Below, piece by piece: positions 1 through 64,000 of a stretch of DNA of 64,000 nt. How positions within the stretch are numbered: the stretch's first letter is position 1; each line of letters starts with the position of its first letter. The position numbers were made by a program, and so were the translations under genes. The DNA is from Medicago truncatula (lineage: Eukaryota; Streptophyta; Magnoliopsida; Fabales; Fabaceae), in the NCBI RefSeq assembly GCF_003473485.1, contig NC_053045.1, positions 7,466,501 to 7,530,500 on the forward strand, given 5' to 3'. Under the pieces are notes generated by a model. It saw nothing but the letters and a program-made list of their open reading frames with translations. It was not told the DNA's origin and did not search any database.

Positions 1-235
1 TATTTTTAATTTTGCAAGTATTATAACAATATAGACCGGATTTGAAAAATTTATTCAAACCTTCGGAACCCCTCCTCCAATACAATTCTTTTGTTTCCAC
101 AAAATAGGGGGATTTTATATTACGAAGAAAATTAAACCCCTGAAAGTCCTCCCTCCCAAAGCTCTCCATTCTTTCCACTTCTTCCCTCCTTTATTTCCAA
201 ACCCTCCCCTCCCCTTCAAACTTTCAATCAGAGTC

Positions 236-400
236 GTGCGTTTGATTTGCTAAAAAATGAAGGACAGGATAGAACAACTTTTGTTGTCCAGTGTTTGATT
301 TGTAAAACTGTTTCAGGTACTGGACAAACGGGAGGCAATTGACAGGACAAAAACTCATAATTTTGTCCCTCGCCAAACCACAACACAACTTTTTAAAGCC
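236..400. repeat. Dispersed repeat, family A (inverted relative at 28,170-28,460)
   Basis: A run of phrases such as 'aggacagga', 'gacaaa' and 'ccaaaccacaacacaac' recurs in reverse complement in intron 2 of SCPL copy 2. Both copies carry the block 'ttttgtccctc.ccaaaccac'. This looks like a small non-autonomous DNA element, but I could not define its ends. An open frame on the minus strand here is part of the repeat and not a gene. Confidence 0.5.
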
Positions 401-1377
401 AAAATCCAATAGGGATAAAGCAATAATGTAAACATGCTATAATTCAAACAAGGTCATTTGTTTTTTTAAAACATAGTTAAGTTAATTTTGAAACATGAAA
501 GTGAAAATAATGAATGTAAAAAAGAGAGAAGTACTTTTACATACACATTTATTATAGATACAAAAAATGTACAAATGAATCAACACATCCGAATATCAAT
601 TATTCATTACTTGAAAAATACCTCAAATTTAGATCAGAATTAATATGTTGATGCAAATTATAAAACCATAAACAGTTTATATAGTGTGGAAAATAATTTA
701 CTAAAACAACATTCAAAATGCAAAATAACAAACTCACTTGGATTTGTCTGGTGGTATTAACTTAACTTTGAGAAATTATGAAGTATGTTTCTCTTCAAAG
801 TCTCAGGTTCGATTCTTTCCAATACCAATTTGAATGAGCTAGTTTAGCTTCTTAAAAAAAAAATCAAAATAACAGTCTCTCTTTCAACAAAACAATACTC
901 TAATAGAGTAGTACCCAACTGAATGGTTTGTGCTTCCAGCATGGTAGCTGAAAAAAGATGAAGTGGTGATTTCATCGACTAAAAAATGACATATTTAATC
1001 AACAACAAGGAACATATTTAAGAGGTTGAATAAAAAGATAAGCTAGACATAATTTGTCCACTAGCATTTTGTTTTTGTTGGTAAAGTAGCAATATTAATT
1101 ATGTTCGCTCTCAAGTTGTGGTGTTGGTCTTGCATCAGTCCAAGATACAAACAATCCAAGTAAATACTTAATTCAACTATAAACTATAAATCTTACTACC
1201 AAATCAATCTAAGAGATACTATATGTCAACTATTTGAAGTAGTTGAGTGATTAGTTTCCTTTACCTCAAGGTAAACAACTCAACTTTGGTTTTTCATTCT
1301 TTTTTAATATTTGCTGCAAACAATAAAAAATATACAAATGCATTTAATAGTTCCATTGGAAAAATAAAACGTATAAG
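401..1377. other. AT-rich spacer, no gene seen
   Basis: No splice-consistent coding sequence is visible. About 724-870 carries a SINE-like segment with a tRNA B-box-like 'ggttcgattct' near 808. The same segment recurs in intron 2 of SCPL copy 3 near 37,945-38,045 ('ctcaggttcgattct'). Confidence 0.4.
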
Positions 1378-1529
1378 AACTACACCCTCCACTCACTATT
1401 ATAGCAAAAAACAACATTTTAGATTCATTTAATGATGTATTTGATCTTTATTATAGACTACATACATCATTAAATGAATGAATTCAAAATGTTGATTTTT
1501 GCTTATAATAGTGACCGGAGGATGTAGTT
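1378..1529. mobile_element. MITE, Stowaway/mariner-like, about 150 bp
   Basis: The two halves are imperfect inverted repeats. The left arm starts 'aactacaccctcc' and runs through 'cattttagattcatttaatg'. The right arm is its complement and ends 'ggaggatgtagtt'. The 'ctccggtcactattata' style of arm is common in plant mariner-related MITEs. Family placement is inferred from the arms only. Confidence 0.7.
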
Positions 1530-1654
1530 CAACGAATATTAGAACAAGTTATAGAAAAATGCCATAAATTTAGAGGAATCAAATGCTTGAAAATGGAATA
1601 ATGTGAGCATAAAAACAAAGAAAGAAAAATGAAAAGAGGATGAGAAAATTGAAA

Positions 1655-1930
1655 GAAATCTATGTTTGAATCTCTTTTAATGCCAAATCTTCTGCTCTTT
1701 CAACATTGGATGCCTTTGTGGTACAAGCATGTGCAGTGTAATGGTCCTTGTGTGGTTAGGAATTGCAAAACAAAAAACTACCGAAAAGTTAAATTGGCTT
1801 GCATAAAAAAATAGCAAAGAAGCCTTTTTTATTTTTTATTTTATGATTTATAATGTAAACGTTAAGAGCCACCCAAATTAATGATCTTTGTGATTTAACC
1901 TCCATTATCTTGATGAAATTACATCACAAC
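1655..1930. repeat. Block duplicated at 9,455-9,770
   Basis: Phrases shared in the same order include 'ctatgtttgaatctctttt', 'gtacaagcatgtg', 'aattggcttg', 'tttatgat' and 'gatttaacct'. The shared block ends in a run near 'ttgat'. The two copies lie on either side of the aldo-keto reductase gene and the BCKDH-derived relic, so they may mark an old segmental duplication. They could also be two insertions of one repeat. Confidence 0.6.
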
Positions 1931-2796
1931 ATGCATAAGCAAGAGAGACGCCACACTCTTACCCAAAATCTTAAGATAATGGATTTATGAGTCCTCTTAC
2001 TTATAAGATATTCAACCTTTACTATTTTATCGGATGTGAGACATATAACTCACATTTGCAAACTAACATTTATTTGAACTTTTAAATATTAGGTGATTAA
2101 GTTATTTTCGAATCAGTCCTATCTAAAAAGAGTTAATGTCAATTTTGAAGGACAAACTATATTAACGTCTGGATTATTTTGACTAATAAAGTTTACAAAA
2201 TGACTATTATCCCTTTATTTTATTTTAAAAAATGACTTTAATTTTATATTAAAAAATAATAATGCGTAAGTTCTGAAAAGTTGAAATATTTTTAAGTAAA
2301 AAAATAATGAATAAAAAGTTGGAATATTTTAATTTTGAAAATTTTGGAAGGACTACAATCAAAACAATGAGGATCAAAATAAAATATGCCTATTTTCATG
2401 GATTGAAACCAGCAATAATTCTTTTGAAGAGGAGTAAAACCAAAATAGATGTATATTATAGGAACTAACAAATTATGTAAGCCATAGTCTTATTTACCGA
2501 TGCAAGAAAGAGTATTTCTTGGAGAACTATTTGTTGTTAGTCAGATACTGACATGTGTCGAATATCGCACACGTTATTGGTTAAAAATGTTGGTGCTGCA
2601 TTGATTTAAACAAAGTTTTCATGATATTTGAGTTAAGTATTTATTTATCAACTCCAACAAACAACTTGGCATTTTATATTTAGAAAAAAATAATAATAAT
2701 AGAATCCATGAACTTGCATACTTGAATTGACTTTCTTTGTCTCTACCTCTGGTCTGGGTCTGAGGTTGAATTCTGTTCAATCATCACAACAGAAAA
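1931..2796 (+). other. Upstream region of the aldo-keto reductase gene
   Basis: AT-rich spacer without an open frame that can be supported. The promoter and 5' leader of the reductase should lie in its last few hundred bases, but I cannot name a TATA box with confidence. Confidence 0.4.
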
Positions 2797-4956
2797 ATGG
2801 AAAGTGAGGAACTGAGATTCTTTGAGTTAAACACAGGAGCTAAGATTCCATCTGTTGGTTTAGGCACTTGGCTTGCTGAACCTGGTGTTGTCTATGATGC
2901 TATTTCCACTGCTGTCAATGTTTCTTTCTTTCTAATTTTTCAATCCATTCTTTTCTTTGTATTATTACTATTATTATTGTAAATTTATGAAATGATTTAT
3001 TATATTATGGTTTTGGAATTGTTATTATGTTAATGTAGGTTGGATATCGTCATATAGATTGTGCTCAATATTATGGCAATGAAAAGGAGGTGAGGTGTTA
3101 TGTATCATTAGTCCTATCAATGTCAATATCGTGTCTGATGTCCGTGTTTGTGTCCATGCTTCATAGAATACATCTGTCCATCATGTTTTAGTAAAGAAAT
3201 ATTATTCAGTAGAATTTGAATTTGAAATTGTTACAGTTTTGAATTTTGATACTCTTTTTGCTGATACACCGTCGTGGTAGTGTTTATATCTACTAACATT
3301 TTGTAAATTTAATGTGTAGATTGGTGATGCCTTGAAGAAGTTGTTTGCTAATGGAGTTGTTAAGCGTGAAGAGATGTGGATCACATCCAAGCTGTGGTTT
3401 GTTCTTTTTATATTTACTTTTTAATGTTTGCAAGTTAAGATATTTGATTACATGGCTTATGTTTGTAAACAACTCATTGATCATTTAGTCTGCAACTCTG
3501 TCTCTTCTTTTGAACTAAGTACTATTAATTTGCACATATTTTAGGAATACCGATCACTTGCCGGAAGACGTCCCTAAGGCATTTGGTAGAACTTTACGCG
3601 ATTTGCAGCTTGACTATCTTGATCTCTACCTTGTGTGTAAATGACAACGAAATTAAGTTCCTCCTCAATCAGATCGTATTTTGTTTGTAATATTTTCATA
3701 TATTTTTCTAGATACACTTTCCAGTCAGCATGAAAAATGGACAGCTTACCAAACCCGACATACCAAGCACATGGAAAGCAATGGAGACACTCTACGATTC
3801 CGGCAAGGCTCGAGCTATAGGAGTCAGCAATTTCTCTGTAAAGAAGCTTCAGGATCTGCTGGATGTGGCACATGTTCCTCCAGCTGTTAACCAAGTTGAA
3901 TTGCATCCTTCATTGCAGCAACCGAATTTACATGCTTTCTGTAAATCCAAGGGAATTCACTTATCTGTGAGTATGCAAATTTCATGTCTTGTATCTTATC
4001 ATACTTAAAAATCGTATCTCGATTCGATAGAAAATTGAACCCAATTATTACGAATCTCTAGTATGTAACTATTTTGGACGAATTTCATATTGAATCCTGA
4101 TTCACTAAGATGAGTCCTGATTCCTTTCAATGAATCAGTATCAAAACTTAGTGTAATCAACCACTTTTCGTTGACATTAAGCCATGTCAGTTATTTTTAC
4201 TTAAAATATCATATTTCTTTCTAGTAATGTATCTCATATTTTTATCAGTACTATAAATTATGATTCATAATAAGACTACTCGGAAAGTAGTTCTTTTAAT
4301 TAACGAGATGAAACCCGATTTGATAACCAAGTTCTTATCCCAACGAATTCTCATATTCAGGGTTATTCACCACTAGGTAAAGGACCTAAGAGTAATATTC
4401 TTAAAAATCCAGTTCTGGACACGACTGCTGCGAAGTTAGGGAAGACTCCGGCACAAATAGCCCTTCGATGGGGACTACAAATGGGTCACAGTGTCCTTCC
4501 GAAGAGCACAAATACTGCGAGGATCAAGGAAAACATTGATCTATTTGACTGGTCTATACCAGAAGATTTGCTAGCTAACTTCAATGAATTTAAGCAGGTA
4601 AGTCATTTCATGCAATCTTATGATCATTTATATCTTTGGATTGCAACAGGTTTTAACTTTTTTCTACAACATTTTCATTGCTAGACGAATATAATATTTT
4701 AGTCTATGTGCAAAGGACTATATGCCAAATGAAAAATATTCTAGACTTAAATAACTTTTTATTCCTTTCTACATGCAACATTTTTGTTTAGTCTCTACAA
4801 CAGAATTGATTAGATTCATTTCAAATCATTTAATCCATAGTTTCGGTTCAACTTTCTGATATATCGATGCAGGAGAGAGTAGTTTCAGGAACACAATATG
4901 TTAGCAAGACATCTCCAGGGTACAAAACAACTGAAGAACTTTGGGATGGCGAGTAA
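2797..4956 (+). CDS. AKR4C: Aldo-keto reductase, plant AKR4C type, 304 aa, 7 exons
   Basis: Predicted NADPH-dependent cytosolic reductase of aldehydes and ketones. Exons: 2797-2919, 3039-3089, 3320-3396, 3545-3632, 3712-3966, 4361-4597 and 4873-4956, all with GT-AG introns and an unbroken frame. The AKR catalytic tetrad is complete: Asp48 and Tyr53 in [13 protein letters not shown], Lys82 in ITSKLW, and His115 in LYLIHFPV. The substrate and cofactor motifs [21 protein letters not shown] and LPKSTN follow in the usual order, and the protein ends TTEELWDGE, as is typical of AKR4C proteins. Its length is slightly below the usual 310-320 residues because the stretch after GYSPLG is short. His-Phe replaces the common His-Trp after the catalytic His. 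The start is the first Met, immediately before the conserved beta strand ([18 protein letters not shown]). Substrate is not predictable from sequence. The reading is firm at family level. Confidence 0.93.
3105..3172. repeat. Truncated copy of a short dispersed repeat in reductase intron 2
   Basis: The stretch ending 'tgtccatgcttcatagaa' matches the right end of the element at 38,455-38,640 ('tgtccgtgcttcatag'). It lies wholly within an intron. Confidence 0.5.
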
Positions 4957-5259
4957 GAGACAGGTTCCATATAAGCCACTGTTTTTCTGCTTTTGAGATT
5001 GTTGTAATACTTTGGGAATTATTATGTGTTATTGAGGATTTGGTCTTGGAGTATAATAAGAGATTTGGGATTTAAAACCTCTTTGTATTAACTTATTTGA
5101 GTTAACGTGTTGGCATAAGCACTTGTGAGATTGTATGGGAGATCGACTTAATGAGAGAGCTTATGACATGTCTAAACACTATTTTCACGAGTTCTTCAAG
5201 ATATATAGCTTATGAAAATAGTTTGTAGTTTATATGAAAATAGTTTAACTATATTTTAT

Positions 5260-6298
5260 CTTTTGTTATTACTTCAAATCTTTCAACCACCTATTCATAG
5301 ACCCCTTTTTACACTTGAGGTCTGTTTGGATTGGGTTACTTGAGTTTAACAACGAGCACAAACGTTCGTGAGAGCAAAACTGTTTGGCAGAACTTATTGA
5401 AATAACTTATGACATGTCTATAAGCTGTTTTCAGCTTATTTTCATAAACTCTTTAGGATGGCTTATAAAAACAACTTATAGCATATAAAAACAATTGGAC
5501 TTTTATATTATCTATCATTATAGAAATATCCTATATATTAAGCACTTAACTAAGATGTTTCTCCAAACAGTGCCCTAATGTTCCTATTTTGATGACCGAG
5601 AGCTATTATGCACATGGATTCAACTCTTGCTAGAGGTTTAACCATTTCGAACTCTTGCTAGAGGTTTAACCATTTCTATAATCTACAGGAAAACATGGAT
5701 CGCTACCATGCAAAACAAGCCTCTAAAATTGAGATATATAAAAGAAAAATATAGGCTTAAATGCACTTTTCACTCCTATGTTTCAAAAGGTTGCGATTTT
5801 GGCCCCCTTATAAAAAAATGGATATTTTGACCCCCTAACTTTTTGCTCTCTTTCGATTAGCTGATTTTGATAGAGATTATACCAATTTTTCAGTCTCTAA
5901 TGGTGTAAACTGGCATGGGGATAGAAGGATGCTTATAAGTGGAGTCTAAACTGATAAGTGAATCCTTCTTTAGGGGGGCCAAAAGTTACACTATGTCAAT
6001 TTGGACTCCACTTATAAACATCCTTCTATCCCCATGTCAGTTTACACCATCAGAAACTGAGAAATTGGCATAAATCAGCTAATCAAAAGAGGATCAAGAG
6101 TTAGAGGGTCAAAATATCCATTTTTTTTATAAGGCGGTCAAAATCGCAACTTTTTGAAACATAGGAGGTGAAAAGTGCATTTAAGCCAAAAACATATTAT
6201 ATCAAATTGTTGTAGGGTTTGATGGTAAAACAAGAAGTAAAGTATTTTAACCTTAGACTCACCATAGCTGCTGGACCAATTCCAAAGCCAATTTAACG
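5260..6298 (-). pseudogene. Decayed partial duplicate of the BCKDH E1-beta gene (intron 6 and exon 3 pieces)
   Basis: This segment matches the BCKDH E1-beta gene further right. Bases 5,260-5,690 match its intron 6 at about 14,040-14,470, including sequence outside the MITE-like core ('tattatgca.atg.attcaactcttgct'). Bases 5,727-5,753 plus 6,188-6,298 match 15,290-15,410, including most of exon 3 on the minus strand at about 6,263-6,292 (residues GFGIG.AAM). The remaining exons are missing, so no product is possible. A 434-bp foldback element (5,754-6,187) interrupts the copy. Two adjacent copies of 'aactcttgctagaggttt' near 5,619-5,680 show a further small tandem duplication. Confidence 0.75.
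5754..6187. mobile_element. Long foldback MITE, Mutator-like, with 9-bp target duplication
   Basis: Nearly the whole 434 bp is an inverted repeat. It starts 'ggcttaaatgcacttttca' and ends with the complement 'gtgcatttaagcc'. Inner arms hold 'gttgcgattttgg' and 'caaaatcgcaac'. The flanking 9-mers 'aaaaatata' and 'aaaaacata' match at 8 of 9 positions, as expected for Mutator-type insertion. The homologous site at about 15,300 lacks the element. Related inverted arms occur at 35,805-36,110 and 62,280-62,405. Confidence 0.8.
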
Positions 6299-7220
6299 AG
6301 AAGCAAATTATGAAATAAAAACTTTAATTAACTAAATCAATTTCTTAGCATTGAAAGGGTCAGAATACTCTATTGAATGAAAACCCAGTTGAAAGTGTTA
6401 TTCCCACATTAAATTAGTACCATGCAACGGAAGGATTCGATCTTTGTCATGCTTTACCTCTGATTTGATTTCTCTGATTTAAAACACCAAATTAGAGTTA
6501 AGACACACGAAGAACAATTTCCTTCCATTAACTGCTACTGGAATGTTAGCACTTTCGATTGGGGTTGATCGTGATCATGAGCATTGCAATCTATATTTGG
6601 TAAAGATGTTGTTGTTTGGCGTAATTTAATATGTGCTTGTGCATTGCATGGTGAAGCATTGAGATGCGTATAAGTAGAGCTGGGAGATTATGAAGCTTAT
6701 GAGGTTGTTAAAGGGATGAAACGGAAGGATGATTTTCCTTCTGCTTGCTTGGATTTATAGCATAGCAGTGAGGCTGTTGTATCCGTACTCGAGAGAATTG
6801 GAGACGGGAGTTACTAATTGGGATGGTAGGAAAAAGCATTTAATATTGATTAATTGCTCTTTGAGATTTGCATGTGGCTATCTTCCATTTTAATAATGGT
6901 GGATCCTACCTAGAGCATCCATGGAGGAGACTTCAATCTTTTGTACTTAAATAAATCTAAGATGTACATCCCTTACTCCTTAATCTTATTAGGTTGCAAC
7001 AATTTAACCTTAAAAATTTGGCTCCAAAGTTGCAGCATTAAATGTTAAATGAGATAACCTAAATTTTTTTGGCTCTAAAGTGTTTGAGAATTGGAATTTC
7101 AAATTATTTTATTGGATCAAACCTACTAGCACTTACCAATATATGTTATTAATATCAATGATATTTTCCAAAGCAAAAATTTAACAGCAAAAAATTGACC
7201 TAACAAAAATTTGACCAAGC
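6299..7220. other. Spacer without a supportable gene
   Basis: AT-rich, with short open stretches near 6,660-6,760 that stop quickly. It may be part of the Helitron that ends at 8,881, but I could not locate a 5' terminus. Confidence 0.35.
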
Positions 7221-7294
7221 CCTTAAATCATATCACCAGTCCCTCTCTCTCCCTCTCTCTCGCATAACCAAGTGCGGTGTTGCCAAAGATCCCC

Positions 7295-8046
7295 AAACTC
7301 ATCGATGGCGTCTCTCACTCCGATGCCGAAACTTCCGTTGTTGAGAATCGCAACTCGCCGGAAGGTCAATAACCTAAGGCTTTAAATCATTCTTCTCCTT
7401 TTCATTCATTCCCATTTGACACTACTCTCTCTCAGAGGAATATTTGTAGTTGCTGTTAGATTGGTTTGGAAAGTTTTTTGGGGTCCCGAAAGTGTTTTTT
7501 ATTCTGACTGTAGCAGTCCTGCTTTCTCTGTTTTTTAGGTTCTGTTATGGCTATTGGGTGGATGCGTTGGTGGTGAATTAATGCTTTTGTTTTATGTATC
7601 ACTCTTTTTCTTTGGCATGATTTCTCTGCCATGAGTTACCATGTTATGCTTTATGTTTGATTTCATTGGTCTTTTGTATATCTTTAATTTTTTTGTTATT
7701 TTGAGTTTATAAGGGCATTTGCTTTGTGTTTTTGTGCATCTTATTTTGATACAAGGGCAAGAACTGAAGTTCTTTCGATTGAAATTTTCACTTATGAGAT
7801 TTTTTTTCTTACTATAATTTTACCTTTGAATTAAAATAGGTGATTTGTAGTTGCAATTGTATAAGAATGTTCCACAATATGTATGGATGTTTCGATGTTA
7901 GCAGAACCGAGATTGATCAGAGACACTACGGGCATGGATGCAAACAAAGTCTTTCCTATTAGGTCCTATGAGCATGACAAGGAGAACAACATTAGTGAAA
8001 ACATAGTTTGCAAGAGTGCAGGTTCTGTCATGGAGTGGTCTTGCTG
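7295..8046 (+). pseudogene. Possible captured gene fragment inside a Helitron
   Basis: An ATG at about 7,304 opens a short frame reading MASLTPMPKLPLLRIATRR before a GT donor-like site, preceded by a CT-rich leader like that of a plant 5' UTR. About 530 bp later, after a 'ttagcag' acceptor-like site near 7,903, an open stretch of about 48 codons (including TTGMDANKVFPIRSYEHDK) ends at TGA near 8,046. The two pieces do not join in frame with the nearest splice sites. I do not recognise the parent protein. Its position just left of a Helitron 3' end suggests gene capture, which is inference. Confidence 0.35.
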
Positions 8047-8849
8047 ATGTATTTTTTTTTCTTCCCCGGTTCAGCGATGGTGTTTGTAGGCCAGCTAAAC
8101 ATGACTTTTACTGGTGTTAAAATCAGTCTTCAGTCTTTAGGTTTGTATATGTGCTTTAGTAAGTTCAAAATTAAAATTTGACTGTTTTCATGAGAAGAAA
8201 TAATTAAATATGAGAAGGGCATTAAATTGTGTGTATTAAAGTATGATTAAATTGTGGTTTGTTTGTGATTTATTCAGTTTGTATGCCTTCACCTCTAATG
8301 GTTTAATTTTCTTCATGATAGCAAGTGCATATGTAATGGAAAGGATCTGAATACTACTATATGATTCAAATTTAAAGATATTAGAAGCTAGAAACACATG
8401 TCATATTACGATGATTCAAATTAAATTAAATTTCTCTGTTTCCAAATTCATTCGTGCTTCTGTGTACGATTTCTAAAGCTGAACCACTTATGCATCATCT
8501 ATAACAACTATTTTTTTATAATCAAAAGATACACCTCAGTTAGCATCAACATTTAAGGTTTTTTTCATTAATAATAAAACAATTCAAACACCTCAAAATA
8601 AGTTACTTATATCTTATATTATAACGTCTCAACCCTTTTATTTTTAATAAATGTCTCAACCTTTGCTCAAAAAAAAAAAAAAAGAAATGTCTCAACCCTT
8701 TAATCATTAGATTACACATTTTGAGATAAAAACTTTAATTGATATATATTGATTTATAAATAATAATTTACTCGAATAGTAAATAGTAAATCACACCCAT
8801 AAGTTACACAGGTCGAAGATCACTTATTACTTTCTATTAGAGTCGATAA

Positions 8850-8881
8850 GACCCGTGCGATAGCACGGGTCGAAAGTCTAG
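8850..8881 (+). mobile_element. Helitron 3' terminus
   Basis: An 8-bp stem with a 4-base loop (acccgtgc-gata-gcacgggt, 8,851-8,870) is followed by seven bases and CTAG, with a T next at 8,882. This is the classical plant Helitron end: a hairpin, then CTRR, inserted before T. The element body should lie to the left. Its 5' TC end was not found. Confidence 0.75.
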
Positions 8882-8882
8882 T

Positions 8883-9454
8883 ATCTCCCTCAAACTCATC
8901 ATTTCACACAACTTATTTAAACATGACCCTTTAATCAACTATCAATAATATTATATCATTACATCTAAAATATTAATATTTTTAAAAAGTATAGGTCCCA
9001 CTTAAGATTGAGGTCTTAAGTGAGACGTCTGGTCCTATAAGGACCCCGAAAAAGTTTCATCCCAATGGAGTACCTGATAAGTACCTTAAGACCCTTCCAA
9101 CTTATTTTTTGTATGTATCTATTTCTAAATGAATAATGATCATCTCCATCTGCTTAAAATAAATAGAGAATGTAATTTGGTGAGATATTGATACAAAAAA
9201 AAAAAAAAGATAATAGGTCATACTATTAAGTAAGTCCCACCACTATTAATTATTTTTATTTTTTTTTTCTTTCAAATTTCTTTGTTTTTTTTTTATTTTT
9301 TTTAATCTTTTTAATAGAAGAAATAAAGAGAAATGGAGAGGATCCTAACTCCTTGCTAAACACATGCTAGAGAAAGAGAAACAAAGGAAGGAAAGAAATT
9401 GGAGAGAGCTCTTGGTTGGTTCCTCATTTTCTCTATTTTCAAATCCCACTCTCA
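8883..9454. other. Spacer, no gene seen
   Basis: AT-rich sequence with several poly-A and poly-T runs. The open frame around 9,364-9,546 falls mostly in a repeated block and has no recognisable protein features. Confidence 0.4.
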
Positions 9455-9770
9455 AAACTCTATGTTTGAATCTCTTTTTATTGTCAATTATAGTGCTCCT
9501 TCAGCATTTGATGCTTTTGTGTTGCGGAAAAATGGAAAACCAATAGTACAAGCATGTGTAGGATAGTTGTGCTTGAGTGGCCAAAAATTGCAAAGTGAAT
9601 AAACTATCCAAAAGTAAAATTGGCTTGTATAAAACTATAGCAATGTAGAGTGTATTAAAAAAAATACCATTTTTCTTTATTTTTAGTATTTTATGATATT
9701 AAATGTGAATGTGATGAGCTTACGGATTTAACCTTCGTTACCTTTGATAAAAAAAATAAAAAATTCTCAT
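9455..9770. repeat. Second copy of the 1,655-1,930 block
   Basis: It shares the ordered phrases listed for the first copy, with small indels. No aldo-keto reductase sequence follows, so if this was a segmental duplication the gene part has been lost. Confidence 0.6.
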
Positions 9771-10435
9771 CATCGTCTTTCTTGCACGCCTTACGTTATA
9801 CCAATTTTACTTATGTTTGGAGTCTATAATTTGAAGCATATTTGCGTTTTCAAATTATAAAATTAAAAATGTATCATTTTCTCCTTCAACTCGTCATATG
9901 CAAATTACTTTTTTTTTTTTTTTTTGCAAAAATACCCACTTTATATTCTATATTTCGAAACGTTTTTTTCCTGCGTCAGATTATAGAATCTAAAATACAT
10001 GAGCATAATTTCCATAAACAAACATCTCCTCACCACCTTTCTTACCTTCGTTATTCGACTTCCATGCATTTCCGTTTCAACCATTTTGTATTGGCGGAGT
10101 TCGGATTATATAATCGAAAAATTTGAAAAACTCGGTTCAGATATAATTTGAGTCATGTATTTACGTAAACATACAAGTTTTTTGAGAATTGTTTGCACTA
10201 TTTGAGACATGGGTGCTCCTACCCAACCCCATATGATTTGATACCTCACATTAAACCTCCAAAATGTTAAACCATAAGTTGCGGATCATCCAGGCAATGC
10301 CAAAATCGAGGTTCCATATCTAGTTGAGAATTCCTTTGGCATTGCCAAAGCCGAGGTTGGACCTGTAGTTTTGTCTTGTATTGATTACCACATACAATTT
10401 TCGACTAGTGTAAAATTTACTTCACGAGATGGGTT
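9771..10435. other. Transposon-derived spacer
   Basis: It contains 'attatataatc'-type motifs (near 10,105), which also occur around the mobile-domain relic at 58.6-62.5 kb. It also has a pair of matching phrases, 'ggcaatgccaaaatcgaggtt' and 'ggcattgccaaagccgaggtt', about 60 bp apart. No coding sequence is supportable. Confidence 0.35.
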
Positions 10436-10439
10436 GTTG

Positions 10440-10935
10440 ACATGGGCTTGAGATGAAGCAAATAAGTTAGTTGTTGTTATTTCAAAATCAGATAATGGGG
10501 GGATGACAATTTATTTTTTTACGCTGAGATGTGATGAGGAAGTTCCTATACCGAGCAAAAAGTTGTTAACACGTAAATTCAAATGCGACTGTTCATTTAA
10601 ATTGATAGGTTTTTTTGTTGAGTGTTGGTGTATGGAGCCTTAGAGTTGGGGAGGAAGAACATAATCATGAGATGACTTAAGTCTTCCATGGTCATAAATA
10701 TGTTGAACGTTTAAAATCAGAAGAGAAGAGGATTGTTCGTGAGATGACACCTTCAATGGTCCTTTAAAGAAATATTTTGACTACTTTAGAGAATAGAAAT
10801 GGTCGAAGTGCAACTACTATCAAACATATTTATAATGCATGTCACATGTATAAACAATCTATAAGGGATCCTAGATCAGAAACACAACATCTTATGAAAT
10901 GTTTTCTTATGTGTATAACTAACGATTGATTGTTG
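10440..10935 (+). pseudogene. MULE (Mutator-like) transposase relic
   Basis: Conceptual translation with frame changes gives FKCDCSFKLIGFF, then HNHEMT, then HGHKYVERLKSEEKRIVREM, then ILTTLENRNGRSATTIKHIY. This order (Cys-rich start, HNHEM, GHKYAGRLK-like, 'I-L-T-T-L', 'T-I-K-x-I-Y-N') is the FAR1/MULE-type N-terminal region common in legume Mutator-like transposases. Stops at several points and the missing catalytic core mean it is dead. Terminal inverted repeats were not identified. Confidence 0.7.
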
Positions 10936-11064
10936 ATTCAGATGATGTAAAATATATTTTCTAAGCTAATCTAGATTCCATAAAGTTGTTTAACATTTCT
11001 TTTTTCTATTGACAACATGTGTAATAGCATTTTGAGGTTATAATTGACACGATCGGCAGGAGGA

Positions 11065-11190
11065 CCCTCCAGTTTTAGAGTTCGACCGGAACGTAAGTAA
11101 AGTCTGGCCAAATAATGTTCTATAATGGAATCAAAATCAGGTTCTCTTAAACAATTCGTCATTGGTGGAACTCGTTAACCACTTGAGATG
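11065..11190. repeat. Dispersed repeat shared with SCPL copy 1 intron 1
   Basis: The end 'aacaattcgtcattggtggaa' then 'ctcgttaaccactt' matches 18,855-18,890 ('aacaattcatccttagtggaa', 'ttcattaaccactt'). It is probably a short transposon or tRNA-like SINE tail. The minus-strand open frame here is not a gene. Confidence 0.5.
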
Positions 11191-11369
11191 GTTTATGATA
11201 TGACCTTTTTATTTCAACCTTTAAATTATTAGGTAAATTTAGTGAATATATAAATCACTTAAAGGCAATGTAGAATATAAGCTAATGCAATTATGAAAAC
11301 TCAAGCTCAATTAACTCCAACAATGTTATTACATATGTATTTTTCAATTTTGTATGAATTGAAATTTAG

Positions 11370-11490
11370 CATTTTGTCCTAAATACATTTCAATTGGTAG
11401 CTACAAACACCATGTAGAGGTATGAGTTTGAATTTAAGATTCCACAATTAAGGTGTGTGAATCTAGTCACTAGCTTACTTGACCCAAAAA
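11370..11490 (+). repeat. SINE-like segment
   Basis: 'tcaattggtagctacaaacacc', then 'gtatgagtttgaattt' and 'gtgaatctagtcactagcttacttgacc' resemble a tRNA-derived A/B-box unit with a fixed tail. The same tail recurs at about 44,800-44,825 after 'aggttcaaatcccgagca'. Both copies are decayed. Confidence 0.45.
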
Positions 11491-11772
11491 ATAATTATGC
11501 ATTATAATGAAGGTAGAAGTTGAACCTAACATCTGAAGAAAGGAAAAGGGCCAAAAGATTATTATCATCATCATCATCATAGTAAAATTCAATAATACAT
11601 TTTTACTGATCAATATATAGGGCACATCTGTTATAGGAGAATTCATAATGGAGATACTTCACATTACTATTACATTACATGGTCATTATTCTTTTGTTGA
11701 CCTTTTTGTTTCACATTGGAAGAAAAAGCCACAATGAATGAGTTTCCTCCCATGTAAATGTAGTAAAGCACA

Positions 11773-14700
11773 TTAGTAGCTGACAGTTGATTTAATTGCA
11801 TCCAATATCTGCATGATCAAATGAAAGACATTTGCATCAGTCAAGATAACTCTCTGCCTTGCCGCATATTAATAAAAGAAAATTAGGATAAACAAAAAAT
11901 TCACCTTATTCTTGGTTGGCATGTAGAAAGGTTCAAAAACCAGAGGAAAAGGAGTGTCTAGGCCACAAACTCTTGCTACAGGGGCCTCTAACTGTATCAC
12001 AAAAGAGGAAAACAGGCTTCAGACATGTGTTTTATATTAGGAAAAGGGGTACTATTATTAATTAAAGTGGTACCGATTGTTATTTTACTCGTATCACTGA
12101 ACTGACACATAATGGTCATAATGTGATTTATAATAAAACATTGAAAAGTATGCTTTTCAACTATGTTTCTTGACTCTAATGAATTCTTCCTTGCTTTTCC
12201 AAATTGGTAATGATGAATTTAATGAGTTGAGAAGACGAATGAAGATGAACATCGCCCATTTGTTAGAGTAGACGTGGAAAGAATACAATCTGTAAATGAG
12301 ACCGTATCTTTATGGGCCGTGCTTACACTCATATTCTCTTGTAACCACAGATTTATAATTATCAAATTAGTGATCCTAACTCCCATCATGTCAATATATT
12401 TGGCTATTCAAATATATATTGGTGTTTGTAAACTAAACTTAGCCTCAATTCTCAAGCAATTTGAGATTTTTTGGTGTACCAGAACCGTTTGGGTTTTGTG
12501 TATGCTGTCACAGATTTATAATGGCGCCTCAGCAGGTTGAGGACAGTGAGTGTTCATAAACTATGTTAAGCCTTGATTCTCAATCAATGTCAGACAATTT
12601 GGTGTACCAAAATATAAACTACACCCTAAAGAATTTTTACTTGAAGTTATGAGCTAAAAGTTGGATCCATACCCTTGAGAAACAGCGTTCAAGAATCGAG
12701 GCTGAGATTTCAGCACCAAAACCTCCGGTCACCGGAGCTTCATGACTAATCTACACAGTACATTCAATGTATCACGTAGGTTAATACCAATCCAGGTTTT
12801 GGTATTCATTCTATAAAATATTTACTCACAAGAAGTCTTCCTGTCTTTTTTACTGATGCCTCCACAGTTTCTTTATCCCAAGGAATTAGTGTCTTCAGAT
12901 CTATCAATTCACAAGAAATTCCCTCCTGCAGAATTTCGTGATAAAATTACAATTTCAATTGAGTTGAGACCTCTAGATTTCGAGACATGGATCTACTTCT
13001 ATCAAATATAGTAATATATTCTCATGGGAATGGAAAATTGTAATGTCAAACTGCAATTACAAATTGTGGTTAATAAATCTCATATATAGTTGAACACCTA
13101 AAATCTGTGGTTGATGATGTTCAAAATTGTTGTTAATTATGTTTAATGGATGGTTAATGAGTTGCAACACCTTGTCATATTCATTAACCATCACAGGATG
13201 TAATTAACCGTGTATTTGAACTGCATTAACCATCTAAATTATTTTCGAAATTTGTTGTCTAATTTATGTCAAAATATCGTTTCTGATACACAAAATAATA
13301 TGCAATGCAAATTACTTTCTAACACTTTCTGATTCGAAGCAATATCCACTTACTTTTTCAGCATCAACACAAGCTTGTTCCATTATAGACAATTGAGCTC
13401 CCCATCCAACAAGTGTAATATCGCTTCCTTCTCGAATCACCTGAGTAAGTACAAAGTAACAATTCAACACAACAATGTATCAATAATGTTATGCAGAACC
13501 TCTTTTTCTTCATTATTGAGACTTTCTGTGTACCTCGGCCTCAGATAAAGGCAACATGTAATCACCTTCTGGTACTTCTTCAACGGCCAAACGATAAAGC
13601 CACTGAAACAAGGAATCACATGATTGAGATCGCAAATGTCACATACTGTAATTATATGCACAGTGCACACAATTCTTTAAGGTTATTCTAGCAGAATAAG
13701 AATACAACCTTTGGTTCAAAAAATACAATAGGATTTGGATCTCGAATGCAAGATAACAATAACCCTTTCGCTTCCTTTGGACTTCGAGGGATGACGACCT
13801 ATACCAGAAACACTCTTGAGGCATTTGAAGAAAAATGAATTAATTACAAAGATAAGCAAAATGAACATAACAAACAAGCATAATTAGTACAAATGGTAAT
13901 TTCTCTCATCCTTGTTCTCTACCAATCCTAATTTTCTCATTATCCAGTATCTTAAAGGTAAACATACTTATTCTATTATTGATGTTATAAATATGTATAT
14001 TACTAATATGCTATGATTTGCATCTATGATTATTAGAATATTACTTCAAATCCTTCAAAATATTCCAACTACCTATTTATAAACCCCTTTTATACACCGA
14101 GGCATGTTTGTATTGACTTAATTGAGTTTATCTACTAGCATAAGTGTTTGTGAGACTGTTTGGGAGAGCTTATGGATACAACTTATGACATGTCCATAAA
14201 CTATTTTCAACTTATTTCCATAAGCTCTCCAGGATAGCGTAAAAAAATAACTAATAGTTAATACGAAAACAGTTTGACTTTGTTTTATCTTTTACTATAA
14301 TAATAGTTTATACATAAGTACTTATATAACAAGTGCTTATAGCATAAGTGCTTAACTATGTTGGTTATCCAAACAGGGCCCTGATCTTCCTAACGTGATG
14401 ATTGGGCTATTATGCATATGTATTCAACTCTTGCTTACCTTAGAAATTTAAACATTTCTATCAGGTACAGAACTGTCAAACCGGACATTGTGAGGGGCTT
14501 AATTATTTGAAAAAGTGAAGCAACAAAAAAAAGTACCAAAAAGTAAGGTTCTAACTAACAGATTGAAATCCAACTTATAGCTTATTTGAAAACAGTATGA
14601 CTTTATTTTATCTTTCGCTTTAAAAATATCTTAGACATGAGAGCTTATATAATAATTAAGATGTTTAACCAAACAGAGCCCTGATATTCTTACTTTGATG

Positions 14701-16872
14701 ATCGAGCTATTGAGCACGTATGTTCAACCTTGCTTACCTTAAAAGTTTAAACATTTATATCATCTATAGAACTGTCAAACATGACATTGTAAGCAGCTTA
14801 ATCATTTTGAAAAGCGAAACAACAAACAAAAGTACCAAAAAATGAGGTTTGAAATCAAATGAAAACGCCATACTTTGATACCAGGAACATGACAGAAGAA
14901 AGCCTCAGGAGATTGAGAGTGGTAATGTCCACCATGGCCAACAGCTCCATAAGGAGTTCTAATTGTTAAACCTACAAGTTTTTAACACAAGTAAAATTTT
15001 CTGATCTAGAAATTTGACGATAATAGAAATATCTTATAATGCAACTGAAAGAACTTTACCGCCACAATTAAATTGGTTTCCGCTCCGGTATCTAAACTTA
15101 GCAGCTTCATTGACAATCTAGAAACCGAAATTAGTCAATTACTGATCAAAAGATGCATCAACTATGCCTAACAAAAGCCTTGTAAAGAGAGCATGCCTGA
15201 TCAAAAGCAGGAAAAATATAATCTGCAAACTGGATTTCTGCTATGGCTCGATTTCCCTGATATGAAGTAACATATTAGTAGCTTAGATTCAGATATATAA
15301 GAAAAATTGATTATATCAGATTGTAGTAAGGTTTGTTGGTAAAACAAGAGGTGAATTATTTTAACCTCTTAGACTCACCATAGCTGCTAGACCAATTCCA
15401 AAGCCAACGATACCCTGCGAGTAGCATTTCAAATTATCAATTTGCAAAATTAATGCCTAGGATATACTAATCACGTAAATACTTACAAAGATATTTACCG
15501 ATAAAAAGAAGAAACTCAACATCAAACCATGTTCTAGAGAATGTTCATTTGACACTTGTTTTATCATTACTAAACTATCCCTGTGATTTAATATTTTTTT
15601 TTAATGATTTTTCATATCCCTCTTATGTGTTCTCTGTTTGCAATTTTTGTATCGGTTTGTTTTAAACAAGGGGTGTGCTGTTCCAATACAAAGGAAGTAT
15701 GAAATGCATAAATCCAATACCTGCTCACAAAGAGGAGTATTGAAAACCCTTTTTTTACCAAATCGATCTGCTAATCCGGTTGTGCAACGGAACACGCCAC
15801 CAAAGCCTACATCTTCTCCGAAAACATACGCACTACGATGAAATGCAAAAGGAGAATATAAGGATGTACAGAGGATCATATTGCCAAATATAAAATCAAA
15901 TAAGCGATATATATATTCACTGTTTCTCGTAGCGAAATTTGAAGATAATGGAAAAATCTTATAATGTAACTGAAAGAACTTTGTAACACAGTCACAAACA
16001 CTTCAAACAAATTTCAGTTCACCAGTTGAATTTATACTAACACAAACAGATTCATGACACTGTACAAACATGCTAAAGCTCCATTAAGAAGTGTAATATA
16101 TGAAAACATTAAAAGTGTTTGTCCATGATGAGCTCAAATATATGCCTTCTGGTAGCAAGCTTTGTATTGGAAATTTTGCCTTAATTACGCTGTGCCCCTG
16201 GCCGTTTAATTGCAGCGTATGGGTCGCCTTCATTGCAGACTCCAACATATTCGCCTTAATTGCATTGCCTCTAGCCACCTAATAGTGGCATTCTAGTTAT
16301 CATACAAAGCTTGGGCAGTCATCACCTTATAAGCCAGTTTTGTATGGTTGATTGAGTTAGGTCCAACCCAAATTCTAAGGAGGGTCTTAAATTTTCGCTT
16401 TTGAAGAGTACCGTGGACCATCGTTAGAATTTATGATAATTTTAAGTGGTCCACCTTAGCACTCACCTAGCATAACAATTCAAAAAAGTATGTAACGATG
16501 ATACATTTAAGGGGGATTAGATTCCTATGTTTTGTTTTGTATCACATCTTTGATATTGCGAAAATTGAAGTCAAATACAGCTAATGCAACTTCAATAAAG
16601 TCGAAGAGACATCAAAAACCTTAATGTCGCGGCCCAGATAAACAATCATATAGTTTCTTCTAGAAAAATCCTGATAAAGAAAAGCAAATGAATGAAACTC
16701 ACCGAGGATCAGTGTCCAAAGCAATATGAAGAGCTTGATTAACAGCAGAATAAAGGTTCAATGATTTAACACCATTCTCAGCAGCAGCATCCTTCTGAAC
16801 AATGGAAGTTGACAAACCCCTCCTTGAAACCAAAGACACCCATTTTCCCAATCTCTTCACACATGGTGACAT
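11773..16872 (-). CDS. BCKDHB: Branched-chain 2-oxoacid dehydrogenase E1 subunit beta, mitochondrial, 358 aa, 13 exons
   Basis: Beta subunit of the ThDP-dependent E1 component that decarboxylates the oxoacids of Leu, Ile and Val. Exons in coding order: 16703-16872, 15721-15832, 15379-15414, 15197-15256, 15060-15117, 14874-14971, 13709-13798, 13534-13602, 13354-13440, 12830-12925, 12673-12750, 11905-11991 and 11773-11808. The frame is unbroken. Diagnostic runs include [64 protein letters not shown] and [11 protein letters not shown]. The first 25 or so residues ([19 protein letters not shown]) are basic and lack acidic residues, fitting a mitochondrial presequence. I start at 16,872. The frame stays open upstream to an ATG at 17,025, but that extension is not like the family. 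The length equals that of known plant homologues. The intron after exon 4 (AFDQ) has a GC donor with no GT nearby. Intron 6 is enlarged by repeats. Confidence 0.96.
13860..14850. repeat. Repeat-filled intron 6 of the BCKDH gene
   Basis: A MITE-like unit at about 14,100-14,385 runs from 'gtttgtattgacttaattgag' to 'ccaaacagggccc'. Related units are at 5,310-5,580, 49,010-49,215 and 55,756-55,970. The next stretch is tandemly duplicated at a spacing of about 300 bp: 14,385-14,545 and 14,680-14,850 share 'gagctattgagca', 'aactgtcaaac', 'gacattgtaa' and 'agtaccaaaaa'-type phrases. Confidence 0.6.
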
Positions 16873-18478
16873 GTTTAATCTATTGAAGAAAACTTGATAA
16901 AAAACAAGGTAGTAAATACCAAAATTCTTGTCTTTTCTCTTCAATCTATGAATCTTGAGCGTGTTCTTAAAATTGAGGCAATTGGGCTTGTTTAGAAGTT
17001 GATGAGCTTCAAAGAAATTGTCCAAAAGAGTAAGATAAAAACAAAAACATGAGAAAAAGGAAAAGATTATGGATTTGGATTGTTTAATGTTTCAGAATAT
17101 GTCGTTATTATTATTATGTTCACCGCAGGTTGTGTAAGGTTTCAATAAACAGTAAAAAATCAATCAGGTTTTAACTTAAGGTTTCACTGCGGGTTGTCGT
17201 TTTTCTAATGAAAGTCAATAATGATAGGAAGTGAGCAGATAAGGTATGGTCTGTATTTGAGTCATAGGCCTTATCTATGCCTAATCATTTCTACTTATCA
17301 TCGTATTTATATTTGTGATTGAGTTGAGGGGATAAAAAGAATGAATTGAAAATATACTCCATCTATTTTCAATTATAAGCGAATTTGAGCTTTTAGATTT
17401 GTTTAATCAACAATCTATATTATGGATAATATATATCATTAGTTAAATAAATATAAAAAGTTAAAATTGATAAGGTAACTTTTGACAAATGTGCTTATAG
17501 TGTTATAGTTGATAAATTAGTTTATAGCTTATAACAAATGATTTAACTGATATTATGATATTATGAAATGATATAAAAGTGATATATTTTCCCCAAAAAA
17601 AGTGATATATTTAATGAATATTTTACTCTATTCGTTTTAAAATGAATTTCGTTCAAGGTTTTTATACACATATTAAGAAATGCATTAATTAAAAGAAAGA
17701 GATATTTTATTATACCAAATTATCCTAGTCAACTATTGGTTTATTTTTTATTAAAGAAAAAATAATACTTTGAAAATAGTGTATATAATATTAACTGAAG
17801 GGTACATTGAAAAGAAAAAATTATTATTGTATTGAAAACTGAAAGTGACATTCATTTTAAAATAATTTTTTTTAACTAAAATGACGCTAATTTTGTAAAG
17901 AATGAAGTATATTTTTCCAATAAGAGTACAGGGAAAATATTGATACAAATGATTATATGCTACTTAGATTAACTTATAAATAAACATTATAAATTAATAA
18001 AAATAAGTTGTAATTTCATGACAAGTGTCTTTTATTTTAAAATTCAATTTGATCCGAATCAGGGACGAGTCACACTGAACTTCACCAAGGCCTTAAAACA
18101 TTTATTTAGATGTGTTTAATGAACTTCCCAATAATAAAATGGATGGCCTAATTCATCCGTACAAAAACACTTCATAAGATGAGGACATGAGTTTTTTTCA
18201 ATACGTTATAAGTCATTTTAATATGCGACGTGAGATGTGCTTATGAACTTTTGTTATGATAATCCACATATTTTGTCGGTGTAAATATAGATGCATCATT
18301 TCCTCAATTAATAATGCACTTTCTACGTGAGGCAAGCAAGGAGGTTGACAGTGAACTAATATAAGGAATAAAAACTTATAAAACCGCTTTTAAGATTGTG
18401 TGGTTGAAGATTTATAATTGTTTTATTTAAAAAAATAAAAAATAAAATTGTGTGGTTGAATAATTTAACTCTTTAATG
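16873..18478. other. Divergent spacer between the BCKDH gene and the SCPL array
   Basis: The two flanking genes point away from each other, so this 1.6 kb should hold both promoters. A MITE-like stretch near 17,360-17,600 begins 'tactccatctattttcaatt'. No other gene is visible. Confidence 0.5.
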
Positions 18479-18540
18479 TTCAACTAATCATCAACAAGAA
18501 CATTTAAAGAGTCAGGGAAGTTAATTGAAGCTTTGCAAAG
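18479..18540 (+). promoter_or_regulatory. Conserved 5' leader of the SCPL array (copy 1)
   Basis: The block 'catcaacaagaacatttaaa', then 'gagtcag' and 'ttgaagctt.gcaaag', precedes the ATG. Similar blocks precede copy 2 (27,288-27,340), copy 3 (36,264-36,326), copy 4 (44,302-44,363), copy 5 (51,575-51,632) and copy 6 (62,905-62,946). It probably spans the 5' UTR. Copies 5 and 6 have lost the middle part. Confidence 0.6.
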
Positions 18541-21500
18541 ATGAACATGATGGTTCCTCCTTCTCATAATTCACTTCACTATTCTTGTCAGATTCTACTT
18601 GCATTTGGACTTTTTACTTTGAATATGTTAACTCATATTGAAGCTTATGGCTCAAAGGTTGAACATCTTCCTGGTTTTCAAGGACCTCTTCCTTTTGAAC
18701 TTGAAACTGGGTGAGAGCAATCTTAATCATTCCATATTTTTTTGTGTTGACATTCTGGTTCGTATGTAAGAGACCTAGTAATCTGGAGTTCGTCGGTGGT
18801 AAGTAAGGTCTGACTAAAAAGTGTTCCATGCAGGATTCAACTCGGGTTCTTCCGAACAATTCATCCTTAGTGGAATTCATTAACCACTTTGAATTCAATC
18901 ATTTGTTAATATACAATCATTTTACAATGAAATTCGATGACAACTCGTGCAGTGTGCCAAGTAATGTAGTTGTGTGTTCATATATATTTGATAGGTACGT
19001 GGGGTTAGGGGAAACAGATGATGACATGCAAGTGTTCTATTATTTTATCAAATCAGAAAACGATCCTCAAAAAGACCCTCTTATGCTTTGGTTAACTGGT
19101 GGTCCTGGCTGTTCTTCTTTTTCTGGCCTTGCCTATCAAATAGGTAATTTACAAATCACAATTTATTTGTTTTTGTGAATATTGTTTTGACAGTATTGGT
19201 AATGTGCATTGCTGGCTATGTATTATCACACATGTATGGTTTTACTGGTCACATAATTTTCTATGTTTAGATTGTGTTATTCGAGTTTATCTGCTCACGT
19301 AAACACTTGTGAGTTTGTTCCGGATACGTTATAGAAACAGCTTAAGTATTTTTCATGGCAATCTGATAAGTATCCCAAGTACTTGGAAAATCCTGCAAAC
19401 CTAAGCACTTAAATACTCCACCGACCATCCCTTACTAATAGACGTGGGATTGGGCACTGCATGATACTTAAGTCCATATCGTAGCAGCACTCCTGAGAAC
19501 AATGTCCTGGCGGCAGCGCTCTTTGATGCTTAACTTGGCCTTTCTAATCAGAGTGACAGCAAAGAAATAAAAAAATTACCTAAGGCTCCCCTCTTATTTA
19601 TAGGAAACATGCCATATTTCCTAATTACCGAACTCTTATTAAGCTATTAACAGAACATTGCCTTCCCTCCGACTTGTACCTATCACAGTCTAAAGATATT
19701 TTACTCTTTCACATCAATTGAATGTTAATAGGTCCAGTTGCATTTGAAATCAAGGAGTACGATGGGAGCGTGCCTAGTTTGGTCTTGAGGCCACAGTCAT
19801 GGACAAAGGTGTTGATAATAACTCAATAATTCAACATTGATTTCATTTACTTAAGTTAATCCAAAATTTGTACTAAAGAACTATGATTTATATTAGTCAT
19901 GTCATGTGGTTATAATATGTAGTATATAGTTTGTGTTAGTGTGATTCTACAAGTCAAAATATTCTCTCTTTTTATGTTTTACTTTCATGATTTCATTATT
20001 GGAAGGTCATTTACCGGTAGTAATGCTAATGAACTTTTGGTCAGCTATGCAGCATTATTTTTGTTAATTTGCCGCTTGGAACTGGTTTCTCATATGCAAA
20101 AAATGTCACGGATCACCGGAGCGACTGGAAACTAGTTCACCATACTTTTCAATTTCTTAGGAAGGTATGTTCCTAATGCTAACTAGGGTGCAGATGGGCT
20201 TTGACGTGCTCAATAAAGTTTCTTCCCCAACTTACGACTTGATTTTTGTCATGATGGATGGCAACTATGATCTTCATTTAAGAAAAGCGGATCATGTTAT
20301 TCTCCTAACTATGACTCAAAACAAATGATATTTTGATCACTTTCTTATCAACTGAAACAGATTATCTGTATTTGTATAGTGGCTGATTGATCACCCAGAA
20401 TTTCTTTCAAATGAATTCTACATTGGAGCTGATTCATACTCTGGCATTCCTGTCCCAGCCATTCTTCAAGAAATTTCAATTGGTTAGAAATCCTATAAAG
20501 CTCAATATTTTAGATGGATTAATCTTTATCTAATGGTAAATTTCTTTGTAATTATAATTACAATGAGGCCGAAAAATTATTCATTTTAATTAGTCCCCCT
20601 CACTCAAATAAATTGATTATTTGCATTCTCCAATGACAGTAAGCAAATCAAAAAGTTTAGTATAAGCTGACTTGATTCGGATTGTCAGTGTGCCTCTTCC
20701 CCTAAAAACCAGAACATAAGGACTTAAAAAAACCGATTGATATTTTTCCATTTGTTTGATTAACAGGAAATGAAAAAGGTCTCCAACCATTGATAAATCT
20801 CAAGGTTCCAAACCATCATCTCTGTCAGTCGCTTCTATTACCGATGAACAAAAAATCTAAATAGGGATTTTGAAACCCCAAATACCTTTGTTCCATTGAT
20901 CTTGTTATATGCATTATGAAATATGAAGCCTGAACCGGCTTGAACATTTTCAGGGATATCTGCTAGGGAACCCTATAACAACACACAGAGAAAAAAACTA
21001 TCAAATCCCATTTACTCATGGAATGGGACTCATTTCTGATGAACTTTATGCGGTATTATTATCCTTATTATTCTTTAGTAAATCTATACATACGTTGTAC
21101 TTGCCTGTTGGTTACAATGATGATGTTAGTATGCTTAATGGTCTACTGTTATCTATTGACAACAGTCACTGCAGAGAAATTGTAAAGGAGAGTATGTTGA
21201 TGTAGATTCCAGAAATGAGTTGTGTTTAAGAGATCTCCGATCCTATGATGAGGCAAGTAAACCATTCCAATTTCATCTATACTTATTATTAAGATGATAC
21301 TGAAGTTTTGGTGTGGTCTTTGGGAAGAATAACATTTTCAACAGTAGCTACTTAATCATGGACATAGTCACATTAGAAGAAAAAGATAAGAAGAGAGAAG
21401 AAAAACGAAGTAGAAAAGTGAAAATAATAAAGGAAGAGAAATAAGAGACTGGTAAAAATGGTGTCTGTAAGCATGTTAATCATGATAGTTAAGATGTTAA

Positions 21501-23936
21501 TTGTTTGCCATATTGTTAAACTGTTATTTCTTCTTATCATCAGTGCCTTTCAGGACTTGATATGTTCCACATTTTGGATCGCTTTTGTGACGATGATCCG
21601 CGTTTGTGGAGAAGATCTTTGACTCGGGAGTTGAAGGAGTCTCTTATTTCTCGTCTCACAGTGCCCGAACTAAACTGCCAAGTAAGTTTTTCATAACTTA
21701 TCTAGATTCACACACAATTTTTGTCCATAAAATGTTTCATTATTGTGATGTTTCTCGTTTTCATTATTGTTGTAGTTTTATAGTTTTTACCTGAGCACAA
21801 AATGGGCTAACGATGAGTGTGTTCGCAAGGCACTGCATATTCGAGAGGTTTGATATGACAAACTTACAAACTCATCATATCTAGTGATCTTCTTATGTTG
21901 AATCATAATTGGAAACAGATACTTAAGTCTATGTTACATTACAAATACTTTTGAATTTGAGTTGAATGCATCAAAGAATTCTCGACAACTAATGGATATC
22001 AATATCATATTAACGTACATAGCTTTGAGCATTGCAGGGAACCATAGGGAAATGGGAACGTTGTTACTCTAATGATTTTGAGAATGAGATCCTTGGTAGC
22101 TTTGAGTTTCATGTAAATCTAAGCAAAAAAGGATACCGGTCTTTGATTTACAGGTGAATATTTTCTATTTTAATGTAGAGTTTTTTCTTTTTAGACTCGT
22201 GTTGTCACCATATCTATGTAGTGTTTTTCTTGGATTAAGCTCATCTAAAGTGAGCATTTTGCTTTAGAAGGTGGCTGGAACTCAAGTCTATTGCACCGTT
22301 TTTATGGGCCCGGTGTAAGCCCTTGCGGTTTCGCCATTAGTTGAAAGATGCCTTGGTTAGTTGAGTGCGTGGTTTGTATAAATTACTCTTAATTTTAATT
22401 TCGAAGCAATGTGAGACTTCTTGGTGTACTGGAACAGTAGCCCCAAGTCGGGGCTAAGGGGCCTAAGGGCTTACCAGCTATCGTTTGTGGCTTAGGCCCC
22501 ATCCAGCATCAATGCCCCAACCTCAAGTCCGCTGCTTCATTTTTCTGAAGTTTTGACCGCTTTAGTTCTTGTGTAAGTAGTCACAGTTTTGTTCTTAGTT
22601 AAACGGCGCCTCAGTGGAGTGCAGAGCATAGGTTTTTATAAACTTCTCTTAACCTTTATTCTAAAGAAATGTAGAACTTTTTTGTCTATCAGAACAGAAG
22701 GTGAAGCAAGTAATCTCAACTGTTAATAAGAAAATCAATGGTTAATATTTTAATACATTCATAAAATTACTATGCATGTCCTGGTAACATCAATAATTGA
22801 TTTATTCATCATAGTTGAGATTACTTGGTTTACACTCTAAAGTGAATTGTCCACTTTTGAAGAGCGAGAATCGTTTTTCTTCTAGCTTTCTTGATGACAG
22901 ACATTAAGGCTAGCTGATTTTTTATGGCAATTGATGTGTTGTTGGCAGTGGAGATCATGATGCAGTTGTTCCTTTCATGTCTACTCAAGCTTGGATAAGG
23001 AATCTAAACTACTCCATTGTAGATGATTGGAGGCCATGGTTTGTAAACGGTCAAGTGGGAGGGTAAGCATCAAATTTCAATATGTAAATGGTGCACTAGT
23101 CAAAATAGTCCTTCATTTTTGAGAATTAGACAATTTATCCCAAAAATTGAAAAATGTCTTTCAAAATGTCCTTTTCGTTAACTTCTTCTGTTAGAGGCTA
23201 TGATGTTGCATGTTAAACATGTTACATTGAACATTGTTCTCACATCAATTTCAGTTCCTAGGGACTAATTTTCCTAGGAAATTTGGGTCATCATAGAGAT
23301 AAGTTGTTAGTAATTGCAATTGTGCAAGACTAATTATTGGAAAATTTGGCCCTAAGAAATCCAAGTTTCATAGGCGAAGTAGTCTACAGTCCGGTGGCAA
23401 ATGATGTGTAATCAACGTGAAGGGACTGTGTATTCACTTAACATGTTGCGTCATAGTCTCTAATCATAAAACTCAACAGATTAACTATTTTGACAGTTCG
23501 CAAAAATCATAGACTATTTTGACAGTTATTTATAATTTCGATGACTGATTTGTCTATTCACTCGTTTTTCCAATCCTATTTTTCTATATTTTTTTATATG
23601 TATTCAATTAGTACCTAGAATCCAATAAGAGAACCTGTATCCCAATCATAATCAACAATTCTTTCATGCAGATACACAAGGACATACTCGAATCGAATGA
23701 CTTTTGCAACCGTGAAGGTAAGAACTTGACTAATTAAATAACAAGTGATATTTTGTTCTTTTAAGAATAACACTCAAATTGGTGAAATATTTCAGTGTCT
23801 TCAAAGGGATTATGCAAATTCATTATAATGATTTTTGCTTAATTAATTGCAGGGTTCAGGACATACAGCTCCTGAGTACACTCCTGAGCAATGTTTTGCC
23901 ATGTTCACTAGGTGGATATCTAACTTGCCTTTGTAA
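18541..23936 (+). CDS. Serine carboxypeptidase-like protein, array copy 1, 470 aa, 14 exons
   Basis: Secreted or vacuolar alpha/beta hydrolase of the SCPL clade that includes glucose-ester-dependent acyltransferases. Exons: 18541-18710, 18995-19143, 19732-19808, 20045-20164, 20380-20482, 20767-20804, 20954-21052, 21166-21252, 21544-21681, 21776-21847, 22038-22153, 22949-23062, 23672-23717 and 23853-23936. A signal peptide is likely (hydrophobic 18-31, cleavage near HIEA35). The oxyanion-side motif GGPGCSS is at 92-98. The triad is Ser191 (YIGADSYSG), Asp394 ([10 protein letters not shown]) and His447 (GSGHTAPEY). DSY rather than ESY at the serine favours acyltransferase over peptidase activity; this is family knowledge and not proof. 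N-glycosylation sites are NVT152 and NYS410. Oddities: Ala189 where Gly is usual, and FVNLPLG where the other copies read FVDLPLG. The intron after exon 8 is GC-AG. Intron 2 carries retroelement debris. Confidence 0.93.
19360..19700. repeat. Retroelement debris in SCPL copy 1 intron 2
   Basis: 'ctgataagtatccc' and 'aactcttattaagctattaa' followed by 'cagaaca' also occur in SCPL copy 2 intron 2 (29,284-29,620). There, 'tttgatactaacagtgataa' looks like a reversed primer-binding-site and LTR boundary. Copy 3 intron 2 keeps only 'agatattaacagaatatagg' near 38,797. The insertion probably predates duplication. Confidence 0.45.
23090..23565. repeat. Non-autonomous element in SCPL copy 1 intron 12
   Basis: The left side 'caaaatagtccttcatttttg' and the right side 'catagactattttgacagtta' are loosely complementary. 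They resemble the 'cgtccttgaa'-arm elements at 25,598-25,833 and 36,672-36,995. Ends are approximate. Confidence 0.4.
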
Positions 23937-24157
23937 ATCAGAATCCCTAGATGGAATTAATATGGTTATATAAGCATGAGATGTTCATTTTTCAATTCAC
24001 TCCTTTGCTCAGTTATCAACCACCATCCCTACCCTTGGCACAAACACTTTACCACCGTCCCTTCCCATTTAATCGGTTGATCATTGATTCACTCCTTTAT
24101 TTTCACGACCCTCCACAAATTTGATTATGAAGTTTATGGACCTTATTGAGAAGCAAT

Positions 24158-25400
24158 TGTTAAGTAGCTTTCTATTAGTTTGTTAATTGGCCTTTTTACT
24201 TACGAATTTGAGCATGTTTGCTTGTATTGGCCTACTCTTGTATGTGATCATTAGCCTATATAAGGCACGAAAATGAATGAAAGAATCAAGGAAACACAGT
24301 TTCCATAACAAGTGGTATCAGTTCACCCAAGACCAGGGTCCTCATCAAAATAAAATAAAAAACCATAGTATTTTTTCTTCTTTATGTTATGATCTTTACA
24401 ATTGTTTTCTCCCTGGTACAAACCGTTTCTTCAACGCTTCTTCCCCGTTGCAAACTCTTCCACTTTCATTTTTTAGAGATTTCTTGCTGCACAAGATTTA
24501 TCCATGGTTGTAAGATCATTGGGCGATTCTCGTGGATAATTTGCTTCGATCGAAAGAATATTGGAGTTTGATTGAAAATGGTGTCACAGTCGCTACTGGA
24601 AATGCTACCACTAAGCAACACAAATCCTCAATTGACATCAAACTTCTTCATAAGCTAGGACACTATCATAATGAGTGTCCCAACTGGGAAGAAAATTCAA
24701 ATTATGCTGAATTTGATGACGGCCGAGAAGAGATGTGTCTCTTGGCTAAAGCTGATTTGAGTATTAGTGCTCAAAAAGAGGTATGGTTTCTTGGCTCTGG
24801 GTGCAGTAACCTTATGGTGTTCACAAAAGAATGGTTATTTGAGTTGGATGATACTTTTAGAGATTCTGTCAAACATGGAGATGATTCAAAGATGCATGTT
24901 ATGGGAAAGGGAAATTCAAAGTGGTAAAATTCATATTAATCACACTGGTGTATACTACTTGTCTGGATTAAGAAATAATCTGTTGAGCATGTGGGACAGT
25001 TTCAACAAAAAAAAAATCTCATTAGTGTGTTAAAAAGTTATACCTGACATTTTCCACTCAGATTATGTCTGCAAAGAGAATGTATGTATCATTGCACCAG
25101 TTATCTTGACTATAGTGATCACTCATTTCTCGTACCAGTAATGATAAGCAGATGGTTGATGACTTTAAAGAATCTATGTAGGGAGAATTTGCAATGAGTG
25201 ACTTAGGGAAAATGAGATACTTTCTTGGGATTGAAGTAAGTCAAGATAAACTTGGTATTTTCATTGATCAGCAAAGATATGCAACTAAAATCATGTCAAG
25301 GTTTGTAATGGAAAACTAAAAAATGTTCGCAGTCCTATTGTTCATGGTTGCAACCTTGTCGAGGGTGAGAATGGAAAAACTTCAGATACTACGGGAGTGG
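24158..25400 (+). mobile_element. Ty1/Copia retrotransposon, truncated and dead
   Basis: A 5' LTR of about 153 bp (24,158-24,310) begins TGTTA and ends TAACA, with 'tatataagg' near 24,255. It is followed by 'tggtatcag', the usual plant Copia primer-binding site. Then come gag and protease pieces: a zinc knuckle remnant (HKLGHYHNECPNWEE) and EVWFLGSGCSNLMV, where the usual protease Asp is Gly. From about 25,140 there is a reverse transcriptase fragment (SDLGKMRYFLGIEVSQDK, then IDQQRYATKIM) with in-frame stops. Integrase, most of RT, RNase H and the 3' LTR are absent. It is a defective remnant between SCPL copies 1 and 2. Confidence 0.85.
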
Positions 25401-25597
25401 ATTGTCTCCAATTTTTTTCTCTCATGTTTCTCAAGTGGAGAAATCACCACCCTTAAATTCACCCTTTCCCTTTTTTCTCTTTCTCTCTCATTGCAAATCA
25501 AGGGATAGAAATACACTGAACTCTAATGTATTTGGGGAAGAAAGAGTCATTGGGGAAGAAAGAAAGAGTCCTTGGGGGAGGAAAGAACATTTTATGC

Positions 25598-25833
25598 GAA
25601 TCAATCAATTTCGTCCTTGAAAATTTTGGTCACTATTGGCCAAATTAGTCCTGCTTATGTGGCATCTAACATAGAGAGGTTAATGGTCACGTTAGCACCG
25701 TTAACACTCCAATTGGACGGAGGGACTAAATTGATTGATATTTTACAAATTCAGAGACTATTTTGATATTTCATTAAATTGAAGGACGAATTTGGCCGAT
25801 TCGTGCAAATTCAAGGACGAAATTGATGATTCA
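25598..25833. mobile_element. MITE with 'cgtccttgaa' inverted arms
   Basis: It starts around 'gaatcaatcaatttcgtcct' and ends with 'aggacgaaattgatgattc', a good inverted pair. Internal complementary phrases surround 'ggcatctaac' and 'ccgttaac'. A relative lies at 36,672-36,995. Confidence 0.65.
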
Positions 25834-26924
25834 CTTATTGTTTTTTTTAAGTAAAGTACTTATGACGACTATCAACAAGTTTATAATTCTTCTTAACCTC
25901 ACAAATGGAAGTTTATAATTCTTCTTAACCGCACAAATGGCTCGTGATCACGTGATTCGATTGGTCATCCCAAAATAGTTGCACAATCTTTTTTTTTTTC
26001 TCTTCAGAATTAAATGCCGTTAAATATTGTTGATCTTACAATATTATTGATATTCGATCATTTGTGGAAGAGATTAGTTTGATTGCTATGATTTAAATTT
26101 CGTTTTCATAACTCCTTATTTGCTCATAATATTTTTAAATATATGGTTAACTCATCATCTTTAAATTTGTTTTAAACCTTCTAACATGTTGGACGACCCT
26201 TAAGTGTCCTAACTTGTAACCCAAAGAGAACACACTCTCTGAACCAAAATTCACAATCATATTTTGTCTAGAGCTTTCTTCATTATAGTTGAGGTTTATT
26301 GATGACGTGCTAAGTTATTATTTTTATTTTTTTTTGTCTAAATGCGGTCTTTTACTTCTTTTTTTACTTTATTAAAGATGATGAACACTCCCATACATAT
26401 GGAGTATAGGAGACATTCTTCCATAGACACAAACATAAGTAAATAGTATTTGGTCCCACGCATATAATATTTTTTTAAGAAAATACTAAATCATTTTATT
26501 ATTAATTTCTTTTTCATTATTAAAAAAAATCTTTTAATGTGTGTGCGCTCAAACACTGTTCTTTTGTGTTTGTGATTATAAAAACATTCCTTTGGTGTAT
26601 AGTTGGACATATGTCTATAATCAAAACATTCAGTTGCATATCTTACTTTTATATTAATTTATTTTATAATACCAATATCAAATGAATTTCTCGACGGATA
26701 CTATTATCCAATAGAATTTTAAAGTATTTAAAAATGGAGAACGTTAACTAGTGTCATGGGAACATTGGTTAACTGGTATAATTATTATTTCATCAATGGT
26801 AAAAACTTACATTTCCAAAGTAAAATTTACCTTTAAAGAGATGCTGCATAATAAATGGATAAAATAACTGAACATAAGTGAGATCAATATTATCCAATTT
26901 AAAATTCGGATTCTTTAACCAAGT
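25834..26924. other. Spacer between SCPL copies 1 and 2
   Basis: AT-rich, without a supportable gene. A short tandem duplication of about 31 bp at 25,878-25,940 repeats 'agtttataattcttcttaac' followed by 'cNcacaaatgg'. Confidence 0.4.
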
Positions 26925-27091
26925 TGTTTGGGCTACAGTGGCAAGAAGCTCCTTCCAAGGACGTACTCGGGGAATACCGAGTTCGATTCCCAGGAAGAAC
27001 AACGCTTGGCCAATGTGCCTCTACGCACGAGCCAGATTAGTCGCTCACTTTGGTGGATTGAAAACCGGTGCGAAAGTAAAAAAAAAAAAAA
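26925..27091 (+). mobile_element. Au-type SINE with poly-A tail
   Basis: A tRNA-like head has B-box sequence 'gagttcgattccc'. The body is 'caatgtgcctctacgcacga' then 'gccagattagtcgctcac', followed by 'gaaaaccggtgcgaaagt' and a poly-A run at 27,078-27,091. This body matches the plant Au SINE family as I know it. Open frames on both strands here are repeat sequence. Confidence 0.75.
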
Positions 27092-27340
27092 AATTCGGAA
27101 TCTTTCTTAGTTAAAACAATTATTGATAAATTTTTATTTACTTTTCAACTGAACCCCAAATTTGTAGGACCCTTTACCGTAAGAACGGAAGAGTAAACAC
27201 AAAAAATATCTTTATAGCTTCCCACTTGTTTGTTCTTCCCAAATTTGTACAATTGTGAGCGGTTCATCTCAATCATTGCACTTGGACTCATGATCAACAA
27301 TAACATTTAAAGTGTTAGAAAGTAGTTGAATCTTGCAAAG

Positions 27341-30300
27341 ATGAACAAGTTGATTCCTCCTTCTCATAATTCACCACACTATTCTTGTCAGATTCTACTT
27401 TCTCTTGTACTTCTTAGTTTGCATATGTTAACTCCTCTTGAAGCTTATGGCTCAAAGGTTGAACAGCTTCCTGGTTTTCAAGGTCCACTTCCTTTTGAAC
27501 TTGAAACAGGGTGAGAGCAATCCTAATCATTCCATATTTTGTTTCATTTTCACCTCCTGCAATGGGGGTGCATTGTAGCAAGTAATGTAGTTGGGTCATA
27601 AATTTGATAGGTACGTAGGGTTAGGAGAAGCAAATGATGACATGCAAGTGTTCTATTATTTTGTCAAATCAGAAAGTAATCCTCAGAAAGATCCTCTTAT
27701 GCTTTGGTTATCTGGAGGTCCTGGTTGTTCTTCTTTTTCTGCCCTTTTCTATCAAATAGGTAATTTTCAAATTACAACTTTATTGTTTTTTTAATATTTT
27801 TTGACAATTTACTGATAATACATAATTGACTATGTGGACCACACACGTATGTGTTTACTATTAAGAAATGAGTTTATAACTAGGACACATCTATACCTAG
27901 TTTAATTAGATCCATTTTAAATTTTAAGATTTTATCATATTCTATGCAAGATTTGTTGGACCACGTCCACCACTACCGGAGGTGGGTAGTTAGATGAGAT
28001 AGGTATTGTAATGAATTTATAAGTGAGAGATATTATTTTACTCTACAAACTGATTTTGTAGAATGAGTTAGACTCAACCCATGTAGGATTTGAGTTAGAC
28101 TCAACCGAAGTTCTAAAAATACAAAACATTGTAATCCAAAGAAGCACTTGGTATGATATGTGTATTCTCTGGATGCATTTGATCTACAAAACAACAGTAA
28201 ATACTGGACAAAATAGTACAAGACAGAACATCACAACACAAGACAGAACAATACAGGACAAATTTTTATGGCATTGAATAATTTTTGGTCTTATACGATT
28301 TTTGGTGGACAAATGTTATTTTGGTATTTAGACAACTTATACATAGAACAAAAAGTTGTGTTGTGGTTTGGTGAGGGACAAAAATTTTTGTTTTTGTTCT
28401 GTCTCTTGCCTCGAGTTTGTCTTATCTCTGAAATCAAATACTAAACAACTTAAGTTATCATGTCCTGTCCTTTAATTTGTAAGTTAGTTTCGAAATTTAT
28501 TATTATCTCTGTTCCTTTTTAATTATCATATTAAAGTTATTTAGACATACCTAGAAAACTAATAAACTGTTAGTTTTCATAGTTAGTACTCCCTCCGTCC
28601 CTATATATAACCCCCTTTTGCTTTTTTCACATTTCTTTAAGAAAAATTGTTAATGCAATTAATGTTTATATTTTATGTGTTAATATTACCAAATTATCCT
28701 TTGTTTGTATGTGTGTTAAATTTGATTTTTCATATTTCAAGATAAGTTAGCAGTATTAATTAAGGGTATGTTTAGGAAAAAATAATAAATACATCTAGTA
28801 ATTTGAAAAGAGGTTTATATTTAGGGACAATTTTTTAGTCAAATGGGTGGTTATATATAGGGATGGAGGGAGTATATTGTTAGAGAGGGGAGAGAAATGT
28901 TAGTTTCCGGGGATTGAAACCGAGACCCCATTCAACGTCCCTTAGCTCATCAACTGAGCTAAGTACGCAGGACTATCTTATCATTTGTATAGAATATCTT
29001 AAACTCTTAAGCCATTCCATTGTTTCACATCTACATACCTTTTTTCTTTAGGATCATACAGATTGAACATAGGATTCACATTTGTTTCTGCTGATAATTT
29101 GGACATCTGTGCATTCAGGCTATAAATTGCATTAACAAGTGTTTCTTTCATAGCCAATATTTTCACCTTGGTGCTCATTGAGTCCAACAACAAATGCATC
29201 CCTTTTGCTTCCTTTCCTTTGAAACTAATATCATTTCACTTTCTAGCTTCCTTATAATTTCTCTTCTACAAATATTTTCAAGACTGTTAAGGTGAAGAAC
29301 CAAGTCACTTAAATAGTCCACTTAACATCCCATAATACTCAACTCCCTACCGTATAGTGCTGCCCATGAGAAGCTACATTCCATCGGATGCACGCTGTAT
29401 GTCTCTTTACATCGCTTTTCCGGTTCATAGTTAGTACTTAGACCTTTCTCAGCCACCGATGACCAGGCTTTGATACTAACAGTGATAAGTATCCCAGCAC
29501 TCTATAGTACCCTAGTCCCTATTATAGGCAACATGCTTTATAGTTATTTCCTAATTGCCTAATTAACTCTTATTAAGCTATTAACAGAACATAGGCTTAA
29601 CTCAATCTTGTAGCAATCACAAGCTTAATAAATTTGACTCCTTTTGTGTTATTTCTGATATGTGTTTTTGTATTTTAGATAAATTTGAAATTTTATGATA
29701 TTAAATTCTATTAAAATTCGATATAGACGTATTTGTACCTTAAAACTTTTGATTGCGCAACATAGCTAATCACATTTGTTTTGTGACATAACAATCTATA
29801 ACATTTCATTTGTATCCTTTTTATATTTGTATATATATATTTTTAAAATATTGTGTCAAGATCACTATTGAAATTTTAACATGTTGTGAAGCAAATGTTC
29901 AATTGGATGTTTATAGGTCCAGTTGCATTTGAAATCAAGGAGTACGATGGGAGTATGCCCGGTTTGGTCTCAAGGCCACAGTCATGGACAAAGGTGTTGA
30001 TAGCACCTTAATAATCCAAAATTTGTTCTAATAAGAACTATGATTTATATCAGTCATGTCATGATGTACAAGTATAAATATCCGTTCTATTTATGTTTCT
30101 TTTCCTGATTTCATTATTGGAAGGTGATTTACTCGTAGTAATGTTAATGATCTTTTGGGCAGCTATGCAGCATTATTTTTGTAGATTTGCCACTTGGAAC
30201 TGGCTTCTCATATGCAAAAAATGTCACGGATCATCGGAGCGACTGGAAACTAGTTCACCAAACTCATCAATTTCTTAGGAAGGTATGTTCATTATGCTCA

Positions 30301-32709
30301 CTAGCGCGCGTCTCTCCTCTTTTCTCGAATGAAGACCTTAGTCGGCTTCCATTATGACGAAAGTTAAGCCTGCAACAATCATCTGTATTTGTAGTGGCTG
30401 ATTGAACACCCTGAATTTCTTTCAAATGAATTCTACATTGGAGGCGATTCATACTCTGGAATTCCTGTCCCAGCCATTCTTCAAGAAATTTCAAATGGTT
30501 AGAATTCCAAAAAAGTCTAATAAATTGTTTATTTGCATTCCCCTTTGACAATAAGCAAAGCAAAAAGTTTAGCATATTAAAGGGATTTTCCGGATTACCA
30601 GGTTCCCCATCCCCTAAGAGTCGGACGGTTAAGAAGAAGAAAAAACTGACTGATAATTTTTCCATTTGTTTGATCAACAGGAAATGAAAAAGGTCACCAA
30701 CCATTGATAAATCTCCAGGTTTCCAACCATAATATCTATTTGTTGCTTCTACTACCGACGGAAAATTAATCTCAGGAGGGAATTCTGAAATCCACCATTG
30801 TTAACTATAGATCCTGTTATATGCATTTTCAGGGATATCTGCTAGGGAACCCCATCACAACATACAGAGAAGAAAATTATCAAATCCAATATGCTCATGG
30901 AATGGGACTCATCTCTGATGAACTCTATGCGGTATTATTGTTGTTGTTGTTATTATTATTATTAATAATGTGTTTGAACTTGAATTTAAAGAGTGATGTT
31001 ATTATGCTTAATGGTCTATCATTATATCTTTTCAGTCACTGCAGAGAAATTGTAAAGGAGAGTATATTGATGTAGATTCCGGAAATGAGTTGTGTTTAAG
31101 AGATCTCCAGTACTTTCATGAGGCAAGTAAACCATTCCAATTTTATATATACCTATTATAAAGAGGATACTAAGTTTTGAAAGGAAGAGAAATAACATAC
31201 GAGGTAAGGCGGAAGTCTCTGATTGCTACTTATGATAATGATAACCCCTTCGGTTAAACTGTTGTTTCTTATCTTCAGTGTCTCTCAGCAATTAATGAGT
31301 TCAACATTTTGGATAGCAATTGTGAAGATGACGAGCATCTGTGGAGGAGATCTTTGACTCAGGAGCTGAACGAATCTCTTAGTTCTCGTCTCACAGTCCC
31401 TGAATTAAGTTGCAAAGTAATTGTTTCAACGCTTATCTAGATTCGGACAGAATTTTTGTCCATAATGTTTCAAATTTGATGTTATTCATTTTCATTATTG
31501 TTGTAGATTTATGGTTACTACCTCGCCACTAAATGGATTAGCAATGAGAGTGTTCGCAAGGCACTGCATATTCGAGAGGTTTGATATTATAAACCTTTAA
31601 ACTTATTCTATGTTACATTATCAATATCATATTAATGTACATAATTTTGATCCCTGCAGGGAACCATAGGGAAATGGGAACGTTGTTACATGAATGATTT
31701 TGAGTATGATATATTTGGTAGCTTTGAGTTTCATGCAAATCTAAGCAAAAAAGGATACCGTTCTTTGATATACAGGTGAAGATTTTCTCTTTTAATGTAG
31801 CGTTTTTTCTTTTTAGACTCGTGTTGTCACCATATCTATGTATCTTTTTCTTGGATTAAGTTCGTCTAAAGTGAGAATTTTGCTTTAGAAGGTGGTTGAA
31901 ACTCAAGTCTATTGCACCATTTTCCGTAGGTATTTTTCACTTTGGGTCTTGTGTAAGCGCTCACGGTTTCACCCTTAGTTGAAAGACACCTTTGTTAGTC
32001 GAGTGGTTTGTATAAATTACTCTTAATTTCAGTTTTGAAGCAATGAGACTTTTTGATGTGTTGTTGGCAGTGGAGATCAAGATGCAGTTGTTCCTTTCAT
32101 CTCTACTCAAGCTTGGATAAGGAATCTAAACTACTCCATTGTAGATGATTGGAGGCCATGGTTTGTAAAAGACCAAGTGGGAGGGTAAGATTAAAACGTC
32201 TTATCAATGTTTTAAAAATTGGATTGAACTGGTGAGTACAACTGGTTGAACCGAACACCAACCAATCCGCCAGTTGGCTAGGTTCCAGTTGTATCATAGT
32301 CCCATTTAATTGGATTGAATCACAATCGAACCAGGTTGAATATAACTCTGCACAGCTGGTCCGTTGCTTTTTATTTGTTTGCATTTTTTTAAATACTTTT
32401 AATTTTATATTTATTTGTCGTCCGATTTAATCATGGTTGATCCTAGCATGCATCCTAATCTTAATCAATAACTTGCCATGCAGATACACAAGGACTTACT
32501 CCAATCGCATGACATTTGCAACTGTGAAGGTAATAAATTATTAATTAAATCACAAATACTATTTGGTTAAAACATGTAAGTGTCTTTGATGAGATTGTGC
32601 AATTTTCATGTAATTAATTTTGCAGGGTTCAGGACATACAGCTCCTGAGTACACTCCTGAGCAATGTTTTCCCATGTTCACTAGGTGGATATCTAATTTG
32701 CCTTTGTAA
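27341..32709 (+). CDS. Serine carboxypeptidase-like protein, array copy 2, 470 aa, 14 exons
   Basis: Same predicted role as copy 1. Exons: 27341-27510, 27611-27759, 29917-29993, 30163-30282, 30395-30497, 30681-30718, 30833-30931, 31036-31122, 31279-31416, 31507-31578, 31660-31775, 32071-32184, 32484-32529 and 32626-32709. All are equal in length to those of copy 1 and in frame. A signal peptide ends near PLEA. GGPGCSS is kept. The triad is Ser191 in the canonical YIGGDSYSG, Asp394 in [10 protein letters not shown] and His447 in GSGHTAPEY. This is the only copy seen with Gly-Gly before DSY, so it is the best candidate for a standard acyltransferase. I start at the ATG at 27,341; an upstream in-frame TTG is not used. 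The exon 8 donor is GC (catgag|gcaagt). Intron 2 is swollen to 2.2 kb by a Stowaway MITE, family A repeat and retroelement debris. Confidence 0.94.
28170..28460. repeat. Dispersed repeat, family A, inverted relative of 236-400
   Basis: It contains 'gttgtgttgtggtttggtga' and 'ggacaaaaat', the complement of phrases at 340-395. It lies in SCPL copy 2 intron 2. Confidence 0.5.
28589..28872. mobile_element. Stowaway MITE, 284 bp
   Basis: It has the classic arm 'ctccctccgtccctatatat' at the left and 'atatatagggatggagggag' at the right. TA dinucleotides sit on both sides (28,587-28,588 and 28,873-28,874). It lies in SCPL copy 2 intron 2 and is absent from the other copies. Confidence 0.9.
28905..28980 (-). 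repeat. tRNA-like SINE fragment
   Basis: 'ggggattgaaaccgagaccc' and 'cttagctcatcaactgagct' are reversed B- and A-box-like sequences. There is no cloverleaf, so this is a decayed SINE piece and not a tRNA gene. Confidence 0.45.
29284..29625 (-). repeat. Retroelement debris in SCPL copy 2 intron 2
   Basis: 'caggctttgatactaacagt' followed by 'gataagtatccc' reads on the minus strand as an LTR end plus primer-binding site. The stretch to about 29,620 would then be the LTR. Related sequence is in copy 1 intron 2. Confidence 0.4.
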
Positions 32710-33540
32710 AAAGGAAATGAAAATCGTGTCAAGGTTTCATGTTTCAGTTTTTTCGTGATTTCGTCTTCTTCACATCTTGCCCGGAAAAAAAAAAAAGAAT
32801 ATTCTGGTTACTGTGCTACAAAATTCACTACAAGATAATGATTGATAACAATAAGCATGATTTGATTTTTTTTAATAAGGAGAGAACGTTAAAATTAATT
32901 AGTAGAATAATTGGCGCGATTTGATACATTTATGGTTTGAATTTTTAAAAACTGAAATGTATAAAAAACAAAATTATACATCATTCAATATCGCTAGAAA
33001 TATATATGATGAATCTGTGAACAAACACATAACATCCAAGTTTATAACATACATAGACAAAATGCCTATAAATAATATTACAAATTTAAAGTGATCGAAC
33101 TCATATCTCTGATTTACAACGTTGATGTCCAAAATATAATATGAAGCTGCAACATAATTAAATATGATTTTGAAAGTCATTAATCATAATTTTTTATATG
33201 TGCATTGTATTCATATATCATTAATCATCCAAATTGCATCAAAAAATACACATGTTTTTCAAATGTTTAAATATACCTATACCTACTATATATTAAACAT
33301 GATTTTTGTGTTCAAATAGATACTTGAAAATCGCGGCTAAGTCCATTGCTTTTTTAATTGTTTGCTTTTTTTTTCAATACTTTTACTTTTTCATTTACTT
33401 ATTTGTCATCCGATTCAATCATGGTTGAACCTATTGAACCATAACATCGAGGTTTCACCCGTTTGACCTCCTATCCAATTTTTTAATTATTTCTTCATAA
33501 CCAAATATCTGAGGGTGCATCAGACTCGTCTGATCCTGAC
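32710..33540. other. 3' flank of SCPL copy 2, first copy of a repeated block
   Basis: 32,710-32,870 is repeated at 34,555-34,720 ('cgtgatttcgtcttcttcac', then 'gataatgattgataacaata'). 32,985-33,140 is repeated at 34,850-35,000 and about 35,270-35,430 ('cgttgatgtcc' or 'cgttaacatcc', 'caaataatat'). No gene is seen. Confidence 0.6.
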
Positions 33541-33572
33541 ATGTATCCCAATCTTAATAACTTGCCATGCAG

Positions 33573-34554
33573 ATGCACAAGGACTCACTCGAATCACATG
33601 ACATTTGCAACTGTGAAGGTAAGAAATTATTAATTAAATCACAAGTGCTCTTTTGTTCTTTTAAGAAAAAACAGTCAATTTGGTGAAAACATGATTATTT
33701 AAGGAGGGTGGATTGAATCATGATTTTAAGGGATTTTAATAGACTTTTTTATAATGAAAAAGTTTTGTGGTATTCAATCAAGACTCTTTTCAATTTAAAA
33801 AAAAGTCTTGTGTTATTCAATCAAGATTCTCTGTCATTTAAAAAAAGTCATGTGGTATTCAATCAAGACTCTTAATCACTTAAAAAAAGTCTAGTGGTAT
33901 TCAAAATCATTCAAATTTCGAAGGATTGTTTAATAAATCAGATTTTGATGAATTTTGTGGGATTTTCTAGTGAAATTTTAGCATGAAAATTTTTTTCATG
34001 AAAACATGAGATTTCTTAAGATTGTTTTTTTTCTTTTAAGATTTTACTATCTCTTCCTCTCTCTCCTCCCTTCTCTCTTACTCTCTCTTTTCCTCTCCCC
34101 TCTCTCCTTCCTTATCTCTCTCTCTGTAAAAAATAAAATAAATAAAAAAGTCTTTATTGAGATTTTGTGAAAGAGAGTGTGTTATGATATTTTTTTCAAT
34201 TATTTCTTAAAATTCATAAAATCTCTTGAAATCTCTTGAAATCCTTAAAATCATTTCAAATCCTTTAAAATCTTATGAATTAAATCTATTGAAATCCTTA
34301 ATAGTCTTTTAAAATCATCAAAGTCATCAAAATTCTGCAAAGTCTTTTAAAATCCTCAAGACTTTTTTAAACAAAAATTATCTTTTAAAATCCTAATCCA
34401 ATACACCCAAGTGTCTTTGATGAGATTGTGCAATTTCCTTACATCAATTTTCATGTAATTAATTTTGCAGGGTTCTGGACATATAGCTCCTTAGTACACT
34501 CCTGAGCAATGTTTTCCCATGTTCCTTAGGTGGATATCTAATTTGCGTTTGTAA
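33573..34554 (+). pseudogene. SCPL relic: duplicated exons 13 and 14 only
   Basis: 33573-33618 is a second exon 13 (GCTRTHSNHMTFATVK) with intact AG and GT borders. 34471-34554 is a second exon 14. In it, GSGHIAP is followed by an in-frame TAG at 34,492-34,494 where the active copies read GAG (Glu). The stop at 34,552 is otherwise in place. The 5' and 3' flanks match those of copy 2, so this arose by local duplication of the gene's 3' end (offset about 1.1 kb at exon 13 and 1.85 kb at exon 14). The intron between them was enlarged by an inserted foldback element. It cannot be expressed alone, but spliced readthrough from copy 2 could in principle reach exon 13. Confidence 0.9.
33690..34412. 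mobile_element. Foldback element with internal tandem repeats
   Basis: The left end 'ggtggattgaatcatgattt' is complementary in style to the right end 'aaatcctaatccaatacacc'. Inside are about four direct repeats of roughly 45-60 bp, each with 'gtggtattcaatcaagactc' or a variant (33,765-33,900), then a CT-rich tract (34,040-34,125). It is inserted in the intron of the SCPL 3' relic and is absent from the parental intron 13 at 32,530-32,625. Confidence 0.7.
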
Positions 34555-36260
34555 AAAGGACAAGAAAATCGTGTTAAAGGTTTCATGTTTAAGTTTTTTT
34601 TCTTCGTGATTTCGTCTTCTTCATATTTTGGCTGGAAAAAAAAAATATTATGCTTACGGTGCGACAAAATTCACTGCAAGATAATGATTGATAACAATAA
34701 GCATGATTTGATTTTGTGCATTTATGGTTTGATTTTGTTTCAAGGAATTTATGGTTTGAATATTTAAAAAGGGAAGTGCATCAAATATGTTTAAAAAACA
34801 AAATGATATTCATTCATTTAAATTGATAGTGTATATCATTCAATATCACTCAATGTAATAGATAAATCTGCAAACAAACTCACAACATCTAAGTTGATAG
34901 CATACATGACAAAATACATACAAATAAAATGATAAAATTAAGATGACTAAAATACTCATACACATATTTGCAACGTTGATGTCCAAAATATGAAGCATCA
35001 ATTTATCAATCAAAATTAAAAACGCCACATAATAAAGAAAATAAAAATGAAATAAGTAAGACCAACATCACCAAAATTAAAAAACTATTTATGTGGTTTG
35101 TAAGATCTATCTAGGACGTTTATATTCTTGGGTTGCATGTTTAAACTCAATATTCTTGGGTTGCATGTTCAAACTACTTCATCTAAGAATGGATGTAAAA
35201 TGATAATTAAACGATATTTTTATTGACAAAAAGATATCATTTATTCGATAGAATACATAGATACAATAACATTATCAATATCGCTAAGAAAGTATAAGGG
35301 TGAATCTACGAACGAACTCACAACACCTAAGTTAATAGCATACAACGGCAAAATGTCCACAAATAATATGATAAAATTTAAATCACTGATACTCAAGCTT
35401 TCGGATCTACAACGTTAACATCCAAATCATTTTGATTGAAGTTGATGTTTCAATATGAATCAAACAAACACTGCAATAAGGCGCAAAATCAAACAACATC
35501 ATAAAAAACGACAAACAACACAACGCTGCACTCAAATGACGAAATCACGAAAAACACAATAAATAACTTGATGTATGTGGAAATCAGTTATTAGATCGAA
35601 AGAAAAGGGAAAAAAGATTCGGAGAGGTGATTCTAGGCCAAAAGTTGATCTAAAACCACATCTTCTCGATGAGCAGAAGAGAAAGAGATCTTAGTGCGAA
35701 GTTGGGAGTTTTTCTCACTAAAAACCTTGGGCCGACTATTGTTCTTTTACCCTAATGTTTATATGATCATTATGTAACAACTTTTGAATTGTTGTGTTCT
35801 TTGACTTAAGTGTACTTTTGATTCTTAACTTTTTTAACGTTGCGATTTTGACTTTCTATTAAAAAAATAACAAATTTAGTCCCTTCTACTCCACCTCAAT
35901 CTCTTCCTTCTTCCCCATTCCTCAATTCCATCGACAATTTCAGGTTAAAAAATCCCCAATTTTGTCAAACAATCCATTGACATCAAACTCGAAATATTAC
36001 AAAGAGGCTAGTTCATAAAGGATAAAATTTATCATTTTTTTTCACGGGGGTCAAAATCGCAACATTAAAAAACTTATTTTTTTTTCTTCTCAAAAATAAA
36101 ATACACTTATTTTTTTATTATTTTTGACCAATAATAGAAAAAATAAGTTTAAAATTTGTGACATATGGTTATATAGACTCAAAATGGATTTATAGTTTAA
36201 ACTAAACGGTTCTTCTCAATCATTATATGTACTTTTTATATTTTATAGAACACACGTTCT
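34555..36260. other. Repeated 3' flank and repeat-rich spacer before SCPL copy 3
   Basis: It holds the second and third copies of the block described at 32,710. A short tandem pair sits at 35,117-35,175 ('tattcttgggttgcatgtt' twice). At 35,805-36,110 an inverted-arm element has 'gttgcgattttgac' on the left and 'gtcaaaatcgcaac' on the right, related to the element at 5,754-6,187. Confidence 0.55.
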
Positions 36261-36326
36261 TCTCAACAACTCATGATCAACAAGAACATTTAAAGTGTCA
36301 GAGAAATTAGTTGAAGCTCTGCAAAG
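36236..36326 (+). promoter_or_regulatory. Core promoter and leader of SCPL copy 3
   Basis: A TATA-like 'ttatattttatag' lies at 36,236-36,248, about 80-90 bp before the ATG. The conserved 'gatcaacaagaacattt' leader follows. Copy 4 has the same pair at 44,273-44,287 and 44,302 onward. The TATA role is inferred from spacing and from conservation between copies. Confidence 0.5.
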
Positions 36327-39300
36327 ATGAACATGATGGTTCCTCCTTCTCATAATTCACTTCACTATTTTTGTCAGATTCTACTTTCTCTTGTACTTCT
36401 TAGTTTGCATATGTTAACTCCTCTTGAAGCTTATGGCTCAAAGGTTGAACATCTTCCTGGTTTTCAAGGGCCACTTCCTTTTGAACTTGAAACTGGGTCA
36501 GTAATCTTAATCATTCCATTTTTTATTTCATTTCCACTTTAACCGGTTTAGCTTAACTGTTTGTTTTTAGTATATCTACATTCATTTTTAGAAATTTTGG
36601 GTATATACTTCTAATTTTTAATTTATGAATTTAATTGGTGTATGGTGTATATTATCTATGTAATAAAGGTAGAATAAATAGTTAATTTCGTCCCAAAATG
36701 TGTAATGAGTAGTCATAATAGCTCATCAATGAATCAAATTTTAAAATAGTCTCTAATTGTGCATTCTATTGTTCCAAATAGTCACTGAGTTGAGTTAGTA
36801 AATAAGTACTTATTTGGATTCATACAACAATAAGTAAATATACTGAGAGACTAATATGACATTATTAACAAAACATTTCTAACGTCAGAGACAAATTGGA
36901 CCAACGTAGTGAAGTATTTTAAAATTTCTGATACATTGAGAGACTATTGTGATATTTGTTACACATTTAAGGACGAAAATAATTATTCACCTGAAAAAGG
37001 TTTTACCAATGTATACAATCATATTCCATCATCATTATGTTGATTTTTGTTTATTATAGTAATTCCTAAAATGTCTCCACATTTATCTACATGGTAATAT
37101 ATGTGTAAAATGATACTTTTTGTTAAAACAAGAACTATTAACAAAAGATTCAAGAAAACATAAATCGCAAGATCCAGATTCAATGAAATATGATCATATA
37201 TTTAACACAGTTCGTCGAATTGTGCTTACCTTTGTGACTATGAAACAACTATAGTTCTAAAAAGCACTATGATCCAGAATATAACAATACCCCCAATCAA
37301 CCCCCACAACAAACAGTTGGACGTGACACATGTTTGAGTTAAACGAAAGGGCAGGGACGGAGGGAGCTTCTCAACGCTGTAGCTCAACTCCGCCCTTGCC
37401 CCGCTTGTGTTTGTATATGTGTCATATTCAACACTTTTTTGAATGATATGGGCAGTGTAGGTTCCGTCTACTCTTCTGGTGTAAAAAAAAGTTCGTCTGA
37501 GTAGTAAATAAAGTTTCATTAAGAATTATTTCGTCAACATTGAACGCAACTGCTTCTATTGAATTCGACTTTAACTAAATTTCATTAACCCCTTGAATCC
37601 ATCCATGTTAACGGTTATTTTTTGGGGCATTTCAAACACCATCTACTGTTAATGGGGGTGCAGTGTAGCAAGTAATGTAATTATGTGTCATAAATTTGAT
37701 AGGTACGTAGGGTTAGGAGAAGCAAATGATGACATGCAAGTGTTCTATTATTTTGTAAAGTCAGAAAGTAATCCTCAGAAAGATCCTCTTATGCTTTGGA
37801 TAACTGGTGGTCCTGGTTGCTCTTCTATTTCTGGCCTTCTCTATCAAATAGGTAATTTTCAAATTACAAATTTATTAATTATTGAATCTTGTTATGACAG
37901 TTTGTTGATAGTGCATCAGTGGATTCTACACACGTATTGTTTTGTTAGTTGCAAAGCTCTGTTTAACATTCTCGGGACCCAAGGTCTCAGGTTCGATTCT
38001 CCCCGATGTTAATTTTTGTGGGCTAGTTTGTCTTCTTCAAAAAATAAACATTTTGAATATGAGCTTATAAGTGATAGACATCTCTGGCTCTATAAGTTAG
38101 TTTACAGTGGCTAAGTTAGATCCAATTCAAATTTTAAGATTGTATCAGTCTATCCAAGATTTATTGGACCATTCGCTACTGCAACAGAACCATTAGGGGC
38201 ACACTCCAGATGTCCGATACTGGGCATGGGTGGCTAAATGAGATATGGTCTGATAATGAGTTTATAAGTAAGAGACATTTTTCACTCTACAAACAGATTT
38301 TGTAGGATTTGGGTAAAGGCCCAACCCAAATTATAAGAAATACTACCTCCGGTATTCATTATTCAATGAATCTAAAAAAGAAAGTTTTTCATATAATAAG
38401 GACCGGAGGTGGTACAAAAGATTGTAATCCAAATAAGCACTTTGTATGACAGGTGTATTCTGTTACTAATGAAGCACAGACACAGACAGGACACGGACAC
38501 CGACACGCCGACACCGATAATAATTTGAGAAAATGACATAATTCAGTGTGATCATAGGTATCGGTGTTGTGTCGGTGTCGGACACCGACGCGTATCCGAC
38601 ACCGGGGAACACCTAATGCGAGGAGTGTCCGTGCTTCATAGCTATTAAGAGGTTTAGTTTCTCATTTAGTTAGGAGGCCATTTAATTGCTTCAGATCCAT
38701 CATACTCTTCTTTTTAGGCTGCATTCTGCAATGTTTTACTCGGCCTCTCACTTGAATGCAAACAATCAGTATAAATTCAAGGACCTTCCCTCTTAAGATA
38801 TTAACAGAATATAGGCTTTACTCCTTTTGTGTCATTTCTGATATTTGTGTTTTTATATTTTAGGTAAATTTTTCAATTTTATTATTATTTCAAATTCAAC
38901 TAAGATTCTATATAGACGTACTTGTACCTTAAAACTTTTTGATTATGCAGCATAGCTAATCACATCAGAGACAAATGTTATTCTGTGAGATAACAATGTA
39001 TAACATTTCAATTGTTCCGTTTTGTATTCATACAGATAGTTTGTATAAGTTGTGAAACAGATGTTCAATAGTAGATGCGGTTGCATTTGAAAACATACAT
39101 CAACTTGTTACATTGGCATATAGGTTTTGCATCATGCAGATTCATTTTGCATTGAAATGTAGACACCAGTGTTGTACTTTTGCTATTTTCTTGTGTTTGG
39201 TTTAGCTTATTTATAGAACTAATCCTGCTGAAAGTGATCTATTGAATAAAATTTATAGAGTGACAATGTCATATATTGGATGTTAATAGGTCCAGTTGCA

Positions 39301-40479
39301 TTTGAAAACAAGGAGTACGATGGGAGCGTGCCTAGTTTGGTCTCAAGGCCACAGTCATGGACAAAGGTGTTGAGAGCACCTCAATTATCCAACACTGATT
39401 TAATTTACTTAAGTTAATTCAAAGTTTTGGATAAGAAATAATATATATATATATATATATGCCATGAGGTTATAATATGTATATAATTTGTGATGAGATA
39501 GCTCTACAATTCAAAATATTCATTCTTTTTATATTTTCTTTTCATGATTTTGTTATTTGAAGGTGATTTACTGGTAGTAATGTTAATGATCTTTTGTTCA
39601 GCTATGCAGCATTATTTTTGTAGATTTGCCACTTGGAACTGGTTTCTCATATGCAAAAAATGTCACTGCTCATCGAAGTGACTGGAAATTAGTTCGCGAT
39701 GCTCATCAATTTCTTAGGAAGGTATGTTCAGTGTACTAACTAGCACACATCTGTCTGCTTTTCTCGAACTAAGACCATATTTGGCTTCCATCATGACAAA
39801 TTAAGCCTAAAACAAATATCTGTATTTGTAGTGGCTGATTGATCACCCTGAATTTCTTTCAAATGAATTCTACATTGCAGCTGATTCTTACTCAGGCATT
39901 CCTGTCCCGGCCCTTGTTCAAGAAATTTCAAACGGTTAGAAATTCTAAATGGCTCAATGATATGAATTAGTCATTGAAGTAATGGTAATTTTCTTTATAA
40001 TTATTATGCAGAGGCCTAAAAGTTTCTTAATCATTTTAATTAGTGCTCTTACTCTAATACATTGATTTGATTATTCTCCTTTGACACTACGCTAAGCGCG
40101 AAGAGTTTATTATCGTAAAGCTGACTATTAATTCAGATTATCAGCGTCTCCTTACCCTATGAACCAACGACTGAAATTTTTCCTTTTCTTTGATTAACAG
40201 GAAATGAAAAAGGTCTCCAACCATTGATAAATCTCAAGGTTCCGAACCATAATCTCTGTCAGTTGCTTCTATAACTGACAAACAAAAAATCTAAATAGGG
40301 ATTTTGAAACCCCAAATACCTTTGTTCCATAGATCTTGTTGTATGAATTATGAAGCCTAATCCAATCTCAACATTTCCAGGGATATCTGCTAGGGAACCC
40401 CTTAACAACATTCAAAGAACAAAATTATCAAATCCCATATGCTCATGGAATGGGGCTCATTTCTGATGAACTCTATGCG

Positions 40480-40555
<76 letters not shown>

Positions 40556-42458
40556 CATTTTTCCGTTTTAGTAAAGCTACATGCATTGTATTTTCCTGTT
40601 GATTACAATGATGATGTGTTTGAACTTGAATTTAAATTTTGATGTTATTATGCTTAATGGTCTACCATTATATATTTTCAGTCACTGCAGAGAAATTGTA
40701 AAGGAGAGTATATTGATGTAGATTCCGGAAATGAGTTGTGTTTAAGAGATCTCCAGTACTTTCATGAGGCAAGTAAACCATTCCAATTTTATGTATGCCT
40801 GTTATAAAGAAGATACTTATAGTTTGGATGTAGCATTTTCTCTTTCATTAACCTATTTAATTTACAACTTTTTCCTTTATATCCAAACAAATACTAAATT
40901 TTTAAATCTATACTTATGGTTCATTTGAACTACTTAATCAACAATTTTTAAATTTTGTTTACCATATTCTTAAACTATTATTTCTTATCTGCAGTGTCTC
41001 TCAGGAATTAATACATTCAACATTTTGGATAGCTATTGTGAAGATGATCCGCATCTCTGGAGAAGATCATTGATTCAGGAGTTGAAGAGTTCTCCTAGTT
41101 CTCATCTCAAAGTGCCCGAATTAAGCTGCCAAGTAATTTTTTTCAATAACTTGTCTGGACTAACACACAATTCTCGTGCATAAAATGTTTCAAATTTGAT
41201 GTTCCTCATTTTCATTATTTTTGTAGATTTATAGTTTTTACCTCACCACAAAGTGGGCTAATGAAGAGAGTGTTCGCAAGGCGCTGCATATTCGAGAGGT
41301 TTGATATGATAAACCTATAAAATCATAATGTCTTGTGATTTTCTTTGTTACATTACAAATAGATTGAATTTGATTTTAATTGATCAAAGAGGTCTCAACA
41401 ACTAATGGATATCAATATCATATTAATGTACATAGCTTTGAGTACTGCAGGGAACCATAGGGAAATGGGAACGTTGTTACATGAATGATTTTGAGTATGA
41501 TATATTTGGTAGCGTTGAGTTTCATGCAAATCTAAGCAAAAAAGGATACCGTTCTTTGATATACAGGTGAAGATTTTCTCTTTTAATGTAGCGTTTTTTC
41601 TTTTTAGGCTCGTGTTGTCACCATATGTTTGTAGTCTTTTTCTTGGATTAAGCTCATCAAAAGTGAGCATTTTGCTTTAGAAGGTGGTCGAAACTCATGT
41701 CCATTGCACCGTATTCGGAGGTATTTTTCACTCTGGGTCTTGTGTAAGCCCTCACGGCTTCACCCTTAGTTGAAAGACGCCTTTGTTAGTTGAGTGGTTT
41801 GTATAAATTACTCTTAATTTCCATTTTGAAGCAATGAGACTTTTTGATGTGTTGTTGCCAGTGGAGATCACGATGCAGTTGTTCCTTTCATCTCTACTCA
41901 AGCATGGATAAGGAATCTAAACTACTCCATTGTAGATGATTGGAGGCCATGGTTTGTAAATGGCCAAGTAGGAGGGTAAGTATCAAACTTCAATTCATGA
42001 ATATGATAATATCAACTTTTTACCCCTCGAAACTAAGTTGTTGAGGATGCATCGAACTCACATGATCTTATCAATGTACAATTTATAGGAGGAAATTGTT
42101 AGAAAAGGATAGTAATGTCTTGTTCTTATTTTCAGCTTACAATGATGGATTATTGAATCTTGATATTATGCAATAATTTTCCTTTCTTGCAGATACACAA
42201 GGACTTACTCGAATCAAATGACATTTGTAACTGTGAAGGTAAGAAATTACTAATTAAATCATTAGTGCTTTTTTGTTCTTTTAAGATTAACACTCAATTT
42301 AGTGAAATATTTAAGCATCTTTAAAGGGATTATCCAAATTCATTATATCGACTTTTGATTAATTAATTTTGCAGGGTTCAGGACATACAGCTCCTGAGTA
42401 CACTCCTGATCAATGTTTTGGCATGTTCACTAGGTGGATATCTAATTTACCTTTGTAA
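36327..42458 (+). CDS. Serine carboxypeptidase-like protein, array copy 3, 470 aa, 14 exons
   Basis: Same architecture. Exons: 36327-36496, 37703-37851, 39290-39366, 39602-39721, 39832-39934, 40201-40238, 40381-40479, 40682-40768, 40995-41132, 41227-41298, 41451-41566, 41862-41975, 42193-42238 and 42375-42458, all in frame. Signal peptide, GGPGCSS (here followed by I, not F), Asp394 ([10 protein letters not shown]) and His447 are kept. The nucleophile elbow reads YIAADSYSG: both glycines before Asp-Ser191 are Ala, the most divergent elbow in the array. The exon 1 donor is GTCAGT where the other copies have GTGAG. The exon 8 donor is GC. Exons 8 and 11 and intron 11 are almost the same as in copy 2, while intron 6 is almost the same as in copy 1. 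A long ATT microsatellite sits in intron 7. The gene is open, but activity is uncertain because of the elbow. Confidence 0.92.
36672..36995. mobile_element. MITE with 'cgtcc' inverted arms in SCPL copy 3 intron 1
   Basis: 'agttaatttcgtcccaaaat' then 'gtgtaa' at the left pairs with 'ttacacatttaaggacgaaa' at the right. It is related to 25,598-25,833. Confidence 0.65.
38343..38413. mobile_element. Short MITE, about 70 bp, SCPL copy 3 intron 2
   Basis: 'ctacctccggtattcattat' and 'ataataaggaccggaggtgg' are inverted arms of the mariner-like type with little between them. Confidence 0.7.
38455..38640. mobile_element. GC-rich short inverted-repeat element
   Basis: It begins 'taatgaagcacagacac' and ends 'gtgtccgtgcttcatag'. 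The interior is rich in 'gacaccga' and its complement 'tcggtgtc'. Base composition differs sharply from the AT-rich surroundings. A truncated relative is at 3,105-3,172. Confidence 0.65.
39436..39460. repeat. (AT)n microsatellite in SCPL copy 3 intron 3
   Basis: About 12 AT units follow 'aagaaata'. This is a simple repeat near the end of the exon 3 to exon 4 intron. Confidence 0.8.
40481..40553. repeat. (TAT)n / (ATT)n microsatellite in SCPL copy 3 intron 7
   Basis: About 24 uninterrupted trinucleotide units start immediately after the exon 7 donor. Copy 2 has a short impure version at the same place (30,933-30,965), and copy 4 has one later in the intron (47,032-47,055). It should be highly polymorphic. 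The poly-Tyr open frame across it is an artefact. Confidence 0.95.
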
Positions 42459-42675
42459 TCAGAAGCATAAGATGTACATTTGTCAATGATTTTTATTTTT
42501 TTTAAATTGTCAATATTTGAACATTGTGTACTAAAGGAGCAAATCAATTATGTATTACAAATAATCATCTGTTTTTAAATGTTTTCTACTTGCAAACAAA
42601 CAGAAAGGTAGAAAGGACTAGAATATAATGTATGAGAAATCATCGTCTATTTTTATCCTTGTTTATATCAACAAA

Positions 42676-43221
42676 CACTACAAGAAAACTGCAATTTAAC
42701 GTCAGAAATTTAGCGTCAGATCATTTCTAATACTAATAGTGTCTGTTAGCGTCCAAAAAATCTTGTTTAACGTCCACTAAATCAAACAAATGTATTTTTT
42801 TACCCAATTTAGCTTTATTGCTGTTGACACTATCATTGACGCAAATATTTTGTTAGTTTAATTATTTAATTAGTGTCAATGTATTTTGAAGCTCTATCAG
42901 TTGTTGGCCTCTCTCCCTCCATCTTCGACCACTGTTGTAACATCGGAAAATTTACATCCTTAATTTTATTACTATCATTATTATTGTTGTTGTCGTCGTC
43001 ATTATTAGTATACTATTAATTGTTTGTATTTATCTTCACTTTTAGCGTCCATATATGTAGATGCTATTTGAACATTAGTTGGATGCTATTGTTTAGCTTC
43101 AAGGCTTTTACAGTCGTCCCGTTTTTGGATGCTATTCTAACACTAAAAGGTGTTAGCATCTAATTTTTGCCTTTTAGCGTCCTATATTCGACTAAATCTA
43201 AAACCCATTTGTCTTGTAGTG
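42676..43221. mobile_element. Non-autonomous CACTA element, 546 bp
   Basis: It begins 'cactacaagaaaact' and ends 'ttgtcttgtagtg', the CACTA-type inverted ends. 'aaa' occurs on each side, a possible 3-bp target duplication. Internal subterminal motifs of the form 'ttagcgtc' recur in both orientations. It lies in the 3' flank of SCPL copy 3. The matching flank of copy 4 (near 50,760-50,810) lacks it. Confidence 0.85.
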
Positions 43222-43455
43222 AAAAACATTCTTAAAAGAATTCAAACCAAGTTTTGCATAATGCCGACTGATTGAGTCTTTTCTCTCTCATTACTTTCAT
43301 ACCTAAAAAAGACTTATAAGATCGGCTCATCAGACGATTGATTCAAGAAGGTTTGTGTTGTCTTCTCTGTTGAACTCTTACAATATTGTCTCGTCTTTTT
43401 TTATTAACTTCATCTTTTTCAGGGTACATATTTTATAGTATGTGTGAAGTATTTT

Positions 43456-43829
43456 TATAAAGGCGGCTGTTAACTTACACCCACCTAAAAACACTAAGGT
43501 GCAAGTTAGCAACCTACACTCACTTGATTATTTACACTCATTTTTATAAGTATTATTATGGTGCAAGTTAACAACCTTCACTATTTACACCCACTTTCAT
43601 GATTCCAAATATTGTTTCCTTATTACATATTTTTATACCTTAAGCATATCATTGTCTTTTTTGTTTCTTTTTTTAATGATCTTTTTTAAGCTAGTTACAA
43701 AATTGCCCTTCTACTTAAAATTAATTAGAATATAAACAAAAGGGTGTTTTAGTCAATTATAAGTAGGTTCGGCTTAATTACTTGCACCTTAGTGTTTTTA
43801 GTTGGGTGTAAGTTAGCAGCCCCTTTTAT
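43456..43829. mobile_element. Foldback MITE, about 370 bp
   Basis: The left arm 'ggctgttaacttacacccac' then 'ctaaaaacactaaggtgcaa' is matched in reverse on the right by 'ttgcaccttagtgtttttag' then 'ttgggtgtaagttagcagcc'. It is outside any gene. Confidence 0.85.
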
Positions 43830-43959
43830 AAATATGATAAGATATCTTTCTTAAAAAGTCATTTCAATATTTCTAGATGCGCATGCACGAGTATACGTAA
43901 AAAAACGTCCCCATTGTTCTTTCAAAAAAAAAAAAAAAGTCCCCATTGTTATATCGATG

Positions 43960-44125
43960 TTTGATTTGGTATCAGATACAACATTAAATGGTGCTTCTCA
44001 CATGTTACAATATTAAACAATGACACGTTCTTCATCAACAAAAACATTTTTTTTTTTTAATTTAAGCTTGCATTGAGATGATGACTCCAACTTCTCATAA
44101 TTGACTTTAGTATTTTTTAATTTAC
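43960..44125 (+). pseudogene. Relic of an SCPL leader and exon 1
   Basis: 'aaacaatgacacgttcttca', 'tcaacaaaaacatt' and 'aagcttgca' match the SCPL upstream block. 'atgatgactccaacttctca' then 'taattgactttagta' (44,079 onward) matches exon 1 (ATGATGGYTCCTCCTTCTCATAA...). Translation stops after about eight codons. This dead first exon sits about 285 bp before copy 4's own exon 1, so copy 4 has two tandem leader blocks. Confidence 0.7.
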
Positions 44126-44272
44126 GTGTGCATCATGTGTCTAGTTTTTTATTTAATAATAAAAATTACTAAAATTTAAAGATACTTTCTCCTTCTCCTT
44201 ATGATATTAGATCTTGCTTACTACAACACTAAACAACTACACACGTTCGAGTTTCAACTCAATCATTCTACA

Positions 44273-44363
44273 TTTTATATTTTATAGAACCATGTTCTTT
44301 TCAACAACTAATCATCAACAAGAGCATTTTAAGAGTCAGAAAAATTAATTGAAGCTTGCAAAG
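44273..44363 (+). promoter_or_regulatory. Core promoter and leader of SCPL copy 4
   Basis: 'ttttatattttatag' (44,273-44,287) and 'atcatcaacaagagcatttt' are conserved with copy 3. The promoter looks intact although the coding frame is not. Confidence 0.5.
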
Positions 44364-44719
44364 ATGTACATGATGGCTCCTCCTTCTCATAATTTACTTC
44401 ACTATTGTTGTCAAATTGTACTTGCTTTTGCACTTTTTATCTTGCAGATATTATCTCACATTGAAGCTTATGGCTCAAAGGTTGAACAGCTTCCTGGTTT
44501 TTCAAGGACCACTTCCTTTTGAACTTGAAACGGGGTGAGACCAATCCTAATCATTCCTTTTTCTTTTCTCAATTTTAAGATATGAAATTTAATTGGTTTA
44601 GCTTAACTTTATTTTTTAGTACGAGATGTGTTATTTGGACATCTAAATAGTTGTCCAACAACAACTAGTGTGTGTCTATAGTTGTAATACGTTGGCAATT
44701 TTTAGATATTTAAATAACA

Positions 44720-44835
44720 TTTTGTACGTGTCTCTGTAAGCATAGGGGACAGGTTCAAATCCCGAGCACCCAACTTGTTCACTTTAAAAAGTGAATTCTA
44801 GTCACTAAGTCACTTGACTAGCAAAAATAACATTT
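44720..44835 (+). repeat. SINE-like segment in SCPL copy 4 intron 1
   Basis: 'aggttcaaatcccgagcacc' resembles a B box. The tail 'gaattctagtcactaagtca' then 'cttgac' matches 11,465-11,485. Confidence 0.5.
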
Positions 44836-47800
44836 TTTACTATTCATTTTTAGAAACTTTGACATGCGAACTACATGTGTAATTTTAATTTTTAATTTAT
44901 GTTTTTTTTTTCAATAATATTATCCATATATATTAAAGATTATTTACACATGAAAATAAGTCGAACGGTAAAAAGCTTTGCCGTTAAGCCTTTTATAGAT
45001 TTAATTCTTTAAAAAAAAATTATGGATTTAATTGATGTATGTGCAAAACTGTTTTATACTAATAGTGTATGCAAATACAATTCTTTAAAGTGGTAATGTA
45101 GAGTTCGACAAAGAGATAAATGAAGTTTGTTTAAAATTTGTTCTCGATCGACATTGAACACAAATGCTTCTTAAATTTTGACATTAAGCTAAACTCATTA
45201 ACTCCTTAACTCTAACCATTTGGTTATAAATTTTGAACATTTTTTTGGGCATTCTCAAGATCTTCTAAGAAAGGATTCATACAAACAATATTTTATATTT
45301 TTTAAAATTAGAATTCTAGTGAAATAATGTGTCATAAATTTGATAGGTACGTGGGATTAGGGGAAACAGATGATGACATGCAAGTGTTTTATTATTTTGT
45401 AAAGTCAGAAAATAATCCTCAAAAAGACCCTCTAATTCTTTGGTTATCTGGTGGTCCTGGTTGTTCTTCTTTTTCTGGCCTTGCCCATCAAATAGGTAAT
45501 TTTAAAGTGATTATTTCAATATTTTTTGTGAATTTTGTTTTGAGAGTTTATTAATTTGCATACCACACACTTTTGTTTTGCAAGTCACATAATTCTCTCT
45601 CTTGCAAGTCAACCACTTTTTCTTTTGTCATTAGATTCATGACTTGAGTCTTAAAATTCTTTTGAGGCAATTCGTATAAGATATATCATAGAATTGATTA
45701 TGTTGAAATTGATCAACACAATAACATTCATAGAGTAATTTTGTCATCAATTGAATGTTGTTAGGTCCATTTGCATTTGAAATCAAGGAGTACAACGGGA
45801 GTGTGCCTAGTTTGGTCTTGAGGCCACATTCATGGACAAAGGTGTTGATAACACCTCAATTACTCAAAATTGATTTCATTCATTGAAGTTAATCCAATTT
45901 CTTTAATAAGAACTAATGTTTATAATTATCTATTGGTCAGCTATCCAGCATTATGTTTGTAGATTTGCCACTTGGATCTGGTTTCTCATATGCCAAAAAT
46001 GTCACTGCACATCGAAGCGACTGGAAATTAGTTCACCATACTCATCAATTTCTTAGGAAGGTATGTTCATTATGTTAACAAGGATTCAGACTGGCACTGA
46101 GGATATAGTTTTTTTCACAACTTCAAACTTAACCTAATTCATGATGGAGGCCGACTATGATCTTCGTTTAAGAAAAGTTGGTCATATTATTGCTATCATA
46201 TTTCTTGTCACGCTTTTCTATTTCTATTTCCGATCAACTGAAACAATCATATGTATTTGTATAGTGGCTGATTGATCACCCTGAATTTCTTCCAAATGAA
46301 TTCTACATTGGAGCTGATTCATACTCTGGCATTCCTGTCCCACCCATTCTTCAAGAAATTTCTAATGGTTAGTGTGTAAACCAAATATATTTCAAAGTTC
46401 TGAATAATTTACAACCACTAATGTGATTATATAGGCTAATGTAACCTAGCTAGTTGGCCGAATACAAATAACCAGTAATAATAGTTAAAATAAACTGTTT
46501 ACAACAATTAGAAATCCTAAAAGGCACAAATTTTACGATGGATTAGTCACATGGTCGTCCTTGGGGGTGCGCAACAAGCTCTACAAAGCTGGAACTCCAA
46601 AATACCTACTAACTTTTTTCAATTTATTTGATTAGCAGGAAATGAAAAAGGACTCCAACCATTGATAAATCTCCAGGTTTCCAAAGAAGGATTTCTGAAA
46701 TACCATATATCTTGTTATATGCATTATGAAGACTAAACAAGTCTTAACATTTTCAGGGATATCTGCTAGGGAACCCCTTTACAACACACAAAGAATATAA
46801 TTATCGAATCCAATATGCTCATGGAATGGGACTCATCTCTGATGAACTCTATTCGGTAATATTATTACCAATTTAATATGTATATATTATCGGTGTAAAT
46901 GCATGGAATCATATATCACATTGTAGATATTTGTGAAGATATTTTAGGAAACTAATATAACAAAGTGGCATATTTGATTAGATACATGTATAGGAAAGTT
47001 TTAGGTTGTCAATACATAGAAATTAATCTCTATTATTATTATTATTATTATTATTATGCTTCTTAATGGTCTACTGTTATCTATTGACAACAGTCACTGC
47101 AGAGAAATTGTAAAGGAGAGTATATTCATGTAGATTCCAAAAATGAGTTGTGTTCAAAAGATCTCCGGTCCTTTGATGAGGCAAGTAAACCTATTATAAA
47201 GAGGATACTATGTTTTAGTTTAGTATTTTCTCTTTACATTTTATTCTTCATTTAATCTATTTAATCTACAATTTGTTCTTTTTTATACAATCAAATAGCT
47301 TGAGTAAAAAAAAAAAAATCAAATAATTGGAATTTTCTAAAGACCGCGTAAAACTTTGCATCTTTCATCGTGTTTTATACCAATTATAAATTATAAATTA
47401 CAACATTTACCCCTTGCCCCTTAGAGTTAAGAAGGGAACATTTTCAATATTGTCCAGTTAATCATACACATAGCCAGAGAAGATGGAAGAAAAATGATAG
47501 ACGGTGAAAAGCTGAAATGCTTGTTTGCATTCTAGTTATGATAATGATAATCCCTTCAGTTATTGTAAAAGATGAACTTGATTCTCCATGTATGAGAGAA
47601 CTATCACAGAAAAGCTACTATGAACCAATCTCAACTAAATTGAAAGAGAAAAATTTATTCACACAATCTGATTACAATGAGTTGTTTATCACCTATATAT
47701 AGAGTAGCTCAACTCTCTTAACCTAACTATGGTTAACTAACAAACTAACTGTTAAGACAGTTACAGTAGCTATGTGATAACCATTTACTTGTTATGCAAG

Positions 47801-49009
47801 TAATTGTTTATTCCTCAAGTTGTTTACACTTTAATAGTTACCTCTTTTTTTCAGCTTCAATGATTTTGTTTGACATATTGTTAAACTTTTATTTCTTAAC
47901 TTCAGTTACTCTCAGGAATTAATATGGACAACATATTGGATAGCTTATGTGAAGATGATATGCGTCGGCGGAGGAGACCTTTGACACGGGAGCTGATCCC
48001 ATCCCTTAGTTCTCATCTCACAGTTCCTGAGATAAGCTGCTATGTAATTTTTTCATAGCTTATCTAGATTCGGACACAATGTTTATCCATAATGTTTCAA
48101 ATTTGATGTTATTCATTTTCATTATTGTTGTAGATTTATGGCTTTTACCTCTCTGCTACATGGTCTAACAATGAGAGTGTTCGCCAGGCGCTGCATATTC
48201 GAGAGGTTTGATGTGATAAATCTATAAACTCATATAATTTCTAGTGATTTTTAATGTTACACTACAAATAGTTTTGAATTTGAGTTTAATGGATCAAAGA
48301 GATCTCAACAACTAAAGGATATCCAAATCATATAGGGAACCGTAGGAAAATGGTATCGTTGTTACAATACTGATTTTGAGAAGGAGATCTTTAGCAGCGT
48401 TGAGTTTCATGCAAATCTAAGCAAAAAAGGATACCGCTCTTTGATATACAGGTGAAGTTTTTCTCTTTGTAATTTAGTGTTTTTGTTTAAAATTAGTGTT
48501 CCTTACCATTAGAGATAAAGTTGGTTAATAGTTAGTTTGGTTGTTAGTTGTCTTTTTTATCTTCTTTACTTCCATATGGATTTATATCTATAATTTCTTT
48601 TGGCAGTGGGGTTCTTGATGCAATTGTTCCTTTCATGTCTACTCAAGCATGGATAAGGGATCTAAATTACTCCACTGTAGATGATTGGAGGCCATGGTTT
48701 GTAAATGGTCAAGTGGGAGGGTAAGCATCAAACTTCAATATAAATTTGATAGTATCAACTTTTTATAATCCCTTGAAACCAAATTGCTGAGGATGCATCA
48801 GACTCATATGGTCTTAACATATACAATTTATGTCTTATTTTCTGCTCACCATGATGGATTTATGAATCTTAATCAATAATTTTCCTTTCATGTAGATACA
48901 CAAGGACTTGCTCAAATCGAATGACATTTGCAACTGTGAAGGTAAGAAATTACTAATTAAATAACAAGTGATCTTTTGTTATTAAAAGAAAAATACTCGG
49001 TTTAATTCG

Positions 49010-49215
49010 TTGCTTGGATAAACAAATTAAGAGTTTCTCATATAAGTGCTTAATTATAAGCTATTTTTATAAGAAAAGATAAAATAGAGTCAAATTATTT
49101 TCATAAGTTAACATGAAGATGATGTAAGCTATTTCCATATTGTTTTTCAAAGAGTTTCCAAGTATTTATATCAGCATATAAACTCAAAATATAAGCCAAT
49201 CCAAACAAGCACTAA
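49010..49215. repeat. MITE-like insertion in intron 13 shared by SCPL copies 4 and 5
   Basis: From 'cgttgcttggataaacaaat' to 'ccaatccaaacaagcac', the sequence is also at the same intron position in copy 5 (55,756-55,970). It is absent from copies 1-3. It belongs to the same loose family as the repeats at 5,310-5,580 and 14,100-14,385. It marks copies 4 and 5 as close relatives. Confidence 0.7.
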
Positions 49216-49451
49216 GCATCTTTGATGTGATTATGCTAATTTGTGATATCAATTTTTGGGTAATTAATTTTGCAGGGTTCAGGACATACAGCTCCTGCGG
49301 ATGCTCCTGAACAATGTTTTGCCATGTTCACTAGGTGGATATCTAATTTGCCTTTGTAAATCAAAAGCTGATATGGCATAAATATGGTTATCTATGAAAT
49401 ATTCACTTTCAATGATTTTCTTTTCTTTAATTTGTCAATTTTTGACATTGT

Positions 49452-50725
49452 GTACCAGTGAGCGAAAGGTGGAAATATTGATAAGTGCACCAAATCGTAA
49501 CAAATAATAAAGTAGTAAGTTTATTGTCTCCACAAGTATTGTCATTCAACGTAATTAGTGGATCTTATTTGAAAATAAATAAAATAAAAGAGATTAAAAA
49601 TGTTGCAGGGTTATATTGTCATGCCCAATACGAGATTATGTTAGTTTGATTCAGATGCATAACGGCGAGTGGGGAATCCTTAAATTCCCATTCGTCTTTG
49701 TTAAAATTAACTCAGTAAATCATCAGTTCATGTCCTACCTATTTGATTTAAGTAAATAGCATTTAAAACTTTGTGATATATCCGTGGAAGTTAATTTTAC
49801 TATCCCCCAATTCAACCAGTTATAAATGCGGGGTTCCCTTAAGATGAATTAAAACCCTAGATTCATATTTAAATTCCATTAAAAGAATTTAATTAATAAA
49901 ATAAGTAATTTTACTAATGTCAGGATCGGACATAAACAAGGGTTGTCGATCCTATTATCCCCGTCTAAAGATCAATATTCAAGATTAGTGATTTAGATTC
50001 TCAGTTGAAAAAGCATTAGAGAATAGACATATATAAAATTAAATCTGACAATTGAAATATAAACTGAATGACAAACTTTATTAATTGAATCCAACAAATA
50101 AGAATGGGTTCATCATGGAACCATAATCAAGAGAGGTTTAGTTGCACATGGAAACCGACGTCATTACAAAACAACATAAAAACATACACTAGAGAAAACG
50201 AAAGGAGGATGGAGATCATCTGCCATGAAGCTCCTGGTACTTGACCCTTTCCTTGTATTGCTAACTTTCTCAATGAATAAAAGCGTGTGCAATGGTCTCT
50301 ATTTTTAGTGCATCACTGCATAGGGGTTTAGAGATGAAATTTAGGATTTTCCACTAAAAATAGCTTGGAAAACAAGCAAAAGGCACCTCCTGGCCGTCTG
50401 CCATGTGCGGGGTGCATGAAGTAAGACACATGGCCCATGCGTAGGGCGCATGGGGTAGCAGCTCCAGCACAAATTTTGCACTTTTTCACCCTTTTTCGGT
50501 CGTTCTTCCGTGTTGAAATGTCTTAGAACTTTATATGAATTTTCTTCATCTTGTATTATCTTCAAGAATCTTCTAAGAACCATTGGTCTTCAATCTTCAT
50601 ATCTTTGATCCTTCACGTGATGTCTTGTTTTGCCAATTTACTTAATTTCTTACAACTTATTTGCCTTCAATGCAAAGAAAACTTCTTAAAACATAGCGTA
50701 AAATATCATATGAGATGTTCAAATT
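49452..50725. mobile_element. Insertion of about 1.3 kb in the 3' flank of SCPL copy 4, unclassified
   Basis: Sequence before (49,360-49,450) and after (about 50,725-51,010) matches the continuous 3' flank of SCPL copy 3, so the middle was probably inserted. It starts near 'gataagtgcaccaaatcgta'. It contains a GC-rich stretch ('ccatgtgcggggtgcatgaa', 50,402 onward) and no recognisable transposase or LTR pair. A minus-strand open frame of 80 codons at 50,341-50,583 has no recognisable domain. Confidence 0.45.
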
Positions 50726-51009
50726 ATCAATGATTTAATTTTTTTAATTTTTTACTAAGGGAGCAAAGCTGTGTGTATTACAAATCATCATTATACTATC
50801 ATCCCTAAAGGCATCACTAAAAGAATTGAAACCAAGTCTTCTGTAGTACCGACCGACTGAGTCTTTTCTCTGTCGTTTACTATCATCCCTAAAAATAAAA
50901 AATAAAAACATGACTTTTAAAACCGATTCATCATGTGACTGATTCAAAAAGGTTAGCATTGTCTTCTCCATTTATATTAACTTTATCTTTTTCATGATAC
51001 ATATTGAGA

Positions 51010-51632
51010 GTAATGATGAAGTATCTCATAAATATATAAAATATCTTTTTTCTTTAAAAACTATTAAATACATCTTGTTTTTTTTTTAAAAGAATTATAT
51101 ACATCTTGTTGTGTACCCGCAAGTATCGGTGGAAAATGTATCCATTTGTGTACCGATATTTGATTCATATTATGATCAAAATGATTTGAATTCTCTCCTT
51201 CCCTCTCCTTTTACAAGTTGTATCTCTCTCTCTAAATTTTAGAGAGAAGTTCAAGAAAGAGAGAGAAATAAAGATCAAAAGGGAGAGAAGATGAAGAGAG
51301 AGATGGAAACAGATTGTCAGAGGGAGAAGATCCAACATCTCATTTTCTTACGTGTTCCCATTTCGTATGTACACGTGATTTTTTATTATCTATTTTTTTA
51401 AAAATGGATTTATACCTTAAATTAATCGGTGCTTCTCCTTCTATTCCATAAATCATATATATTTTCCACTGGTTCACTACAACATTAAAAAATGACACGG
51501 TCAACTTGATCATTGCACATTTAATATTTTAGTATGGAATGGATCCATAGTTCATCAACACCAAGCACATAGTTCTTCTCAACAATTCAACATCAACAAA
51601 AAATCAGAGAAAAATAATTGAAGCTTGAGATA
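51010..51632 (+). promoter_or_regulatory. Upstream region of SCPL copy 5
   Basis: The last 200 bp match the upstream region of copy 6: 'ggttcactacaacattaaa', 'aatgacac', 'tttaatattttagta' and 'ggatcca', then the shortened leader ending 'ttgaagctt'. A purine-rich palindromic stretch (51,215-51,300) with 'tctctctctctaa' and 'gagagagaaat' could fold. Confidence 0.5.
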
Positions 51633-54600
51633 ATGATTCCTCCTTCTCATAGTTCACTATACTATTGTTGTCAGTTTGTACTTGCTTTTGCACTTTTTAG
51701 TTTGCATATGTTAACTCCTCTTGAAGCTTATGGCTCAAAGGTTGAACACCTTCCTGGTTTTCAAGGGCCACTCCCTTTTGAACTTGAAACGGGGTGAGGG
51801 CAATCCTAATCATTCCTTTTTCTTTTTCAATCTTTCTTTTTTCTATTTTATAGAATGAGATGTTATTTGGACAACTTTGTCGGACAATGTACAATAACAG
51901 TATAAATACATCTTTATTTCTTAGTGTTTTCGTTTTCAGAGTCAAATCAACAGTTATAATATGATATGTTTTTATATGATGTGAAATACCTTAGTAATAT
52001 TTAGATGTTCAAATAACATTTTTCTATTATTCATTTTGTGTCAAATTAATGGAGCTTGATTTTGGTGTGTACTTTTAATTTTTAATTTATGGATTTAAGT
52101 GATGATCTTGTAATATAGAGTTTGGTTCGGTTGAGTGATACACCATGTTAAAGGTTTTTGTGGGCATTCCAATCACACACCCCTCCCTAAAAAAAAACTT
52201 GGTATGCGTCCAAAGAAATGAGTTCAATTCCACCGTTCACTTGAGGAACTTCCGTCTTGTTAATGGGTGTGTCGTGTGCCAAGTAATGTAGCTGTGTATC
52301 ATATATTTGATAGGTACGTGGGGTTAGGAGATTCAAATGATGACATGCAAGTGTTTTACTATTTTGTAAAGTCAGAAAATAATCCTCAGAAAGACCCTCT
52401 TATGCTTTGGTTAACTGGTGGTCCTGGCTGTTCTTCTTTTTCTGGACTTGTGTATGAAATAGGTAATTTTAAAGTGTGATTATTCAATAATTTTTGTGAA
52501 TTTTGTTTAAACAAATTATTGATGATGCATAGCTGGTTCTCTCTCTCTCTTGCATTTTGATTCTAATAGGTCCATTTGCATTTGAAATCAAGGAGTACAA
52601 CGGGAGCGTGCCTAGTTTGGTCTTAAGGCCACAGTCATGGACAAAGGTGTTGATAACACCTCAATTACTAAATATTGATTCATTCATTCATTGAAGTTAA
52701 TCCAAACATTTTAATAAGAACTAATGTTTATAGTTATCTATGGTCAGCTATCCAACATTATTTTTGTAGATTTGCCACTTGGAACTGGTTTCTCATATGC
52801 AAAAAATGTCACGTATCACCGGAGCGACTGGAAACTTGTTCACAATACTTATCAATTTCTTAGGAAGGTATGTTCCTAATGCTAACTAGGGTGCAGACGG
52901 GCACTTCCGTGCTTGATAGAGTTTCTTTCACAGCTTAAGAAAAGCGGATCATGTTACTGTTGTCATATTTCTTGTCGCGCTTTTTTATTTCACTTTGTTC
53001 AATACTTCCCTGGAGACTGAAAAGGAATGATAATTTGATCATTTTGGAATCAACTGAGACAATTATCTGTATTTATATAGTGGCTGATTGATCACCCTGA
53101 ATTTCTTTCAAATGAATTCTACATTGGAGCTGATTCATACTCAGGCATTCCTGTCCCAGCCGTTCTTCAAGAAATTTCAAATGGTTAGAAATTGTAAAAA
53201 GCACAATTTTTAAGATGGATTAGTCATTAAGTAATGGTAAATTTCTTCATAATTTTTTTTTGAAGCGGTAAATTTCTTCATAATTATAATGATCAGGAGG
53301 CCATAAATTTTCTTAATCATTTTGATTTGTCATCCTCGCTCTAATAAATTGATTATTCGCATTACCTTTAGACAATAAGCAAAGCAAAACGTTTAGCATA
53401 TTAAAGGGACTGTCCGGATTACCAGGGTCCCCATCCCCAAGAACCGGATGGTTAAGAAGAAGAAAAATTGGACTGATATTTTTCCATTTCTTTGGTTAAC
53501 AGGAAATGAAAAAGGTCTCCAGCCATTGATAAATCTCCAGGTTTCCAACCATAATCTCTATTTGTTGCTTCTACTACCGATAAAAAATTAATCTAAATAC
53601 GGATTTCTGAAATACCATAGATCTTGATTTGTGCATTATGAAGCCTAAACAAGTCTTAACATTTTCAGGGATATCTGCTAGGGAACCCCTATACAACACA
53701 CAAAGAAGATAATTATCAAATCCAGTATGCTCATGGAATGGGACTCATCTCTGATGAACTTTATGCGGTAATATTATTACCAATTTTGTTTTTTTGAAGG
53801 AAATTATTACCAATTTAGTTTGTACATTTTGTCGTTGTAAATGCATCGAATCATATGTCACAATGTAGATATTTTAGGAAACTAATATCATAAGGTGGCA
53901 TATTTCATTAGATACATGTATAAGAATGTTTTACTTTGTAAATACATAGTAATTAATCTCTATTAGTATTATTATTATTATTCCTGTTTAATCAAACAAC
54001 ATGGATTGTATTTTCTTGTTGATTACAATGATGATATGTTTGTACTTGAATTTAATGGATGATGTTATTATGCTTAATGGTCTACCATTTTATCTTTTCA
54101 GTCATTGCAAAGAAATTGTAAAGGAGAGTACATTGATGTAGATTACAGAAATGAGTTGTGTTTAAGAGATCTCCGGTCCTTTGATGAGGCAAGTAAACCT
54201 ATTATAAAGAAGATAAAAAGTTTTGGTGTAGAATTTTCTTTTAAATTTTATCCTTCATTTAATCTAGAATTTGTTCTTTTTTATACAATCAAATAGCTAG
54301 AGTAAAAAAAAATCAAATAATTGGAATTTTCTAAAAACCCTATAAAACTTTGCAACTTTCATTGTGTTTTATACCAATTATAAATTCCAGCATTTACCCC
54401 TTGGCCCTTAGAGTTAAGAAGGGAACATTCAACATTAGCCAGTTAATCATACACAGACATAGCCACAGAAGATGGAAGAGAAATGAGAGACGGGAAAAAG
54501 TGGAAATGCTTGTTTGCATTCTAGTTACGATAATGATAATCCCTTCAATTATCTCTTGTTTTTCAGCTTCAATAAATTTGTTTGACATATTGTTAAACTT

Positions 54601-56114
54601 CTATTTCTTATCTTTAGTGTCTCTCAGGAATTAATAAGGAAAACATTTTGGATGGCTTTTGTGAAGATGATTCGCGTCTGTGGAGGAGATCGTTGAAACA
54701 GGAGCTGGGCGCACCTCTTAGTTCTCCTCTCACAGTTCCCAAATTAAGCTGCCATGTAATTTTCTTCATAGCTTATCTTGACTCGGACACAATTTTTGTC
54801 CATAATGTTTTAAATTTGATGTTATTCATTTTCATTAATGTTGTAGATTTATCGTTTTTACCTCGCCACTAAATGGGCTAACGATGAGAGTGTTCGCAAG
54901 GCACTGCATATTCGAGAGGTTTGATATAATAAACCAATATACTCTTTACATCAAGTGATTTTCTTTTTTACATTATACAAATACTTCTGATTTTGAGTTG
55001 AATGCATCACAGAAGGCTCATAAACTATTGGATATCAATATCATATTAATGTACATAGATTGAGCCCTACAGGGAAGCATAGGGAAATGGGAACGATGTT
55101 ACACTACTGATTTTGAGCGTGAGATCTTTAGTAGCGTTGAGTTTCATGTGAATCTAAGCAAAAAAGGATACCGCTCTTTGATATACAGGTGAAGATTTTT
55201 TTCATCATTGTTGAGATTACTTGTTTTACACTCTAAAGTGAATTGTCCAGTTTTGCGAAGTGAAATTCATTTTTCTTATTGCTTTCTGGATGCCATTATG
55301 ACTAGCTGATTTTTAATGGCAATTGATGTGTTTTTTGCAGTGGGGATCTTGATTTAGTTGTTCCTTTCCAGTCTACTCAAGCATGGATAAGGGATCTAAA
55401 CTACTCCATTGTAGATGATTGGAGGTCATGGTTTGTAAATGGTCAAGTGGCAGGGTAAGCATCAAACTTCAATATGAATTTGATTGTATCAACTTTTTAT
55501 AATCCCTTGAAGAAAATTGTTGAGCATGCAACAGACTCATATGGTCTTAACATGTACAATTTATAGGGGTAGATTGTTAGAAAATTATATATCTATGTCT
55601 TATTTTCTGCTCACCATGATGAATTAATAATCTTCCTTTCATGCAGATACACAAGGACTTACTCAAATCGAATGACATTTGCAACTGTGAAGGTAGGAAA
55701 TTACTAATTAAATAACAAGTGATCTTTTGTTATTTTAAGAAAAATACTCAGTTTAATGCCTTGTTTGGATAAACAAATTAATTAAACTCTTCTCATATAA
55801 CTGCTTAATTGTAAGCTATTTCTATAAGAAAAGATAAAATAGAGTCAAATTGTTTTCATGAGTTAAAATGAAGATGATGTAAGCTATTTCTATGTATTTT
55901 TTCAAAGAGTTTCACAAGTATTATATCATCAGATAATTTCAAAATATAACCCAATCCAAACAAGCACTAAGCATCTTTGATGTGACTGTGCTAATTTGTT
56001 ATATCAATTTTTGGGTAATTAATTTTGCAGGGTTCAGGACATACAGCTCCTGCAGTCACTCCTGAGCAATGTTTAGCCATGTTCACCAGGTGGACATCTA
56101 ATTTGCCTTTGTAA
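51633..56114 (+). CDS. Serine carboxypeptidase-like protein, array copy 5, 467 aa, 14 exons
   Basis: Exons: 51633-51793, 52314-52462, 52570-52646, 52748-52867, 53081-53183, 53503-53540, 53669-53767, 54102-54188, 54618-54755, 54847-54918, 55073-55188, 55341-55454, 55647-55692 and 56031-56114, all in frame. Exon 1 is nine bases shorter than in the other copies because the protein begins MIPPSHSS rather than [11 protein letters not shown]. The signal peptide ends near PLEA. GGPGCSS, Ser188 (YIGADSYSG), Asp391 ([10 protein letters not shown]) and His444 (GSGHTAPAV) are present. The residues after the catalytic His (AVTPEQ) and WRSWFV near the end differ from copies 1-3 (EYTPEQ, WRPWFV). Copies 4 and 5 share introns 8 and 13, so they are the closest pair. 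The exon 8 donor is GC. It is probably functional. Confidence 0.93.
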
Positions 56115-57317
56115 TTTGCCTTCGTTTTTTTATTTGACAAACTCTTACTTTGCTTAATGTTGTTGCATCCTAAGTTTGAGGGGAGGTATTAAATAATAAG
56201 ATTGGGCTTAAGTTATTGGGTCTTTATATTTTTAAGTTAGTAGAGTCCATTAGGTTTTTATATAAATTATGTTGTAACCTTATGACAGTAATGTCATTGT
56301 AATTTTATTGGAAACCCTAGTCGTCGTTATTGTGCTATTCTCTGAAACCCTATTTTGTTAACATCGTATTGTATAAAGAGCATTGTTTGGTCCTCCTTGA
56401 ACTATTTGTGCCTTCCGTTGTTGAGCTCCCAAATATTTGGGAATGTGTTTGCTTATTTTTTGAGTGATCGGTTATTTTGATTGAAGTTTGGTTGGAAGTT
56501 GTTGTGCTTGTTGAATCTCGAATGCTTTCACCTTTGTTGGTATTCTCTGCAGATGGAATGGTAGCTATTTTTTATCTCAAATTGTTCATGTCTTATTTTA
56601 TGTTTGTTTGAATCCTTACAAGGGGCTAAATGATGATTGATGACTATTGGTTTTCGGCGGTGGCTTTCTTTTTCTGGTGGTTAAACAATTGGTGTGGTTT
56701 TCCTGCACAACTGTTTGTTGTATTTGTTTTTGTGGGTATTTTATATTCGGTTGTTCATTTGTTGTAGTAAATTAAATTGCATTAATGAGGAATTTAAATT
56801 TCTATGTAGTTGTTCTAAAAAATATGTTTTTTACACTTTAGTGAGACAACCAAAAGAGGAAACATGGACCTAACGGTTATGGTTTTCTATTAAGCGCTTT
56901 TGGATGAGATTCTAGGATTGGGAAACACATTGTAAATAAAAAGAGAGAAATTAAGGATTGTTCTTGGTGAGAAATTTGGGATAATTTATTTGTGAGTTTT
57001 GTAATTCTCAAGAGAAATGAAAAGGGTAGAGATTATGGTTTATCGTGAATTGGAGAGTTTCTCTCCCCACTGTAGGTCAATTTATGTTGAACCAGTAAAC
57101 AACTAGAAAAAGGCTTTGTCAAAAAAAAAAAAAAACAAGAAAAAGGCTTGTTCTCTGCATGGTCAGAATTTTTTTATTATCTTTAATTTTAATATGTAAT
57201 TTTTTTTATGTGGAAGAAATATTTTACTATTGTAATATATTTTAAGTGGACATTTTACTTTTCTAACTTAATACAAATTCCCTTCAAGTATTATGGTAGG
57301 ACCTTAGTAGACTAATT
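56115..57317. other. Spacer after SCPL copy 5, LTR-like remnant
   Basis: About 56,150-56,420 reads like a decayed retrotransposon LTR ('gtagagtccattaggttttt', 'atataaattatgttgtaacc', then 'attctctgaaaccc'). No partner LTR or internal domain is visible. The rest shows no gene. Confidence 0.35.
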
Positions 57318-57415
57318 TGTTTTTTTGTAGTGGCCGAGGTTCGAATCCGGACCTTGCATATTTTATGCATTGTCTATACCAACTGAGTTAAGCTCACGAG
57401 GACAGACTAATTTGT
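57318..57415 (-). repeat. tRNA-derived SINE fragment, minus strand
   Basis: Read on the minus strand it has 'gagcttaactcagttggtat' (A box) and 'ggattcgaacctcggccact' (B box). The same family occurs on the plus strand at 63,403-63,470 ('gagcttagctcaattggcag', 'gggattcgaacctcgaacac'). Confidence 0.65.
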
Positions 57416-58323
57416 TTAACAACAAACACAAAATATACTTTACTAAAATAACAATAATAAAATTATATGATAATTGACCCAAATAAAGAGCCAAGTTTAA
57501 CAATATGGTGTGAAACAAACCGTGGTTTTTCAAAGTTTTGGTTAGGGGTTTGATGGACAGCATATTGCTATTGTTTAGTAAGGATTTCAATATTAATCTT
57601 GTGAAGCTTCTTAAAAGAAGAGAAGAAATAAAATATAAAATAAATTTTATAGAGGCATGCAGTAAATTGAGAAGCATGTATAAGCAATAACCCTAGTCCA
57701 ACTGCATCGCCGTTCCAGTCTGATACATATTTGCCTCTCATATATATGTCATTGGTCTGTTATAGTAAAATTGCCTAATATCCTAATTAGAATAAACTAA
57801 TTTACCATTACTTTAAGTTGTAAATGAGTAGAAACTTGAGTGTGGAATTGCGTCATACTCTCTTGGAGAAGACAGTCAATATGTTACATCTCTGCTGGTG
57901 GCCGAACTTGCCACTAATATGCTTGCACATGCTTTGAGAATTCCTTACATATGGAGTAGTTGTTTTTCTTATTTTTATTTCTCTTTTCCTTCCTGTTACC
58001 AAACTTATATGGATACTTTAATTGAGTTTATAGATATTTTATAAAAGGGTCATGCTAACATTGGAAACAACAAATTTTAAACTTTATAAGTTGATTTTAC
58101 CACTTTTTATCACTTTTCAACAAAATATTTTTATTTTTGTTCCGTTATCCAATATCCTAAAGACACTCTTTAACATTTCTCTTAATAGAAACTGAAGATT
58201 AATATAGTGGTGTCACCATACAAGAAGGTTTAAGCACCTTATTCATAGCTGATCAGAAGCGGAGCTACGTAGGGACATAAGGAGTTATGACCTCCCCAAA
58301 ATCTCAAAAATTTCATTTTTAAT
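57416..58323. other. Spacer, no gene seen
   Basis: AT-rich. The minus-strand open frame at 57,363-57,677 overlaps the SINE and has no recognisable protein features. Confidence 0.4.
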
Positions 58324-58351
58324 AGGTAATATATATATATACATATTTTAG

Positions 58352-58416
<65 letters not shown>
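58324..58416. repeat. (TA)n microsatellite
   Basis: Long TA run broken once near 58,340-58,355. The Ile-Tyr open frame across it is an artefact. Confidence 0.95.
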
Positions 58417-58418
<2 letters not shown>

Positions 58419-58419
58419 T

Positions 58420-58520
58420 GTCATATGTGTGTGATGCAGTCTAGCGGTAAAGGAGGGCGCATTTGAGTTTTGGAACCTCGGTTCAATTCATGGTGATTGA
58501 AGTAAAAGCAAATCATATGA
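58420..58520 (+). repeat. tRNA-like SINE piece
   Basis: 'gtgatgcagtctagcggtaa' (A-box-like) and 'cctcggttcaattcatggtg' (B-box-like) are about 30 bp apart. No cloverleaf can be drawn. Confidence 0.4.
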
Positions 58521-58834
58521 GCCTCCACCTATAACTTTACATGGACGTTTAGACTATTGCCCTTCCCACTCTACGAGGTTCCCATGCGCCCTATTTTTTT
58601 TTTTTCCAAACTGCCCTTTGGATTTTATAATCCGAACAAAGTTAGGATTATAAAATCTTAAAACGATTTGGGTTCAATTTTTTTCTATGGTACTGAAGTT
58701 GTTCAGATTATAACATCCTAACAGTATTGTTGTTGTTCGAATTTTATAATCTCAATTGTACCATTGGGAATATTTTCGGGGCAATTTCCTGGATTTCTGT
58801 TAATTAAGTGTATACTTAATTATGCATGTTACAG

Positions 58835-60836
58835 GTATGGTAAGCATCAGGAGTCAAAGAGAAGCGATGTATGCTTATCTTAGGCGAGATCGTATGGAGA
58901 GGTTGGCAGTGGAAGGGGTAGTGCCCATGTGTGGCGGCAGGAGTAGAGGGAGGGCGCCACATGCTGATGGTGAGAGAACATCTTAGGGGAACAATAACGA
59001 GCCACTAAACGAGCCCCATATGGAGAGAGGGAGCAAGTGGAGGGTGATGTTGAGCAGCAAGTGGATGTGGAGCCAGACCCAAAGCAGCTAGAGAACTATC
59101 CTAGTGGCACACATGACTTGTCTGTGTTGACCATGTGTCATGTTCACATGGTCAAGATGTTGGATGATGAAGTGGTAAGACGCTACACTCTTTATTTAAT
59201 GAAAATTGAATTTATATGTTGTTTTAATTATTGTAAGTTGTTGTTAATTTTTTCCATGTATTATTCTGATTTTTGTGAAGATGATGTTAATTTTTTTATT
59301 TCAATTTTTGCAGTGGCGTGGCAATTTAAAATGTTTAAACAACGGGAAGAAGATTGGGGTGTTACATGATGATGAAAACACCACTCGGATCGCAGAACAA
59401 TAGTTCAATGATTCCCTAAGTCGTCGGTCTCAATGGTTGCAGGATACCAGCTACAATATTATTGACCACATGCTACTTTCTGCCTTTGTTGAGAGATGGC
59501 ACAAGGAGACATCTCGCTTCAATTAGGGTAGGTGACAATGACACTTAATGATATGTCATGTTTGTTGCATCTCCCCATCGAGGGCATGCTCTTGGACCAT
59601 GATTGTCCAGTTTCTAGGACTTGTGCGGTTCATATATATAATGGTGCAGCTGTTGGGGATGATGTGGTCAAGGCCTTGGAGCAGGTGGAAAATTCAAATG
59701 GTTCCCATGCACATTTTAGCTGGTTAAACGATGGTTAAACGATATTTTCAAGGAGCGTGTTCGGGAGGTATCACGCAGCAAAAGCGGGGCCAGTCTCTCC
59801 GCATATATTTGCTCTACTTGGTAGGTATCACACTATTCACTAACAAGAGTGCCACCTATATGGATGTCACGTACTTAAAGTACTTCAGAGACTTGGATCT
59901 TGTCTCTGATTATGCATGGGGAGTTGCAGCCCTGTACAGGGAGCTTAACAACGCCTCCCATTATAAGACAGACATCTGGCAGGATACATATCTTTGTTGT
60001 AGGTATAAATAAATAAATAATAATGGACTTCTTATTTATTCACCTCGTATGTTGATTGTTTGTATACTTATATTTTGTTGATTTTGTTGAAGGCTTGGGT
60101 ATTTTAGTACTTCAAGGCTATGGGTGCCAAGGATGCATTGGGTGGATCTGAGGACCATCACCATCCACGTGCAATGATATTTCTACCGTTGAGGGGTATG
60201 GCTGTGCCTGATCCTTAGAGAACGCATCTGGATCAACTAGATCTGGGGAATGTTTACATGTCCCCATACGCTAAACATCGTCAGATATGTCCGTTCGAGC
60301 AGATTAGTCTTTACTCTGGATGGCTTAGATACGGAACTCGTAGGGTGCGAGATCTGCTGGCACAGGTGCTTTTGCAAGTTTTGTTTTGTCCATTTCGTCC
60401 CAAGACACCAATGTGACCGTGCATCCCCCTAGACGACCTTATCGGAGATCAGTTACCACTATGTGCACTATCTTGATCATATGTTGACAGATCGGGACTT
60501 GAGGCTTACTGCTATTACTGGTGTTGATCATGCACAAGGTTACATCATATGGTTTTATTCTATTTCACATTAACACCTAATACTTCCGGACGAGGTTGGT
60601 CATATCATGAGCCCAGCCGAGCAGGAGGCCCTTGATGAGGTTGTTGCTGAGCAGGAGGGAGAGCGTGGGTACCTAGAGCTGACCATAAGGTTGGGCCATA
60701 TCAGATACCATGTCTTATCTGTCATGGCCAATAGTGTGGTGGAGAGAGGGATTGGTGAATGGAATAGTTTGGAATCAATTTTGACGGAGGTTCATGGAGG
60801 GGGGTTTATCGTTGTGGGCGTGGTATGAGTGACAGG
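58835..60836 (+). pseudogene. Plant mobile domain (PMD / MAIL1-like) gene, broken
   Basis: Pieces in order: an Arg-rich start (GGRSRGRAPHADG), HDLSVLTMCHVHMV, SAFVERWHKETSRFN, MTLNDMSCLLHLPIEG, SLRIYLLYLVGITLFTNKSA, TYMDVTYLKYFRDL, SDYAWGVAALYRELNNASHY, SLYSGWLRYGTRRVRD and, at 60,607 onward, EALDEVVAEQEGERGYLEL. This is the order of PMD proteins (often called serine/threonine phosphatase 7 long-form homologues), a domain shared with plant transposons. Stops (for example near 58,984, 59,402 and 59,526) and frame changes throughout show it is dead. Motifs of the type 'attatataatcc' near 58,628-58,755, 61,090-61,195 and 62,480-62,515 may be parts of the host element's ends. Confidence 0.8.
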
Positions 60837-61196
60837 GTTCCTAAGCTTAGTTTTATGGTATTGTAGTATTTTGAACATATTTGATGTTTGAATATTTTGT
60901 TTCTAACCTATGGATAATTTTTATTTTAATTTTATGTTTGAATATTAGTGTCTTATCGTTTCCATTACAACATTATTTTTAATTTAATCACAATTGCATG
61001 TTTAATCAAAGGATTATATTATCCGTATATATCAGAAAAAATAACAGAGAAAAAACAGTGTCTCTATTTCAGTTCTGATACATTTCAGATTATATAATCC
61101 TAAACATTTAGGATTGTATAATCCAAAATATGTCTTTTTTACACCACAATTTCACTTATCTGGGTTTTTGACACTTTTCGAATTATATAATCCTAA
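60837..61196. other. 3' part of the PMD-containing element
   Basis: AT-rich with repeated 'gattatataatcctaa' motifs. It is interrupted on the right by a Helitron end. Confidence 0.45.
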
Positions 61197-61226
61197 CTAG
61201 TACTTGGACCCGTGCGATGCACGGGA
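61197..61226 (-). mobile_element. Second Helitron 3' terminus, minus strand
   Basis: On the minus strand a 7-bp stem with a 3-base loop (cccgtgc-atc-gcacggg, 61,209-61,225) is followed by eight bases, CTAG and T. It has the same hairpin sequence family as the end at 8,851-8,881. The body should run to the right of here. Confidence 0.72.
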
Positions 61227-62700
61227 AGTTCATTATCCCGTTGTCTAATTTTGGAAATTCTAGAAAACCATGATGTTGAATCACGTTCTTAGCCCCCATG
61301 GAAATTCTGGAAAATCTGAAGGTTGAGAAAGGATGGAGAAAACAAACATGAAGCTGAGAAAATAGATCTGAAGGTTCCAATCATATCTGGAAACCCATAC
61401 ATAACCAAAAATGATCCACACACCACCTTCCTATATTGTTCTTTCCTCAGCTGCTTCTTTCTTCATCAGAACCGAAAACGAACATGAAGGGTGAGCAAGA
61501 AGACTGCAGTGTTCCATGCATCCTCAGCTGCTTCTTTCTTCATCAGTTGGCATTGTTGGAAAACCGAAACAAGTGTTGTTCTTACAACACAACACAAACA
61601 TGGGTATTTTTTATTTTTTTTTTTAATTATTTACTATGTTATCTTTATTTTAGTGTTAAAAATTCAAATTTTTATGTTTAAATTTGCTTTTTCAGTGACC
61701 CATTTTCATTTTCGTTCTTTTTTAATGTAAGATCATGAAACTTGAGATCAAACAGAAGATGGGTTTCTTTGTTATCCAATTGAAGGGAAAAAAAACTATT
61801 TTTTTGGGGTTTAAAGTGAAACTCTCGGCCTAATCTATGAATTTCTTGATTGATTATGTGCTTTTCTGTTCCAGGCTTTATAAATGGCCAAACAATATTG
61901 TATATTGTATAGGCTATACAAATCCAACAATTGCATCTTCTCTCTCGCTCCAGCCATCCACCATCGTGAGCGCCGCTGTCTGTGTGATATCTAATTGAAG
62001 AATGAGAAGAAGAAAAGATGAAAGAGTTTTGAAGATTTAGGATTGATGTAAATTGGAATTTAAGGATGAATTTATGGAGTTTATTGGGTTTGATTGTTAT
62101 AAGTTTATTGTAGTTTTCTGCATTTAAGGATGATCGAATTTATGCAAGAGTTTTATTTATTTTTTTGACAAGAGTTTTATTTTTCTAATTTTAGAAATAT
62201 ACCTAAGGCAAAATTTATTTTTAATTTAAAAAATCGACAGTCGGTGAATTTTTAACTTATGTGGCATGACATATAGGTTTGACTAAGTCAAAATTGGTGT
62301 TTTGTAAAAAGGGGTTAAACCTGAGAGATTTTGGCCATTTTTTAATAGGGGGCCAAAATTGCTACATTTTGAAACCTAGGGATTCAAAAGTACATTTGAA
62401 CCTAATCTAAAACGTAGTTTTAACTGAGACTATACAAATATCTCTAAGGTGATTTGTCTTCCAACAATTTCTATACTATTCGGATTATATAATCTTAACA
62501 CTTCGAATTATATAATCCCAACAAAATTTATTTTTGAGGAGAACGGGATAATGAAGGAAAGGTGATGATTGAATTTGGATATGAAAACGTCTCATTTTTT
62601 TAAGTGTCCAGACTTCATACGCACACTTTATTTTTAATTTTTTTGGTTCTAAAAATTTAAAGAAAAAACTACATGAAAAAGAAAATAACTAAAACGAAAA
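61227..62700. other. Probable Helitron body and older repeats
   Basis: 61,440-61,545 has a direct repeat ('cctcagctgcttctttcttc' then 'atcag' twice). 62,280-62,405 holds one arm of the 'caaaattgctacattttgaa' family seen at 5,754-6,187. No gene is recognisable and the Helitron 5' end was not found. Confidence 0.4.
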
Positions 62701-62719
62701 AGTGAGACCAACATCACAC

Positions 62720-62946
62720 AATATAAATTAATCAGTGTTTTTCCTTCTTCTCATGTTATCATATCTTACACGGGTCCACTACAACATTAAACAATGACAC
62801 GTTCAATATGATATAATTGCACGTTTAATATTTTAGTATATGGATCCAAAGTTCTTTTTAAAACAACTCAAATACACCAGGCACATAGTTATTCTTCTCA
62901 AGTCTCAACAACTCAACATCAACAAAACTAATTGAAGCTTGCAAAG
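62720..62946 (+). promoter_or_regulatory. Upstream region and leader of SCPL copy 6
   Basis: Close match to the copy 5 upstream region, including 'gtccactacaacattaaaca', 'aatgacac', 'tttaatattttagta' and 'ggatcca'. The short leader ends 'ttgaagcttgcaaag'. Confidence 0.55.
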
Positions 62947-64000
62947 ATGAACATGATGGTTCCTCCTTCTCATAATTCACTTCACTATTTTTGTCAGATT
63001 CTACTTTCTCTTGTACTTCTTAGTTTGCATATGTTAACTCCTCTTGAAGCTTATGGCTCAAAGGTTGAACACCTTCCTGGTTTTCAAGGACCTCTTCCTT
63101 TTCAACTTGAAACAGGGTGAGTCAAATCAATAGTTATAATATGATATGTTTTAATGCGATGTGATTTTTAGATGTCTAAATAACAATTTTTTACTATTCA
63201 TATTTAGAAACTTTGACATGTGAACTACATAAACTATTGGGGCTTGAATTTGGATTTAATTGGTGTGAACTATCCATGTAATTTCTTTTTACAATGCAAT
63301 CGATCATATCTCATCATTACTTTATTTTAATGTTTTTTATATTCTCTCCGTTGTTTTTTAATTGTGACTTGTCAACAGCAAATACATTTTACTATTAGTC
63401 CCATGAGCTTAGCTCAATTGGCAGAGACATTACATAATTTATATAGAGGCCGGGATTCGAACCTCGAACACACTCCTTCTCCACTTATTTCATATATTTC
63501 TTTCTCTATAATAAATAACTAAGGGCAATACAGGTAAAGCAATATTTAATATTGTATTGAACTTTGAAACTGCCAGCTAAGTTAACTAGAAACATAATTA
63601 TATTTCTTTCTCTATAATAAATAATTAAGGGCAATATAGGTAAAACAATATTTAATATTGTATTGAACTTTGAAACTGCCAGCTAAGTTAACTAGAAACA
63701 TAATTTTCCTGCAAAAGTGACAATTAAAAGGAAACGGAACGAGTACTTTTAAACTTTTTAAAATATCTTCACATTTATATGCGTGGTAGAATTTAATTGA
63801 TATATGTGTAAGAGCAATTATATTTGTACATCTATTCCATGACAACTTTAGGGACAACCTTGTTTTTCTCCCTTCTTATTGGTCAAAAACAATGGAGAGA
63901 GAAAAAGGAAGAGAGAAGATAAGACCATCACGTGAGTATGAGAGAGAAAATTGTACAAAAGTTGTCACAAATTGGTTGTACAAATATCATTTCTCATGTG
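62947..64000 (+). CDS. Serine carboxypeptidase-like protein, array copy 6, 5' end only
   Basis: Exon 1 is 62947-63116 with a GTGAG donor. It is equal in length to and nearly identical with exon 1 of copy 3 ([17 protein letters not shown]..., signal peptide ending near PLEA, then [11 protein letters not shown]). One change near its end gives FQLETG instead of FELETG. No exon 2 (YVGLGE...) appears before the window ends. Intron 1 of the array ranges from 100 bp to 1.2 kb, so it probably continues beyond the edge. Functionality cannot be judged. Confidence 0.85.
63344..63745. mobile_element. MITE with nested SINE and internal tandem duplication
   Basis: Arms 'ctctccgttgttttttaatt' (left) and 'aattaaaaggaaacggaacg' (right) are inverted. 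A tRNA-like SINE piece at 63,403-63,470 lies inside. A 106-bp unit starting 'tatatttctttctctataat' is repeated in tandem at 63,493-63,598 and 63,599-63,704 with few differences. Confidence 0.7.
63812..63997. mobile_element. MITE with 'atatttgtaca' inverted ends
   Basis: The left end 'caattatatttgtacatcta' and 'ccatgacaactttagg' pair with the right end 'aaaagttgtcacaaattgg' and 'tgtacaaatatcattt'. The middle is purine-rich. It lies in intron 1 of SCPL copy 6. Confidence 0.6.

Follow-up and report, generated by a model that had tools for sequence, protein, structure and literature searches.

Alanine in the nucleophile elbow of an eight-gene SCPL tandem array: a putatively local change that gene conversion probably passed among the copies

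A tandem array of eight SCPL genes is found on C4 of Medicago truncatula, and six of its members carry Ala in place of the first Gly of the nucleophile-elbow pentapeptide. Judging from the sequences, we consider it fairly likely that the array is still undergoing gene conversion and that its members work like the glucose-ester acyltransferases of clade IA. The best reading of the observed sequences, their distribution and the selection patterns, from which we infer the activity, expression and substrates of the copies, is that these are active clade-IA-like acyltransferases diversifying in substrate, in which Ala would be tolerated as it is in the A-x-S-x-G lipases.

The window, which is the whole stretch of 64,000 nucleotides that was analysed (C4:7466501-7530500), holds five whole copies and the beginning of a sixth that is cut by the window end, all head to tail on the plus strand (Table 1). 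The tandem units were seen by comparing the window with itself, and exon models were built on copy 5 and then transferred to the other copies. The array extends past the window with the rest of copy 6, followed by copies 7 and 8, and each of the eight members has 14 exons; no ninth copy was found in the approximately 15 kb examined behind copy 8. A genome-wide search with exon 5 (429.9 Mb, 42 contigs) returned eight matches in the array stretch of C4. The same genome has at least 159 matches to the late nodulin family PF07127 (E up to 0.001), compared with zero in 14 control genomes, as would be expected of a legume from the inverted-repeat-lacking clade. The frame is open through all 14 exons in seven of the eight copies. 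Copy 1 starts at ATG 18541 or 18550, and the start first modelled for copy 2 is a TTG; since an in-frame ATG exists nine bases upstream (27341), a position at which copies 1, 3, 4, 6 and 7 also have one, copy 2 reads as intact. The exon models bear out the count of an earlier note on this DNA, which was four intact copies, one frameshifted copy and one cut copy, lying head to tail. The two relics listed there lie behind copy 2 and consist of a decayed exon 13 (33573-33618) and an exon 14 with an in-frame stop (34471-34554); a tblastn search with seven array proteins, the modelled exons being masked, found no further relic in the window.

Several other features were seen in the same stretch. 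Between copies 1 and 2, the open frame at 24514-24927 encodes a Pol_BBD domain (PF22936) and is probably a copia-like retroelement fragment. An aldo/keto reductase exon (PF00248) lies at 4304-4684, and the open frames on the minus strand at 15601-17091, whose only Pfam match is Transket_pyr, below the cut-off, presumably resemble exons of the E1 beta subunit of a 2-oxoacid dehydrogenase. A mycorrhiza link was rejected, since the two SCP-like loci in the accessible part of PMC6240842 are, by their names, on chromosomes 3 and 7, and the array is on C4.

Table 1. Coordinates of the SCPL array and its features (window positions unless C4 is given).
Feature	Position	Strand	Basis
SCPL copy 1, 14 exons	18541..23936	+	exon models; PF00450 E 6.4e-120
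Copy 1 nucleophile elbow, IGADSYSG	20422..20445	+	
Copy 1 intron 8, GC-AG donor	21253..21543	+	exon models
SCPL copy 2, 14 exons, Gly elbow, ATG at 27341	27341..32709	+	exon models; PF00450 scan
Copy 2 nucleophile elbow, IGGDSYSG	30437..30460	+	
SCPL 3'-end relic behind copy 2	33341..34991	+	self-comparison, exon models, tblastn
SCPL copy 3, 14 exons, elbow AADSYSG	36327..42458	+	exon models; PF00450 scan
Copy 3 nucleophile elbow, IAADSYSG	39874..39897	+	
SCPL copy 4, 14 exons, exon 1 one-base insertion	44364..49359	+	exon models
Copy 4 nucleophile elbow, IGADSYSG	46307..46330	+	
SCPL copy 5, 14 exons	51633..56114	+	exon models; PF00450 scan
Copy 5 nucleophile elbow, IGADSYSG	53123..53146	+	
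SCPL copy 6, exon 1 only in window; gene ends C4:7535569	62947..63116	+	exon models
SCPL copy 6, whole	C4:7529456-7535569		exon models, genome beyond window
SCPL copy 7	C4:7537122-7542722		exon models, genome beyond window
SCPL copy 8	C4:7544113-7551636		exon models, genome beyond window

All four proteins scanned (copies 1, 2, 3 and 5) match PF00450, peptidase family S10, with E-values of 6.4e-120 or lower and along the full profile (1-420 of 420), and copies 4, 6, 7 and 8 align with them over exons 2-14. The Ser-Asp-His triad is kept in all eight copies; its Asp was assigned by alignment to the lysosomal protective protein, using triad residue numbers that we take to be those of that enzyme. 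Asp, and not Glu, precedes the nucleophile Ser in every copy, and Thr or Ser stands before GGPG in every copy, where the peptidases shown have Asn. According to the accessible part of PMC11449225, one residue change in the pentapeptide separates the clade I acyltransferases from the peptidases, GDSYS being the acyltransferase form; because the peptidases have GESYA, the discriminating change is Asp for Glu. The pentapeptide GDSYS itself, which is described as diagnostic for characterised enzymes of clade IA, is found only in copies 2 and 6, with ADSYS in copies 1, 3, 4, 5 and 7 and ADSYA in copy 8. A PDB search returned 19 distinct sequences, all of them peptidases, protective protein or hydroxynitrile lyase, and no characterised plant SCPL acyltransferase was among them.

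From copy 1 to copy 8 the elbows read GADSYSG, GGDSYSG, AADSYSG, GADSYSG, GADSYSG, GGDSYSG, GADSYSG and VADSYAG, and those of copies 1 to 5, including Ala in four of the five, are exactly as the earlier note gave them. Only copies 2 and 6 have Gly at nucleophile-2, the position two residues ahead of the nucleophile, the remaining six (1, 3, 4, 5, 7 and 8) having Ala; at nucleophile-3 there is Ala in copy 3, Val in copy 8 and Gly in the rest, and copy 8 alone in the array has Ala at nucleophile+2. Against these six of eight copies, Ala at nucleophile-2 occurs in none of 60 other elbows in the genome (22 loci and 38 further matches, six of which the first search had already returned), a set that represents what two exon-5 peptide searches returned rather than the whole family and that includes fragments and degraded copies. 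Seven of the 60 were placed by eye from translations, and those counted as Gly include L088 (Arg for the nucleophile), L062 and L080 (stops), the degraded-looking L087 and L090, and L017. The last of these (L017/L044, C3:16.23 Mb) is an SCPL paralog with the elbow IGGGSYSG, in which Gly takes the place of the Asp or Glu preceding the nucleophile. The non-array elbows have A, T, S, V, I or G at nucleophile-3, and all 60 have Gly at nucleophile-2. The same Gly is seen in carboxypeptidase Y, in wheat carboxypeptidase II, in the lysosomal protective protein and in 12 of the 13 bacterial S10-like loci, the other one (L093) being without a readable elbow. As far as this genome shows, Ala at nucleophile-2 appears private to the array, and its presence in six of eight copies and none of the 60 elbows elsewhere points to a local, derived change. 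The ADSYS motif was not found in the open-access SCPL literature searched, mostly titles and abstract openings, and nothing in the sequences and literature searched indicates that Ala is common in active SCPL acyltransferases.

In the five window copies, exons 2-14 have lengths of 149, 77, 120, 103, 38, 99, 87, 138, 72, 116, 114, 46 and 84 nt, and those of copies 6-8 are the same; every exon length is common to all eight copies save that of exon 1 in copy 4, where one base inserted into a run of T gives 162 instead of 161 nt. The frozen exon sizes claimed earlier therefore stand for all complete copies, but they are largely common to the relatives as well. When the eight copies were compared with the four nearest paralogs modelled likewise (C2a, C2b and C2c at C2:5.90-5.94 Mb, C3a at C3:49.63 Mb), 8 of these 13 exons (3, 5, 6, 8, 10, 12, 13 and 14) had a single length across all 12 genes, and such uniformity within the array would be expected of genes copied from a conserved architecture. 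The paralog at C3:49.63 Mb (L039/L047) is without intron 1, its exon 1 reading straight into exon 2. The tea SCPL-I genes, in the part of PMC7330524 that is accessible, are reported to have at most 14 exons, to include tandem duplicates and to show positive selection. The donor of intron 8 is GC in all eight array copies and GT in the three C2 paralogs; in the window this GC-AG intron (G|GCAAGT) has its donors after 21252, 31122, 40768, 47180 and 54188. The GC donor is, on the sequences compared, a derived trait, a splice-donor change that has become fixed in the array.

With regard to the direction of the elbow change, the nucleophile-2 codon is GGT in the four nearest paralogs, GCT in the Ala copies and GGC in copies 2 and 6, and the nucleophile+3 codon is GGC in the paralogs and the Ala copies and GGA in copies 2 and 6. 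The Ala copies are one change away from the paralog codons (GGT to GCT), and copies 2 and 6 are two silent changes away. Because of these steps, the retention of Gly in copies 2 and 6 is simpler than a reversal from Ala, and Gly is probably the older state. The earlier proposal of copy 2 as the ancestral type is supported to this extent, the four nearest paralogs having Gly, but the Gly elbow is not peculiar to copy 2, since copy 6 has it too.

The elbow type and the genealogy of the copies do not agree. Copies 2 and 6 are identical in all 24 elbow bases, and three of the four two-state sites that only they share in exons 2-14 lie in exon 5. The two copies agree to 99% in exon 5 and to 62.5% in intron 4, where only 112 columns align; from intron 5 to exon 6 they are no more alike than copies 5 and 7 (92.6% for each pair). 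In a tree computed without the eight elbow codons, a single clade of the Ala copies was rejected (p-AU 0.0037), as was a single clade of copies 2 and 6 (p-AU 0.0031). This tree pairs copy 2 with copy 3 (support 65/95, not firm) and sets copy 6 apart; four of its nine inner branches are open, and the backbone has support of 36-59 in another tree of the array. With both clades rejected, the elbow type has probably moved by gene conversion, which seems the simplest account of the distribution. Gene conversion would also explain why copies 2 and 3 almost coincide in some stretches (exon 8 identical, exon 11 99%) and why the tree backbone is weak, and it would at the same time blur the tree and inflate the site tests.

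The site models point to diversifying selection, both in exon 9 and close to the catalytic centre. The codon models were run with our own scripts, not codeml, and with naive posteriors, and conversion inside a partition is uncorrected, so that the tests may be inflated: M2a against M1a gives 2dlnL 30.6 (p 2e-7), with an omega of 3.9 for 5% of sites, and p 9e-5 when copy 4 is left out. With each partition on its own tree, the signal is seen in exons 9-14 (p 6e-7) and codons 323-467 (p 9e-5); it is seen as well in exon 9 (p about 0.03) and codons 193-273 (p 4e-4), and is absent in exons 2-5 alone (p 0.42) and codons 165-276 (p 0.16). Exon 9 has a pairwise dN of 0.197 and dS of 0.320, compared with 0.072 and 0.168 in the other exons. 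We take exon 9 for a putative spacer peptide that would be cut in these enzymes; spacer cleavage in SCPL enzymes is reported in the accessible part of PMC11886809. Sites with a posterior of at least 0.85, numbered in the register of the exon models, are 285, 297, 309 and 310 in exon 9 and, elsewhere, 100 (behind the oxyanion motif), 224, 335, 359, 364, 397 and 456. Site 392 (posterior 0.58, 0.92 in its own partition) lies immediately after the catalytic Asp, which we assume to be number 338 in wheat carboxypeptidase II, and it therefore adjoins the residue matching Val340 of that enzyme. Val340 is a ligand contact in the wheat carboxypeptidase II table of PMC7034887, of which a part is accessible. 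The same source has the residue numbered 178 in the wheat enzyme touching its elbow Gly149, and site 224, which reads I I L F Y I W L across the eight copies, aligns with Leu178 of carboxypeptidase Y. As placed by alignment, several of the variable residues thus appear to sit around the elbow and the pocket.

Relaxed function is one of two possible causes of the elbow variation raised in the earlier note, the other being a shared change of activity; in the case of relaxed function, the Ala elbow would mark copies that are losing function, with copy 2 (and 6) as the working type. Over exons 2-14, the five window copies have pairwise dN/dS values of 0.38-0.57, and the M0 omega over all eight copies is 0.43, so that selection is on average purifying; the end branches of copies 1 to 8 have omegas of 0.33, 0.45, 0.33, 0.49, 0.51, 0.18, 0.93 and 0.40. 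The contrast between Ala copy 7 and Gly copy 6 in these values would fit a relaxation, and so would copy 4, which in addition to its frameshift has Val in place of an otherwise conserved Asp, two positions ahead of the catalytic one (SGVLD; exon 12, 48607-48720). On the copy 4 branch, omega = 1 is rejected (2dlnL 6.95), the frameshift is therefore recent or an assembly error, and copy 4 is either a recent pseudogene or the carrier of such an error. A test of the Gly tips against the rest also favours relaxation on the main tree (p 0.027) and on one of two other topologies (p 0.035); on the remaining topology, however, p is 0.182, the effect stems from copy 6, and the pair ranks fourth among all 28 tip pairs, three of which give a larger statistic. 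Moreover, Gly copy 2 has a higher omega than Ala copies 1 and 3, and both the open frames in seven copies and the intact triads speak against a loss of function. Gly versus Ala does not predict constraint, and relaxed selection was rejected as the cause of Ala, since the branch models do not track the two elbow types. We therefore hold relaxed constraint to be improbable; the change in the array does not look like decay but like a local one that moved between adjacent copies, which remain under constraint.

Two further readings concern what the array does. A shift towards peptidase or hydrolase activity could be argued from the elbow of copy 8, VADSYAG, in which SYAG is as in peptidases, the aligned S10 peptidases having GESYAG; the Asp before the nucleophile and the Thr or Ser before GGPG, each present in all eight copies, make such a shift very improbable. 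The Ala copies might instead be non-catalytic companions that aid the folding or processing of the Gly copies, as CsSCPL5 does for CsSCPL4 in tea. Such paralogs exist in the clade, according to the accessible part of PMC11886809, and both elbow types are present in the array. CsSCPL5 resembles the array copies in being an SCPL-IA paralog with an altered active-site motif, but its triad is changed (T-D-Y, same source), whereas the array keeps an intact triad, with Ser and His in all eight copies, and we regard the companion role as quite unlikely.

If the copies are active acyltransferases, as we prefer to read them, the nucleophile Ser would take the acyl group from a glucose ester and hand it to an acceptor, as in clade IA enzymes. 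Ala would have arisen in one step, GGT to GCT, and gene conversion would then have spread or removed it among the copies. Because a small residue at this place keeps the elbow turn, Ala at nucleophile-2 would be neutral or mildly tuning for catalysis. Exon 9 and residues close to the catalytic centre would carry most of the functional divergence, so that the acyl acceptor or donor probably varies from copy to copy. A bolder version, of which we are doubtful, makes the Ala elbow an adaptive tuning cassette: conversion would shuffle Gly and Ala elbows among the tandem acyltransferases while selection diversifies the residues that pack against the elbow and those that line the pocket, and the outcome would be an enzyme set with different acyl-transfer kinetics or acceptors. 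The array offers a natural experiment on one backbone-critical position, in which close Gly and Ala relatives can be compared, and particular sites in it emerge as candidates for a role in substrate choice. It is also worth considering that GDSYS is used for sorting plant acyltransferases from peptidases (PMC11449225, in its accessible part); six of the array genes would fail this filter yet look functional.

Among the closest known systems are the clade IA acyltransferases, such as CsSCPL4 and the sinapoylglucose acyltransferases, with which the array shares the S10 family, the triad and the Asp before the nucleophile. It differs from them in that GDSYS is their pentapeptide and ADSY(S/A) that of six array copies. 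A likeness of another sort is offered by the A-x-S-x-G lipases (bacterial families I.4 and I.5; AHSMG), active enzymes with Ala for the first Gly of the pentapeptide, as described in the accessible part of PMC9408867. In their light, the earlier note is too strict, as far as the whole fold is concerned, in holding that this Gly is usually kept tight. These lipases belong to another family of the fold and are lipases, not glucose-ester acyltransferases. In Bacillus LipB, the same source reports, a change from Ala to Gly altered the stability at different pH; given this shift and the activity of such lipases, a modest effect of Ala on stability or rate would be expected in the array, with activity kept.
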